Origin: Opisthocomus hoazin | Taxonomy: Eukaryota; Chordata; Aves; Opisthocomiformes; Opisthocomidae | Assembly (NCBI RefSeq): GCF_030867145.1 | Contig: NC_134431.1 | Location: forward strand, 10,121,089-10,185,088 | Direction of reading: 5' to 3' | Length of the DNA stretch: 64,000 nt | Part shown: positions 1 through 64,000 of the stretch, piece by piece | Position numbering within the stretch: the stretch's first letter is position 1 | How the letters are laid out: every line of letters starts with the position of its first letter | The notes under the pieces: model-generated | Told to the model about the DNA's origin: nothing | The model's input: the letters and a program-made list of their open reading frames with translations, nothing else | Databases searched by the model: none | Position numbers and translations under genes: made by a program

Positions 1-308
1 TTATTAGGTCCCCTCTCATCCTTCTCTTCTTCAGGCTGAACAAGCTCATCTCCCTCAGCCTTTCCTCCTAGGAGAGATGCTCCAGTCCCCTCACCATCCT
101 CGTAGCCCTCCGCTGGACTCTCTCCAGTAGCTCTTCATCTTTCTTGAACTGGGGAGCCCAGAACTGGACACAGTACTCCAGATGGAGCCTCATTAGGGCA
201 GTGTAGAGGGGGAGGAGAACCTCCCTTGACCTGCTGGCCGCACTCCACCTAATGCACCCCAGGACACCATTGGCTTTCTTGGCAGCCAGGGCACACTGCT
301 GGCTCAGC
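1..308 (-). mobile_element. CR1 LINE fragment, 3' part of ORF2 (runs off window start)
   Basis: Read on the minus strand, this stretch encodes part of the C-terminal region of the CR1 reverse transcriptase protein (key words [45 protein letters not shown]). It aligns with positions about 1820-2129 of the second CR1 copy in this window. Homology stops near 308, where the sequence becomes unrelated, so the element is 5'-truncated there; its 3' end lies beyond the window start. It is a dead fragment with no promoter or catalytic motifs. Confidence 0.93.
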
Positions 309-1489
309 ATGACTTCCCGTGCCCGTGACAGCTTCTGCTCTCATTACAGAAAATAAATGCAACCATTTCTGTCATGTAAATTGTATCAACTGAATAAAAG
401 TGTTAAATAGCTGAGGTAGTGTTACAGGTTCTGTTTATTTTTATCCTTGCTATTACTGCATGCTGCTTCCCAGCTGCAGTCAGAAATGCCAATCACAACA
501 AGGACTCTATGTGCTGAGCTGACTTTGAGTTTGGGTCACTGCTTTGGTTTTTAGTTCTATTGTGCATCATATTTCTGTACTGCTCTTAATGTTCTGTGAA
601 GTGTTTAGCCATCATTTGCAGAGACGGATTTCTGCAGATGGGTGGCCTTGACTTTCTTATCATTCGTTGTAGATAAGGCCTCTGGTTTCATCACCTAAGT
701 GGTACTTTATTGCAAATAAACATCTGCTTCTTTGTAGATTAGATGTAACTTTACTAATTTAGAGGGGTCAATTTACTACCTTTTCCCTGTTAAAACGTTT
801 TAAGGGGAAATGGGAACATTTCAAGAGGCAGTGTGGCTCCAAGGCTGAGGCGGGGCCAAGGATTGTTCTGGGTCTGGTCCTACAAATGTTTGGTGAAGTG
901 AAAAGACCGAGTGATGACAGGGAACTGCCAGCACAAATGAGGCCTATTTGGTAGACAGGACCCAGCAGGACAGGGCTTTGCTTACAACATTGAAACAGTA
1001 ATTTCCATGCCACTTGGTAGGCAAATTGCACCAGATGTCTGACTCATTGCATCCATGAGATGCAATGCGCTCAGGTTATCGCTGGCAGGCAGAGGTGTGG
1101 ATCAGACCAGGAATCTTTCCCTTTGTGGACTCCAGGATCTCTGCACAGCAGAGATCAAACTGGAGTCTGTTCTCTGACCTCTTTGGCTTCTTGACAATTT
1201 GACATGTATAAAACAAAGTCAGTGTGACTGTGTGATAGAGGCAGTACCTGGACCACAGTGATCTGGACAGTGTAATTGGAAAACAACTGGCTTTTTCTGT
1301 TAATGTAGTTACCACTGTCAGCTAAAAGCTTGACTAGTGTTGGCAGTACTCAACTCTTTTTCCAGCTGGGCAATTTAAATTTCTGATATGTGCATTAGTA
1401 CTAGATCAATTGTCTTTCAAATTTCACCTATTTCAGTCAAATACTAATACATGTTTAGTTTATTGGAGAGATTTATTTAAAGACATGGT
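309..1489. other. Unique intergenic spacer between two CR1 copies
   Basis: About 1.2 kb of unremarkable AT-leaning sequence. I see no exon, splice-bounded coding segment or repeat that I can name. Short stop-free stretches (for example 768-1031 and 1076-1315, minus strand) have no recognisable protein character. Confidence 0.5.
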
Positions 1490-2640
1490 TTCACAGAATC
1501 ACAGAATGTTCGGGGTTGGAAGGGACCTCTGTGGGTCATCTAGTCCAACCCCCCTGCCGAAGCAGGGTCACCTACAGCAGGCTGCAGAGGACCTTGTCCA
1601 GGCGGGTCTTGAATATCTCCAGAGAAGGAGACTCCACAACCTCCCTGGGCAGCCTGTTCCAGGGCTCCATCACCCTCAGAGGGAAGAAGTTCTTCCTCAT
1701 GTTCAGCTGGAACTTCCTGTGCCTCAGTTTGTGCCCATTGCCCCTTGTCCTGTCGCTGGGCACTACTGAAAAGAGTTTGGCCCCATCCTCCTGACACCCA
1801 CCCTGCAGATATTTATAAGCATTTATAAGGTCCGCTCTCAGCCTTCTCTTCTTCAGGCTAAACAAGCAGAGCTCCCTCAGCCTCTCCTCGTAGGAGAGAT
1901 GCTCCAGTCCCCTCATCTTCCTTGTAGCCCTCCGCTGGACTCTCTCCAGTAGTTCCTCATCTTTCTTGAACTGGGGAGCCCAGAACTGGACACAGTACTG
2001 CAGATGGGGCCTCACCAGGGCAGTGTAGAGGAGGAGGAGAACCTCCCTCGACCTACTGGCCACACTCTTCCTAATGCACCCCAGGAGACCATTGGCCTTC
2101 TTGGCAGCCAGGGCACACTGCTGGCTCATGGTCAACCTGTTGTCCCCTAGGACACCCAGGTCCCTCTCCACAGAGCTGCTCTCCAGCAGGTCAGCCCCAA
2201 GCCTGTACTGATGCATGGGGTTGTTCCTCCCCAGGTGCAGGACCCTGCATTTGGCTTTGTTGAACCTCATCAGGTTCCTCTCTGCCCAGCTTTCCAGCCT
2301 GTCCAGGTCACGGTGAATGGCAGCACAGCCTTCTGGTGTATCTACCACACCTCCCAGTTTGGTGTCATCAGCAAACTTGCTGAGGGTACATTCTAACTCT
2401 TCATCCAGGTCGTTGATGAAGAAGTTAAACAAGAGTGGGCCCAGTACTGACCCCTGGGGGACACCACTTGTTACCAGCCTCCAACTAGACTCAGCGCCAC
2501 TGATGACAACCCTCTGAGCTCTGCCGTTCAGCCAGTTCTCAATCCACCTCACCGACCACTCATCCAGCCCACACTTCCTGAGCTTCCCTATGAGGATGTT
2601 ATGGGAGACTGTGTCAAAAGCCTTGCTGTTTCTTAGGATG
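1490..2640 (-). mobile_element. CR1 LINE, 5'-truncated, 3' end intact
   Basis: A minus-strand CR1 non-LTR retrotransposon. The 3' end is at the left: positions 1491-1508 hold two tandem copies of the terminal octamer type (CACAGAAT on the plus strand), followed by the highly conserved CR1 tail (GGTTGGAAGGGACCTCTGTG, 1514-1533). The body carries an open reading frame for the reverse-transcriptase C-terminal half. Homology ends near 2640 at the 5' truncation, as is usual for CR1. No target-site duplication is obvious. Being open over 357 codons, it is likely younger than the other repeats here. Confidence 0.95.
1572..2640 (-). pseudogene. CR1 ORF2 remnant: reverse transcriptase palm and C-terminal region
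   Basis: The open frame lacks a natural start; it begins where the element is truncated and ends at a stop near 1572. It enters inside the RT domain at the [16 protein letters not shown] block, continues through [12 protein letters not shown], and reaches the catalytic FADD box at 2363-2374 (plus coordinates). The conserved tail follows, with [13 protein letters not shown] and MEPWNRLP words. The endonuclease domain and the start of RT are missing, so it cannot act on its own. It is part of the mobile element and not a host gene. Confidence 0.9.
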
Positions 2641-2645
2641 TGCAA

Positions 2646-5600
2646 TCAACTGGCAACTTTAAAACAGGACCAGTTACAGTAAGTATATTTGCTTTCTTCT
2701 GCACCTTGTGTAGCTCATTACAGAGCCTGGTTCATCAGCACAGTTATGTCTGTGTGCAGTGTAATATCTCAAGTATATTTAAGCATGCTTTTGAACTTAA
2801 ACAGAACACTGAGGTGTCTCTCTAAGCAGCATCTAGGCATTACTTTAGGATATAGTGTCTGTATCACTTTGCTTTCCATTTGCTTTGCTTTTGTCCCTAA
2901 CATCTGGGGAGAGAATTAGCAGGGTGAAATGCACAGCCTGGGTGATAACTGTATTGAAGCTATTCCTAACTGTTCCTATGTTGTGCAGAGCGCCAGGGTG
3001 CAAGTGGTGCCATGTCACCCTGGAGCCTGATGCTGCAACTTGCATATGACCCATTTGCACTTGCTGATTCATAAGCCAGCTCAACTGACTTGACAATCCA
3101 GTAAATAAATGAATGGAGTTTTCTTTAGCTGTGGGTGGATTCGTGTGACCTGAGATATAGAAGGATATCACTATAAGTCCCAAGCGAGTCTTTTGCTGCG
3201 TAGAGGGACAATATCCATTTTTTTCTTGTCTCTTTCAGGAAAACCAAGGTAAAGAAAACTCTTGATGTTTCTCTTGGATTTGTCAGTTACCAAAAAAAAA
3301 AAGTTTTAGCTATTTCATCTTAATCTTATAAATAGCCACTTGTGGAAAAAAATAAGGGGCCTGGATTCTGGCCTATGCCTAGTTCCAGCTCTTAGTGACT
3401 AAAGAGAAGGGGAAATGGTGGCCTGGAGTCCCAGTCTCTTATGCTGAGAACACATTCGCCAAAGTGATCAACTTACGTGAGATAGGATGATCTGGTAGTG
3501 ACTGGGAAGACGGAGCTTATGGGGCGTGAACTGGGCTGCTGTTTCTGGGATATGTGCACTTCTTGTTTCTTCTGTAACATCTCTTGCACACTTGCAGATT
3601 CCTCATAGGAAGGGAATAAAACTGTCTGTGCTAAAGAAGGCAAAAGAAAAGGTTTCATTTGCTAGCTGAGCCACAGGTTCTTTGGAGTGAGCAAAGACCT
3701 GCTGGGAGAAGTCCCTGTCTATATTATACATGTCCCTGTTGATATCTTCTATCCTTAGAACACCAGCAGTAAAATCCCATGGGCTTTAGAAGCAGGAGGC
3801 ACTGAACTGCAGCCTGAGCCAGTGAAGGGAGGAAGGCTGCTGCCGCCTGCTGCCACCTGCTGCTTCTGGAGCCATCTCAGCAAGGCGTGGGCTGCAGGAG
3901 AAGCATTGCTGGAGGAGGATGCAAAGGTGCAAGGGCTGAAGGAGGAGGCAGTTGTCTGTGGAGGCAGCTGGTGAAAGCATGAGAATGGAGCTAGTTGGGG
4001 AGGAATCTGAAAAGTGAAGCACTGCTTTTGATTTAATGTGGGAGAGGGTCATGTAGCTTATGGAATCTGCTAGAGGATGTGCCTTGTTATGGGGTTATTC
4101 TGGATCTAAAAGATTCCCAGTAGTGCTTTCTGGAGTCAGGTGTCACCCTGCATGTTCACAGACTAGGGGAAAATTCCAGGTTCAACTTGAATTCAAACGT
4201 GTTCAAGTTTTTTTTTCTGCGTAGGGGTAGGAATATGGCTTACCTTTTTTGTAGGGTCCCTTCTCATGGCTCAGACTCTCACAAATTGTTCCCTGATTTT
4301 CTGTTAGGAAAAGAAAAAGGTAACTGAAAGTACCAGGTTCAGAAAAGTTGGCTGGTTTCCCTTTCTTTGGGAAAGCAAAAGACTCGGAGAGAAAACCACT
4401 AAAAGCTTTTTATTAAAGTATTTATCTTTCCTATTTTCTAAATAAGACTTCCGGCTACTTTGAACCTTCTCCATTTTTCATTAAAGATAATAGCTTTTTA
4501 ATGACAACGAGTTTGTTTCCTTTATGCCCTGGGGTGAGTCATAGCCCTGCTCTCTATGGAGAGGAAATATATGATGGGGTTGTGTCATGGCTTTTGGCAG
4601 AAGAGAGGAGAAGGCCATGTTCTCTATGCCTATGGCCACATCTGAATGAGAGGAGCGGGACTTCCCTCCTTCTTTTCTAGCCTGACTTCCCCCCATGGTC
4701 TTATAATGTAGTATTATATATGAGAGAGGAGAAGGCAGAATAAGCAGATCACACTTCCCGTGTGTTGGAGACTGCTGGAGACACTAGCCTTGCTATGTTG
4801 AGATGAAGCCTTTATGCAGGGTGGATGCTTCTGGGGTTTAAATCCAAGATGGTGTTTGCACAGCCATAACTGCTCTGCCATGGCATGGATTCTGTTAGCA
4901 GTACCTCGAGAGTCTGCATCTGGGGGACAAAACTGGTGAGGTGAAAACCAGCAGATGCTTTGGACCTAGCTGGTCATAGAGTGGGGCTCTGGAGAAGACT
5001 ACTGCCCTCTGGTAGTGCCCACTATGCACTCTGTCTGGGAAGCTGATGTGGTTCTCCTTTTTGCAGCCATCTGAGAGTGAGTTTTACAAGAGTGGCAAAG
5101 GCACATCTGAAGAGGCGTGCAGCAGTTGCTGGCCTACTGAGCACAGGCAGAAAAGTGCGGGTCTAACAAGAACGAATTTATTTTCTGGAGGATACACTTT
5201 TTGGTCCCTGGGTCAATAGCCCCTTTCAGCTGTGTTGGACAAAACTCCCTGCAGTCCTAATGAGATCCCATCCTTTCATCAGAGTATAGGACTCTTCCTG
5301 GGTAGGCTTTGCTTGCAGGTGAAGTTTAGGACTATTTGGTTCAATGTTCTCTACTTTGGCAAAATACAGAAGAATCTCAAATACACAGCCTCGGAATCTG
5401 ATTTTTCTTCAGATTTTCTTCAGGAAAATCTTTGAATCTTGCGTGGTATCAACCCTTCGCCCATGTTTCTGCGTGCTAAAAACTAGCAGATATATAAGAA
5501 GGGGAATGATGTTTAAGGGTCTTTTCACTTCTATTCTAAGATCTCAAAGGACACTGTGAAGGAGGGAATCGCGGTGCAGAGTTTGAAGCTCCTCCAAGTA

Positions 5601-6245
5601 AAGCAGTGTTAGGATCCCTGCAGATGCATTCTTTGCTTGCTGGTCTTGATAAAAGAAAATTCCACCTGAATCTTTTCTCAAATAAGCTTTTTTAAAGACT
5701 CAATGCTTAGTCCTCCTCCCTTTCCTGACCCCCCCAACACTTTTTTAATTATGGCTTTCTGCACCGGGTGCCTGGGGTAAGCAGGCAGACAGGCATTTCA
5801 AGAAAGCAGGAGCAGGTGTGAAAGTAAATCAGCCAGCTTCTATAGTTCTTACTATTGTTATTTCAAGTTTGTCAAAAGAAAGAAAAGAAATTAATTCTTG
5901 CATCAGGATATTTTCACACATGAGACTCCTCTTTTTCTCAGCACTAACACCTTGTTATCTGCCTGTGTGAATTTGTTTTCATCTTGGCCTTAAGTGCATG
6001 AATTCATACTGTGAGAGGGGTGCGTGGGAAAGCAAGACCACATCCCCAGCAGCAGTTCCTTTTGTTGTCAAAGGTTAGCTAACCTAAAGAAGGACTTGAG
6101 AGAGGCAACACCTGTGAGGTGAGCGAGTGAGGAACTGGATGTTAGAAATGCAACTATGACAGAGAGATAAATGGAGGAGCTGCTGCAGCAGAGTCTGAGA
6201 TGGTTGCACCCCTCTCTCCGGCTCAAACCGCTGGCCAGGCAGCCC
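2646..6245. other. Intergenic sequence, no gene seen
   Basis: About 3.6 kb with no coding segment I can support. It contains short homopolymer runs (poly-A at about 3291-3302) and T-rich patches. Short frames such as 2845-3183 and 3786-4052 on the minus strand have no domain signature, and I regard them as chance. Confidence 0.5.
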
Positions 6246-6254
6246 CTCCTCACG

Positions 6255-6640
6255 GGGTGGTTCTTCAGCCTGCAGAAGAGATGATTAAGGGAGAATTCAG
6301 TGGAGATCTATAAAATCCCAAGTGGCCTTGAGAAAGTAAATGAGAATTGATTGTTCCTTGTCTCTTCCTATACAAGAACTAGGGATTCAAATTAAATCAG
6401 CTGATGGTAGGTTCAAAACAACTTAGTGTGCTGTGTAGCATGGCATACTGCTATGAGAGACTGTGGGTGATGAAAAGTTTACATGGGCTCAAAATGAGAT
6501 GGGAGAGAATTTGTGTAAGACTTGTACTGAGGCTTAGACACTACCTATTAGGAAATCCTGGAGGTGAAATTACCAGAAATTGAGAGCATTCTGGGGAAAC
6601 ACTACTATACATCCAGCCTATTTTGTATTCCAGCCTGGGC
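6255..6640 (+). mobile_element. Old, degraded CR1-type LINE 3' region
   Basis: Several words match the end of ancient bird/reptile CR1 ORF2 and its 3' region on the plus strand: AGATCTATAAAATCCCAAGT near 6304, then a block like 'GTCTCTTCCTATACAAGAAC' near 6361, then a 'GGTAGGTTCAAAACAA' block near 6406, and a later AAAAGTTTACATGGG block near 6474. A deletion of expected intervening sequence follows the third block. No open frame remains. The family assignment is from remembered consensus; the limits are approximate. Confidence 0.6.
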
Positions 6641-6649
6641 ATCTGCTGT

Positions 6650-9600
6650 TAGCTACTATTGAAGACAGATATTGGGGGAGGTGGGTCTTTGTTTTGACCC
6701 AGTGCAGCTTTTCTAGTGAATGAATAAATGCTCAGCTTTTTGTCAGCAGCAGTGTGAGCTCAGACCCCAGTTTCTGCTCTGGTATGGTTAGATCAGCTCT
6801 GAGGAGTAAGAGAACACTTTGCAGTAGATTGCACAAAGGACATCTTTGACCTGTCTGAAGAAAGAGCTGTGTGCACTGTACTGGGGCTGGCAGGACTAGG
6901 ACAGCAGCATCCTCAGCGCCTAGGATGGGATGAAGGGCTGAGGCACTTCAAAGATTTCCTACTGCCAGGACATGGGGAAAAGCGTTAAACAATTGAATGA
7001 AATAAACAGTAAAACCTCAGGTGAACAGCTTCAATGGAGTAGCCAGGCAGGGTAGATCCTCAGAGACAGCCAGGTGTTTCTTGCACATGTTCCCTGCTTT
7101 TCCTGAGCTGGAGGCTTTTTTTTTCCAATCTGCCACACAAAGGGAAGGGTCTGGGACAGGAAAACATTCAGCAAACTACAGAATCAGATAAGTACCATGA
7201 ACACAAAACCACAGCAATTGCTTTGGCCTTGGCGTGCAGCCAGCTTGCCCCTATTCTGCCTGATCAGTCAGGCACAAGCATAATGGACAGTTTGAAAGGG
7301 AGAGTTAGTTAAGAGTAGCACGGGGCAGTTCAGTCTCCCTTTGGATTTATGTTGGTGGTCCTCTCCTCTGCTGCACTTTGCCTCCAGTTCAGGCAGGCAG
7401 AGCATAAGAGCAAATGCTGCTACTTCAGCCAGAGCAGCAACCCGAAAGGAGTCAGAGGAAATGTAGGGCTTGTCTCTGGATATAAATACTGTTGAAAATG
7501 AAACAGCCTTTCAGAGGATGCTGAAGCATCTTGTCATGAAGGAGGATATCGCCAGAAACAGGATGATGGGATAGGAAGAAAGGGATGGAAGGTTATTACA
7601 TAATTACAAGTTGGGAGCTCAGCTTCCAAAGGGTGGAGGAGTGATGAGATTTGGCTTTCAGTTTTGATTCGTGAAAGTGCTGTCTGTGGTTAGAGCAAAG
7701 TCCCTGGTTCTCAACTATCCTGAAAGGTCTCAGCCTCTTGCTAGGTTTCCTGGTTGAGGACTTTTGCTGCTTCTATCAGAAGTTGGTTACTAGTTAGTTG
7801 TAGGAAGCTTGATCATTTGTCCCAGCTTTGAAACTAATAAAGTTTCTGAGGGTTTCTCTGCTTCCCTGCTGATATTTAAAAGCTGAAAACAAAGTTGCTG
7901 TGTGCAACTAGAATTCCTCCTGTGCTCCTCTATGCCCAGCAGTTCATAGTCTGTTTAGGACCACATGTGCCAAAACTCTCACCAGCAAAGCCTGGAAAAG
8001 TGTGCTCTCGGTTCCGAGCGTGAGATAGGAAAGGCAGCAGACCATAGAACAGACTCTGCTGCAGAAATTGATTTTCAGGTTGGTGCCTGTTCACAGCAGC
8101 AAAAGTGTAGGTGGAAATACTGACCTTTGCCTTCTTTTGGATGAGCATTGTTGCCATTGCTGTTGATTTGCGTCATGCTCTGGAAAGCTCGTGTGAACTG
8201 CTGGTGCTTCGTGCTGAGATATAATGAACAAGCAGAGCATCCCTTGTGACAGCCTTGGAGAAGGGTTTGAAAGAGCTGGCAGCCAGCTCTCCTGTGGCCT
8301 TCACATATCTGTAGAAATCAGCTCCAAGAAATCAGATCCCTTGGCTACTTCTATGCGTTTACAGACTTGGCTGTGACAATGGAAAGTAAAATCAGAAACT
8401 CTAAACCAGAACCTCCCCCCCCCCCGCATACTGATAGCTCTGCTAGTTTCCTTATTGCTGGAATGCACAGGAATCCAAGTCCTGCGCAAAGGACATGAAG
8501 TGCAAGGGGCTGTACAAACACAGAACAAAGAAAATAGCGCCGTCCTAGCGTATTGGCAATGTGCATATAAATTATCAGGTGATGGCTAGAGGCAAAGGGG
8601 GTGAACACTTAGGAATAGGGTAAATTGTATTTAAAAACCTGATATATCCTGTCCAGACACCAGGCTACATAATTTTCTCTCTTTTTTTTTTTGTGGGAAA
8701 GTTACGGCAAAATAAAATTTACAAAGGGGCTGGTATTGAGCAGCATTCCCCATTCCACAGATGGGTGGATCAGCCTATGCTGCAGGCAGGGACACTGATT
8801 AACTATCCAGAGTGAAAGTGAGAGTAAGCTCCCCTTTGTCCCTTAGACGGTACTCTCCATCTGCCACATCCTTCCAGCCCTCAGAGTTAACGAAGGGAGC
8901 AGGAGGGCCTCTGGGAACTGGGTCAGTGGCAGCTCCAGCTCAGTGCAGCTTAATTAAGCGAAGGAAAATGAGCGAGAGGGCAGGAACCCTGCGTGGCCAG
9001 CAGGAAAAGCAGCTGGGTTTGAACAAGCAGATAAAGTCGCATTTCCACCTGCCGTAGTGAACTGCCTCTTGATGTTCCCTGGAGGTTGGAAGACACAATC
9101 TCCACTGCCAAGGACAGCTCTGCAAGCTGTTCTGCTGCTGAACCTCTCTTTGTAACAGGCACTAGCCACATTTCCTTTCTGTAAAGCACGCTTGCTTGGC
9201 TCCAGTATTCCTCATAGGGCCAACAGTCCCACTTTTAGACTTGGCAATTGCCTTGCAAGAAGTCTGTTCTTGGGCTGATGTGGTCCAGGATGGCTTGGGC
9301 CATGTTTTCCTTGGCTTCTTTAATGTTACCATCTTTAGAGCCTGTTAGGGGAAAAAAAAACCAACCTCCAACAAACCCTAAAAAATACCCTAGGGCTATG
9401 TCAAACCAGAACAAGGGAGAACTACTGCTTTCAAAGTGGGAAAGGGAGATGAGCAACAAAGTTTGCTCCCAGGAGCTTTAAGTGGGGGTGGATTGAATAC
9501 AAACCCTGCTGACATGCCTGGACCCAGATCAAAGTTCCCTAATAGAGTGGGATCAGTCAAAATTGCCATCTTTATGCGGCTGCAAAAGCTAATTTTAATT

Positions 9601-9835
9601 CAGTCAGTTTTCTGTGTCTCAGAATACTGTGAATGTGTTCCTCCTACCCCAACAATTGTTGGCAGGTGGACTTGGAGCATGGCAACATCAGCGCTGGAAA
9701 TGAAACACCTGGGAAGTGTTCTCTCTTACTGCCCCTCAGTTAATTGTGCAAGAGCTGCATTGGCCTGTGGTTTGTGTTGACTAATTAGCTGAGTAATGCA
9801 ATCTCCTTTTGAATGTTCTTCCTGTTCTGGATCAT
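6650..9835. other. Intergenic sequence with a poly-C tract, no gene seen
   Basis: About 3.2 kb of mixed sequence without splice-bounded coding segments I recognise. It contains an 11-base C run at 8415-8425 and short poly-T and poly-A runs near 8683 and 9352. Stop-free stretches around 8900-9190 on both strands overlap one another and show no family motif. Confidence 0.5.
8415..8425. repeat. C11 homopolymer
   Basis: An uninterrupted run of 11 C on the plus strand in intergenic DNA, a potential sequencing-length weak spot. Confidence 0.9.
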
Positions 9836-9837
9836 GA

Positions 9838-9975
9838 ATGAGACATACATTGATTAAATGACTTACCCGTGGTCACATAGTCAGTGACTCATTGGCAGAG
9901 GCAGGAATTATCACCTGGTATCGTTAAATTCCCACTTCCTAGACCCCATGGCCTCTTCTTTCTAGTGCTCTTCTC
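9838..9975 (+). repeat. MIR / CORE-SINE-like fragment
   Basis: The segment around 9855-9960 follows the MIR core pattern on the plus strand: a TTAAATGACTTACCCGTGGT block, then GTCACATAGTCAGTGA, then TTGGCAGAGGCAGGAATTA, and a trailing pyrimidine-rich end with 'CTTCCTAGACCCCATGGCC'. This matches the order and spacing of the remembered MIR core (TGACTTGCCCAAGGTCACAC, GGCAGAGC). It is diverged and lacks the tRNA-like head. Confidence 0.65.
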
Positions 9976-10950
9976 TTTCCTCTCCTGATCTTTTTGCCTC
10001 TTGCCCACTGCAGGATTTCTTACATGTGCGATTTCCAAGGTGACGATATCTGACCACTGCCAAGAAAATGAGACCTCTGTCCTTTGCTACAGACATCTAT
10101 GGACATACAAAGAAGCTAAATTACTTTTATTTCTTATATTTTTGGAACATTTTACCATGTTATGCCTGAGCTGGTGCAGTGCTAGGTCTCTGCTGCTCCC
10201 ATGCCTCCAGCATTGCACATGATGAAAGTGTTAGCCTGTGCTCTAATATTATTTTCTGTTTTTCTGGAATTGTCTTTGCTGCAGTCTTCCTGAAGTGGGA
10301 ACACGCTGCCCATACCCACTGTTAGTACAATAGCACAATCAGTCGCAAAAAGTCAGTGGGTGGGTTTTATAAATCCCAGTTCAGTATTCAGCAAGGTATA
10401 ACATCTGTTGTGGTTAATATTTTAGAGCAAGCCTGTTTGATAAAAAGTTACAGTAAAGCCTTTAGCTTCCTACTGAATAGCTAAATAATTCACAGGACTG
10501 ACTCTAATCACTTTAAGCTGCTTGCATTTGAAAGTAAGCAGAAAATTCAGAGTAATTCTGTAGAGAGGCAGTGTAGCCAGCTGGGTCGTGTTTCTTACAA
10601 GCTGCTGCGCTGGGAGTGAAGTACTTTCAGGTTTTTAATGGCTCCTGAGGTATGCTGGAGTCAAATATGGCAAAAAAATGGTCTCTTTTATCATTCGGTT
10701 TTTGATGCTAATCTTTATGATGATTTGGCTGCCAAGTGCTAGCAGTCAGTGCAGGAATTATACCCTCCAGTTTTAAAAGTTCGCAGAAGTGTAACTATGG
10801 ATGCAGGGTGACCGTGAGATGCCAGGAAGGTTGAGGCAAAGAAACGCTATGGTAGCGTCAGGAAAATAAAAGGTGTTTGCGTGCAGTCACTGTGGCCGTA
10901 AGTCCGCTGTAAGGCACTGGGTATAGTGTGTGTCTGTGTGTGTATGTCTG
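9976..10950. other. Upstream flank of the SBSPON-like gene
   Basis: Roughly 1 kb of AT-leaning sequence leading up to the CpG island. A short interrupted TG repeat occupies 10926-10950, directly next to the GC-rich start of the island. I see no convincing TATA box, as expected for a CpG-island promoter. Confidence 0.45.
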
Positions 10951-11157
10951 TACGTGCAGCCCGCAGGGTGAGCGGGGCGGGGGCGGTCTGCCCGGCACCG
11001 GGCGGCCCCGGCCCCGCCGCCCGGCCAGGCCCGCCCCGCCGCCTTCCCCCGCTGAGCGGCGGGGCCAGGGCGCGGGGGGAGGCGGGCCGGTTCCTTCGCC
11101 CCCTCAGCGCCCGCTCCCGGCGCCGTTGAGCTGGCAGCCGGGCGGCGGAGGCGCCGT

Positions 11158-11167
11158 GCCGCCATGG
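11158..11167 (+). promoter_or_regulatory. Kozak context at the SBSPON-like start codon
   Basis: GCCGCCATGG is a full-length vertebrate initiation consensus. It supports the ATG at 11164 over the overlapping out-of-frame ATG at 11172, and the reading frame from here leads straight into a hydrophobic signal peptide. Confidence 0.85.
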
Positions 11168-11392
11168 CGCGGTGCCCCGGCGGGGCGGCCCTGCTGGCGC
11201 TGCTGCTGCTGCCGGCACTGCCCCGCCGCGCCGCCGCCGGCTGTGCCTCCCGCCGGCTGTGCTGCCCGGGCCGCGACCCGGCCTGCCTCAGCGCCGGCCG
11301 GCGGCCCGACGGCTCCCACGGGCCCTGCTACTGCGACCAGGCGTGCGCCCGCACGCTCGACTGCTGCCACGACTACGCCCGGGCCTGCCCAG
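11164..11392 (+). CDS. SBSPON-like exon 1: signal peptide and somatomedin B domain
   Basis: Encodes residues 1-76 and the first base of codon 77. A Leu-rich signal peptide (ALLALLLLPAL) ends near AAAG at 23-26. The somatomedin B domain has ten cysteines at 27, 33, 34, 41, 55, 57, 61, 67, 68 and 75, including the hallmark CYCDQAC and DCCHDY words. The donor is CCCAG|GTGAGT at 11393. Confidence 0.95.
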
Positions 11393-14300
11393 GTGAGTGG
11401 CCGGCGGGGCCGCCGCCGCTCCCGGGTCCGGCTGTCCCCGCTGCCTCCCGCGCTGGCCGGCACCTGCGCGCCCTCGGGGCGCCGGCTGCACCGGAGGGCG
11501 CCGCCGGGCTCTGCCTCGCTGCTGGGAAGAGCGGGAGGGGGCGGGCGGGATGCGGGGGCCGGCGGAGGGATGCTGCGATTCTGCGGGGTGCCGGGGCCCC
11601 CCTGGAGCAGGCAGCTGGCGGGGCGCCTCGGGGAGCTGCGCGTCTGCCCAGGACGGGAGTGGGAAGCGGGACGTTTCCCGGCTGCCTCGGGATCCCCCGA
11701 TCCTTTTCCGTCGCGGGGATTGAACCGTGGCTGCGGTCAGAGCTGCTGCTGCCGTTAGTCCGAGCTTCCCCGCGCGGGGCCTTGGAGCGAGAGCCCCGCC
11801 CGCGGTGCCCGTGCAGAGGGGTGCGGGGGGCTCAGCCCCGCTCCCTCCAGGGCAGGCGGGAATCAAGGAAAAAAGTTATTTTAGTGAGCGGTGCAATCCC
11901 ATCTTCCCTGCCGATGAGCGGCATCCTCAGGGAGCCCTGCCCGCTCGCATAGTGCCTTTTTTTTTAAAAAACCTGCATAGCTGTGCCGTAGCAGCGTTTT
12001 GCCCTAGGCAGGTGGGTGGACATTCCCGGGATTTAATTGCCTTTTCGCTGTCAGGAGAGAGCTGGAGAAGGGGTGGGACACGAGCTCGCTCCGAGCTGTG
12101 TCTGTGAACGGGCCGGGCCGCGGGCCTGCAGGGCAGCTCCAGAGCGCAGCGCCCGGCCGCCGGCATGGCAGTGCTGCCCGGGGGATCCCCGGGCACGGCA
12201 CCCCGGGTCTGCGGGGGGGGGTGTGTGCGCCTTGGCCGCGCTGCTGCTGGGGCCGTGGGGGAGGGGTGCGCTGGGTGGTCGCGGCTGCCCGGGTGCCCTC
12301 GGCGTGTGAGGGCTGCCGGGCGCTCCCCCGACCCCTGCCGCGCTCGCGGTCCCGGGGCGGGACAGGCAGGAGCCCCTCGCGTCGCCTCTTCGCGTTCCAG
12401 AGGAGCAGCAACAACGCGGCGTTCGCAGCCCCCCGCTGCGCGTCCGGGGAGGGACCCCGCCGCGGGGCCGGTGCCCCGGCTGCGGGCCTCGCGCTCCGCC
12501 GGCCGCGCCATCCCGTGGCCTGCCGGGGGAACGGCAGCGGGCGGCTGGGCGTGTGCGGGGGGAGATGCTGCTGCTGCGGTGTTTCTCCCGAGTCGTTTGC
12601 GCTGGATGTGAGCGACCCAGTCCTGCTTTGGCTTGCATTGCCTTTGCAGCCTGGTCTTTTTCCGGTGTTTTGCTTTCTCCCACCACTAAAGAGCTTCTTT
12701 ATCAAACTGACTTGTAAAGCAAAATATTAAGGCAAAGGCATTAATATCTGACGCTAAACAGAACTGAAAAGAGCAGATGAGTCCAGATAAATGAGATGCG
12801 CAAAAAGATTACAGTGTTGGGTAACCTGCAATCCAAGGCACAGGGGTTTTTTTGGTGCACTGCTGCATATTTGTCTCAATTACTGGAATGATTGATTGAA
12901 TTCCTAATCTTTGATTTAGAAAGCTGTTTGTGGTGCCTTTAGACAAAGAAGAAAAGCAATAGCATTTGAAAGATCTTACTAAAGTTTCTGAAGACAGGGG
13001 CAGTTTCAAATGAGGTTCATGCAGTAATTAGGGGTTATCTGTGTTCCATGGGATAATAAATTCAGGTGTTGAGTTCGAGCTGCTTGGAAAGGCAGGGATT
13101 CACCACAGTGTTTAGCAGCTTATGTCCCAATGAAAAGCTCAGGCTTTTGGGTGCCTTTGCAAATCAGAGTGCAAATGTCTGTTACTGTGAGGTGCTGAGC
13201 GTAGGGGCTCTTAATGGATTTGAAGGGCCTCATCCGCATCTTTAAATTTAGTGGTAGATTAGTAGTGGAAGTGAATTCAGGGCTGAGGAATTCCTTGTGT
13301 CAGAGCTTAGAGTCATGGGACAAATTTTTCCATACTCGTGTAGTTTACCTCTTGAGTACTTGCAGGGACTTTGGTGGAAGCTAGCTTGCAAGTGCAGCCC
13401 TTCTCTTAGTGCACATGAGGTGGTGGGTGCTGGTCTTCATCTGGTTGCTCTGTGTGTGAGGCACCCAGTGGCTGGACCAGCAAGGTACGAAACCTGGTAA
13501 GACACCTATTCACTGGTGCAGCTGAAGACTGATGCCCTTAGAAGTGCTGGCATGGTGTGTCATCATGCGCTGGCCCAGCTCAGTCACAAGATACAGAAAT
13601 GCAAGGAGAGGGACTGTAGCCAACTGAGAATACGTGGGGGGGGGGGGGTGCAGAGGAGACTCTGGGCTGACCTGCAAGTGTTTTTCTCCAAATATACTGT
13701 TCTTGATGCTGGGGTTGTGTTGGCTAAGTACAGCTGATCAAGTATATCATGGGCTATTGTTCCAGGTTGCCTTTGAGGGAGACCAGCAGGTGAATGCTCT
13801 TACTCTCTTGAGAGATTCCTGTGTTTTTCCTGATGGTTCCCTCCAAAGATTTGATCCTATGAAACTCAGCTATGGGCATGCTCATGGGGAAGAGGTCACA
13901 AAAGGGAATACATGGCACAGGGAATGGTACTAGTGTGTTTCCGACTGAATGGATTGGGTGTTGAATGCTAAAGGAAGACATTTCTTCAGCCGCTTTGAGC
14001 CTAAGACTTAGGAGCTTAACATGGTGGATACTGTGTGAAAGCAAGCAGGGATGCTCAATGATGTGGAGATTTTTGAAGCATTACTTAGTGCAGGTTCCCT
14101 AAATTTAAAGTCATGAGTCACATCCCCAAAAATATTTTGGGATTGGTTCCAACACATACAAAGTGGAAGCCATTGCATTGTATTTTGCTTCTTGAACTCA
14201 ACTCCAGCCTGCCGTGCAACGATCCAAACTCCATGTCCGGTCATCGTTTGCCATGTGACATCTGACAAGAGAAGTCAGTAATGTTTTAGGCCTCATCTAG

Positions 14301-17300
14301 ATGAAGGGTCTACAACACCTTCTCTTTTCTCCTGCTCTTTATCCTCCTCTTCTCTTACCGCTCAGTTTGACCCTGTCTAATTTTGAAACCTTTCTCAGTT
14401 CCTCTGGCGCAGGTCCCAGTTTGCAGGGAAGGCTTGCAGCAGTGTAGCTAGGGGGAGGTGGCTGGCCCCATGCAGACTATCCTAGATGGCTGGAGCTTCT
14501 GGCCAGGTAATTCTCTGGGAGCAGAGCTACTGGGAACTGCCCAGCACAACCGTGGGACAGGTGTGAAATGAGGGTTGTACTGAGCTGTGTCGAGAGTGTC
14601 TTTTCTGAGAAGGCATGTAACTGCCATCATTTCTATAACTTTCCGCATCCTATTTGTTACTCTTCTGCCAGTTATCCCCTGTGTGGTATCTGAGTGGAGT
14701 GTCTGGAGTGGCTGCGCAGAGCCTTGCAAGACAACATATCGTGTTCGGAGGCGGCACGTCATCCAGGAGCCCCGGAACGGAGGGGAGGCATGCCCTCCTC
14801 TGGAGGAGAGGGCCGGCTGTGTGGAGTACTGGACTCAGCAAGGAACAGAGTGCAACCAGTCCCTGAGTAAGTCCACTGAAAATGTAAGTGTCTGGGTAAT
14901 CGGGGGGAGGACGCTTGCTTGGGTCAGTAGATCTTTCTTTATTGTATTTGAAAAGAGTTGTTTTCAGACACCAGCACATTTGCTCTGGGCCTGCCTGGTG
15001 GAATTGAGAACTGAGCTCTGCACACAGGGGCTTAGAGATATCGTTCCTGGGACAGTGTTTGGAATTAGTGCCTGCCGTTTGCTGTGATCTGCTGTGTTTT
15101 GAAAGTGAGATATTACAGCCCTGTTGCAATCTCACTTATACAAGTGTAAATCTCTGGCAATTTTGATAGAGTTGGTAGATTTATGCCTGTTTAAAACTTC
15201 TGTAAGTGGGTGTTGAGCACTTTTTTTTTCTTTTTTTTATATATGTATTTTTTAAAATTTTATTAGTCATCTGTAAAAAGTCATGAAGGAGCAATACCCA
15301 TCAAAGGCAAGGTATGACTTCTCTGTACCGGAGCAGAGTGCAAGCAGAGACCTCCAACAAATCTCTAGAGAAAAAGCCTGATTTCAGTTTGTTCAAAACA
15401 ACTTTTTGTGACGCACCTTTACTGATTTTTAGAAGAACTGCTTGTCATTTTTTGCTGATATTTTGGGGTCAAAATCTGTCCAGTCTGGATGTTGGCTACA
15501 ACTGACTCCTTCAAACCTGTTGAGAGTTGGTATTAAGTGAATGTCGCCTCCTCCCTCTGTCTTTTGGGTGTGCCTGATAAGTAGGCATACTCTGCTCAGG
15601 CAAAAATCTGGCAAAGATGCAGATTTTCTTTTCAGTGAAATGGTTGGTGGTCACGGATAATATGAAAATACAATGTTAGAAATGTTTTTGCTCCTTCTGA
15701 AGATAAAACTGCATGACTTTAAAGGCCCATCTTTGCTGTTTTGCAGATGTGAACAGCCTTAGTGCAGTATTGCCACTTACGTTATGTACTCTTTCTCTTT
15801 GATATACACAGTCCCAGCGTTAATAACAACAGGAGGGTTTGGAAAAGCAAGGAAAAAAAGAGCTGCAGCTGATGGCAGTGAAAGAGCAGGGTAAGTTGGA
15901 GGCTCAGCACAGGGGCTCAGTCATACTCCACCTTGAGTGTCTCTCTGGTTGCAGTTTTGGGCCCAGCTTTTTGCTAATCAGAATTGGCGTTTCCCAGCAG
16001 AAGGGCGGCTCTTCACTGGAGCAGGGTGCTGCTCTCCCCTCAGCGACAGCAGTATCTGCAGCACTGCTGAAGGTTGTGGGTCTGCTTTGGTATAAGGCCA
16101 GTATAAGATTGAAATTCAGCTCTTTGTTCATGGCAGCGCTGCTGTTTAAGGCTGTGTGATCAAAAAGCTGAAGACTATTCACTTTAGCTCTCCGCAATAT
16201 GGAATCTGGTGCAGTTTCCACTTTTTTACATAAATGGGGTAAATTCTCAGGGAGCAGAATATGCTGTCTTGTTGCATAGGAAGCACATCTCTCTGCCAAT
16301 TCAGCCCCCTTTGGCTGTAACACTGCCTGTTTTCCACTGCAGCACTGTTGCACAGCACAGGTACAGGCAGGGTTGTGCAGAAAGCTCTGTTGCGTTTTAC
16401 CTTCTGAGACACAGCCATCTCTGTGTGTGATGCCCTGCCTCCAGGCTGGTGCCTCAAACACAGGGGAGCTGGCATCAGGCTTCCCAGTCCTCATCTTTCC
16501 CAGTTGGGGTCATTGCTAGCAGCGACACAGTGCTGATGGGAAAGGTTATCTTCCACCCTGTAACCACTCGTAACACAGCTTTGCAAGCTAATTATTCTGT
16601 AGAGGATCTTACTGCAGTCCCTGGCGGTTTGCCTGTTGCTTGTTGAGAGCTGCCATTCCTGTAAATGCTGTGTGGAGTTTTCCAGAGCTGCTCTTGCAGC
16701 ATGAAGCCGCCATGCACTTGTTGATTTATTTCCCCACATGCTGTTGTGCATATAAGTGTTTCCATAGTGCGTGGGTGCATCCCTCCCTTGGACTTCTCGT
16801 TAGTTGAGCCGTCTCCCTGGAAAATTAAAAAATGTGAGCACAGTTCTATTGCGCACGTATTTATGCTTGCTGTCTTTCCCTCAGATAAGACAAGGAAGCA
16901 AACTGCTCACATGGTTCAGTGTGTTACTTGAAGGTGTTTGGAAATCCCCATGATGACTGATACAGAACCAGTCTAGACTAGAACCCAATTCTCTGCTGTG
17001 TTTATAGATGATCATGAAACTTCCTTGGTTTTCCCCTCCAAACAAGGCCAGTTCTTTTGGGCTTTCCTCTCAGGTTTGATTAAAATCAGAAACACAGAAA
17101 AGTCTGAACAGGGCAGAAGTGCTGTGTCAGTCTGGTAGTCATCCCACTGAGATGTGACAACCTCATTCTGTCTCTTAAGAGGGAGATATCATCACAAGGA
17201 AAACCTTTACAGACTGAATGTTAGCTCCTGTTGCAAGTTGCTTTACAAAACCCCTTCTAAGTAACTGACAGTAGGTGATGGAGAAAGCGTGGTTCAGCAA

Positions 17301-20300
17301 ATGGATATCAGACTTGGAATCAGAAGACCTGTCCGTTGGGTTTTTTGGCTTTAGTCAAATGCTTGACCAATCTGTGTCTCTATTTGTAAAACAGGTGCCA
17401 GTAATACCTGATATTTTTTGATACGTCAGTTGAAAACACCAGCAGAGTAGTTTTATTCCCCATTTAACCTTGTCAAAATATAGGTACACCACATGTTCTA
17501 GTTTTTATGACCTTGGGGGGTGTGTGTGTTTGTGTATCTGTTTTTTGTTTTTCTTAGTTATTTATGGTCACCTAGTTTAGTCTGACTTTTCCAGACCTGT
17601 GAAGGGCTCTAATCTGGTTATTGAGCTAACCTACTTGGTTATTTTGGTTGCAGGTACTGTGTTGAATTCCAACTTGTGGCCATCACGCCAGACTGCTCGC
17701 ACAGCCACCACTCGTACACTCACTGGATGCAGTACCTCAGGGAGGGCCACACCGTCTGTGTGGAGTGTCAGCACCCGGCTTTGGACTCCAGAAGTCTGCA
17801 TTGTTACGGGGATGGCAGTGGAAGCAAAAAGTAAGAGTTTTAGCTTTTGGTTTTGTGTTGAACTTTTCATTCTTCTCCCTTGATCTGCTTGTCCCAGTTT
17901 CATTATGCGCTGCACACAGCTCTCTGGAGCACTCTATGTATATTAACTGGTATTTGTTGCACACCATGAGTTTCTTGCAGAGGTGGAATGACCTAGTGAC
18001 AGAGCCAGGACTGAAGTGTGGGAGTACATGCACTTAGTCTGCTAAATGTCACTGACTTTTAAGTGGCACAGTTGCAGAGCTTTTTTGTTTTAAAGACACT
18101 TCAGCCATACTTCTAAGGTTAACAGTCCTGTCGATTGTCAGATAAAACCAAATCTGTTTCTGATTTTTAAGCGCTGGGGATTTTATTTCTACAAGTGACC
18201 GTTATGAGTATTTCTGGTGAGTGGCAGCTGGCCTGGGGCCTTGGGTTATGTGCTGGCACCTGAGGTTACTGTTAAATCTTTGCACTTTCAGCATCCTTTC
18301 CCTGGAAAGCTGAAGAAGCTTTGGAGTGATTGATGGGGATGACCCAGGTTACACAAATTGAGTAAACTTCAGCAAAGATGAAGGGAATGGCTTGAAGCTG
18401 TGAAACACGTCTGTGGCAGAGCCAGCAACAGCGAAGTGCTGGTTCCCAAGCCTCTGCTGTGGTCACTGGAGGCACAGCTTCTGCACTGCTTTTATCCTGG
18501 TACTCTTAACCCCATTACTAGTTTATTAAAGGCCCTGGTTAGCAGCCCTGCTGGAGAGAATCATTGCCCATCAGTGCTGGGCAGGGGTATTTTTAAAACT
18601 TACATAAATGTTGAAATAAGCACGTTCATTTGAATTAGAAACTCTAAACGAGGATTGCCAGACCTCAAGCACACAATGTATTGCAGTACCAAGACTGCCA
18701 ATAATGGCTTTTTTGGCAGAGTTTTTCACAGACTTTTAGTAAGAGGAAGTCACGTTAGAGTCTTTTCCTTCCCTGCCTCAGCATGTTATGTACAAAGGTT
18801 CCAAAGGCTTTTAGATAAAGAAAAAAAAAATCTTAGCTGGTGTGGCCAGGAGTAGCTTTTACCTGCATTCAACTTGTAAATGATTATAAAAGCTTACAAT
18901 AATGTTATTTTACTAAAACCCTGGAGCCAGACAGGAACATCAGATTAAACAAAATAAAAAATAGATTCAGGAATTCATTTCCTCGTTGGGCAAAAAGAGG
19001 GGGGCGTTTTAGTTCACCTGTTTGGTGAACAGCACTGTATGTGGAATGGAAGCACAACTAAATGGGACCACGTCCTTGAGGAATGATGATCTGATCATCA
19101 GATGTTGGCAGGCTGAGGGCTGGAAAGGGGAAGCGGTGGTGGAGTTGGGGTGAATGGTGACTGGTTCACTGAAGTCAGGACTCAGTCCACATCTCAGCAG
19201 CTGGTTGCAATCTATCCCAATTGAGCAGAGCCTAGAAGTTGTTCACAGAGTCTTGCTGGAGATGAACTGGTGGGTCCATGTTATTACAGGCATGTGAGAG
19301 CCAGCAGGGAAGCCAGCTTTTATCACGGTGAGCTTTTACCCCTCCAGCATTACTGCCTATAATGTCAAATGAAGTAATGTCTGTGGCATTTTCTAGGTGG
19401 GTATGAGCTCTCTATGAGTGTGCCAAGCTGAGATACTATGTGTGTTCATGTGGGTTCATTACCAGGGCAGTAACATAGGCTTGGAAGACAGGCAGGGCTG
19501 TCCTGGGTGGGCCTGGTCAGTGGACAAAGCTCTTATCTGCAAAAAGCAATGGAGAAGCACTTGAAGCCTCCTTGAACCAGCAGTGCTGGGCAGCTTTGTC
19601 AGAGGTGAATGCATGAGTGGCAGGTTGAACATAAATGATGTCTCTGGTCTGCAGCTTCCTCATCCTCTGTGTGTGTGTGAAGCCTCCCTTACATTTCCTG
19701 TGGATCTTTTGGATAACTCCCATGTATCCCCTAAATAGGTAACCTCCAGGGAATGCTCCGGTGTTCTTGATCTATTGATCTTACAGTGGTGGGTCAAGAA
19801 GATTGTTGTCCAGGGCTGGGTATCTTGCTTGATTTTCTTGATATCAGTATCTGAGGTGCACGTATTTACTGTAAATACTCTTTATATGAATGGAGCTATC
19901 CCTTAATTTGTTTCCAGAAATAATATACTTTTTTTACCAGGTTGCATGGAGGAAAAAACTGACCTCTGTGATCTCTGAGAAGAAATTGGATTGAGGGAAA
20001 TGTCTGTGAAAAGGCTTCTGCCTTCTGTTAGAGTAAGCGGCCATATCTGAGTGTGCAGTCTTGTAAGAGACCAGTGCTCTGAGGGGGTTGCATGGTGAGC
20101 TGCTCAGGCTGGGACTTGCTGGCCAGATCGGAGAGCATAAATGTAGTGCTTGTAAAGAAAGGTGAAAGAAGATGGGGAAAACAACTGCTGCCCTGAGAAA
20201 GAGGATGGTGGGAGGCCGAAGCTGCTGCCAGAGCCTAGAATGCAGCGTGTGTTGAGTTTGCCTAGATCTGCTCACGAGTCTCTGGCTGTATGCTCAGTTC

Positions 20301-22637
20301 ACCCTCATTTTGAATTTTAGCCAGTGTAACTCTGCCAGGAGATGTGGACGGTTTGTGGTAGCCTGAGAGCGGTGGTTGTGCTGGCTGACCTGTGCCATCG
20401 CGCGCTGTTCTGGGTCCCTGGGGCTGCTGGCTGAGACTGTGCAGGGAAGCAAGCACAGCTGCTGCTGTCCCACCCACGCCGTGCCTGCGCTTTGCTTCTC
20501 GCCCTGTCAGTTCAGCAGCTTGTGCCAGCCTTTAGTTCCCTGAGATATTGTTCCAAGAGTGACTCTCAGGAAGGAAAACATCTGACAGAGTTTAAAATAA
20601 ACTCAGCAGTGCTGGTATATTTTGATGAGTATTTCCTAATTATCTTCTTGTGTCTGAGTGGAGTCTGGCTTATAAATGCTTCAAGTTAAAGGGAGATGCT
20701 TGTTATCTGTGCCTTCCACCTGTCTCCCACTCTGTAGAAGATGTTAGTTCATTTTAGCCCGTTATGCAAGCTCAGGAGGTTTCCCAAAGTCCCTGATTTA
20801 TGGCCCGATCTGTGGCCATCATGTGAGGATCGCTAGGATAATCTAGCTTGCATTGGCTGCTCTCTTCTAAAAGGTTATGAAAAAAATAAGGCAGAGCGTT
20901 GATTTCCTGCAAGCCAGGAAACTGATTTGTTAATTTTGTATTGTCTTCTGAAAGATCTACAAGTAAAGCACAAACTTGACATCTGTGAAATTGTTACTCA
21001 GCCTGTGTCTAGGAGGATCAACTGCTCTTCATCATCTGGAGCTAGATGTGGTGGCTGTAGTGCATAAATGTCCAGAATGCAGCGGTTTATGCCCATGCTT
21101 ATGGGGCGGAGGTAGAGAGAGGACGGATGGACTTGATTTGTAGCAAAGTCAGTATTTGACTTCTTGCCAGCAAGATGAGAGTAAGCAAGTTTAGCTGATG
21201 TGTTTTAGAAGTAAAACCTTTTAAAGTTAAAGCTGCAGCCCAGAGTTTTGAAGGGTATGGGACTGCTCTGTGTGCAGCCTGCTTTATCTGGAAGCTTAAT
21301 CCTCCCTGTGCAGATTCTGGCATTTTGAAATGACCCCAAGCCAAGAGAAAAATACAGAGAGCATTTTCCAACCATGTGTGATGCATAAAACCCTGCTCTG
21401 GAGTATGACATCTCATTAAACCAAGGGCAGGGTTATCTTTGTGGAGCTGGAGCAGTAATTCCAGTTTCCACAGAACTATAAAACAAGCAGAAGTTAGGGG
21501 TCTGTTGGGCTATTCTGTGGGCAGCTGTCTGCAGAGGGCAAGAGTTGATCCAATTGTTGTATTTGTGTTCCTCCAAAGGTCAGGGCTGGGACGCACTGAT
21601 GTAAGGAATTCCCTTAAACCACTAAATCTGGGAATGGACACAGTGCGATAGCAAAATTTTGGTTTCTGTGGTCGTTAGGCCAGCATTGCTTGTGCAGCCA
21701 CTGGTTGTGAAAAATGGCCTGTGGATCTGCTTGGTTTTTTTCAGTAGGGTATCTCTCTGTTCAGTTCTGGTCAATGTATTGATGGACTGCCCGGGAGAAA
21801 AGGGGTTGGTTGGTTGGTTGTTTTTTTTTGTCCTCTCCTTCAGAGGCGTGTGAGTAATCTTATTCCAGCACTTATGGGTCTGGTACCTCCAGCCAGCTGC
21901 TGTCCAGAAGCTGTGTTAATGTGTAGCTCTTAGCAAGGCGGAAAAGCTTTGGAGAGTGTTCCACTAATGTGGTTATCCAGAGATGCTCATGTTCCTGCAC
22001 CTGCTCATGCAGACGTGTGCTGTGTACTGCGTGCATCTCGATGGCTGGGGGTGGCAACAGAGCTCTGCCTGCTGAGAGGGAGCATGGTGTTATAAAGAAA
22101 AATGGAGAAGGAGGTGTTTTGCCCAGTTTGCAGCCTGTCAAGTGTTTCAGTACAGGAGTCATGGGGATGTTGGTGTGCTTTGTGAGTTGTTGCATGCAAT
22201 GCTGGGCACCTCAAGGGAATGTTTCTGTGAATCCTTTTGGTCTTAACATCTACCTTATGTGCTGCTCTGCGTTCTTCCAGTCCAGTGTTGCTGACTGACT
22301 GTGGATTTACTTCACACTATTATAATCCTACGGGGTTCACAGTGGTTGCTGCTTCTTTACAGTGGTAGAAAGGCAGAATTGGGTGCATGGAGTGAAAATC
22401 GATGTTAGCAAACTCAGTGGGATTTACTGGGCGATGTAAGCCCTCGTTGTACAAGTGACTGTCCTGCAGCAGCAGAGGTGCAGCATGTTAACTTTCTGCC
22501 TCTTATGATTGTGTTTCAGGAATCAGCTGTTGCACTGGCAGGCAGTAGGGAACCCTCGATGCAAGGGAACCTGGAAGAGAATTCAGCAGCTGGACACTTG
22601 CTCCTGTCCTTCTGTTCACAGCTTCTTGTTCATCTAA
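11164..22637 (+). CDS. SBSPON-like secreted protein (somatomedin B + thrombospondin type 1), five exons
   Basis: Joined exons 11164-11392, 14672-14866, 15812-15890, 17654-17830 and 22520-22637 give 798 nt, 265 aa plus TAA. Human SBSPON, as I recall it, has 264. Layout: signal peptide about 1-25; somatomedin B domain 27-75; thrombospondin type 1 repeat about 79-137 with WSVWSGC at 85-91; a basic linker 153-158; a cysteine-rich C-terminal domain 170-265 ending CSCPSVHSFLFI. All junctions are GT-AG and keep frame (phases 1, 1, 2, 2). The start has a full GCCGCCATGG context. Family members are secreted and matrix-associated; the molecular role is poorly known. Downstream, KCNB1 converges on it. 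Mammalian SBSPON neighbours KCNB2, so this is probably a paralogue; I therefore leave the symbol empty. It could instead be SBSPON itself relocated. Confidence 0.93.
11393..14671 (+). other. Intron 1 of the SBSPON-like gene
   Basis: A 3.3 kb intron, GC-rich in its first 1.2 kb and AT-leaning afterwards. It has a 13-base G run at 13636-13648. The acceptor is TCTTCTGCCAG at 14661-14671. No other coding segment is evident. Confidence 0.9.
13636..13648. repeat. G13 homopolymer in intron 1
   Basis: An uninterrupted run of 13 G on the plus strand, flanked by unique sequence. Confidence 0.9.
14672..14866 (+). CDS. SBSPON-like exon 2: thrombospondin type 1 repeat
   Basis: 195 nt, residues 77-141. 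Contains the W85xxW88 pair (a potential C-mannosylation pattern), the CxxxC pair C91/C95, a basic TYRVRRRHV strand, GGEACPPLEERAGC and a closing cysteine at 137. An N-glycosylation sequon NQS lies at 138-140. The donor is CCCTGA|GTAAGT at 14867. The match to the remembered SBSPON repeat is strong (PPLEERAGC shared). Confidence 0.96.
   Translation, partial: LSPVWYLSGVSGVAAQSLARQHIVFGGGTSSRSPGTEGRHALLWRRGPAVWSTGLSKEQSATSP
14867..15811 (+). other. Intron 2 of the SBSPON-like gene
   Basis: 945 bases, with a T-rich and A-rich stretch near 15220-15270. The acceptor is GATATACACAG ending at 15811. Nothing else is seen in it. Confidence 0.88.
15812..15890 (+). CDS. SBSPON-like exon 3: short basic linker
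   Basis: 79 nt, residues 142-167 plus two bases of codon 168. It reads IPALITTGGFGKARKKRAAA and continues to GSERA, aligning with the human SBSPON linker VPAFITTSAFNKER. It carries RKKR at 155-158 (15850-15861), a furin-type site. The donor is GCAGG|GTAAGT at 15891. The ends are fixed by frame with exons 2 and 4. Confidence 0.92.
15891..17653 (+). other. Intron 3 of the SBSPON-like gene
   Basis: 1.76 kb. It holds a MIR-like fragment at 17283-17415 and ends with the acceptor TTTTGGTTGCAG at 17653. No other coding sequence is recognised; the minus-strand stop-free stretch 15904-16494 has no family features. Confidence 0.88.
17283..17415 (+). repeat. MIR-like SINE fragment in intron 3
   Basis: Follows the MIR 5' half on the plus strand: GACTTGGAATCAGAAGACCT near 17311, a TTTAGTCAAATGCTTGACCA block, TCTGTGTCTCTATTTGTAAA and finally CAGTAATACCTG. 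The order matches the remembered MIR consensus (GGAATCAGAAGACCTGGGTT, TCATCTGTAAAATGGG, AATAATACCT). Confidence 0.65.
17654..17830 (+). CDS. SBSPON-like exon 4: cysteine-rich domain, first part
   Basis: 177 nt, residues from codon 168 to most of 227. The frame gives YCVEFQ, a Ser/His-rich stretch SHSHHSYTHWMQYLREG, and TVCVECQ. Human SBSPON has the corresponding YCMEFK, RWMQYLREGYTVCVDCQ. The donor is AAAAA|GTAAGA at 17831. Confidence 0.96.
17831..22519 (+). other. Intron 4 of the SBSPON-like gene
   Basis: 4.7 kb, the longest intron. A possible MIR 3' fragment lies near 17975-18045. It contains a GGTT repeat with a T run near 21806-21830. The acceptor is GATTGTGTTTCAG at 22519. I see no further exon: the reading frame of exon 4 joins exon 5 perfectly. 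Confidence 0.88.
22520..22637 (+). CDS. SBSPON-like exon 5: end of cysteine-rich domain and stop
   Basis: 118 nt, 38 residues and TAA at 22635-22637. It encodes NQLLHWQAVGNPRCKGTWK and ends CSCPSVHSFLFI, nearly the same as the remembered human SBSPON C-terminus (HWQAIGNPRCQGTWK, CSCPAVHSFIFI). Confidence 0.96.
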
Positions 22638-23475
22638 CTTCTCCTGACAGTCCCACAAGCGAGTGCTGCGATGGCTTGTCTGGCACTGACATGCGACAGC
22701 AGTAGGAACCACAACCAAAACAATGACTCCTCCATGTCAGAGGCTGTGCCATTTACTTTCAAGAGGTTGCTGTCCGTACTGGGGCATCCTGAATCCTCTC
22801 TCTCTCTGTGTACTCCTTGATTTTCAAAGAAATCAGGCTGGTTGTGAAGTGCCAATCTCTTTCTGTCTATCCATCACTGAGAGTGGCCTGTCTGACCCTG
22901 ATGACTTCTTGCAAATTTCCCCTTTCTTGAAAGGAATGAGAATTCACCAAATAAGAGATTGGACAAAAAAGGCCATATGAACCCAGGTTTAATTATTATT
23001 TTTCTAAAGTCTCAATGAAGAATCAGCAATGCAAAATAAGTTAACTCAAGTGCCTTCTTTTCATGGCAATGGCACTTCATCGTGGATGCATCCTGCTTGT
23101 GCTAATCTTTTCCTTTTGTTTTCACTCTCCCTAGTCTCATCATTTCATATTGATCCTCAGTCTTACAGAGGATTGATCTTGTGCTGCTGAGACAATGCCA
23201 AAACTTAGAAATGAGCCTTTCAAATCTGTGAGAATAGAAGGTACCAGGGATAAATGGGCCCTTGGACTTCGGGTTTCAAGGACCATCTGGAGTTGCCCCA
23301 AAATGCTGTGCAGTCCTGGGGCTCTGAGTAGGAAGTCATTCCAGCTGTACCAGGAGGACTAGCTATTAGTCTTGTATTTTTGACTGGAAAATATTTGAAA
23401 TATTTTCTTTATATTCTGCTGATTTATATTCATACTTTTCTATAAATGAAAATAAAGGAGACTGGAGACATTCTC
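22638..23475 (+). other. 3' UTR of the SBSPON-like gene
   Basis: Runs from the stop codon to a canonical AATAAA at 23451-23456; cleavage would fall near 23470-23480, followed by a modestly T/G-rich stretch. This is the first plus-strand AATAAA after the stop. Length is about 0.8 kb. Confidence 0.65.
23451..23456 (+). terminator. Polyadenylation signal AATAAA of the SBSPON-like gene
   Basis: Canonical hexamer 814 bases past the stop codon, in an AT-rich context. A second plus-strand AATAAA near 24225 is an alternative. Confidence 0.6.
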
Positions 23476-26400
23476 CCAGTATCTATTTGATTAATCTGTC
23501 TAGTGACGTCTCTTTAGTGCCTGAGCTCGCCCAATTTGTTCCAGCCAATCTCGCCGCTGACTTCTCTGCTCCAGCAGGTAAGACTGGAGGAAAAGTTGCT
23601 GCTGTCCAGTTCCGAAACTACTTGGGATTTACAGGTGGAAGTCCAGTACCATGACCTACCACTGTGCAGAAGTGGATGCGATATTTCTTTTAATATAAGC
23701 ATACTTCTGAGTCTGCTTAAACAGAATTACAGAAAGGACTTGTACTTTGTGACAGAGCGCTGCAGTGGTGAGCATCTACATAATTAAATTTGTCAAAACC
23801 CAGGTGAGTGACTCCAGAAGAGAGTTTTAATGCTCGAGTCCACCTCTAGTCTAGATTTGGATCATGAAACCCATCCAGCGACCACATCGAGGATCTTTCA
23901 TGGAAACATTAAAAGGCAGTGCGGATACATGCCTGAGATGCTTGGAGACGTATGTAGTACAGTGGTGAGCAGTCTGAAAGCGCTGGATGTCTCTTGGCCA
24001 GTACAGTAGGGATTTGAAAGCAAGGCTCTGCTTTTCACTGTATGTTAAAAGTTGTCTCTGTGGATTAATGACTCACAGTGGGGTGATCTCATCCCAGAGT
24101 AGCAACATTTTAAGAAAAAAATAAGGCTTGTGCTTCACTGTCTGACATAAACTTGTGGCCTGCTCAGGAGTACACACTGGTTTCGTGAGCAGAGGGATGC
24201 GATCCTCAGGGAGACGGCTGGGGAATAAATAAGTAGAGTACATAATTTTGGGTTTTGCTGTGAGGAATTCCTATCAAGCTGGAAGCTAGTTTCATTTTCT
24301 TGGTGGAGATACGTAATCATGGTAGCATTTAGTCATTGGAAGGTTTTCTTTGTCCTGCAGAAGCCCCATATTGGGCCACAGGACTGTAAAGAGGTGGCCC
24401 ATCATTTCAGGAGCAGAATGAAGCCAGCTGTTGGAAATATTTTTCATTTTCAAAATCTACCCAAAGTTTTGACAACATGAAACCGTGCTCTTATCAGATG
24501 TTTTCAGAATTGAGTACTGAAGCTATAAAGGATGCAATTTTTGCTTAATAATGCTTTAAAAATTTAGTCTTCCACAAGTTGCGTTCACCCCAGTGTCCCT
24601 CGCCTACAACATCAGAGCCAGTCGGGTAGGAACATGCTGTACTGTGAAGTTATAAATGATAGTGTCAAGTGGCAAAAGCCTTTGTTGTCATCAATGAAAT
24701 GATGTGGCACCTTAAAGCACCTTGATTGCAATCCCTTTTATTTACTGAGTACTTAAATGTTAGCTGTACTGTATTTGTGTGTAAGACTTTAATTAAATTG
24801 TTGTAGTACTTGCTGTCAAATATTTAGTCCTGACATTAATCTGTTTGGTTGTGAACCTTTCAGGGTAGAAGAATACCCTCCTGCTTCAGTGTCTTGAGAA
24901 CAAATGAGCCTTAAGAGAGGTTCTTGTGATAATACTCATCCTATTCTGGCAGAAACTGTAGGAAACTCTAGCCAGTTTTGATATAAATTTGATGTGTAGG
25001 AAGTTTGCAGAGTCAGTCTCTTAAGTGAGTGAAGGTAGCTGTGGAGAATTGAGAAGTTTCAGAATAGGCTGCTCAGAAATAGTATTCTGGGTCAGATCAC
25101 TACGCTTGATTACATTTTTCTGGAGGCTCACAGTGAGTTTCCTAAAGTGCATTTTGGGTTGACTGAAACTGCTTGTGAATTCATGCTACATTTGTTGATT
25201 AGTCCTCATAGATGGAGACAGAGTGAAGAGAAGGATTTAGAAGTGGTGAAATGTTTTTATACCTCCTAGGTGAAGTGTTTTAATCTTTGATTTTGGAATT
25301 TTATTTCATGAATGTAACAATCCGAGTCAAACGAAATATTTCATTCAGCCCCCTCATTGTTTTCAAGTTTCTGTTTCAAGGAAAATATTGGAGAAAACCC
25401 CCCTCATTTTGAATTGACCAAAATGATTTATGTATCAATAGTGTTCTCGTTTGGGTCCTGCTTGTGAGACAGCCACAATACTAAATTAGTAAGCACAAAA
25501 TAGTCTGTTCCTATGACCAACGACTTGTTGGTCAGGGTTTTCTTTGCTGCTGCCTCATCTCTGAGAGCTGATAACATGAGGTCCCAACAGGAGCTGTTGA
25601 TGGTGGCATGGTGGGACTTCCAGTCTTTTGCTTCTGTCACCGTAGGCTGCAGATGCAGGGGTGTGAAAGAATTAGCCCCTGAGAGGGACCCTTACAGCAG
25701 TTCTATTTCTACACAGGCCACGTCACTTGATGAAACAAGACATTGGAAATGTCTCGGTGCATCAGTGCATCCTAAAAAGGGCTGAGCAGTGTGCTGGCTT
25801 CATCTCCAAGCCTTGGGTAACTGTACAAAGAGATCCTGTTGGTAAATTCCTGAGGTAAGGAAGGAGAGATGCAAGCGTGTGTGAGAGAAAGAGTGAGCAA
25901 GAGCGAGTCTTTTAAGTAGAAGATAATGAAGCTGTCAGATCACTTTCCCGGCAAATGAAGATTAGCTCGTGATGTAGACACATACTGGGTCCTGACTGTT
26001 TCCCTCTGGGGACTTTATCATCATCCATCATAATAATCTCCAGAAGTTCTACAGCCTGGGTTTTGGGAAAGATAAGACTAATGGAAATCCTAGGCAAAAT
26101 ACTCCCAAAAAATGGCTTTGTACAGTAAACAAGCAAGGCAGCCTCACATTGAGGAGAGGCAGTTCCCATGACAACGCTGAAAACCTCTCACCATTGGGTA
26201 TCAACAGCAGAACGTCTCCCACGACAAGTACATGAAGCCAGGAGTTTAGTCCTCATCTCCCATAAATCACCCTGTTGGGCACCCGTAATGAAGAACTGCC
26301 AGTTGTGCACATGCGGCTCCAGCTTCTAGGCACCAGCCTGGCTCCAGATGGAAGGAAGAGCAAATAAAGCCAAAGCACCGGCAAGTTGGATTTATGTAAA

Positions 26401-26732
26401 AGGAAAATTAAGCTTGACTGATGTTCCACACTTCCCTCTGCTCTCCAGCTGAGGATTTAAATTTTTAAGGATAAAAAGCCAGGCCACTTTAAAAACCACT
26501 GAAGACAACTGTTGAAGGAGCCATGTGACTTTCTCTGTTGTAGAGAAATCTTTCATCATCATGGGATGGAGAGAGAGGGAGGCCCTGGGAGAATTCTGCT
26601 TTTCTTCACCCTAACCATGTTAGTGTCCAGCCTGTGATTCAGCCAGTTTTATTCTGCATGTGAAACAGAAGGTGGCGAAGGACAGTTTTTCACCATGGGA
26701 TCTGCATTAGGCCTATCAGTTCCCTGAGTGTC

Positions 26733-26812
26733 ATGAGCTGTCCCTGCTCACTGCAGGGGGGTTGCGCTAGATGACCTCTAAAGGTCCCTTCCAACCCAAA
26801 GCATTCTGTGTG
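26733..26812 (+). mobile_element. CR1 LINE 3' tail fragment
   Basis: A plus-strand copy of the terminal CR1 sequence: 'TGCGCTAGATGACCTCTAAA' near 26764 followed by GGTCCCTTCCAACCC and ATTCTGTG. It is the reverse complement of the tail at 1505-1560. Only the last 80-110 bases are recognisable; upstream CR1 homology (from about 26695) is weak. Confidence 0.85.
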
Positions 26813-29800
26813 GGTCTCGGCTTCTGCAGTCATCTGAATGTATGAGCATCTGCTTCCTTTTTTAAGGAAAAGGTACTTATGCATTTGGAAAAAAGATTTA
26901 AAGTGTGCCCGGAAATCTCAGGAGCCAAAGGTAAAGAAAAAGAACAACAAAAAAAGTAATTTTTTTAAATACCCTTGTTGCTTCAAAGATAAACTTCTAT
27001 TTTCTTTTGCTCAGTGGCCAGAGGAGTTGAGCACATTCTGTCTGACTGGTAGGAGTTAGCAATAATTCTCCATAAATAAGACTGTTCTGTTATCTTTAGC
27101 TTTTCAAACCTAATTTTTTTATCCTTCATTTTGGGTATTTTGAGTATTTAAATATAAAGATTTCTGACTCTTCTTTCATTTTATTTTTTTTTTAGATGAA
27201 GATTTTTCTGAAGTCCTTTTCAGTTACAAAATTAGTTGCTTGGTGATAGTTGTGATACTGCAAGTGGAGGAGTAGAGGTGAGAAAGGAGAGGAGAGTCTG
27301 AACCAGCAGAGATTATTCTGTTCTCTAAAGATGTCTCCTGTAACTTAAAACCACGAACCAAAATATTAGCAAGAGACTTTTTTTTTTCTTTTTTAAGCAC
27401 TGTGGTTCTCCCATTCTCAAGTTGGCTGAAATATATTTCACTTATGAAGGCTGTTCTCTGTATTCTGTGAATCACCACCATTTTAAATCCACCGGGATAT
27501 GCCGGGTCTCTGGGGCTGCTGGTCTGTGGTACCCACAGTTGCCTTCGTCCTGTGACACATGTACACAACTCGCTGTGACACCCGTGGGACCCAGACACAC
27601 ATTCAGGACAGGGCGTGCTTGGCTGCAGCTTGTAAACATCTTAAGTTGATGATGGAAAGGGAGAAAGGTGGAACCATGGTGAAGTTTGTCCATGTCTGCT
27701 AATAAATCTCACAATATTACCCTTTTTTCCTGAATTCAGGCACAGTGTGTGATCCCACACTCCCTCAAAGCTGTGAGTTCCACACCCTGGTCCATGCTGG
27801 AGAGGAGGTGCAAGGTTTCTTTTTATCACCATTCCCTGATCCTCAGGGCCGAGGAGCTGATCCCATGCTGAGACTTGTGCAGAGGTCAGCGTCGCTCTGG
27901 TTCTGTGCGTTGTTTTTGCTGTTCTCTGCTGCGCTCAGTGCTTGTTTTACTTGAGCTCTGTTGTGTCCTTTCCACGCTGCTAATTGTGTGCTTTTGAATT
28001 ACTGGAAGGGTGATGCCAGCACTAATGGGCTTTCACTTTCTTCCACTTTCATAACATTCCTCAGACCAATTAACCAATTCTTCACTTACTCCTTGCAGCA
28101 TATTTCAGCTGTTAACAGGTGGAGCAGAAGCTGTCTGAAAAATGGACGTTGCTCAGCTCATTCTGCTGGCGATGCTGCTTTGGCTTCCCTGATCCTGTGC
28201 CTTTCTGCTCACCCACAAGCTGAGGCTGATCTGTGAACGCTTGGATCTCCTGTTTGAGAGCACCAAGTGCAACTGGACATTTTCCCGCTCCAAGTGCGAG
28301 TGAGTCTGTGTGTGTGGTGGGCTCCCCTGAAACAGCACCCATGACCTAATTCAGCATCCTGGCTGCTGGGACAAATGGTGGGATGTAGGAGAGCATCTCA
28401 AGGAAACAGTCATCGATTGTGTTAGAAAGACACTAGCTGGAGAAACTGTTTTCTGCGATGTCACAACAGGCTGCTGTTACTTTTCCTTGCTCTGTTTTAA
28501 CTGTCTAGCAGCTGGATGCAATATGGAAGCAGATCCCTGAAATGCTTCAACACGGAGGGTGGCTTAAGGCTCGATTTCAATTCAAGGGGATTAATGAGTG
28601 AGCAGTTTCACAAACGATGCTCAGGCACAATGTGAGTTACCTCACCCACCTCTCCCTCTCAGCTCCCTTGTGGGGCATTGACTCTGCTCATTTGGGCACA
28701 GCAGTGTGAAAATGCAACCTGTAATCACCGGTGGAAAGAGCTGATCACGTGTAGTTATGAAATCCCACGGCCGTGGAGCTTGTGTTCTGCCTGGCTTTTC
28801 CCCCTCGGTTTGTCTGTTTAGGGTGAATCCTGACAGGTACATGGGTTTGCGTGATGAGCTCCTCTGCGTGCTGTACTCTGAATATTAATGTAATCTGCCC
28901 AATTTAGGAATAAAGTTATTAAGTCATTTTTCTAAGGCAGGAAAAAAGCTTAAATATTTCCAAGAAAAGCACCACTGTTTATTACACTGGTTAGACTGGA
29001 AAGTCTTAGTTACAGTGTGTACTGAGGACTGACAGCCATCCCCACATGACACAAGCACACGAGCCCCCGGAGCACAGCCACCACCCAGGGCAGCACGCTT
29101 GTACGCATGGAGGGAAATGCAGCATAGCGCTGCCTCTTTTTTCCTTGAGCACTAAACAAATAGGAAAGCAGCTGTGCTGTGAGAAAGGGAGAGCACCTGG
29201 GGCAGTGGGGGGAACATCAGGGCTTTATGCAGGAAGCATAAAATGAAACCCTAAAAATGAAATTATCATCAGCTGGGAGATTACCAAAGTGAGTTGCATC
29301 CTTCTCTGCACAAAATGACCCCTGGTTCCCATAAGCCTGCTACCAGCACGGATCTATGAAATATTAACGCTTCTGATACAAGACACAACTTCTGTTTGCT
29401 GTCTTCAGAGCTGCCTGGCCACTGGGAGGGACATGTGAACCTGCCGCTCTGCCCTGACAGGGGCAGGGTGTTGTTGGCAGGCCAGAGAAAACCTCCCTGG
29501 CAGCTGCCACCCTGCGCCACATGGTTTGATAACAAAAAGGCAGGGAATAAAAAAGTCATGGAAAAGAATCTGCAAAATTTCTGCCACAGAAGAGTGGAGT
29601 GTGAACTTCAGGACCTGGTGAACATAAACATCTTGGCTTCCAAAAGCTAGTTAATCTTTTGCCGTCAAACAGCAAATGTCAAACCAGAGAAGTAAGTATA
29701 TATGTTAGCCCAGGCAGCCCTAGCAGTGCCCCTGTGTGCGTCACTTCACTACCCGCTTACACAGCTTCCTTATATGAGCATTTTCTTTGAAAGTAATATA

Positions 29801-29971
29801 TACTTGGAGAACACAGAAGCAGATCAGTTTTGTGTCCTATAAAGCAATGTTCATGCCTGCTTTGTTACTCCAGTGTCATTGTTTTCATAATCCAAAAGAT
29901 CTTTACCTGTTCTTAGCTTTTGAAGGTATCAATTTTAACGTGTAAGGCCTTGAACCTAACAGAAATTTCTA

Positions 29972-30045
29972 AGTACACTGAAGAGCAATTCCATTGACTT
30001 TAACAGGACTGCTTACACTGGTGAAGTTAACCGTGTATCAGGTAT
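29972..30045. repeat. Fragment of an old amniote interspersed repeat
   Basis: Contains ATTCCATTGACTTTAACAGG followed by ACTGCTTACACTGGTGAAGT. This closely recalls an abundant reptile/bird repeat with a 'CCATTGACTTCAATGG' core and a 'CACATGAGTAAAGTTA' block. I do not recall the family name with certainty. Confidence 0.4.
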
Positions 30046-31417
30046 CAACAGAAGCACACCTCCTTCTTTGACAGCATCTCCCGTGCATACAGCCCCGGCT
30101 GGTGACAGGTCCGACGACGAGGCAGCCTGCTCCTTTGAGTCTGCACACAGGACACCTCTTTCCTGAGGTGCTGCTTGGGATGAGAGGTATTTAACTCTGA
30201 GCTAGTTTGATTTCGAATTTAAGTGGTCTATATTTGCCAGCAGTAGTAGAACATACTGGGCAGAATTTACTGTGTACTTCTCATAACATACATGGAGCAG
30301 CTGGCTGTAGTAAACTTGACGGAAGAAGGATCGAGCAGAGAGACTGTGCTGTTTGAGACGCTGGATGTGGGAGAGGAAAAGCTGTACGTGAGCTGGGGCG
30401 ATGGCCGGTGGCGTAGGGCAACTCCCCAGTCTGTCCCTGCCTGGCTGTGCAGTTGCATTTGTATTTCTTGCGACTCCTATCACTATGTCAGTGTTTCAGC
30501 AACAGCTGTGATTCTTGTTTGTTTATGATGTGGGTGGGCTTTTCTTTATTTTCCATTCAAATGTGAATGATCCCCAGGGTTGATAGTTGCTCGTGAACGA
30601 TGGCCCTACCTGTGTAAAATCACGAACACCCAACCATCAAACTTGGGCGCAGGCTCACAGGACTCGTCTGGAGATTTCTCTAGCACACCAGCTGTGTGGC
30701 TTAATTTCTGTGTCAAAACACAAAAAAACTGGTGGCAGATGGGAGCTTCGGGCTTGAGAATTCATTCAGATCCATTAAGATGTTTTTTGGTTTGGTTTTT
30801 TTGGTTTTTTTTTGTTTTATTTGTTTACATTTAGAATTGCATTATTAATGGTGGTTAACAGTGCTTTCCTGGAAACAACAATGACAATTAAACAACAAAG
30901 GACAATAAAATCGATGTGGTTGTGGGTGTCAGAGGGAGGGCAGCGTTTACCATAACTGAAATCAATAATTGACATTACGAATGTGAAGATGGTGGCACAT
31001 TGAGATGTCAGGGTGCATTACAGCTGCCCTGAGTTGGAGTTCGAAGAAAGCGGTGCAATCACAGCGTGTCACCTGCCTCCTGGAAGCAGGAGGGAGCACG
31101 GCCGGGGGTGAAGCAGGGCAGCACATCTGCTGACTGCCGGCACCTGGGACAACCTGAAACGACAAATATGTTTAAGCGTTCCTCTCCACCCAACTGCCAT
31201 ATGACCCCTGAGCTTCACTCAGCAGCACCAAGTCAGTAGTAGCCATGGGAGTAAGTTAAGTCAGTAAGTGTCACTGGGAGTGCTGGGCAGGGTCCTCAGG
31301 TTGCTGGGTGGAGGGGACGAAGAACACCCGGCTGGAACAGGCAGTCAGGGAAGGGCAGGAGCCGGGAGAGGAACTGCTCTGCTAACAGGTAACCAGAGAA
31401 CCGCTCTCTAACGTTAT

Positions 31418-31453
31418 GTATCTCCACATGTGCTTGTATCTCCACATGTGCTT
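31418..31453 (+). repeat. Perfect 18-bp tandem duplication
   Basis: The unit GTATCTCCACATGTGCTT occurs twice head to tail (31418-31435 and 31436-31453) with no mismatch. Each copy contains the palindrome CACATGTG, an E-box. Confidence 0.9.
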
Positions 31454-34400
31454 TTGTCCAGCATTTCCAGCACCCAGAAATTGCTTCTGAAGCAACAACA
31501 CTGGAATGGTTGCTACATTTATGTGTTGGGAATGGTTTATTAAACAGCTGTAATTGTGAAAATGCAATGGCAAATATGTTTGCTTTGTGGTAGTGCATTT
31601 CAGTAACAATGGCTTAATGACTCTATTGAATTCCTTTATTGGGAAATGTGGAAGCCATGCAATTAAGAATATGCATTTTCCAGCATTATGGTCATCCAGT
31701 TTTTTATATATCCTGCATGCCTCCAATGGATTTATTTAGTCCTGTGCAACTTTGGTAAGGAGCGGGTAGATGTAGCATAAATATGGAGCTTTCCTTCTAG
31801 CTCATGGAGGTGCAAAAGCAGTTTTCTCTCTCTTTGGTCTGGAAAGTAACAGAAGAGTGCATGGCAGGCTGAGGTGTCTTTAAAACCAGCCAAAGCCTTT
31901 AGCCCTCTCCACAAATGCACAGCCTTGGGCCAAACTGAAAGATGATACATGCAGAGAGGTCCCTCCTTCCTCTGTCTCTGGGGCTGTCTTCTCACTTGTG
32001 TGTGCGTGGTTTGATTAAAAAGCCTGTCACTTCATTGCATTTGGATCGCAGAGAGGAGATGGAGATGATTAGGAGAAGCAGCCCTTTACTTGAAGTCGAG
32101 GGGGAAAGAATCTTATGTGCAATCAGTGTCACAAGTAGATGTTCAAACTCCTTATTAGTTGCAGAGGTTTCTGGAGTGGGGCAGAATTTCCTCTTTAATA
32201 GTCTATGTTCTGCTCCCTGTTCACATCTTCACCAAATCCCAACATTCTCGGAAGAATCTCAGTTGCTTAGACCAGAGGCTTTCCACAAAACCGGGTGGGA
32301 GTGGGTTTTCTAAAGGCTCTCAGGCAAGTCAGGTAAAGCTGAACATTTAACTGCATTCCATGCTTTGAGCAGGCAGGAGCTCTGTGGTCGGTGGTGGTCT
32401 CCAAGGGGGCTGCAGATGGCTACGTGGTGGGGCCGGTAGTGTCCACCCTGGGCTCACGACAGGTCTGGGAGGGTGTAAAATGGCCAGATCCATGAAAGGC
32501 TCTGGATGCCTAGGATAAGAAAGAAATGCCGATTATCGAAGGTTTTTGTTAGCGCGGCTCCACCACCTATTGATCAAAGGTGAGAGGGAAGGAGGGTCAG
32601 AGGTGATTTAAGATCCCGGACAACAGTCACATCTGGTTGCTCTCAGATCTCTGTGCTTTGAGCACAAACAGAGGGAAATCAGAGCCAGTTCTCAAATCAG
32701 CTCAATGTTCAGTCTCCTCCTTGACCTCTGTCATAGAGGGGGAGACGGTAAAGCTTATTAAGGAAATTCATTTTACATAAGTCCCTGGGCCTGTAGATAG
32801 CTCCGTTATAATTGACTGTGTTAATTTGTGTGCCTGTTTTGCTCCTTTTAAAAATCTTTGCGTCTATTAATTATTGCAGAACAGCTATTACTGGTAACTC
32901 CCTGGCAGTTTGCGCTGCTATTCTGAAATTATAAAATGATATAGTTGGCAGAATGAGTACAGACATGTACAGTTAATTGGTTTTTTGCAGAAGGAAATTA
33001 CGTAGTATAATAATATGCCCAGGGTGCCATGGGAAGTGCAATTTCTGATTGGTTTAGTAAATAGGATTGGGAGAATGTGAGCTCTGGATTATAAATTGTC
33101 TTGGAATTTATCCCGAAGTTGCTGAGGGTTTCAAACCCCAGTCAGTGAGCTCTGGCTTCACAGACTCATTGCTGTGAGGGCCCCTGTTGTTTTTTTTTCT
33201 CTCCCCAGCTCATTCACTTAGGTAACGGGTTTAGCTGCAGAGTCCCGGGGTGGCTGATCTGGTCGGGTGCTCCCTGCCTGAAGTCGCAGGAATCACGCAA
33301 TCGTAAAACAAGTGGTGGGCCATGGTGGCTAACGAGAGGTGAGCTATGAAAATCCTGAGCTTTGCTGGAGGGGACAGAGCACTTCTGTTTCTCACCTCTT
33401 TTTTTAGGAAGTAGCATTGGATGGAAGGAGGTTTTTCTAAGTGAGAAAGGTTGGAGAGAATGAATGGTTTTTGTTTCCTTCTAAATGCAAGTCTCAAAAC
33501 CAAGGCTTTTATTTTTTCCCCTCCCTCCCCAACCTGAATGCATAATCTTGGGTCAACTTGAAAGGTTTTACACAAACTGAGTAATTTTGGTGTCTGTGAA
33601 GACTTTCTTAAATAAAAGCATTAACAACTTGTAGGAAATTTGAAGGATAAATAGAGGTTGAAAGTTTATTTCTAGTAAGAAGCCTTTTCCTTTGAAAGGA
33701 ACAACTCCTCCCCAAAGAAGTTTGAGTAGTAAATCTTGGTTATTGCTGCCCGCTGCCTTAGCTGAAAATGTCAATAATTTGATATCAGCCTCAGCACTTT
33801 GATGTCTCACAAGTGCTGCCAGCTGCAGCACAGTGAAGAGACCTGGACCCTGATTCCCGGTTCCGCTCCTGGCCTCCTGTGTGCCCCCGAGACTGCAGCT
33901 CTGCTGTTCTCCATTTCACCTTCCCAGCTGTCAAAGGAGGGGTTGTAAACTACCGTTTTTGTGAACAGCTCGGAGTCCCTCAGAGAGAGGCTCTGGATGC
34001 AGGCAGCATGCTCATTTCTTCCTGCGTATACAGTGTACGATCTCCTCCAGCTGTCTCCACTAATCTCATTAAAGCTCTGCTTTTAGGAGTTGGGGATTTG
34101 TGATTTTTTTGTTGTTGTTACTTCTACTGCTGGTTTTCTGCATCACCACTCGTTCTTATAATTAAGGTGACAGCTCTTGAACTAGTACGTCAAAGCAGCA
34201 CGGCAGAGGCAGAAAAGTACTGGGAAGATCGTCTTTAATCAGACAACGATGATTCATGTTTAACTGAGTAGATGGTAAGTCCTAGATGTAGCTGGCTCAC
34301 AGTGAAGTTTCCCCAAGGACAGGGTGCTGTTAAGAGTTTTGCACAACTGTCTAGGCCCCACCGCTTGGGGTTTTTGATGGAAACCATTTAGTATGCAGTT

Positions 34401-37400
34401 TCTGTCATCGTGTCAGAGCTGTAGCTGGGAAGCTCTGAACCCTAGCAAATCTTTTCAGACTTATTTTCTAGAAGCTGTACAAAAAAAGAAACTTAAATGA
34501 GATGATTTTGGTTTGAAGATCAGCTGAGCCCTCCAGTTTGGTTGGAAATTCGTTGTTTCCAGGAGTCCCAGCTCTTTGTTCCCCAGTCTCTCGGCATCAC
34601 AAAGCCAGGTAGGGTGTCTCAGTGGAGAAGTCCCAGGTGTGGGTAACATTTGCAACTACAGGAACTGTGCATCTCCCCTGCGGTGTGCGGGGCAGGAGGG
34701 GCTCCGAGGGCAGAGCAGCACAGGGCTGTGCAAGCATTCCAGGAGCTTCTGACTCGCTGTTTGCTCCCACTCCTGAGCTTAATACTTGATCTGGTTCTCC
34801 CTCTTCCTCCTGCTTTCCCTGCTCTGTGCTCTCCTGGCATCAGCCCATGTGGCTGTAGACACCGTGGTATACGTATTTATGTATTTATGCACACCACATA
34901 CAAACCAACCTTGCATTCCTTTGCAAGTCCCACTGCTTGGTGTGGCTGCTTTCCTGAAAGGGTTTCTTTTTCCTCCATGCACCTGATGCATGGCCATTCA
35001 ATCTGCTGTAACCAGACGGCTGCAGTCCTTAGTGTTTCAACATATTCCAGCTCCAAAAACAGCTGGTAGCATCCAGCCAACAAGTTCCTTTTACACTTTT
35101 GTATGTTTACGCTGCTGACCCCACCATTAGGGAGGTTCTGTCAGATCCTGGGGGCGGCTGGGGACACATCAGGGCTATGTGAAGATTTCTCAAGGGCTTC
35201 TTTGGCCTTTGGAAACCCCTGCAGAAAGGGGCTTGGCCTTTGGGATTACACCCTGATCAGCTCTTGCTCTTTAAGGTTCTTCTGTCTCTCTGGGTTAATA
35301 ATGCTTCTTATTACAGATTTGCACCTGAAACTCTTCTCCTTCTTTGAATTTCTCCAACTTTCTGCAAAGACTTCGTGAATACATATGGAAAACTTCCTTC
35401 CCCACCCCCCTGCCACGTGTTCAACTGGGATCTTTGAGGTAGACCTGTGAGAAGTGGGAGTACATTCACAGTTTATTTAAGATGCCCTGTGACTCTGCAA
35501 AGAGATATCGTGGCAGTCTACATGTTGGGAGGTCTTTAAATTTATCCTGCTTACAGTGGCTGCTCTCAGCATCCTGCTTTGCAGGGTACAAGAACCCTGG
35601 ATTAATGGGAATATTTTTATATTGCCTTAAATAAATTTTCGTTCTTGACTAGAGCTTTGTACTTCATTACATTGGTGTGTTAAATGCAGTATTTATTCGC
35701 AGTGCCATGCAATCTTACACTAATGACATTTGATGCTGCTTAAGATTAAAAGGCTCAGGTTTCAAGAGCTGGAAGGATTTCTAGCTGGAAGGAATCAGCC
35801 CTCCAGTGCTCAGATACCATATAGCACGAACCAGAGCTGACAGATCACTTCCCAATAGCATTTCTAGCGCTGAAGCTACTGACCTTTATGAGAAGACCAC
35901 CGGAGTGGGTAGCCTGGCGTTGGTCTGGCACGGCAGCCTCTGTGTTCCTGCGGTATTTTACTTCTGAGACAATACTGTCTCTCTCTCTCCCCGTATGAAT
36001 GAAATTTTTGATTTCAACACTGCTGGTTGGTAAATATATCTAATTTAAGTGAAAAAGAGGAGGAAATAGGTGGGGTGCAGCTGTTCTTTTCACATGTGCT
36101 GCCCTCTGAAGGTTGCTGAAACAGGAGGTGGTCCTCAAGTGCAACATCTGGAGCAGTGCAATGGCTACCTGAGGACGCTTTGGGCAATCCAAGAACTGCT
36201 AGGATCTCTGCCAGAATGGAGATGAATATACATGACATGCTTGTGCATTGCTCAAAGACATTAGTAGGTGGGAGGGGAAAGAGAAGGGGGGAGGTGGGGC
36301 TGCCTTTCTCTGTTGCACTTTCATAGAGTGGCAGGCTGATGACTGGGAGCTATTAAAATGCTTATAATTGTCTCATTATGGACAGAAAATGTAATTAAAA
36401 GGGACAGCAATCTTTCTGCAAAATCAAACCTCTGCAGTCTATCTTTGAAAGCAATTTTGGCTATTAGCACAGGTGCTAATGTCCCAGAAATTGAACCCAA
36501 TCTAATTTCGGTGTCAAACCGTTAAGGAGGAAAAATGAGTTCCCTTCGGGATGCCACCTGGCACAGCTGCCGCATCTGGAGCGAGGAACTGGTATGGGAA
36601 GCAGCGCACAGAGCTTGGATGGGATGGGGTGGGACAGGCAGCCCGAACGCTGGAGCACTTGAGCGTGTGGCTGGGAGCCCACCAAAGAAGAGCAGAGGCT
36701 GTCATCTTTGCCAGGTGTGTTCCCTCCGGTGCTGCCTTGCCTCGAGATGGAGGTACGATGGGTACGCACAGCAGCACACAACGCCGTCTGCAGATGGCAT
36801 CGGGTGTATTATTGTTCCTGAGGATGAGCAGTTCAGTCATGTATTCTCCAGGACAGTAAGCAAATCACTTACATCTTCGTCTTGCTTTGCTTAGATGCTA
36901 AAGCAACTCTATGTGCTGGGAGAAGGGATGTCCCTTGAATTTGTCAGCAAAGGTGAGATACGTGCGAGAGGCAGCTGGGTGAAAAGCTGCTCTCTTTCTT
37001 GGACTCAGTGTGGCTGTCTCGCTCTCTTGCGCAGACGGGGATGGCTTCAGACAGCTGTGTCCCTTCTGTGCAGAACAGGGGAAGTCATCCAGGCTTGCAG
37101 CAAGCAGCCTGGGTAGGTGCGGAGTTAATCCAGCACAGAGCACTTCGGTGCTCTTCAAGACTTTCAGAAAGACCTTCAATTCTTCTGAGCCCTGAAATTG
37201 CAAGAATTTTTGTTTCACTTTCCTCAGGCATTATGAAGCTGAATAAAACATTTTTTGTGGAGTAACCAGTAGGACTTGGCTTCAACCCTCGGTGTATTTT
37301 CTTTGAAAGAAAATCTACAACAATTTCCTCTCTCCCTCTGTTGTTCGTTTACGTGTGTTAGTTTTCTTCTGGGATCAAAAGCAGAGGAGCTGAAGTGAAG

Positions 37401-40400
37401 AGAGAAAATAATCTTCTTAGGTCTCCCTCACCCCATGAAAAATGAAGTTAGAGTTACTGCAGGTAAAAGAAGTCCCTCGGTCCCCTGCGGCGTAGTGCTG
37501 GGCTATGCGTCGAGGAGACTCTGCTTTGACTTTAGCTGGATAGACTGCCTGATTCAGCCAGCGTTTTTGTATTTGGACGCTGAGATATGGTGAGCACACC
37601 TCTGGCAGCCAGAGGCCATCACTGAAAATTGTCTGCTGCTCCTCTGTTTGGTGGGGACTGAGAGTTCAAGAAACCCTGCTCAGCAAAGTCTGTGCATGAG
37701 TAAAGTATTACTAGGGGAACTAGTGGAAGGTACCATCTTATCGTACCTGGCCAAGAGCTCATCTGAAGTGTGCCTCCATGGTTGCTATCTTTAAGACTTC
37801 ATGTCTCAAATTTGCAGCTTGGAAAGGGGAGGGTGCTGAGGGTGCTGAAGGAGACTTGTAGGAAGGAATTAACAAGAAAACTAAAATAGCTAATTTTGTA
37901 TTTTCATTTACAGTAGCTCAACTCTAGCATGACTGGGGGTCTGGAAAGAGGCCAGAAGAAGTAGCCATGTTTCCGACAGTTCAGTAATCTCCTTAGATAC
38001 AGCAGTGGAAAACAGTGGCTGGATCCTATTGAAGCCTGGAGCAACCAATTATCTCAGCAGAGAGGCTCCAGAACCCTTCGTTAGAGCTGGGGACATGGGA
38101 AGTTTCTGATTGCTGCAAGCACAGCAGTGATTCCAAGCTAAGCAGAAACATCTGTGTCAGAGGTTAAACAGTCCTGCTGCTATTTAAAAATGCAGGGTGG
38201 GACTCCAGCCCTGCTGAGAGCAACGCAAGCTTTGCTCTGGACCTCAGAGACACTGGTGTTTCTGCCTCCTTTTCACAGAAATCCCATGGCCAAGCTGGAG
38301 TTAAAACCCAGCCAGAAAAGTGGCCTGGAATCCAGCAATCCACCAGTGTCTGATCCCCTCTCTGTCCCCAGATGGGAAAGTGGCAACCTGAAGTCCCACC
38401 TCATACCTGGAGCTGAGGCTTGGGGGCATGGGGAAGAGGGAAGGAGCTGATCTGGCTGAGTGTCCAGGGCTGGGTTGGCATCCCAGTGACTGAGGGATGT
38501 GTCATCCAAGAGAAAAAGAGAAACAGATGGTAGAGGGAGTTACAGTGGGAGGAAAACCCAATTAGAAGTCCCAGCATGGTTTGTGGTAGGGATATGGATC
38601 TTATACCTTGAGCAACAGCCAGGAAAAGAGAGGCACCCAGCTTTTTCACCCATGGTGGAGAAAATTCTTGTTTCAGGCAGCGAATAATATTGAAAAAAGC
38701 TTTTGCAATGCTTTTGAGAAATTCTTTTCTGAAAGGAGAGCAAATAAGGGAGATGCAATAGGCGAAATGGACTTAATACATCCAGAATGTGGGTTCATTA
38801 TTCCAATAGAGGTTTTTTTCTAGATTCCCCCTCCTGGAAGGATGCTGAATAGTTAAAACAGGAGCCTGGGAGTTGGAAGTCTGTAATCCCACTCGGGAAT
38901 ACCTGCAGTCCTTCCTGGCATAAACACCTGGTGTCTTTGGGGTTACTCGCACCCCTGTTTTGGCCATTTGGAAGTCAATTTTCAGAAGCAGTGAGCATTA
39001 GCATGAGCTAAAGTCAGGCAGTTGCACCTCTCGGCCTCAGCTGTTGTAAAATTCCTCATGTATGGAACAGAGTTTGTAGCTTTTCACCATGCACAGGGAC
39101 CAGGAACCAGCTGAGAGGGGTGAGTATGCTAGGTGGTTGTTGTGGTGTCATTCCCGGCCTCTGACATGAGCTGGGATGGGGTGAGGAGAGCCAAGCGTGG
39201 GGTGACAAGCGTGCCGGCGTGGCAGGGCTCCGCTCACTCCCGTGGTGGGAAGAGCAGACAGTGTTGCTCGCACGCAGGGCAGCGCTCCTCCCTGCGAGGT
39301 GGCAAAGCAAACGCACAGTCTCGCAGAGTCCGGAGACCATGAAAAGGCTAAAAAAATCACATTTCGTGCTCTCAGCAAGCGGTGGAGGGAAGCTGGGCTG
39401 AAAACCAGCTGGGACAGTGACTGTGGAGGGGAAACTGTTCTGAACTGGGGGGGCTCATGGGCAGCTCTATGTGTCCGGGGGGGAGAACGCACACACAACA
39501 CCCCACCACACCCCCATTTGTGCATCTGGGTGTTCTTTAACTCACAAAATAGAAACCTTGAATTTCAGAAAGTATCCCATCTGAATTTTCCTGAGCAGTT
39601 CTTGCATTGTCATCCCTTTGCTCATGCATCATGCTGGAGCGTGACTGCTGCAGCCCGCCTCCAGCCATGCCCAGCTGCTGGAAGCGCAAGTGAAGCTACG
39701 ACTGCAGGGCTGATGCTTTCTAACTTTCACATGCTTGATTTGCTGTCAAAGAAATCTTTTCTTCCCATACAGCTCTGCAGTGGGTAGTGGCGTTGCTTTG
39801 CAGGTGAACGGCACAGTGTGTACCAAAGCGTACTATTTATAGGAGGGCAAGGTGTCTGTTAAGGAATGGGGTACATGTTCTGGGAGCAGGATGAGAAAGA
39901 GCGACTGAGCAAAAAAGAGTGAGAGATTTCTGGTTTTATTTCCTGACAGAAGGACTAGGGAATAAAATCAGAAAAATAACTCCTGAATAAAATGAGACAT
40001 GGCAAAATTAACCTTTTTTTGTTTATTCTTTCTCACTGGGAAACTATATTCCTACCTAGTACTGCATCCTTAATTATCTTATTGAATACACTGTATAGTT
40101 CTCAGATCCCTAACTAATGTTAATACATTACTCTTGTGAAATAGAGATGTGTTTTCTTGCTATTGAAGGGTGCTCAGGAGCAAAGGAGTTAAATATAGGA
40201 CCAGAGCCCAGGCATTCACAGGCCTCACCATTATGCTAAGGCCATCAAGCCATCCTAGACTCTCATAACAGCAAAACTGGTGGAAATGACTACCCATCCT
40301 TAAAGCTTTTGCTTTACAGGAAAGAAATGGTGTTCGGTGACTTTATTCTGGAACGCTCTGAGAGTATCAATGACACAAACTATTCACGATGTAGGCGTGT

Positions 40401-43400
40401 ATGAAGAAAACTGTGACACAGTATGGGATGCTTGGTGTCCTGGAAATCCTCTTGAAGTACCTCAGTAGGTCTGTAAAATCTTCCTACAGCTCAGGTCCAG
40501 TCAGCACAGCATCCTGTCTCAGCATCCATCCATCTACCCTGACACTAGCATATGAAAAGCATTTAGTTGGGAAAAAAGCACTTGCAAAATCCTTCCTTCA
40601 CCTTCTCTTAATTTTTGTTATATAAATTCCATAGTTCCTGGAACAGAGGCTCTGAACTGCTGAACTCAGTCTGAAGTCAACCCAGCTAACAAGCTCATTT
40701 ATAATAATAGGAAATCAACTGTTCCTTTTTGATGGATTCCCAGTGGAGCAGCAATCCTGCTCCATACTGAAATGCCTCAAAAATATTTGTTTGGTAGAAA
40801 ATGTTAGTGGAAACCAATATTGCTGATGTGAAAAACAAATAAGTATAGAAACCCACAGATTCTGCTGGTCAATTAGACCTTCAGAAAGTGGTAACATTTT
40901 TTGTATACTATTAGATAGCACTGGATAGCTGTCTTCCAACAGCCTCCTGGCTTTTAATGACTAATCGTAAAAAAAACCACAGAAGAAAACAGAGTCAGAG
41001 CTATGGTCACATTATTTGCCAGAAGCTTGTATTTAGGAGTTTGGTGTATTTACTGTAACATATCAGACTAAGACTTCTTTCCCTTACCCAGCCCAGCTGG
41101 TGAGCACCGACTGTTTGGGAAAGATGTATAAGAAAAGCTAGACAGGACAACTTATGGGCTACTCTATTCATGAGGAAAATGAATCATTTTTGCTTTATAT
41201 GATTAGCCAACGGGTTTTTATAGCTTCTAATTTATTGATTCTTTGTCTTGTACTCTGATTTGCTTTTCCATTTAGTTGCTGTTTAGAGTGTTTGAACTAT
41301 TTGGAGCTCCTGGGCCATGCAGACCTTCCCATTAGTGGGGTGGGCAGTACACAGCTGGTCTGAGGCTGGAAAGCCACTGTCATCTTGAAAGTGGAATGGG
41401 GCCCTGTGGATGGCCCAGGGTAGTGCTTGGGACCTAATAACAAGTAGACTGTGTATTTGCATAATGATGCAAATGTGTGACCTGACCACAGCAGGAGTGG
41501 TATGTCTTTCCCAGCCCCTCATTACCATTATACAAGGTTGGACATCAGCCATGAAGGTTAGAGCAGAGGTCATCTTCCTATGCTTTAACTAAGCCTTGGG
41601 AAAGAGAGAGACTCTCTTGGGATTTGTTCCCTGCTTAAGGTAGCCTGAGGTGCCATGCCAGGGTTGTGGGGGCCCCGGGCTCCCAGATGGGGTGGTAAAC
41701 CCTGTGGTCCGCTCTCCTCCTTGACATGGCTGCAGTTGCCTTCCTCTACGTCTCAGCTGGACACCTGGTGCCATCTGCACTGTGCTGGCTGCGATGGGGT
41801 CACAGCAACGAAAGGCGGCAGTTTCTGCACAGCCACACAAGCGCTGGGTGGTACCAGAGGCTCAGAAGGTAAGTGCATGCATTGTGGGTATTCTTTGATC
41901 AGCTCTGTCTCAGACTCCTGCACTTTGGCAACTTAATTTTTGAAGGGTTTTTTGGCTTTGCCAGTCTCTCATGATTCCGAAAATAAAGTCTTCAATTTAT
42001 TGTATCATCTGCCTATTAAATCTGTCTGTAAAGAGGAGTATAATTAGACCATGAACATCTATGGGAACTAATTTTTGTTAAATAATTTAAATTTACACTT
42101 TCTAATGCCTTGATCAATCTTCTTCTTACTGTCCCCTACTGTTTGCTTCTCCACCATTCGGGAGGGTGCTAGAAGCTGCATCACTGTGCAGTTAATTTTA
42201 AGACTAATTATCATTAAGACACGAAAACAGCATTTTACATTATGTATTTTTTCCGTTCAGCACGTAGCCCAATTAATTTTAGCTTCAGTTATTGTTAGCC
42301 ACGTCTGCCACCATTATAAAAATGGCACTGAGTATAGCAAAACATAAGCCTACCTTTAGATTAGAGATGTGGGTTTGTTGTTTAGTTATATAGGGATTAA
42401 ATTGCATGATGCAATGTTGTGCGAATTTGCTCTTATTTTCCAAAGCTAAGGTTAATGCTCAGTGCTGGTGTTTCTAACTAGAAACCACAAACTTTCATTG
42501 CTGTGACAAATTAGTCTCAGCTTCTGCCTGGAAGGTTGCAGACGATACTCTGGGGCAAAGTTACCTCTAAATGCTCTTGCTTGCTGAATAATACCGATGT
42601 CGCATCTCTTACTAGCTCAATTTCCTTATGGAAAGTAGGAAGAAAGGTAAGTAAGTAGAAAGAGACAGTAGGGAAGAATCTAATCCATATTTTATAAGCA
42701 GAGATTTTCCTACAAAAAACCTTGTAAATTATTTAAATTGTTACTGACTTTTCTGAAATTATCAAAATATATTGAAAAGCTGAACTTTTCCTCATGTTCA
42801 TCTGCGCTGAAATGCCTAAACATCCTCCTTGGTTTTGGTGCCACAGTAGGATGTTACATGGGAGCAGAAACATCCCTGGAGAAGGCAGTGACATCTCTAG
42901 GAGCCAGGGATGCGCTTCACCATCTGTACTTTCAGCAGCCCAACTTCCAGCACTGCATGCCAAGTTAAACTCTGGAAAAACTCCACTGGGTTTATTAAAG
43001 AGAGAATTAAAAGTAGCACAATAAAGTTACCATGGCCAAACAGATCATGGCACTTACTTGCCAGACCATTCCCTAGTACATATTTAATATTTGTGTTTAA
43101 ATATAACATGCGCTGCATGTTGCCGTGATGCCAGGCGGTGGAGGCAGCTGGTGTGGGCACAGCAAGGAGCTCTCAGGGGTGATGGGGCAGAGCTGGACCA
43201 GCCCCACGAGTGCATGGGGGGGTCACTGGGGCTCTTGTGCCCTGACTCGGGGTGTGCATGCCCTCGCCAGATGGTTTTGTTTGCGTAACCTTTGGGATTG
43301 TCGGCTGTCGCCTGGCTCGGTGTGAGGCAGACTTTGGCTTGCTCTGGGTGGTAGGAAAACAGATACGGTGCATTTGCAGGATCAGAGGATGGTGTGTAAC

Positions 43401-45262
43401 AAGGAAAGAAACAAAAAGGTGCCTAGTTTAGCTGAAATATGACACATCACATGAAAATCCACCCAAGTGGGGAGGAAGAGATAGTGAGGTTGTTGCTGAT
43501 GAAGCCAGGGAGGAGAAGTTGTCTGGGGACATGGGCTAGAGGAGGAGGAGGAGGAGAGGACACTGGAAATGTGAAACAGCTGCTGCATTTAATCTATGCA
43601 ATGCTTTATGCTGTTGGTAGGACAGTAAATCAGCTGATGTTGGCCCCAGGAACGTTTGGTAGTGGGTGCCCAAAGTAACGCTGAGACCAGTGCCGAGCAG
43701 GCGGTGACCGCTCTGCAGCCACCAAGCTGCCACCGGTGCCGTGGGCTGGGACGGATCCTGCTCTCTGCATGGTGCTTCTGCCATAGGGGTGGGTGGATTT
43801 CACCTGCTAGTGCATTGGCATGGCATGCAGCACAGGCAAGAAACAGGGCTGAGGGGGTGTGAGGGTGTGGGCAAAGCAAAGTTTCTGCAGTATAATTTAA
43901 CTAGGAAAAAATATTAAATATCTATAGATTTGGAACACAATAATGAACCACCACGCCTCAGGAGATAGGCATTATTTTAATTGACTTGATAAAGTAAATC
44001 AATTCATAGAGAAAACCTGCTTGGACAGTATAATTACAGATGCTGGATTAGAATTCCAGAGCTTGCATACTCAGGCTGGCAGGCAAACAACAAGAAAAAT
44101 CATTAGAGGAAAGTGGAAGAGGAAGACATGTTACAGGTATTACTCCACTTTCTAGCTCTTCATTTGTAAACTTCCCTTCAAGTTCAGTGCCTTAATCTTA
44201 TTAGATGTCATTGTCACTGCTTGTTATGAAACACTCAACTAATTATTTAAATTTGCCTTAAAAAGATATTACTAAACTGAAAATGACCACAAGTAAATGT
44301 AGAATCATGCCATTAACATGCTGTGCAGGACTTCCATGAGATTCTGTTTTCCATTTGCAAATGTGGTGGCTGTGTAAAATAAGATGTAAAACAGTGCACG
44401 TAGTTTTTTTTATTGTATTTTTTATGTGCAGGAACCTGTGAGGGTGCGGGGAGTGCAGAACTGCACAAACAAGTAGTTGGTCTGGGTAGAAATATTTGTT
44501 CTTTTTACACTTTTTAATGGCCATAAATGAATGTCTCCATAAATCAGGGTGTTCAGCTTAAAGCTTTGAAGACTCTTACAGAAAGTGCCTTCCAGTATAA
44601 GAAAATTTTGATGTAATCAAATCAAAGAAAATATTCCTGAGCAGTTTAAATTACCTTTGCTGTGATAACTTGCATAATTTAACCAACCCACTGCTTAATC
44701 TAAAGGAGAAGAAAACCACAGTGGCTCTAGTAGAAAGTCCAAGTTTTTGCTTCAAGTAGCAGTAAAAGCAGCCTGTTTGTCTAGTTTTCACACCCAAAGC
44801 TCTTTGTCTCCAAACCTCGGCTGTTCTCCCATCTGCGTCTGGTTCTGCATCTGCACAATTGCCTGACCAAGATGCCGCTTTCCGGGCGCTGGGTGTGCAG
44901 CAGGGATCTCCCCGCAGGCTGTGCATCCGTGCTCCGGGCACAGAGGGGCTGGGAGATGCCCCGGTCCCTGAGCCTGGCCGTGGCTATGGGAGGTGCGGGT
45001 GGATTTTGTCCATGGAGGGTGAGGACTAAGCCCGCAGGTTTACGCACTGAATCCGTCAGGCTTAAAACAGGAGGTGTCAAGCTCGGCACTGCTTTCCTGA
45101 ATCACGGCCTGATCCGTGAGCAAATAACATATGTCTAAACCTGCTGTCAACTGCAAGGAGCTAAAGCAGAAACTCAGTGCCAGCTGATGGTAGTTATATT
45201 TTTGGCCAGTATATATGACCATGGAACAGAGAAAATAAAGGCTTTGGTTTTATCCATACCTT

Positions 45263-45272
45263 TTTATTTATT
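45263..45272 (-). terminator. KCNB1: Overlapping pair of AATAAA signals, candidate distal KCNB1 poly(A) site
   Basis: TTTATTTATT on the plus strand reads AATAAATAAA on the KCNB1 strand. It is the last strong signal before the sequence loses its 3'-UTR-like character. Cleavage would be near 45240-45250. Confidence 0.4.
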
Positions 45273-48200
45273 TCTGTAGTCTGTAGTAGGGGACCATTGC
45301 TTTAAAATCCTTAGACATTTGGACATATTTTACAAGACAGTACAGTTTCTGAATGTCACACATTGATCACAGTTTCATACTACTACATGCATATAAAGAC
45401 ACTGATTTTTTTTTTTTTTAATAATTTGTTTACGGAAACAACTGGAGAGGTCAATAAACTTCAACAAAGAATGACTAAATCAAAGTTACAAAAAAATTTA
45501 AGACTCTAAGTACACTAGTATATGGCTAATGTTACTGTAATCACCCAAAAATGCCAGGGTATTGAAACATTGCTTAAATGGGGAGAAAACACCTGCTGAT
45601 GCATTGCCCCTTGGGTTGATCCAATATAACCCAACGAAGAGACTGTGCAAGATGTGCAGGATCTGCTGGGCAGAGGCAGGAAGCACTGCCCTTCATTACA
45701 GACGTGCTGGACTGGATTCCCTGTTTCTTTCCCCATTGCGCGGGTTGAAAAAGAACTGAAGTGCAAGGCAATGGAGAAACCTGTCATATGTTCTGCCCTT
45801 TCTCAAGCTGGATCACAGCTGGTTTCAATTTCCAGATGTAAAAGCAATTTGATACACATGTACTAGCAGAGCCACAGGAAACCTACATTTTTCCAGTTTT
45901 TATTTGTTGTTAAATATCACAGTTTTCTTTTAAAGGGAACTCCACCGCTTTCTTATCCTTCAATGGCTCTGGATGCTCACTGCTGCCCTTTGGAGGTTTC
46001 ACTGGGAAGCCCTGGCTGCAGGCTCATGGGCCACTGTGCAGGTCCAGCAGCTGCCCTGTGCTTTTGGAGAAGGAAGCCCTGAGGCTGTTTGCCGGCGCTG
46101 TGAAACGCTGAGCAGCTGCAATGTGCAGCACAGTGACAGACCGCCCGGGCGTCCTTCCATGGGCATGGAGTCGTTGTTAAACAGCACTTGCAACAGTGCC
46201 TCATTAAGTGTGTTCTCCCCATTCAGGAACTGCTTCACTGGCTTGATTAGAAAGCAGCATTCTGCTGCAGTAACTTGGGGTATATGTTTTTAATGCTAAT
46301 CTAGTTGGAAAGTGAGTTTGGTTGGTAGCTGTGGCTGGCCTTGCTGATTGCAGTATCATGGCTTCAAAGTTCAAAGTAATGGAGACGCTGCTCCTTCCCC
46401 CCTCCCCCCAGCACACCATTGGGGAATGTTTCAATGCAAAAGAAATTTTCTGCATCCACCACCAAAAAGCCAGAAAGAATGGGGGAAAAAAATTGTTTTC
46501 CATCTTTGCCACAAGCCAACAAAACTGATATAAATAAGTAAATCCCAGTGGTCACGTGAGCCAACGTGTGGCAATGGTACTTAGGGGCAACAAAACAAAA
46601 GGAAGAAGAGGCATAACAGGCAGAGCTCCTAAATGAAGTACAGAGAGTAGAGAAGAACTAATGAATCCTAAAATGGTCTTAAATGTAGAATACCAATAGA
46701 ACCAGAGGTTGTTACACAGTCAAAGGTAACCAGTGGCCCATCTGCCGGTAGTGTCCTCCTAGCAGCAGTACGTCCCTGGACCGAGGGCTGAAAGTATTGA
46801 ATCGTGTGGCTGAGCTTGTGGTCCTGCTGTAGGGACAGTCATCTGTGAGTTTGGGATGCTGCTTGCAGCATCAAGCCCACGAAGAGTGAGCTGACACAGA
46901 GGGATGTTCAGTCAAGATAGGGATGATGTGATTATCATCCTCTTGCCTGAAGGATTCCCTCCTTTCCCAGGCTTTCGCTGACCTGGCTCTGCTTCCCACT
47001 CCTTCACTCCACTGGTTTCCTTGTAGGTGCTGTGGACAGAAACATCCTTCCCTGAAGTCATACAGAGCTTTTAATTTTCCATTATTTTTTAGAGACATGG
47101 GTCCTAATTCTTCTGTGGGCTAAATGGGGCACAGCTCCATTGACCTCAATGGGCTTTTACTTCAAGCAGCAAAGAATTTGCATGTCATGCAAATTTGGCT
47201 CCCTGGCTTCCACAAGGCTCGAGTTTGGGTGGGTCTTTGTACTGATCCCAGCCTGATTATTATTTCTTGAAGGTATTGACACTACAGTCTTGAAAAGACC
47301 CCTTTAAAAATGTCAAAGGTTAAGCCTTGTTCCGTCCTACAGAATATCAACAATATTATTTCTAGTTAAAAAGAAAAATGAAGCATTCTCTTCTAAGCCT
47401 CTAGACTGAAAACTTCTTGTGCGATGAAGCCAGAATCAAGAAACGCAAAATTCTGAGCAGTATTTACAGATATGAACATTTGTGGCACCCTACCATTGGT
47501 GTCAAAGGACACTTATTTGTGGCTTAGGTAACACCAGCAACAAAGGAGATACGCACCCTTAATGCAGGCTTCCAGTTTTCCTAAGGTTTCCTTTGTCTGG
47601 CCAAGACAAAGTTTCGGTTGCAAGAGCCTAAATCTGATCAGCATGGAGTGTGAAACACATGCTGGGAAATGAACGTCTCTTCTTTGAAGGGCTGGTTGGT
47701 ATCTGGGTCGTTTCTGTCGCGGTGTGGGAGGGCTACCTGCAAGGGTAAATTGAAGCCTGGTCTAACTAGAATCTTTCTATGGTTTAGTTGACTATGCACA
47801 AACTTACTGATATGGAAGATGCCTTTTGAAAGGATTTATGTGGTCACTGATGCTAGATATGGTGGGCTATTGCACTAATGGCTTTCAAAAGAAGAAAAAT
47901 CCCACCCAGTTTTAACATGCTCATGTGTAAATGGATCTTGCTGACACATGATCACATGCAAAACAGTGTCTGCTGTTTTTTCAGTTCATTTAGGTGGTAT
48001 TTGGACTTTCTGAAACACGTGTTTTCCCAAAGTAATTCTGTTTCAGGTTTGCTGGTTAGTGTGGTTGGCCTGTAAGAAAATCACATAAGCAGACAAAAGG
48101 AAATGGGACCAAAACTCCATCTTTGGAAAAAAATATGGTCACTGACCAGACTGCTGGGTGGATTCAACAGGGAATGTTCGCACAGAGCTACAGGGCTGAT

Positions 48201-49078
48201 CTGAAGCTCTTTGTCGTGCTAAACTTCAACAGGCCATGAGATAGCTTCAGGATGCACATTTATCTCATGGAATTTTTAGTCAATTTATGTGATGGTACAG
48301 CTATAAAGGAGTAAGAAAGATCATTGAGTAAGCACGTGCATAGACGGACTTCACCATAACCAGATCCAAATCCAGTCGCTTTCTGTACGTGTACATTCAG
48401 GTTTTTTTATTCCCTCATAATTTTTTTCTCATTTCCTGATTTTGTCTGGGACTGAAAGTAGAAATTCCAAAACCCAGTGGGAAGGGAAAGTCTTGACCCT
48501 TCTCTTTCAACCCAGAAAAAACTTCCCCAAAGGTGGGAGCTTTGCCTGAGCATTGTCAGGTCACTGCCTTAAAATAAGAGCCTGAATTTTGACGCTTATC
48601 CCAACTCCATCCTAATTATTAAGACAGTCAGGTTCAAATCGTGTCTCTTCTTTATACTCTCAGCTTAATCAGTGTAAATCTGGAAAGACTCCACTGCAGT
48701 TCAGGCTATGGCTAACGTCGAAGCCAGTGGCATTCGCTGGCATTTACATTGCCGTATCCAAGGGCAGAGTCCGGCCTGTTTCTGTGTTTCGTGGAAGGAA
48801 CATCTTTGTCTCCATAGCCAGTCCCTGGTTATTTTTCAGTACCACAAACAGGAAAAATATGAAAACATGACAACATCAGACAAACTCAGTGACCTTTCGC
48901 AGACGCACTTGCGGGAGGGATGTTGCAGGTGTTTTTCTTAGAACAAAAGAAAATAATGACAACAAAAATGTTAGGGGATCAACTATGTAAATGAACACCG
49001 AGAAAGCATCTAATATATTATTCTGTAATACAAAAAGAATTCTGACTCGATTGCCCTATTATAAATTTGCTAAAAATA

Positions 49079-49125
49079 CAGATATATATTTATATTTTTA
49101 TATATATATAACTTTTTTTTTTTAA
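49079..49125. repeat. AT-rich low-complexity tract
   Basis: TA dinucleotide runs interrupted by T runs, followed by a T11-type run near 49114-49123. It lies within the probable KCNB1 3' UTR, where the transcript would carry A- and UA-rich sequence. Confidence 0.75.
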
Positions 49126-50154
49126 ATCTGAACAGAAAAATAGACTACTCTGGAATGCATGAAAGTCACATGACTTTTCCATACATCAGATACTTATAAA
49201 GCCAACACAATGGCAAACAGAAGGTACAGAGGTAACTAGAACATCTGTACTTTATTCAAGAGCTATTTAAAGCCATATTCTCCCCAGGTGGGTGATCCTA
49301 AAGCAACCTAAGAAGGTAACACTTGTTCAGTCTGATTACCGTAAGCAGAAGTGACTGACCAAACACGAAGAAGTCGGAGCTGATTTGGAGTCACTGGGGA
49401 AGCCCACCTCCCCATCTCGCTCCCGACTGAGCTGCACAGGAGGGCATCGGTGCCACACGGTCTCCATCACTCGGCTACTTTATTCAGTGATTCTTCTGTT
49501 CGCTTTAAAATGAGGTGTTAAAAACAATGGGAGATCATGGTATGTGGAGCTTACCGACAGAGAGAGAACTTGGCTTTAGAAACCTTGTCTTTGCGATGAG
49601 TTTTAAATACCCTTCGTATTTACTATAAACTGTACCAGTCATAATTCTGTCAAGACATAAATATACAATAGGTACAAATATTAACAATACATTACAATTT
49701 TACAGAAGAGAATACTGTTTTCCTTAGAAATGTGTATCGTATTAGCTGCAAGGGAAGAAAAGGCTACAGTTTATCACAGCCATAGTTGCCAAAGAAACCG
49801 ACCGCCTCGGATGCGTTTCTGTGGGACTTGCACAGACAGATATTCCCCGGCACGTGACACACGGTATGTTCAGGAAGAGAATGTGCGTTCCACGGGTTTT
49901 CTTTTCCTCTTTTTTTTTTTATTTTTTTTTATTTCCTTCTTCTACCTTTATTAACTCTCAAAGCTTTCAGAAATATGTGGATTTCACAGGAGACTCTCTT
50001 GTTTTGTTTTGTTTTCCATAAGTGTGCTTAGGTGAAGTTTCTAAGAAAAGGCACTGAGAAATCTACTGCAATATGACTGCTTTTTTCTTCTGTTCAAGGC
50101 TAAAACTTGAAGGATCTTTGCCTCCTGGTTAAGAAAACTGCACCCATTCCTTCC

Positions 50155-50195
50155 ACATATATATATATTCTCTATATATATATTTATATATAAGT
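50155..50195. repeat. TA dinucleotide microsatellite (interrupted)
   Basis: Three blocks of TATATA separated by TTCTC and TTTA. It is partly self-complementary and lies in the probable KCNB1 3' UTR. Confidence 0.8.
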
Positions 50196-50583
50196 ATTAA
50201 AAATGATATTGATGACGTAAGATACAAGCAAGCACAGACATCACACAGACATAGTCCTTTCAGATAGGATGTCTTCTGCAGCAGCAGGTGAAACTGTCAG
50301 CTTGCTTGATACAGGATGCACAGTAAATTCGCAGACCTGAATGCCAAATACCAATGATTAAACTGTACGCTTTAGCTTGATGCAAGAGATATTGCATATT
50401 TTCCCCGACTCCTATGAGCTTTGGGAAACATGTTTCAAACAAACTATAAAATGAAATTGTCTTTCTAGTGTCGATAGGATTTGGTGAGCCTTATGTTTTC
50501 AAAGCACTGCCTTTCCTTTTGTAATGAGTACAGATTTAGTCTACCATAGCTTTATGTTAGAGTAGATTTCCCAGTGCTTACAT

Positions 50584-50620
50584 TATATATGTGTGTATTT
50601 TGCACACACACACATATATA
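50584..50620 (-). other. Perfect 13-bp inverted repeat (hairpin) in probable KCNB1 3' UTR
   Basis: The arm TATATATGTGTGT (50584-50596) is exactly complementary to ACACACATATATA (50608-50620) across an 11-base spacer. Either strand's RNA could form a stem-loop. It arose from adjoining TA/TG and CA/TA simple repeats. Confidence 0.85.
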
Positions 50621-53482
50621 GATACATACTTCGTATTCAGACTTTATTTTATTAAAATAAATTAAACATAATTCCTTTTTAACTGGGCACAAAATGAGAG
50701 CTACATCTTCATACACAAATAAGAAATGCTCTTCAAGCATATTATATGCTTAATTTGAAATTATTTGCTTTCTATAAGAAATCTATAGGACTTTGGCTAT
50801 TCAGACTTAAAAGGTAGATTTTTAATAATACTTTTGAATGTGGCTTTCAAAAGTGACTCAATAAAATGCTACTTTAAAGGTAGGACTAAATAGATGATAG
50901 AAGGTGTGTGTTGTAAGTGATCACACAAGGCAGACAGAGGGCCTTTGGTTACAAGGAGAGTTGCACCAGTTGATTATCAGTTAAAAAATGATAGAATTGT
51001 TGATCTATACATTTTTGTCAGTGCCATCTATAAACCAAATACATCAATTTGGATGAGAGTGTGGTAAATACTACACTATATGGCTATATTTAAATACGCT
51101 CACTTTCGTGATATGTAAAATATGACTTTTTTTCCACATGAAAGCATCAGCTCTAAAAATATTTAACTTGGAAATCGCTATTACTTGCTTTATCAAAAAA
51201 TTTTCCCTGATTTTTCTCCTTTTTACATTTGTGCTGATGACAGACATGAATGATCACTGAAACACAGAGATTATGTTAAGACTGTTCTCTTTAAAATTTC
51301 TTGTTGCCACTCTACGGCCTCAGAAAGCCACAGAATAAATCAGTATTTAAAGCTTATCTGATGGAAAGTCACTTTACCTTTTTGTGACGACTCAATCTTA
51401 ACTAGTATCTCAGCAATACATCGGTTCCTCTAAGTACACTTGTATTTACTATGGCCGAATCCTAAAGTCCTTCACCAGGCAAAGAGCCCACTCAGAGGAG
51501 CGGTGGTTTTGGCTGAGTGGAGGCAGAGTAAAAGCTAATGAACCTCAGGAACTGGCCCTGCGTAAATACTCTGCAGAGTATCGTTTGCATGCACAGATGC
51601 CTTGAACTCATTTTGCGTACCTCCCGTGCCACTCTGCATGGCACGAGGGCTCTTTCGCTGCCGGTGGGCTAATTCGTGAGGTGGTGGCTCAGGTCTTACT
51701 CGCACCTTCCCCAGGGTCTTGCCTTGCTGGGACGCAAGGGCAACTTCTGAGCGGGTACCTCGGGCTGTGTCCCACCACCCGGGGATGGGGTCGGCTGAGC
51801 AGAGCAGAGTTAACTCCAACGCGTGTACAGTTTTGTGCCAAGGAGAGACCTAACAAAGCTATCACCGTAACCCATAATAGTTCCTAAAACATATATGTGC
51901 TTATTGCTTTTGTCCGTACATGCTGCATTCACTATTACGGATTACAGACAGAAGTACTGTACGGCTTGGACGGACAGACATTTACATTCAGGACTAACCA
52001 ACGGCGCTTTTTTTTACAATAGAAAGGAACAAAACGCAGCGGACTCGAGCAGCTTGGGGTCTTCCTCCCGCCTGTGCACCTCTGCTCCCGCATCCCGTGT
52101 CTCAACACGACCCCAGACCTGCTGCATGCAGATCGTTACACGCCCCGGCAGGTACTCAGAAATAGGTCAGGAAACACTCATTGACAGAGTTATTTACAAT
52201 TGAGTTTTACAGTAGAAACAGAGAACAACATAAAAGATTACCTTCACAGTTATCACAGGACAGGTTGTGACTTGCTACAGGCGTGTAACAAATCACGGTC
52301 ACGACAGGAGGCACAAATTAAAATAGTGCTTGGTTAAAGTGCTTGATTGTTACACTCTGCTATCCTACTCCAGCATCGCAACAACAACAAAAAGTCAACG
52401 TAAAGTGCTTTTCCCCCCCGAGATTAAAAACCAAAGACAAATTATTTCCTACACAATTTGACATAACTTTATTGAAACAATAATATTTTAAAAACCTAGG
52501 CTGGTGGCTGCTAGTTCTGTTTATTTAAAATGGTCAGATCTTTTTTTTCTTTTTTTTCTTGTTTCATTTAAAAATGACTAGATGTTATTAAAACATCAGG
52601 CCTGATTCTCCTGTCTCTTGCAGCTGCTTCGTAATGCAGCTTTGCAGGAGCCTCTCCCGCCCGACCTCCTCGCGAGAGAGAGCACAGCCAGGCCCGGGGC
52701 GGGTCGCTAACGAATCCCTCTTTTTGCATATTTATGTAACACTTGCATATCTTTCACTGCGCCTCTGCGGCGCAAAAAGCTTCAGACCGACCAGTTCCTC
52801 TCCTATGCCAAGGGCGAGACTTTGGCTGACGCCTCAAGTCGGCACGCGGGTGGGAAGGGGAGGCTGGGGAGCCGTCCCGGTGCCCCTGGCACGTGCCGCA
52901 GGGCCAGCGCAGGGTCAGCGCCGCGGCCACACTCGGCCGTCCCCATGGGGCAGGGCAGTGAGCATCTCCTTCCCGCAGAGGGGTAGGGCGAGAGCTGTGC
53001 TCTCCTTGCAGCCCTACGCTCCCCAGCACTGGGAAGGGGGTCTGGCTGCGATGCCTCTGGAGATTCCTGCTTCTGCATGGCTCCTTCACACCTTCCCAGC
53101 GTGGGCTGTGCGTCCACTGAGGGCCACGTGCTGGCCCCGGGGCAGGTATCGATTTTTAGCAGAGGGTAAGTGCAAGTTTCACTACGTTCCTAGGGGATGT
53201 TTGGAATTAGATACAAGTGGTGCAACTCACCCTGCTGATATTTCGAAAGAAAACGTCAGGTCCTACAGGATATTGTATTGTTAAACACCCAGAGAGCATT
53301 TTAATAATTGGTTTCTCTAGACCGTTACTTGTTTTAAATGGTTTTCACTTGGATTTTCCAATAATGCAAGTGTTCCCTGTTACCTCTAGACACAAAATCC
53401 ATCAGAGAAAGCTGTAGATGGGGAACAGCTGCCCTGAAGCAGTGAGCATTGTGGTTTTGATAGCTTTTACCAACCCCAGCAA

Positions 53483-53488
53483 TTTATT
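53483..53488 (-). terminator. KCNB1: Proximal KCNB1 poly(A) signal
   Basis: AATAAA on the minus strand about 375 bases past the stop codon. If used, it would yield a short-3'UTR isoform lacking the downstream AT-rich and hairpin elements. Confidence 0.35.
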
Positions 53489-53860
53489 CCAGAGTTCAAA
53501 TCTGGCTGCCTTGGCATCCTTTATGGAACTAATGCAAATCAGATGTTAGTATTTCCAAAAGGAGCTCTAGCGTTCAAGGGGAATGGATGGATATTTGGTC
53601 ACATTGGCTTCACTGGACAACATGAAAGGAGATCAATGTGTGATCATGATTTGCAATCCTTGTTTTTGACTGATGTGGGCAACGTCTTTAGAGTTGTTTC
53701 AGAGAAGGACATTTTCACAAACCCACACCGGACCTCCCCCAGACTTCTAGAAACAGGTGGCTTGTTTCAGCCAAGTTCATGCCATGCAGAAGCTCTTTTT
53801 TTTTGTGTTGACTGTAAAGACATTCCTTTAAACTTTCAGTAAGTTCTTTTGGAGCCCATC

Positions 53861-55885
53861 TCAGATACTTTGATCATGTGTGTTAGCATGTCCTCCGCTG
53901 CCTGGTAATACATGGACTTCTGGGGAAATGTGATTTTCTAGTCTGACAGTCTCCTGATTGCCCTGGGTTCTTCCAGTGATACCTTCCATAGAGTAAATGC
54001 AGTTTTGCCCTATCAGTTTAGGGGAGGTGGGTAAAGCAGCAGCTTCTAGATGGTTCTTCTCTGTTCTATAAACATTGTCCTTTTGCTTTAGATAGCCACT
54101 GTTTGTAACGTTGTACTTGGGACTCACATTTCCGGGTGGACTTGAATCATAAAGCAGCTGACCTTCATCATCAGTGTCAGCATCTATGTATTTGTGTATA
54201 CCAGCATCATGGAAGTTGAAAGCTATGGCTGTCTGTGTCTCTGGTGACTTTGGGGGTGTTCTCGCACTTGCAGTTGTGTAGATCGAGGTTTCTGGGCTCA
54301 TGAGAGATCTGTCAGAGAGTAAGGAAGTATCTGTGGCAGCAGCAGCAGCAGCTCCCCGGCTCTTGAGAGGATCTGGATATATTCTCAGTACATTTGATGC
54401 TGGTACTAATGTGCTGGTGTCCTCTTGCATGAAGTTGACTTTCAGAGATCTTAGTTTCAAAGGGTTACTGGCCTTTATGGAGCTTTTGGGACTTTCTATG
54501 AAAAAAGCAGAACGGTGGCTGCCTTCGGAGCCTGGGTTCATTTCCACAAACCTGGCACCGCTCCCCTCTGGCCTGCTCTGCTCCTGAATCACGTTAATGC
54601 CACCTTTGCAGGGAAGGGTAGCGAGGGGGCTGTGGGAAAATCTCCCAGAGTCAGGGAACTCTGCCGCACAACTTATGAAGCTGTCGATGCTGGACATGCT
54701 CCTCATGTCAATGATCCCATCAGTGCGAGTCGTCAGCAAGGGCACCATAGGGCCAGGAAGGGTTTCCATTTCTAGCTCTTCCTTTTGCTTTGCAGGTTGA
54801 CTCGACTCTTTAGTATTAAGGTTTGGCTGGGACTGAGTCTTTGCCATTTTGTTATACATGTCCTCTAGCTGTTGGACATTCAGGTGCTGGGGACTTGAAG
54901 ATGATCTGGCTTTTTCTGGAGATCCTTGTTCCTTAGTTTCAAAAGATTTGCTAGAGCTAGTTTCAGAAAGCGTTCTCTTGGTCCATTTCCATTTGCTGGG
55001 AGATAAATGATTGTCCTGAACTTTATCCTTTTTGGCTATGCTCTCTCCGTTCTTTTCAACAACAATGTCCATGAGTTCTATGCTACGGGCAAATGCATCC
55101 TTCATGTTCATGGAGACAATACTGCCATTCCTTTTTGCTCTTTCAAGAGCTTCCCTGCGCTTAATGGCTTTCTCTTGCCTCTTCTGCTCTTTGTAGAACT
55201 CAGAGAAGTTATTGACAATAATTGGGATGGGAAGAGCAATCACCAGCACTCCAGCAATGCAGCACAGTCCTCCTACTATTTTACCTAAAAGTGTTTTGGG
55301 GTAGATGTCTCCGTAGCCTACTGTTGTCATGGTGATTGTTGCCCACCAGAAAGAAGCTGGAATGCTCTTGAATTTTGTATCATCCTCATCCTTTTCTGCA
55401 AAAAACACTAAACTGGAAAAGATCATAATGCCCATGGCCAAAAACAAGATGAGTAATCCAAGCTCATTGTAACTCCTTCTCAGTGTAAACCCCAAGGACT
55501 GTAAACCCGTTGAGTGCCGGGCAAGCTTTAGAATCCGGAGTATCCTCATAATCCGAAATATCTGGACCACTCGTCGTACATTTTGGAACTGAAGTACACT
55601 TTTGTTGGATTCTGTGAGGAAGATAGTGACATAGTATGGTAAGATAGCTAGCAAATCAATAGCATTCAGTGGGCCTTTGAAAAACTTCCATTTCTTAGGC
55701 GAGGATAGGAACCGCAAGAGGTATTCCATTGTAAACCATGCAATGCACACCGCTTCCACGTGGGCAAGTTGGGGATTATCCGTGGTCTGGCCAAATTCAT
55801 CCACGCCTTGTAGTTCAGGAAGTGTGTTAAGGGACAAGGCAATTGTAGATAGTACAATAAACATGATGGAAATGATTGCCAAAAT
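53861..55885 (-). CDS. KCNB1: KCNB1 (Kv2.1 voltage-gated K+ channel), last coding exon: S1 to C-terminus
   Basis: 674 codons plus TGA at 53861-53863. The exon starts in phase 0 at [13 protein letters not shown] after the acceptor CTTTCCTTTCCAG; upstream exon 1 (N-terminus and T1 domain) is outside. Exon-relative residues: S1 1-20, S2 40-60, S3 73-91, S4 104-123 with [20 protein letters not shown] gating charges, S5 142-164, pore with selectivity filter TVGYGD 188-193 (55307-55324), S6 205-228 with the PIP hinge at 219-221, then the cytoplasmic tail with the clustering (PRC) segment about 393-416. The end [17 protein letters not shown] and the [19 protein letters not shown] stretch identify Kv2.1, not Kv2.2 (KCNB2). 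Kv2.1 carries delayed-rectifier current in neurons and endocrine cells and organises ER-plasma membrane junctions. The frame is intact and functional-looking. One variant is seen in the FFAT-like core. Confidence 0.97.
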
Positions 55886-55898
55886 CTGGAAAGGAAAG
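55886..55898 (-). promoter_or_regulatory. KCNB1: Splice acceptor of the KCNB1 last coding exon
   Basis: On the KCNB1 strand the sequence reads CTTTCCTTTCCAG immediately before ATTTTGGCA: a strong polypyrimidine tract and AG. This fixes the exon start three bases upstream of the TTG codon. Confidence 0.92.
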
Positions 55899-58800
55899 AG
55901 AAAATAGTGAGTTCATCTCAGCATGTTTTACACTATCTATCACAGCCATTAACACATGGCTGTATTTCCACTTACACATTTCAAGACTAATTTTGCTCAT
56001 AGAACAGAGAAGTCAGATAACCCATGCATCCTGACGTGATTTTATTTTGGAAGCTGCTTTGGTTATGTTGGATGCATAAAGGAGATAAAGGATCTACTTT
56101 AGCTGCTGTACCTTCGTCTCTGTGCAGTCAAGGAAAGCGTACTAAGCAGCTAGGATGCCAGGAGGGCTGTGAAGCAGTTCACAGCAGGAGCTTTCAATTA
56201 ACTACTAATTAGGTGCCCAACAAAGACCATCTGGACAACAGACTCTGAAATCTAAGCAAAAAGGAATGCAATTGTGAATGTAAGATTCAACCACAATGAT
56301 GTCCCCCATTTAGTACATGGTTATGTTTGTAATTTTAGGTGCCTGTGGCTAATTACAGACACGTGTGTACAATTTTACTACATACAAGTGTACAAGTAAT
56401 ACACTCTTTTTTGAATGACCCATCTCTAACTTGAAACTTGACGGTTGTGAAAGACATGAAAACTTTACTAAGCTTTCTAAAACATTTTGAGCTCTGAGCT
56501 ACTCTGCACGTGACTGACTGGCCATCCTAGCTCCTCATTGCAACCAGGGGAAAGGGCAAACTCATGCAGGCAAAACAAATTGCACAACACTGAGATAGTC
56601 AATGTGGGGCAGCTCCAACCACTGGAGAGCTCATCCATTACCAGAAACCAGCTCTTGGGCTGAAGAGTGCAATGAGAGCAGAAGGGTCTGCAATGAGCAG
56701 CCTCTCTAAAAACCTGCATAAATCTGATCAGCTCCTGGACCACCAACTCCATGCAGAACCAGAAAGCTTGAAGTGCTAGATTAGTGTATTTGCAGCTTGC
56801 AGCTGGTGTAGGCAGGCTGTCCTCCCATACCTGTTTTATATAGACACTAATGCTATACTTTCCAGTTTCCCTAATTACATTTTCTTTTAAAGTCATTTTA
56901 GCGAAGTTTTAGAGCTGACAGACAATTTGAGGAGTGTTTTTTTTCTATTAGTGAATTCTTTCTGTAGTTTGTTAATTGGGTAGGAATATACCCAGTTTCT
57001 TAGGTTACTGCCAAAATACAAGAATGATTTCAAAACACATGTATAAGTGATTAATGTTTTATGTATTCATTTTGGTGTAAGCTGGTCCCTTATGCTCACT
57101 TTTCTTGTGCTTGATAGAAAAGCGGCATGAAATCAATTTCAATGTATGTGCATGATGACTAGATACACAGTATTAAGCAATGAATTATAAAATGCATAAC
57201 AAGAGTTCTGCACCATGAATGGCAAATCTGGCACACTCCTTCCTTGCCCATAGAACTGGATTTTAGGTTTCCTTACAGTGACCTTTCTCAGCCAGCCTCA
57301 CAATACCAGAACTTCCGCAGTTACCACCCCGGGCACTGGAGAAAGAAATTCTTGCAGGATTTCTCTTCAGCCAAGCCCAGCACAGACATCCTAACAGTCA
57401 ACAAATATCAGGCTTCTGAACACTTATCCCTAAACAGACAGTTACTACAGTGGAACAAGATTTGCTGCTGTAGGAGAAACCTGCAGATCAAATACAGTCG
57501 AGAAACACAATGGTCTTCTCAAGAACAGCCTCACCTCTTCTCTAGAGGTGAAAGGCAGAAATGGTCTACAATGGCTGGAAGCTTCACTTTAATTAAATTC
57601 ATATAGCAAGCTTAAGCTATGGGTTTAGGAGAAAAGCCCATATACCTTAAAAAAAAAAATCAAAATTTAAGGCAAGATTTTCAATTTTGAAATTTTTATT
57701 TCAACAAGTGTTTTAAAATCCACTTGCTGTTAAGAAATTCCCTTCCAAATCAGTGTAACAAAATAATTTACCTTTTAACTCACTAAAATGTACTATAGAG
57801 CTTTGATTTGTACATGACACAGCAGACCTAGCAGTTTAATCTGAAGAATGAGATTTGACTAGAAATAAAATTAGCTCAGTTAAACGCTCCGGTTTCGTTG
57901 TCTAGATTGGATTAAATGGGAGAAGTGAACGGTGTAAATGGCCTCCTAGACAATGCTCTAGTAACTGGAATTTTAGAATAGCCTCATTTTCAGTTACTAA
58001 ATTATTACCAGGAAAAATGCTGGGAAGATTTGTTTTCCTGTTTAAACAGGTTGTCTAAAAGAATGTTTGTTCTTAGCTGTGCTGTGCACCCTCACAGTGC
58101 TAGCGAACCTTTCACCTCCTCCTCACTACCTTCCTCTTCCGTAAGCTTGGTACTGAAATACAAACAACCCCACAACAACTTGTGCAAATGAGCGTTTGCC
58201 TTGTTGAAAGACTTCTCAGGTCAATGAGCCAAAGAAACTGTGTGACAGACTTGGGGGTGCAAACAAGTAGGAAGAACCATGGGATGAAGAGAAGCAGGGA
58301 GGGACGCAGGGAAGTGTGCTTGAAATGATGGCTTCAAACTCGAGAATAAAATGTAAAAGTCAAGTGCCTCCTGGTGAACCGGGGAGAAATTAAGATGTTA
58401 ACTACTTCTGCATGGTTGGTTGTTTCAAAAGATCATCTCTTGAAGACCAGGTAATACCCCCAGGAAGCCTGGAGCCTGATTTGCTTTCCTAGAAGGCTTT
58501 TTTAGTGAGTTTGCTGTCATTTCTTTGTTTACAACCCAACATTTCTGAAGGTGTTTGTGATGTTTTCAATGGTTATTTCAAATTTTCTGCTTGGGTTTAT
58601 CTTTGCCCACTATACACAGAAGAGCTTATTTGTAGACTTAGATGTACCTAGTGTGTTTTATCTCCTTCACTTTCAGTGTAAATATTAACACTCCATCTTT
58701 ATTCAGTGGATGTCATCCAGCAGCAGTAATTGGTGTCAAACCTTCTGTTTCCTTTGATGTACCTTCTTGCTTTGAAGATCAAGGCTATTCCAGATAAACA

Positions 58801-60118
58801 TAAATTTGAAAACTAGGAGATCTGACGGTAAAATTTGTTTTGGTTTAGCAGATTTAGCCACAGAGCTAAGCAATAAAGAGAGCGAGACATTTATCACTTC
58901 TACCGCAAGTTGCAGCGAGATGTCACCTGTGCTCCTAAGACACAGATTTTCCCACTTATTGATCTACCGCAATCATACATCTTTGGGAATATTGTCAGGC
59001 TAAGAAAAACTTCTAAATGTGAGTTGACTGTCCTCAGGTATTCAAAACACTTTTCATTTGGAAAGTACAAAAACCTGAGAGATGAAACATCTCCAGCAGA
59101 GTTTAGAGGATTCTTCTCCTCCTCTAAAGCATACCTTGTTCCTGGTAGCATCCAACAACCAACAAAAACTACCCAAGGAGCAGCTGTCCACAGAAAGCTG
59201 GATCCAGCTGCTGCTGTCACGCATCAGCACTGCATTCAGTGGCACAGGGCTCCGTCCCAATGTATTTACAGTCTGGATTTCAGATTACAGAAATCACAGC
59301 CTGTCTGTTTGAAAAGGTTTCCTAGCTTGGCCATACAGCACCTCTAGCTTGGCACCTTTCATATTTTCTGCTGTCAGTAATGAGAGACAGAAGGAAAGAC
59401 GTTTATACCACCAAGAATGCCTCTAGAGATGCTCTGTGTGGCAGGCAGACTTTTAATTTGATTCCTGGCCTTTCCTCCTTCTTTTCCTCTTCCAGGCTCA
59501 CTTCTCTTTAATGAGAAAAGCCAGTGGGACAAATCTGGACTTGAGCAGGAGCGGTCACTTTGCAGTGAATGAGGCTCCAGCCACTTAGGCGAGTGGTCAC
59601 TGGACAAAAGTGCCCATCGTCCCTGTGCCCAAAACCTTGCTGCCGAGTCGGCTGATAATTGCTGCTTGAAATGGAAGCAAGCGTGGGGAGACAGCCTCCT
59701 CCTGTAGCACTGATTTTCATGATTCCTTAAAAAACGTGCAACATGGCCTTGCGCTGGTGAAAACTTTTGGACTGGCAATCAAAGAGCTGAGGTTGAACAG
59801 TCTCAAGCACAGAAAGGTCCCCAGAGCATAGGCTTGGGCTTGAAGCAGGAACAGGGATGGGAAAGTTAAGCATGAGGGGCCTGTTAGATTTTGTGAGTGC
59901 TGCAGAAATGTTCACATTCCTACTTATGGAGCTAGCTATACCCTTTCCTAGATCTTGCTGCTGGCTTATCTGGCATATGTTGACTTGTTATTGGGCCTGG
60001 GGTAGGCACGTTCAGTATCACTGCAGGCACTTCCAGAGCTTCTGACTTGGATGCCCCGTGTCTGCAGTAGGTCCTATAAAACACACAGCTAAAACAATGG
60101 AAATGCTTGCAGCCTAAA

Positions 60119-60152
60119 ATTTGGAGGCATAGGAAGAAGATTTGGAGGCATA
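60119..60152 (+). repeat. Short direct repeat, 21-base period
   Basis: ATTTGGAGGCATA occurs at 60119-60131 and again at 60140-60152, separated by an A/G-rich 8-base spacer. Confidence 0.8.
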
Positions 60153-60265
60153 AAAGGCTGAAATGACCTGCCTGAGGACAGGCTACGTCAATGGCAGAGG
60201 CAGGTGAGGGAATCCATGCACTTCTGGTGCCACGTCCATGAGAGCTGTTCTCCACTGTCCTCACA
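60145..60265 (+). repeat. Probable MIR-like SINE fragment
   Basis: The AAATGACCTGCCTGAGGACA block near 60157 is followed by TCAATGGCAGAGGCAGGTGA, resembling the MIR core (TGACTTGCCCAAGGTCACAC then GTGGCAGAGCCAGGAT). Diverged; no tRNA-like head. Confidence 0.5.
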
Positions 60266-63200
60266 TGGGCTCCGCTGGAGCTAGTGACAGCAGCTGGACA
60301 GGGCAGGTCTTACTGGGCAGGTATCCACAGCAGAGCATCACAGACACTCCTGAAACTGCTCATAAAGCTGTCAGGGTTTAAGACTCTGTTTTCCCCACAC
60401 AACTTTCAGACCGTTTCTGCCAACAGATTGCATGAGAGAAGCTGTGTAGTTCCCTTGCTCTTTGCTTCTGTATTTACTTTTGCACATCACCTCTAGCAAC
60501 ACACCATAAATTGTGAAATTCCCCATCAGGTACTTCTCTAGGTGACTTGCAGAGGGTATTGGATTGGCTCCTAATCACCGCCTGTAGTGCAGGTCTCGGT
60601 ACATATGGGCAGGAGTCCAGAAAAAAACTTCACTAAACTGACTGTTTCGCAAAGATTTTTACTGAGTGAATCTCTGGATTACTGCTATGTTTCCTTTGTG
60701 AAAGCTAAATAACCCGAGGACAGGCAAAGCAAGGTTTTGAATGAATTTAAAGCGGTTGCCTCAAAGTGATTAGTGTGATTGTACATACATGCTGGTAATT
60801 ACACATGCAAATGAGACAAGCAAGCTGATTATGTGAGTGAGTGTAGCCAGTTTGTGTGCAACTGCTGCTCCGTGAAGCAGGATGGATGTGCCATGCTCGC
60901 AAGCCATTAAACCCCACCTCCTCCAAAATTGGCCCCAAGAACCTCTACCACACACCTTGCAGGAAATGTCCACTTGCACTGGGCCAGATCCTGCTTGCTG
61001 GGTGGGAATGGCCCCAGGGATTCATCCTTTGTGCTGGCAAGGTCTGTGCTCATCCATGGGGGAAGAGGGCTCCCACAAAGAAGCCAGTCTGTTCAGAAAT
61101 TTCCCATCTCTCTCTTGAGCTTGTGGTGGCAGCAGTTTGTGGGCAGCAAAGTTGTGCACGTCACCCCCCAGACAGCACAGAGCAGGGTAAGTTTTAGGCA
61201 GCAGGGATTAACCCATCTTTTAGGTTTGGTGATATTTGTTGCTTGGTTATCTGTTCTTTGAACTGCTAAAGGCCCTAACTAAGGTCAAGGCATAAGACTG
61301 GAGACTTTCAAAGCCATTAAAATTAATAAGAATTGGCTGTCCAAATCCCATAGATGGCTCTAAAATCTCAGTGTAAGCATCTGAGATCTATCTGCTCATG
61401 GCAACATGCCCTATACTTTTTCTGTCTTTATACTCAGTAATGAAGCTGATATAGCAAGGAGAAGGGGTGGTGCGTGGGAGAGAGTAGGAGGGTGTTTGAA
61501 TATAGATTCAATATTCTTGGAAATACGATGAGGAAATTGTTATGTAATCAAGAAGCTCAATAATGGTTTTGTCTAATGCACTTTTTTAGCTCCATCAAGG
61601 CCTGCAGAATAAATTTGGCATCAGGACCAAGTTTCATTCATATGCTCCATTTACTAAGGGTTTTTTCCTGCAGCCCCCCTACTTCCCCAAGCAAACCTGG
61701 AGTCAGACTGTCCAGCTCCACCCTGCCGTGCTTATGCCAGCCTCTGTCTCTGCAGGCTGTGAGAAACAGAGAGCACCGTGTATTTTGAGTGATATCCCAT
61801 GTGCTGAACAGTGCAGAAACAGATGGAGAGTTCCTTAATCTCCTCCCCGCTTCGTTCTGCACGGGGATAACGTCTCCTGCTCATGGCAGCTATACATGTC
61901 TATAGTATTTATTGTCAGTGACTTGCTTTAGGAAACATCTCTTTACTAGAAAATGCCTGTTAATTCATTAACTGAACGAGTTCACAGAACATGGTCACTT
62001 CTGATGTCGCAGTTCTGACCATTGGGCTTGGAGGATGTTTATATCTAGAAAATGCTGAGGCCATAACGAAATGTAACGCTTGCTTCTTGGATCATGACAA
62101 GAAGCTCAGGCCAAACTTGGGGATAGGGTTGCAAGGGAAATACAGAGAACCTTTAATCTGCTTTTTCATGTGAAAGGATGTTAAGATGCAATGTAAGACC
62201 CTGAATCTCCAAAGCCTTAAGTCCCACAGACTCCTGTGGAATTTAAAACCATGCTTCAGAGTTTTCCCTGGTCTGACACTTTACATGCCACTTCTACATC
62301 TTGCCCCAGAGGGGTTCTTGAGACCTGTTTGCCCCAGGAGATCTGTGCTCTGGAGGGTTAGGACCCTGCATGCCCCAGCTCACTCACATCCCTGCAGTGC
62401 CCCCAGTGACTGTGTCCTCAGTCTGTGAGAATGCAAGCTCCTATGCTCTTCTGTAAGCATTACTGCATAGTATAAAAAACATAAAAGCAAAATCAAGGTA
62501 AAACCATTCTTATTTTGCTTTGGAAATATACCAGATCTTAATTTTGACATTGTCTCAACAAGCCCGGATTGAATAATGGTTAATTATTTTATTTAGGTTA
62601 TAGCTGTAATAATTTTATCTGTTTAGAGAGTAAGGCTATTTGGTTTAAAAAGAGATAGAATACTTCTGCTGATTATATGCCAATGCTTCATTTGCCTACA
62701 GGCACCCAGAGAGCTGCAGCTACAACTGCTGCTGACTAAGCTAAAGTGGGCAGAAAAGTAGCCTTCAGGTACAGCTGCCTGTAAATTCCTTAATGCTGTT
62801 AAGAACATGTTTAGTTGTCAGAGAGCTATCAAGGCCTATTAAATGATAAATGGTGTCGGTCCCATCTAAGCAAAGCCCAGATACAAATGGTGTGCTGGAG
62901 AAGAAAATGATAAATGAAAGAAAACACTGAAAAGGCAAACTTCAAAGGCATACACTGCCTTTGGACATCAGTGCCGTGACAGTGCTCAAGAGAGGGTGAG
63001 AGGGGAGCATCTGTCCTATTTCTGCTACTGCTGGCATGGGGAAAAGAAAAAAAGAAAACAAACGCATGGCACATGGAACTTCAAGTATCCCATTTTTCTC
63101 CTGGCCTTGCCTTCTGCCCAGGAGGACTGCAACCCCAGCGAGCAGCACTGCTGCTGCCATCCTCAAGCCATGGAAGGACTCTGTGCTCAGGCCCCACATG

Positions 63201-64000
63201 TCGGAGGGTGAGTCTGCTCCCAAGGAGGGCTCCAGCCACGCTGGTGCCTGCTCCACCCAGCCCCCCGCCAGCCTGGCCCTGGGGTCTCCCTCGCAAGCGC
63301 TCCTACCATCCCCCTTCCCAGCCCTTTTGCCTGACCCGCTATGTCTTCATCACGCTCGCGTGTTCCCACTCTGTACCATGCAAAATGCTGGACTTGGAGC
63401 ACAGCAGTGGGGAATAGCAGTGTGGTATTGCACAGCCTGGTCTTTCCTTGAAAGGCAACTAAAGGGACAGACCCTAAGGTGAACCCCCCCATCAACGCAC
63501 AGAACATCCCACCTGCTCGTCAACACTCTGCACCACAGCAAGTCATTAGCTGTTAGCAGGGTCAGGCTCCAGACCACCTACCCAGACAGACCCTTCCCTC
63601 CAGCCTGGCACTCCCCTTGCAGGTACATCTCCCGTTCCTGTTATGTGTCTTGCTTTCAAGTAGACAATGGTTTGGCTTCAGAAAAATAAAAAATAAAAAA
63701 TGCGTGCCTTAACCCTCAGCGCTGGTGAACAGCTGGAACTGCTCTTCAAGATGCTTTTGTGATTTTACCCTGCAGCAGGGAGAGAAAATACTCGTGATCA
63801 ACTCCCACTATCCCAAGCAGTCTGCTCAGCCTCAGACGCTATTTACAGAGGATGCTGAGCTTAGAGTGTTGGTGTTTGCTGGAGTAGTTGTGGGAGGGTT
63901 TGTTTTAATGGTTAAATTCAATCAGGAATGTGCCAAGATAGCATGAAATCAACCAAATGCAATTAAGCAAAAACTATTAGCTTGATTGCTAAACCAGTCT

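What the first reader, a model, noticed from the sequence alone, without database searches (positions are those of the whole stretch)
11164..55885. An SBSPON-type gene sits tail to tail with KCNB1: probable second copy (ohnologue) missing from mammals
Seen: a complete five-exon SBSPON-architecture gene on the plus strand converges on the last exon of KCNB1 on the minus strand, with no coding exon between. Known: in mammals SBSPON lies tail to tail with KCNB2, with TERF1 between, and STAU2 is nearby; STAU1 lies near KCNB1. Inference: KCNB1-STAU1 and KCNB2-STAU2 are sister regions from whole-genome duplication, and an SBSPON paralogue was kept beside KCNB1 here but lost in the mammalian KCNB1 region, where I recall ZNFX1 next.
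Basis: partly seen in the sequence, partly recalled or inferred. Interest (0 to 1): 0.75.

Follow-up and report, generated by a model that had tools for sequence, protein, structure and literature searches.

The report
Ancient second SBSPON gene beside KCNB1
This bird keeps two copies of a little-studied gene for a probably secreted protein, each tail to tail with one of two sister potassium-channel genes; the second copy is older than the split of sharks and bony fish, is still found in many mammals, and looks decayed in the monkey, ape and human records seen.

Summary
Five exons (11164-22637, +) with GT-AG introns encode a 265-aa SBSPON-type protein that converges on the last exon of KCNB1 (-). 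In the same genome a second five-exon SBSPON gene (C3:38120760-38131542, +) lies tail to tail with the KCNB1 sister gene, taken as KCNB2 (C3:38179711-38181879, -). The proteins are 53.8% identical; intron phases agree. In an 80-row tree the window protein falls in a fully supported clade B, apart from SBSPON proper (A); each clade holds cartilaginous fish, ray-finned fish, coelacanth, salamander, reptiles, birds and mammals. The duplication thus predates living jawed vertebrates, and the paired KCNB neighbours point to genome duplication. One claim is wrong: the copy is not missing from mammals; marsupials and many placentals have it. The five named simian rows look decayed and no named rodent row was found. 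A furin-type motif (RKKR, 155-158) lies between TSR and C-terminal domain in 31 of 39 B rows against 18 of 41 A rows. Secretion and processing are inferred. Orthologues are annotated as 'SBSPON-like'; my paper searches found no account of an ohnologue.

The parts
11164..11392 (+). SBSPON-B exon 1: signal peptide (by eye) and somatomedin-B-like domain
   Evidence: open frame from ATG, donor gtgagt; tblastn hits
14672..14866 (+). SBSPON-B exon 2: thrombospondin type-1 repeat
   Evidence: Pfam TSP1_spondin 55.3 bits on residues 80-127; splice sites
15812..15890 (+). SBSPON-B exon 3: linker with furin-type motif RKKR (protein residues 155-158)
17654..17830 (+). SBSPON-B exon 4: first part of SBSPON_C domain
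   Evidence: Pfam SBSPON_C 52.9 bits on residues 165-258; splice sites
22520..22637 (+). SBSPON-B exon 5: end of SBSPON_C domain and stop TAA
53861..55885 (-).
   Evidence: open frame 53861-55912; PDB KCNB1 match from residue 9; Pfam Kv2channel and Ion_trans; own-genome sister at 80%
55208..55321 (-). Rfam K_chan_RES (RF00485) inside the KCNB1 exon
   Evidence: 78.2 bits, gathering 51

Best explanation
The gene is SBSPON-B, the ohnologue of SBSPON (SBSPON-A). Before the split of cartilaginous and bony fishes, most likely in the early vertebrate genome duplications, a block with an SBSPON gene tail to tail with a KCNB gene was doubled; the B copy stayed beside KCNB1, the A copy beside KCNB2, and this bird keeps both. 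Shown: both genes with open frames in one genome, the same neighbour and orientation, the same intron phases, a deep A/B split. Inferred: the product enters the secretory pathway, folds through its 24 conserved cysteines, and works as a small matrix protein (SMB, TSR, SBSPON_C); a furin-type protease may cut it after RKKR in the low-confidence, probably flexible linker, separating the SMB-TSR half from the C-terminal domain unless disulphides hold them together. In placentals the B copy evolves fast and often lacks the motif; in simians it appears to have decayed.
For: Gene model. Own-genome A copy with exons 217/195/91/177/118 nt against 229/195/79/177/118 for B, phases 1,1,2,2 in both, 53.8% identity. 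KCNB2 48 kb downstream and opposed on C3, KCNB1 31 kb downstream and opposed on C18; KCNB2 is 80% identical to KCNB1 over residues 5-434, the next match by score 49%. Tree of 80 rows: A/B split 100/100; 17 genera have a row in each clade; AU tests reject window with bird A (p 1.24e-37) and all birds as one clade (p 8.73e-42). A and B lie on different contigs here, C3 of 109 Mb and C18 of 20 Mb. STAU1 upstream, same strand as SBSPON-B. Linker motif: 31 of 39 B rows, 18 of 41 A rows, 0 of 7 mammalian A rows, 7 of 7 teleost B rows against 0 of 7 teleost A rows. Model of the stork orthologue P0001: residues 147-164 under pLDDT 50.
Against: No lamprey, hagfish or invertebrate sequence was placed, so the tree is rooted only by its species content, and a pre-2R segmental duplication is not excluded; the smaller 58-row tree had its midpoint root inside B. 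STAU2 was never located; the TRF family search for TERF1 hit only C12. KCNB2 is named by its 80% identity and place, not by comparison with a named KCNB2. KCNB1 linkage outside this genome was not tested. No expression or protein data. The furin motif is a pattern match; it is present in many A rows, in the own A copy too (RKRR), and absent in Callorhinchus B and in five of seven placental B rows. The model shows a low-confidence helix at 150-162, so 'flexible' is a guess.
Confidence: 0.87

Rival explanations
1. The window gene is the ordinary bird SBSPON that moved next to KCNB1, or a recent bird duplicate.
For: Same domain order and exon structure as SBSPON.
Against: The ordinary SBSPON is present beside KCNB2 in the same genome; AU tests reject grouping with bird SBSPON; clade B holds sharks and ray-finned fish.
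Confidence: 0.01
2. A and B come from an old segmental or tandem duplication of the SBSPON-KCNB block before the vertebrate genome duplications, with later sorting, rather than from a genome duplication.
For: No jawless-vertebrate or invertebrate outgroup was placed, so the age is only bounded from below.
Against: One copy per sister region with the same order and orientation, on different contigs, the pattern expected of ohnologues.
Confidence: 0.08
3. The protein acts inside the cell, like the reported ER-located human SBSPON that binds HSPA5, and is neither processed nor matrix-bound.
For: In bladder cancer cells human SBSPON was reported mainly in the ER and bound HSPA5 through the TSR (PMC12320502, sections 3 and 28 read).
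Against: That report concerns the A protein in tumour cell lines, where a secreted protein may be held back (inference); the conserved cysteines and basic linker of clade B fit secretion and processing.
Confidence: 0.2

Closest known systems
SBSPON (RPESP, C8orf84)
   Same: TSR and SBSPON_C domains, SMB-like cysteines, five coding exons (human five exons by PMC12320502, section 3), phases 1,1,2,2 in the own-genome copy, tail to tail with a KCNB gene
   Different: separate clade, 53.8% identity to the own-genome A copy, beside KCNB1 not KCNB2, basic linker motif kept in most non-placental rows, no sequon at the position of human Asn227
Gene si:dkey-7k24.5 (a zebrafish-style name, by recall)
   Same: rows carrying this name for Latimeria and Callorhinchus fall in clade B
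   Different: the name gives no hint of the A/B distinction
Vitronectin somatomedin B domain
F-spondin and complement TSR domains
   Same: TSR: Pfam TSP1_spondin, PDB 1vex E 0.00096
   Different: no other shared domain seen

Membership tests
SBSPON family | SBSPON_C domain (PF25031) over its cut-off | tested here: met
   52.9 bits, cut-off 27
SBSPON family | Spondin-type TSR | tested here: met
   PF19028 55.3 bits, cut-off 41
SBSPON family | Somatomedin B domain with eight cysteines | tested here: inconclusive
   Cysteines aligned and conserved, but PF01033 not reported for the window protein at E 0.01
SBSPON-A orthologue | Falls in the clade of SBSPON proper | tested here: not met
Ohnologue pair | Paralogues in paralogous regions of one genome | tested here: met
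   KCNB1 and its 80% sister beside B and A in opposed orientation
Ohnologue pair | Duplication dates to the vertebrate genome duplications | tested here: inconclusive
   older than living jawed vertebrates; no outgroup placed
Ohnologue pair | Further shared neighbours (STAU1/STAU2) | tested here: inconclusive
   STAU1 found beside B; the STAU2 search did not complete
KCNB1 | Kv2.1 sequence through to the C-terminus | tested here: met
   no named KCNB2 was available for comparison

The most novel reading that the evidence does not exclude
SBSPON-B is an overlooked ohnologue found in all main groups of jawed vertebrates sampled except frogs, caecilians and lungfish, and lost by decay in the human line. 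A and B divided the ancestral protein's processing: the furin-type linker was kept by B in fishes, reptiles and birds, and lost by A in mammals, teleosts and squamates, so that mammalian SBSPON, the form studied, is an uncut remnant of an originally two-part matrix protein. Fish studies of 'SBSPON' may then in part concern B, not the human orthologue.
Probability: 0.35. Interest if true: 0.45.

Novelty: new member of a known kind. Interest (0 to 1): 0.35.

Why it matters
It fills in a sister-region pair (KCNB1 with SBSPON-B, KCNB2 with SBSPON-A) and separates two genes that database names mostly do not distinguish, so that orthology transfers between fish, birds and humans can be corrected. 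It also offers a loss series (whole-looking proteins in several placental orders, fragments in simians) for a protein whose human sister has been linked to tumour suppression (PMC12320502, abstract and two sections).

Tried and rejected
Rejected: relocation or recent bird duplicate; 'missing from mammals'. Fold searches of the AlphaFold model of the stork orthologue P0001 (mean pLDDT 76.7) gave TSR and weak SMB matches; the C-terminal domain had low-Z rows only, which shows nothing either way; it was not folded alone. The SBSPON_C family search of the own genome found nothing, and nothing in its 14 controls: the domain is split over two exons. The TRF family search for TERF1 hit only C12, with 0 of 14 controls. 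A ZNFX1 gene was looked for by eye among ORFs of 170 aa or more left of the gene and not seen; this does not show absence. KCNB1 exon 1 was not found by motif within C18:10185089-10275088. Paper searches: SBSPON 126 papers, 40 listed; KCNB1+KCNB2+ohnolog 0; KCNB1+KCNB2+STAU1+STAU2 0; dkey-7k24.5 0; SBSPON+paralog 2, listing only; RPESP+spondin 4, listing only (one of them, PMC12320502, was opened separately); two of paralogon, STAU2, KCNB1: 2, listing only; somatomedin B and thrombospondin+genome duplication 0; SBSPON+chicken 14, 10 listed, passages of five seen.

Full report
What is there. The window is G000:C18:10121089-10185088 of a 1.48 Gb genome, on a 19,973,624-base contig. Five exons on the plus strand (11164-11392, 14672-14866, 15812-15890, 17654-17830, 22520-22637) join to a 265-aa frame with GT-AG introns in phases 1,1,2,2. 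The protein carries a spondin-type TSR and the SBSPON_C domain over their cut-offs and an SMB-like cysteine pattern; a signal peptide is seen by eye. The nearest protein row is a stork: 95% identity over 88% of the query by local alignment, 93% over 264 columns in the tree alignment.

The refutation tests. A search of the own genome with emu SBSPON (P0109) found 14 matches: five on C3 between 38120760 and 38131539 make up a gene, four on C18 are exons of the window gene (its short exon 3 was not matched), and the other five, on C13, C4, C9 (two) and C5, cover the TSR part only. Spliced, the C3 gene has exons of 217, 195, 91, 177 and 118 bases with the same phases, 265 aa and 53.8% identity to the window protein. 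A search with the KCNB1 exon gave 33 matches: KCNB1 itself at 100%, then C3:38180560-38181879 (-) at 80% with a C-terminal piece at 38179711-38180349 (34%), then other Kv-like matches at 35 to 54% over various lengths, the best-scoring at 49%. I take the C3 match as KCNB2 from identity and place; no named KCNB2 was compared. So SBSPON-A (+) faces KCNB2 (-) 48 kb away, as SBSPON-B (+) faces KCNB1 (-) 31 kb away.

The tree. Three protein searches (120 of 200, 113 of 113, and 120 of 262 hits listed) gave 263 proteins. I chose 79 of them for breadth and added the window protein. The tree splits at 100/100 into 39 B rows and 41 A rows. Both clades hold chimaera and sharks or rays, ray-finned fish, coelacanth, salamander, turtle, tuatara and squamates, birds, marsupials and placentals. 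Seventeen genera have a row in each clade; for Acipenser the two rows come from different species, and the Salvelinus name is cut short in one listing. An earlier 58-row tree had a 100/100 branch around A with sharks on both sides, but its midpoint root fell inside B. Holding the window protein with bird A rows costs 197 log-likelihood units (p-AU 1.24e-37), holding all birds together 187 units (8.73e-42). The other 184 proteins were assigned by best BLAST score only.

Where it is kept and lost. B rows include the marsupial Dromiciops (which also has A) and placentals from whales, carnivores, bats, manatee, elephant, sengi, tree shrew, galago, slow loris, mouse lemur, tarsier and colugo. Rows of about full length (261-281 aa) exist for whale, badger, two bats, manatee, lynx, elephant, two sengis, galago and tree shrew; those of tarsier, colugo and lion are partial predictions. 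Named simian rows are bonobo, capuchin, marmoset, tamarin and human (hCG2041260, partial); each is a fragment or runs into unrelated sequence. In bonobo and human the SMB part lacks two of its cysteines and no C-terminal domain follows. A sheep row also looks broken. These are predicted proteins; no genomic DNA of these species was read. No named rodent row fell in B among the 113 hits; many unnamed rows there have no species. No named frog, caecilian or lungfish row fell in B; one search listed 120 of 200 hits, but a frog A protein already appears in that list, so frog B proteins should have. Database absence is weak evidence of loss.

Position. Seventeen bird B clusters have a longest contig of 14 to 20.1 Mb (for example Gallus 14,265,659); against this stand Prinia at 37 Mb and Falco at 40 Mb, and a number on smaller contigs of up to 8.4 Mb. 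Five bird A clusters have contigs of 135 to 170 Mb; five others have smaller ones, 33 kb to 20.9 Mb. That the two groups are chicken chromosomes 20 and 2 is recalled. In the window's genome C18 has 20 Mb and C3 109 Mb. Left of the window, STAU1 lies on the plus strand with coding exons at about C18:10092255-10095200 (only PDB match 4dkk, Staufen homolog 1, 105.5 bits; Staufen_C; exon order by recalled motif words); STAU2 was not compared. From memory, human STAU2, SBSPON and KCNB2 on chromosome 8 have the same relative order and orientation as STAU1, SBSPON-B and KCNB1 here; I could not test STAU2.

How it may work. AlphaFold on the stork orthologue gives ordered SMB, TSR and C-terminal parts and pLDDT under 50 at 147-164, with a low-confidence helix there. 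In the window protein this stretch holds RKKR at 155-158. R-x-[KR]-R occurs in 31 of 39 B rows; the eight without it are five of seven placentals, Callorhinchus (QKKR) and two predicted proteins whose linker region does not align (Varanus, Nothoprocta). It occurs in 18 of 41 A rows, in 0 of 7 mammalian, 0 of 7 teleost and 0 of 3 squamate A rows, and in the own-genome A copy (RKRR). I read this as an ancestral processing site kept by B and lost in some A lineages. That the protein is secreted, cut by furin and matrix-bound is inference. One paper reports human SBSPON in the ER, bound to HSPA5 and probably N-glycosylated at Asn227 (PMC12320502, sections 3 and 28 read); the window protein lacks that sequon and has another at Asn138.

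Novelty. Database entries for the orthologues already read 'SBSPON-like' in words. The paper searches listed under Tried and rejected found no account of an ohnologue; the library lacks most subscription papers. I therefore file it as a new member of a known kind.

Noticed in passing
window 1572-2642 (-): A reverse transcriptase fragment (RVT_1, 72.2 bits), by eye a CR1-type LINE remnant of the bird kind.
   Followed up: partly
window 55208-55321 (-): Rfam potassium channel RNA editing signal (RF00485, 78.2 bits) lies in the KCNB1 exon, although by recall the edited channel is Kv1.1; conserved Kv sequence may explain the match.
   Followed up: no
chicken chr15, 8-9 Mb (papers only): Two chicken association studies list a gene SBSPONL near SUSD2 (PMC10976558, PMC7402339, passages seen): perhaps a third family member, not the KCNB1-side gene.
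   Followed up: no
G000:C18:10063000-10065100 and 10106500-10107800: Two stretches with long overlapping frames on both strands, by eye G+C-rich and likely CpG islands; the first may be the STAU1 promoter.
   Followed up: no
P0114, P0117, P0120, P0122, P0124, P0125, P0128 (placental B rows): Placental B proteins sit on a long branch (0.53) and five of seven lack the linker motif: relaxed or altered constraint, perhaps a prelude to the simian decay.
   Followed up: partly
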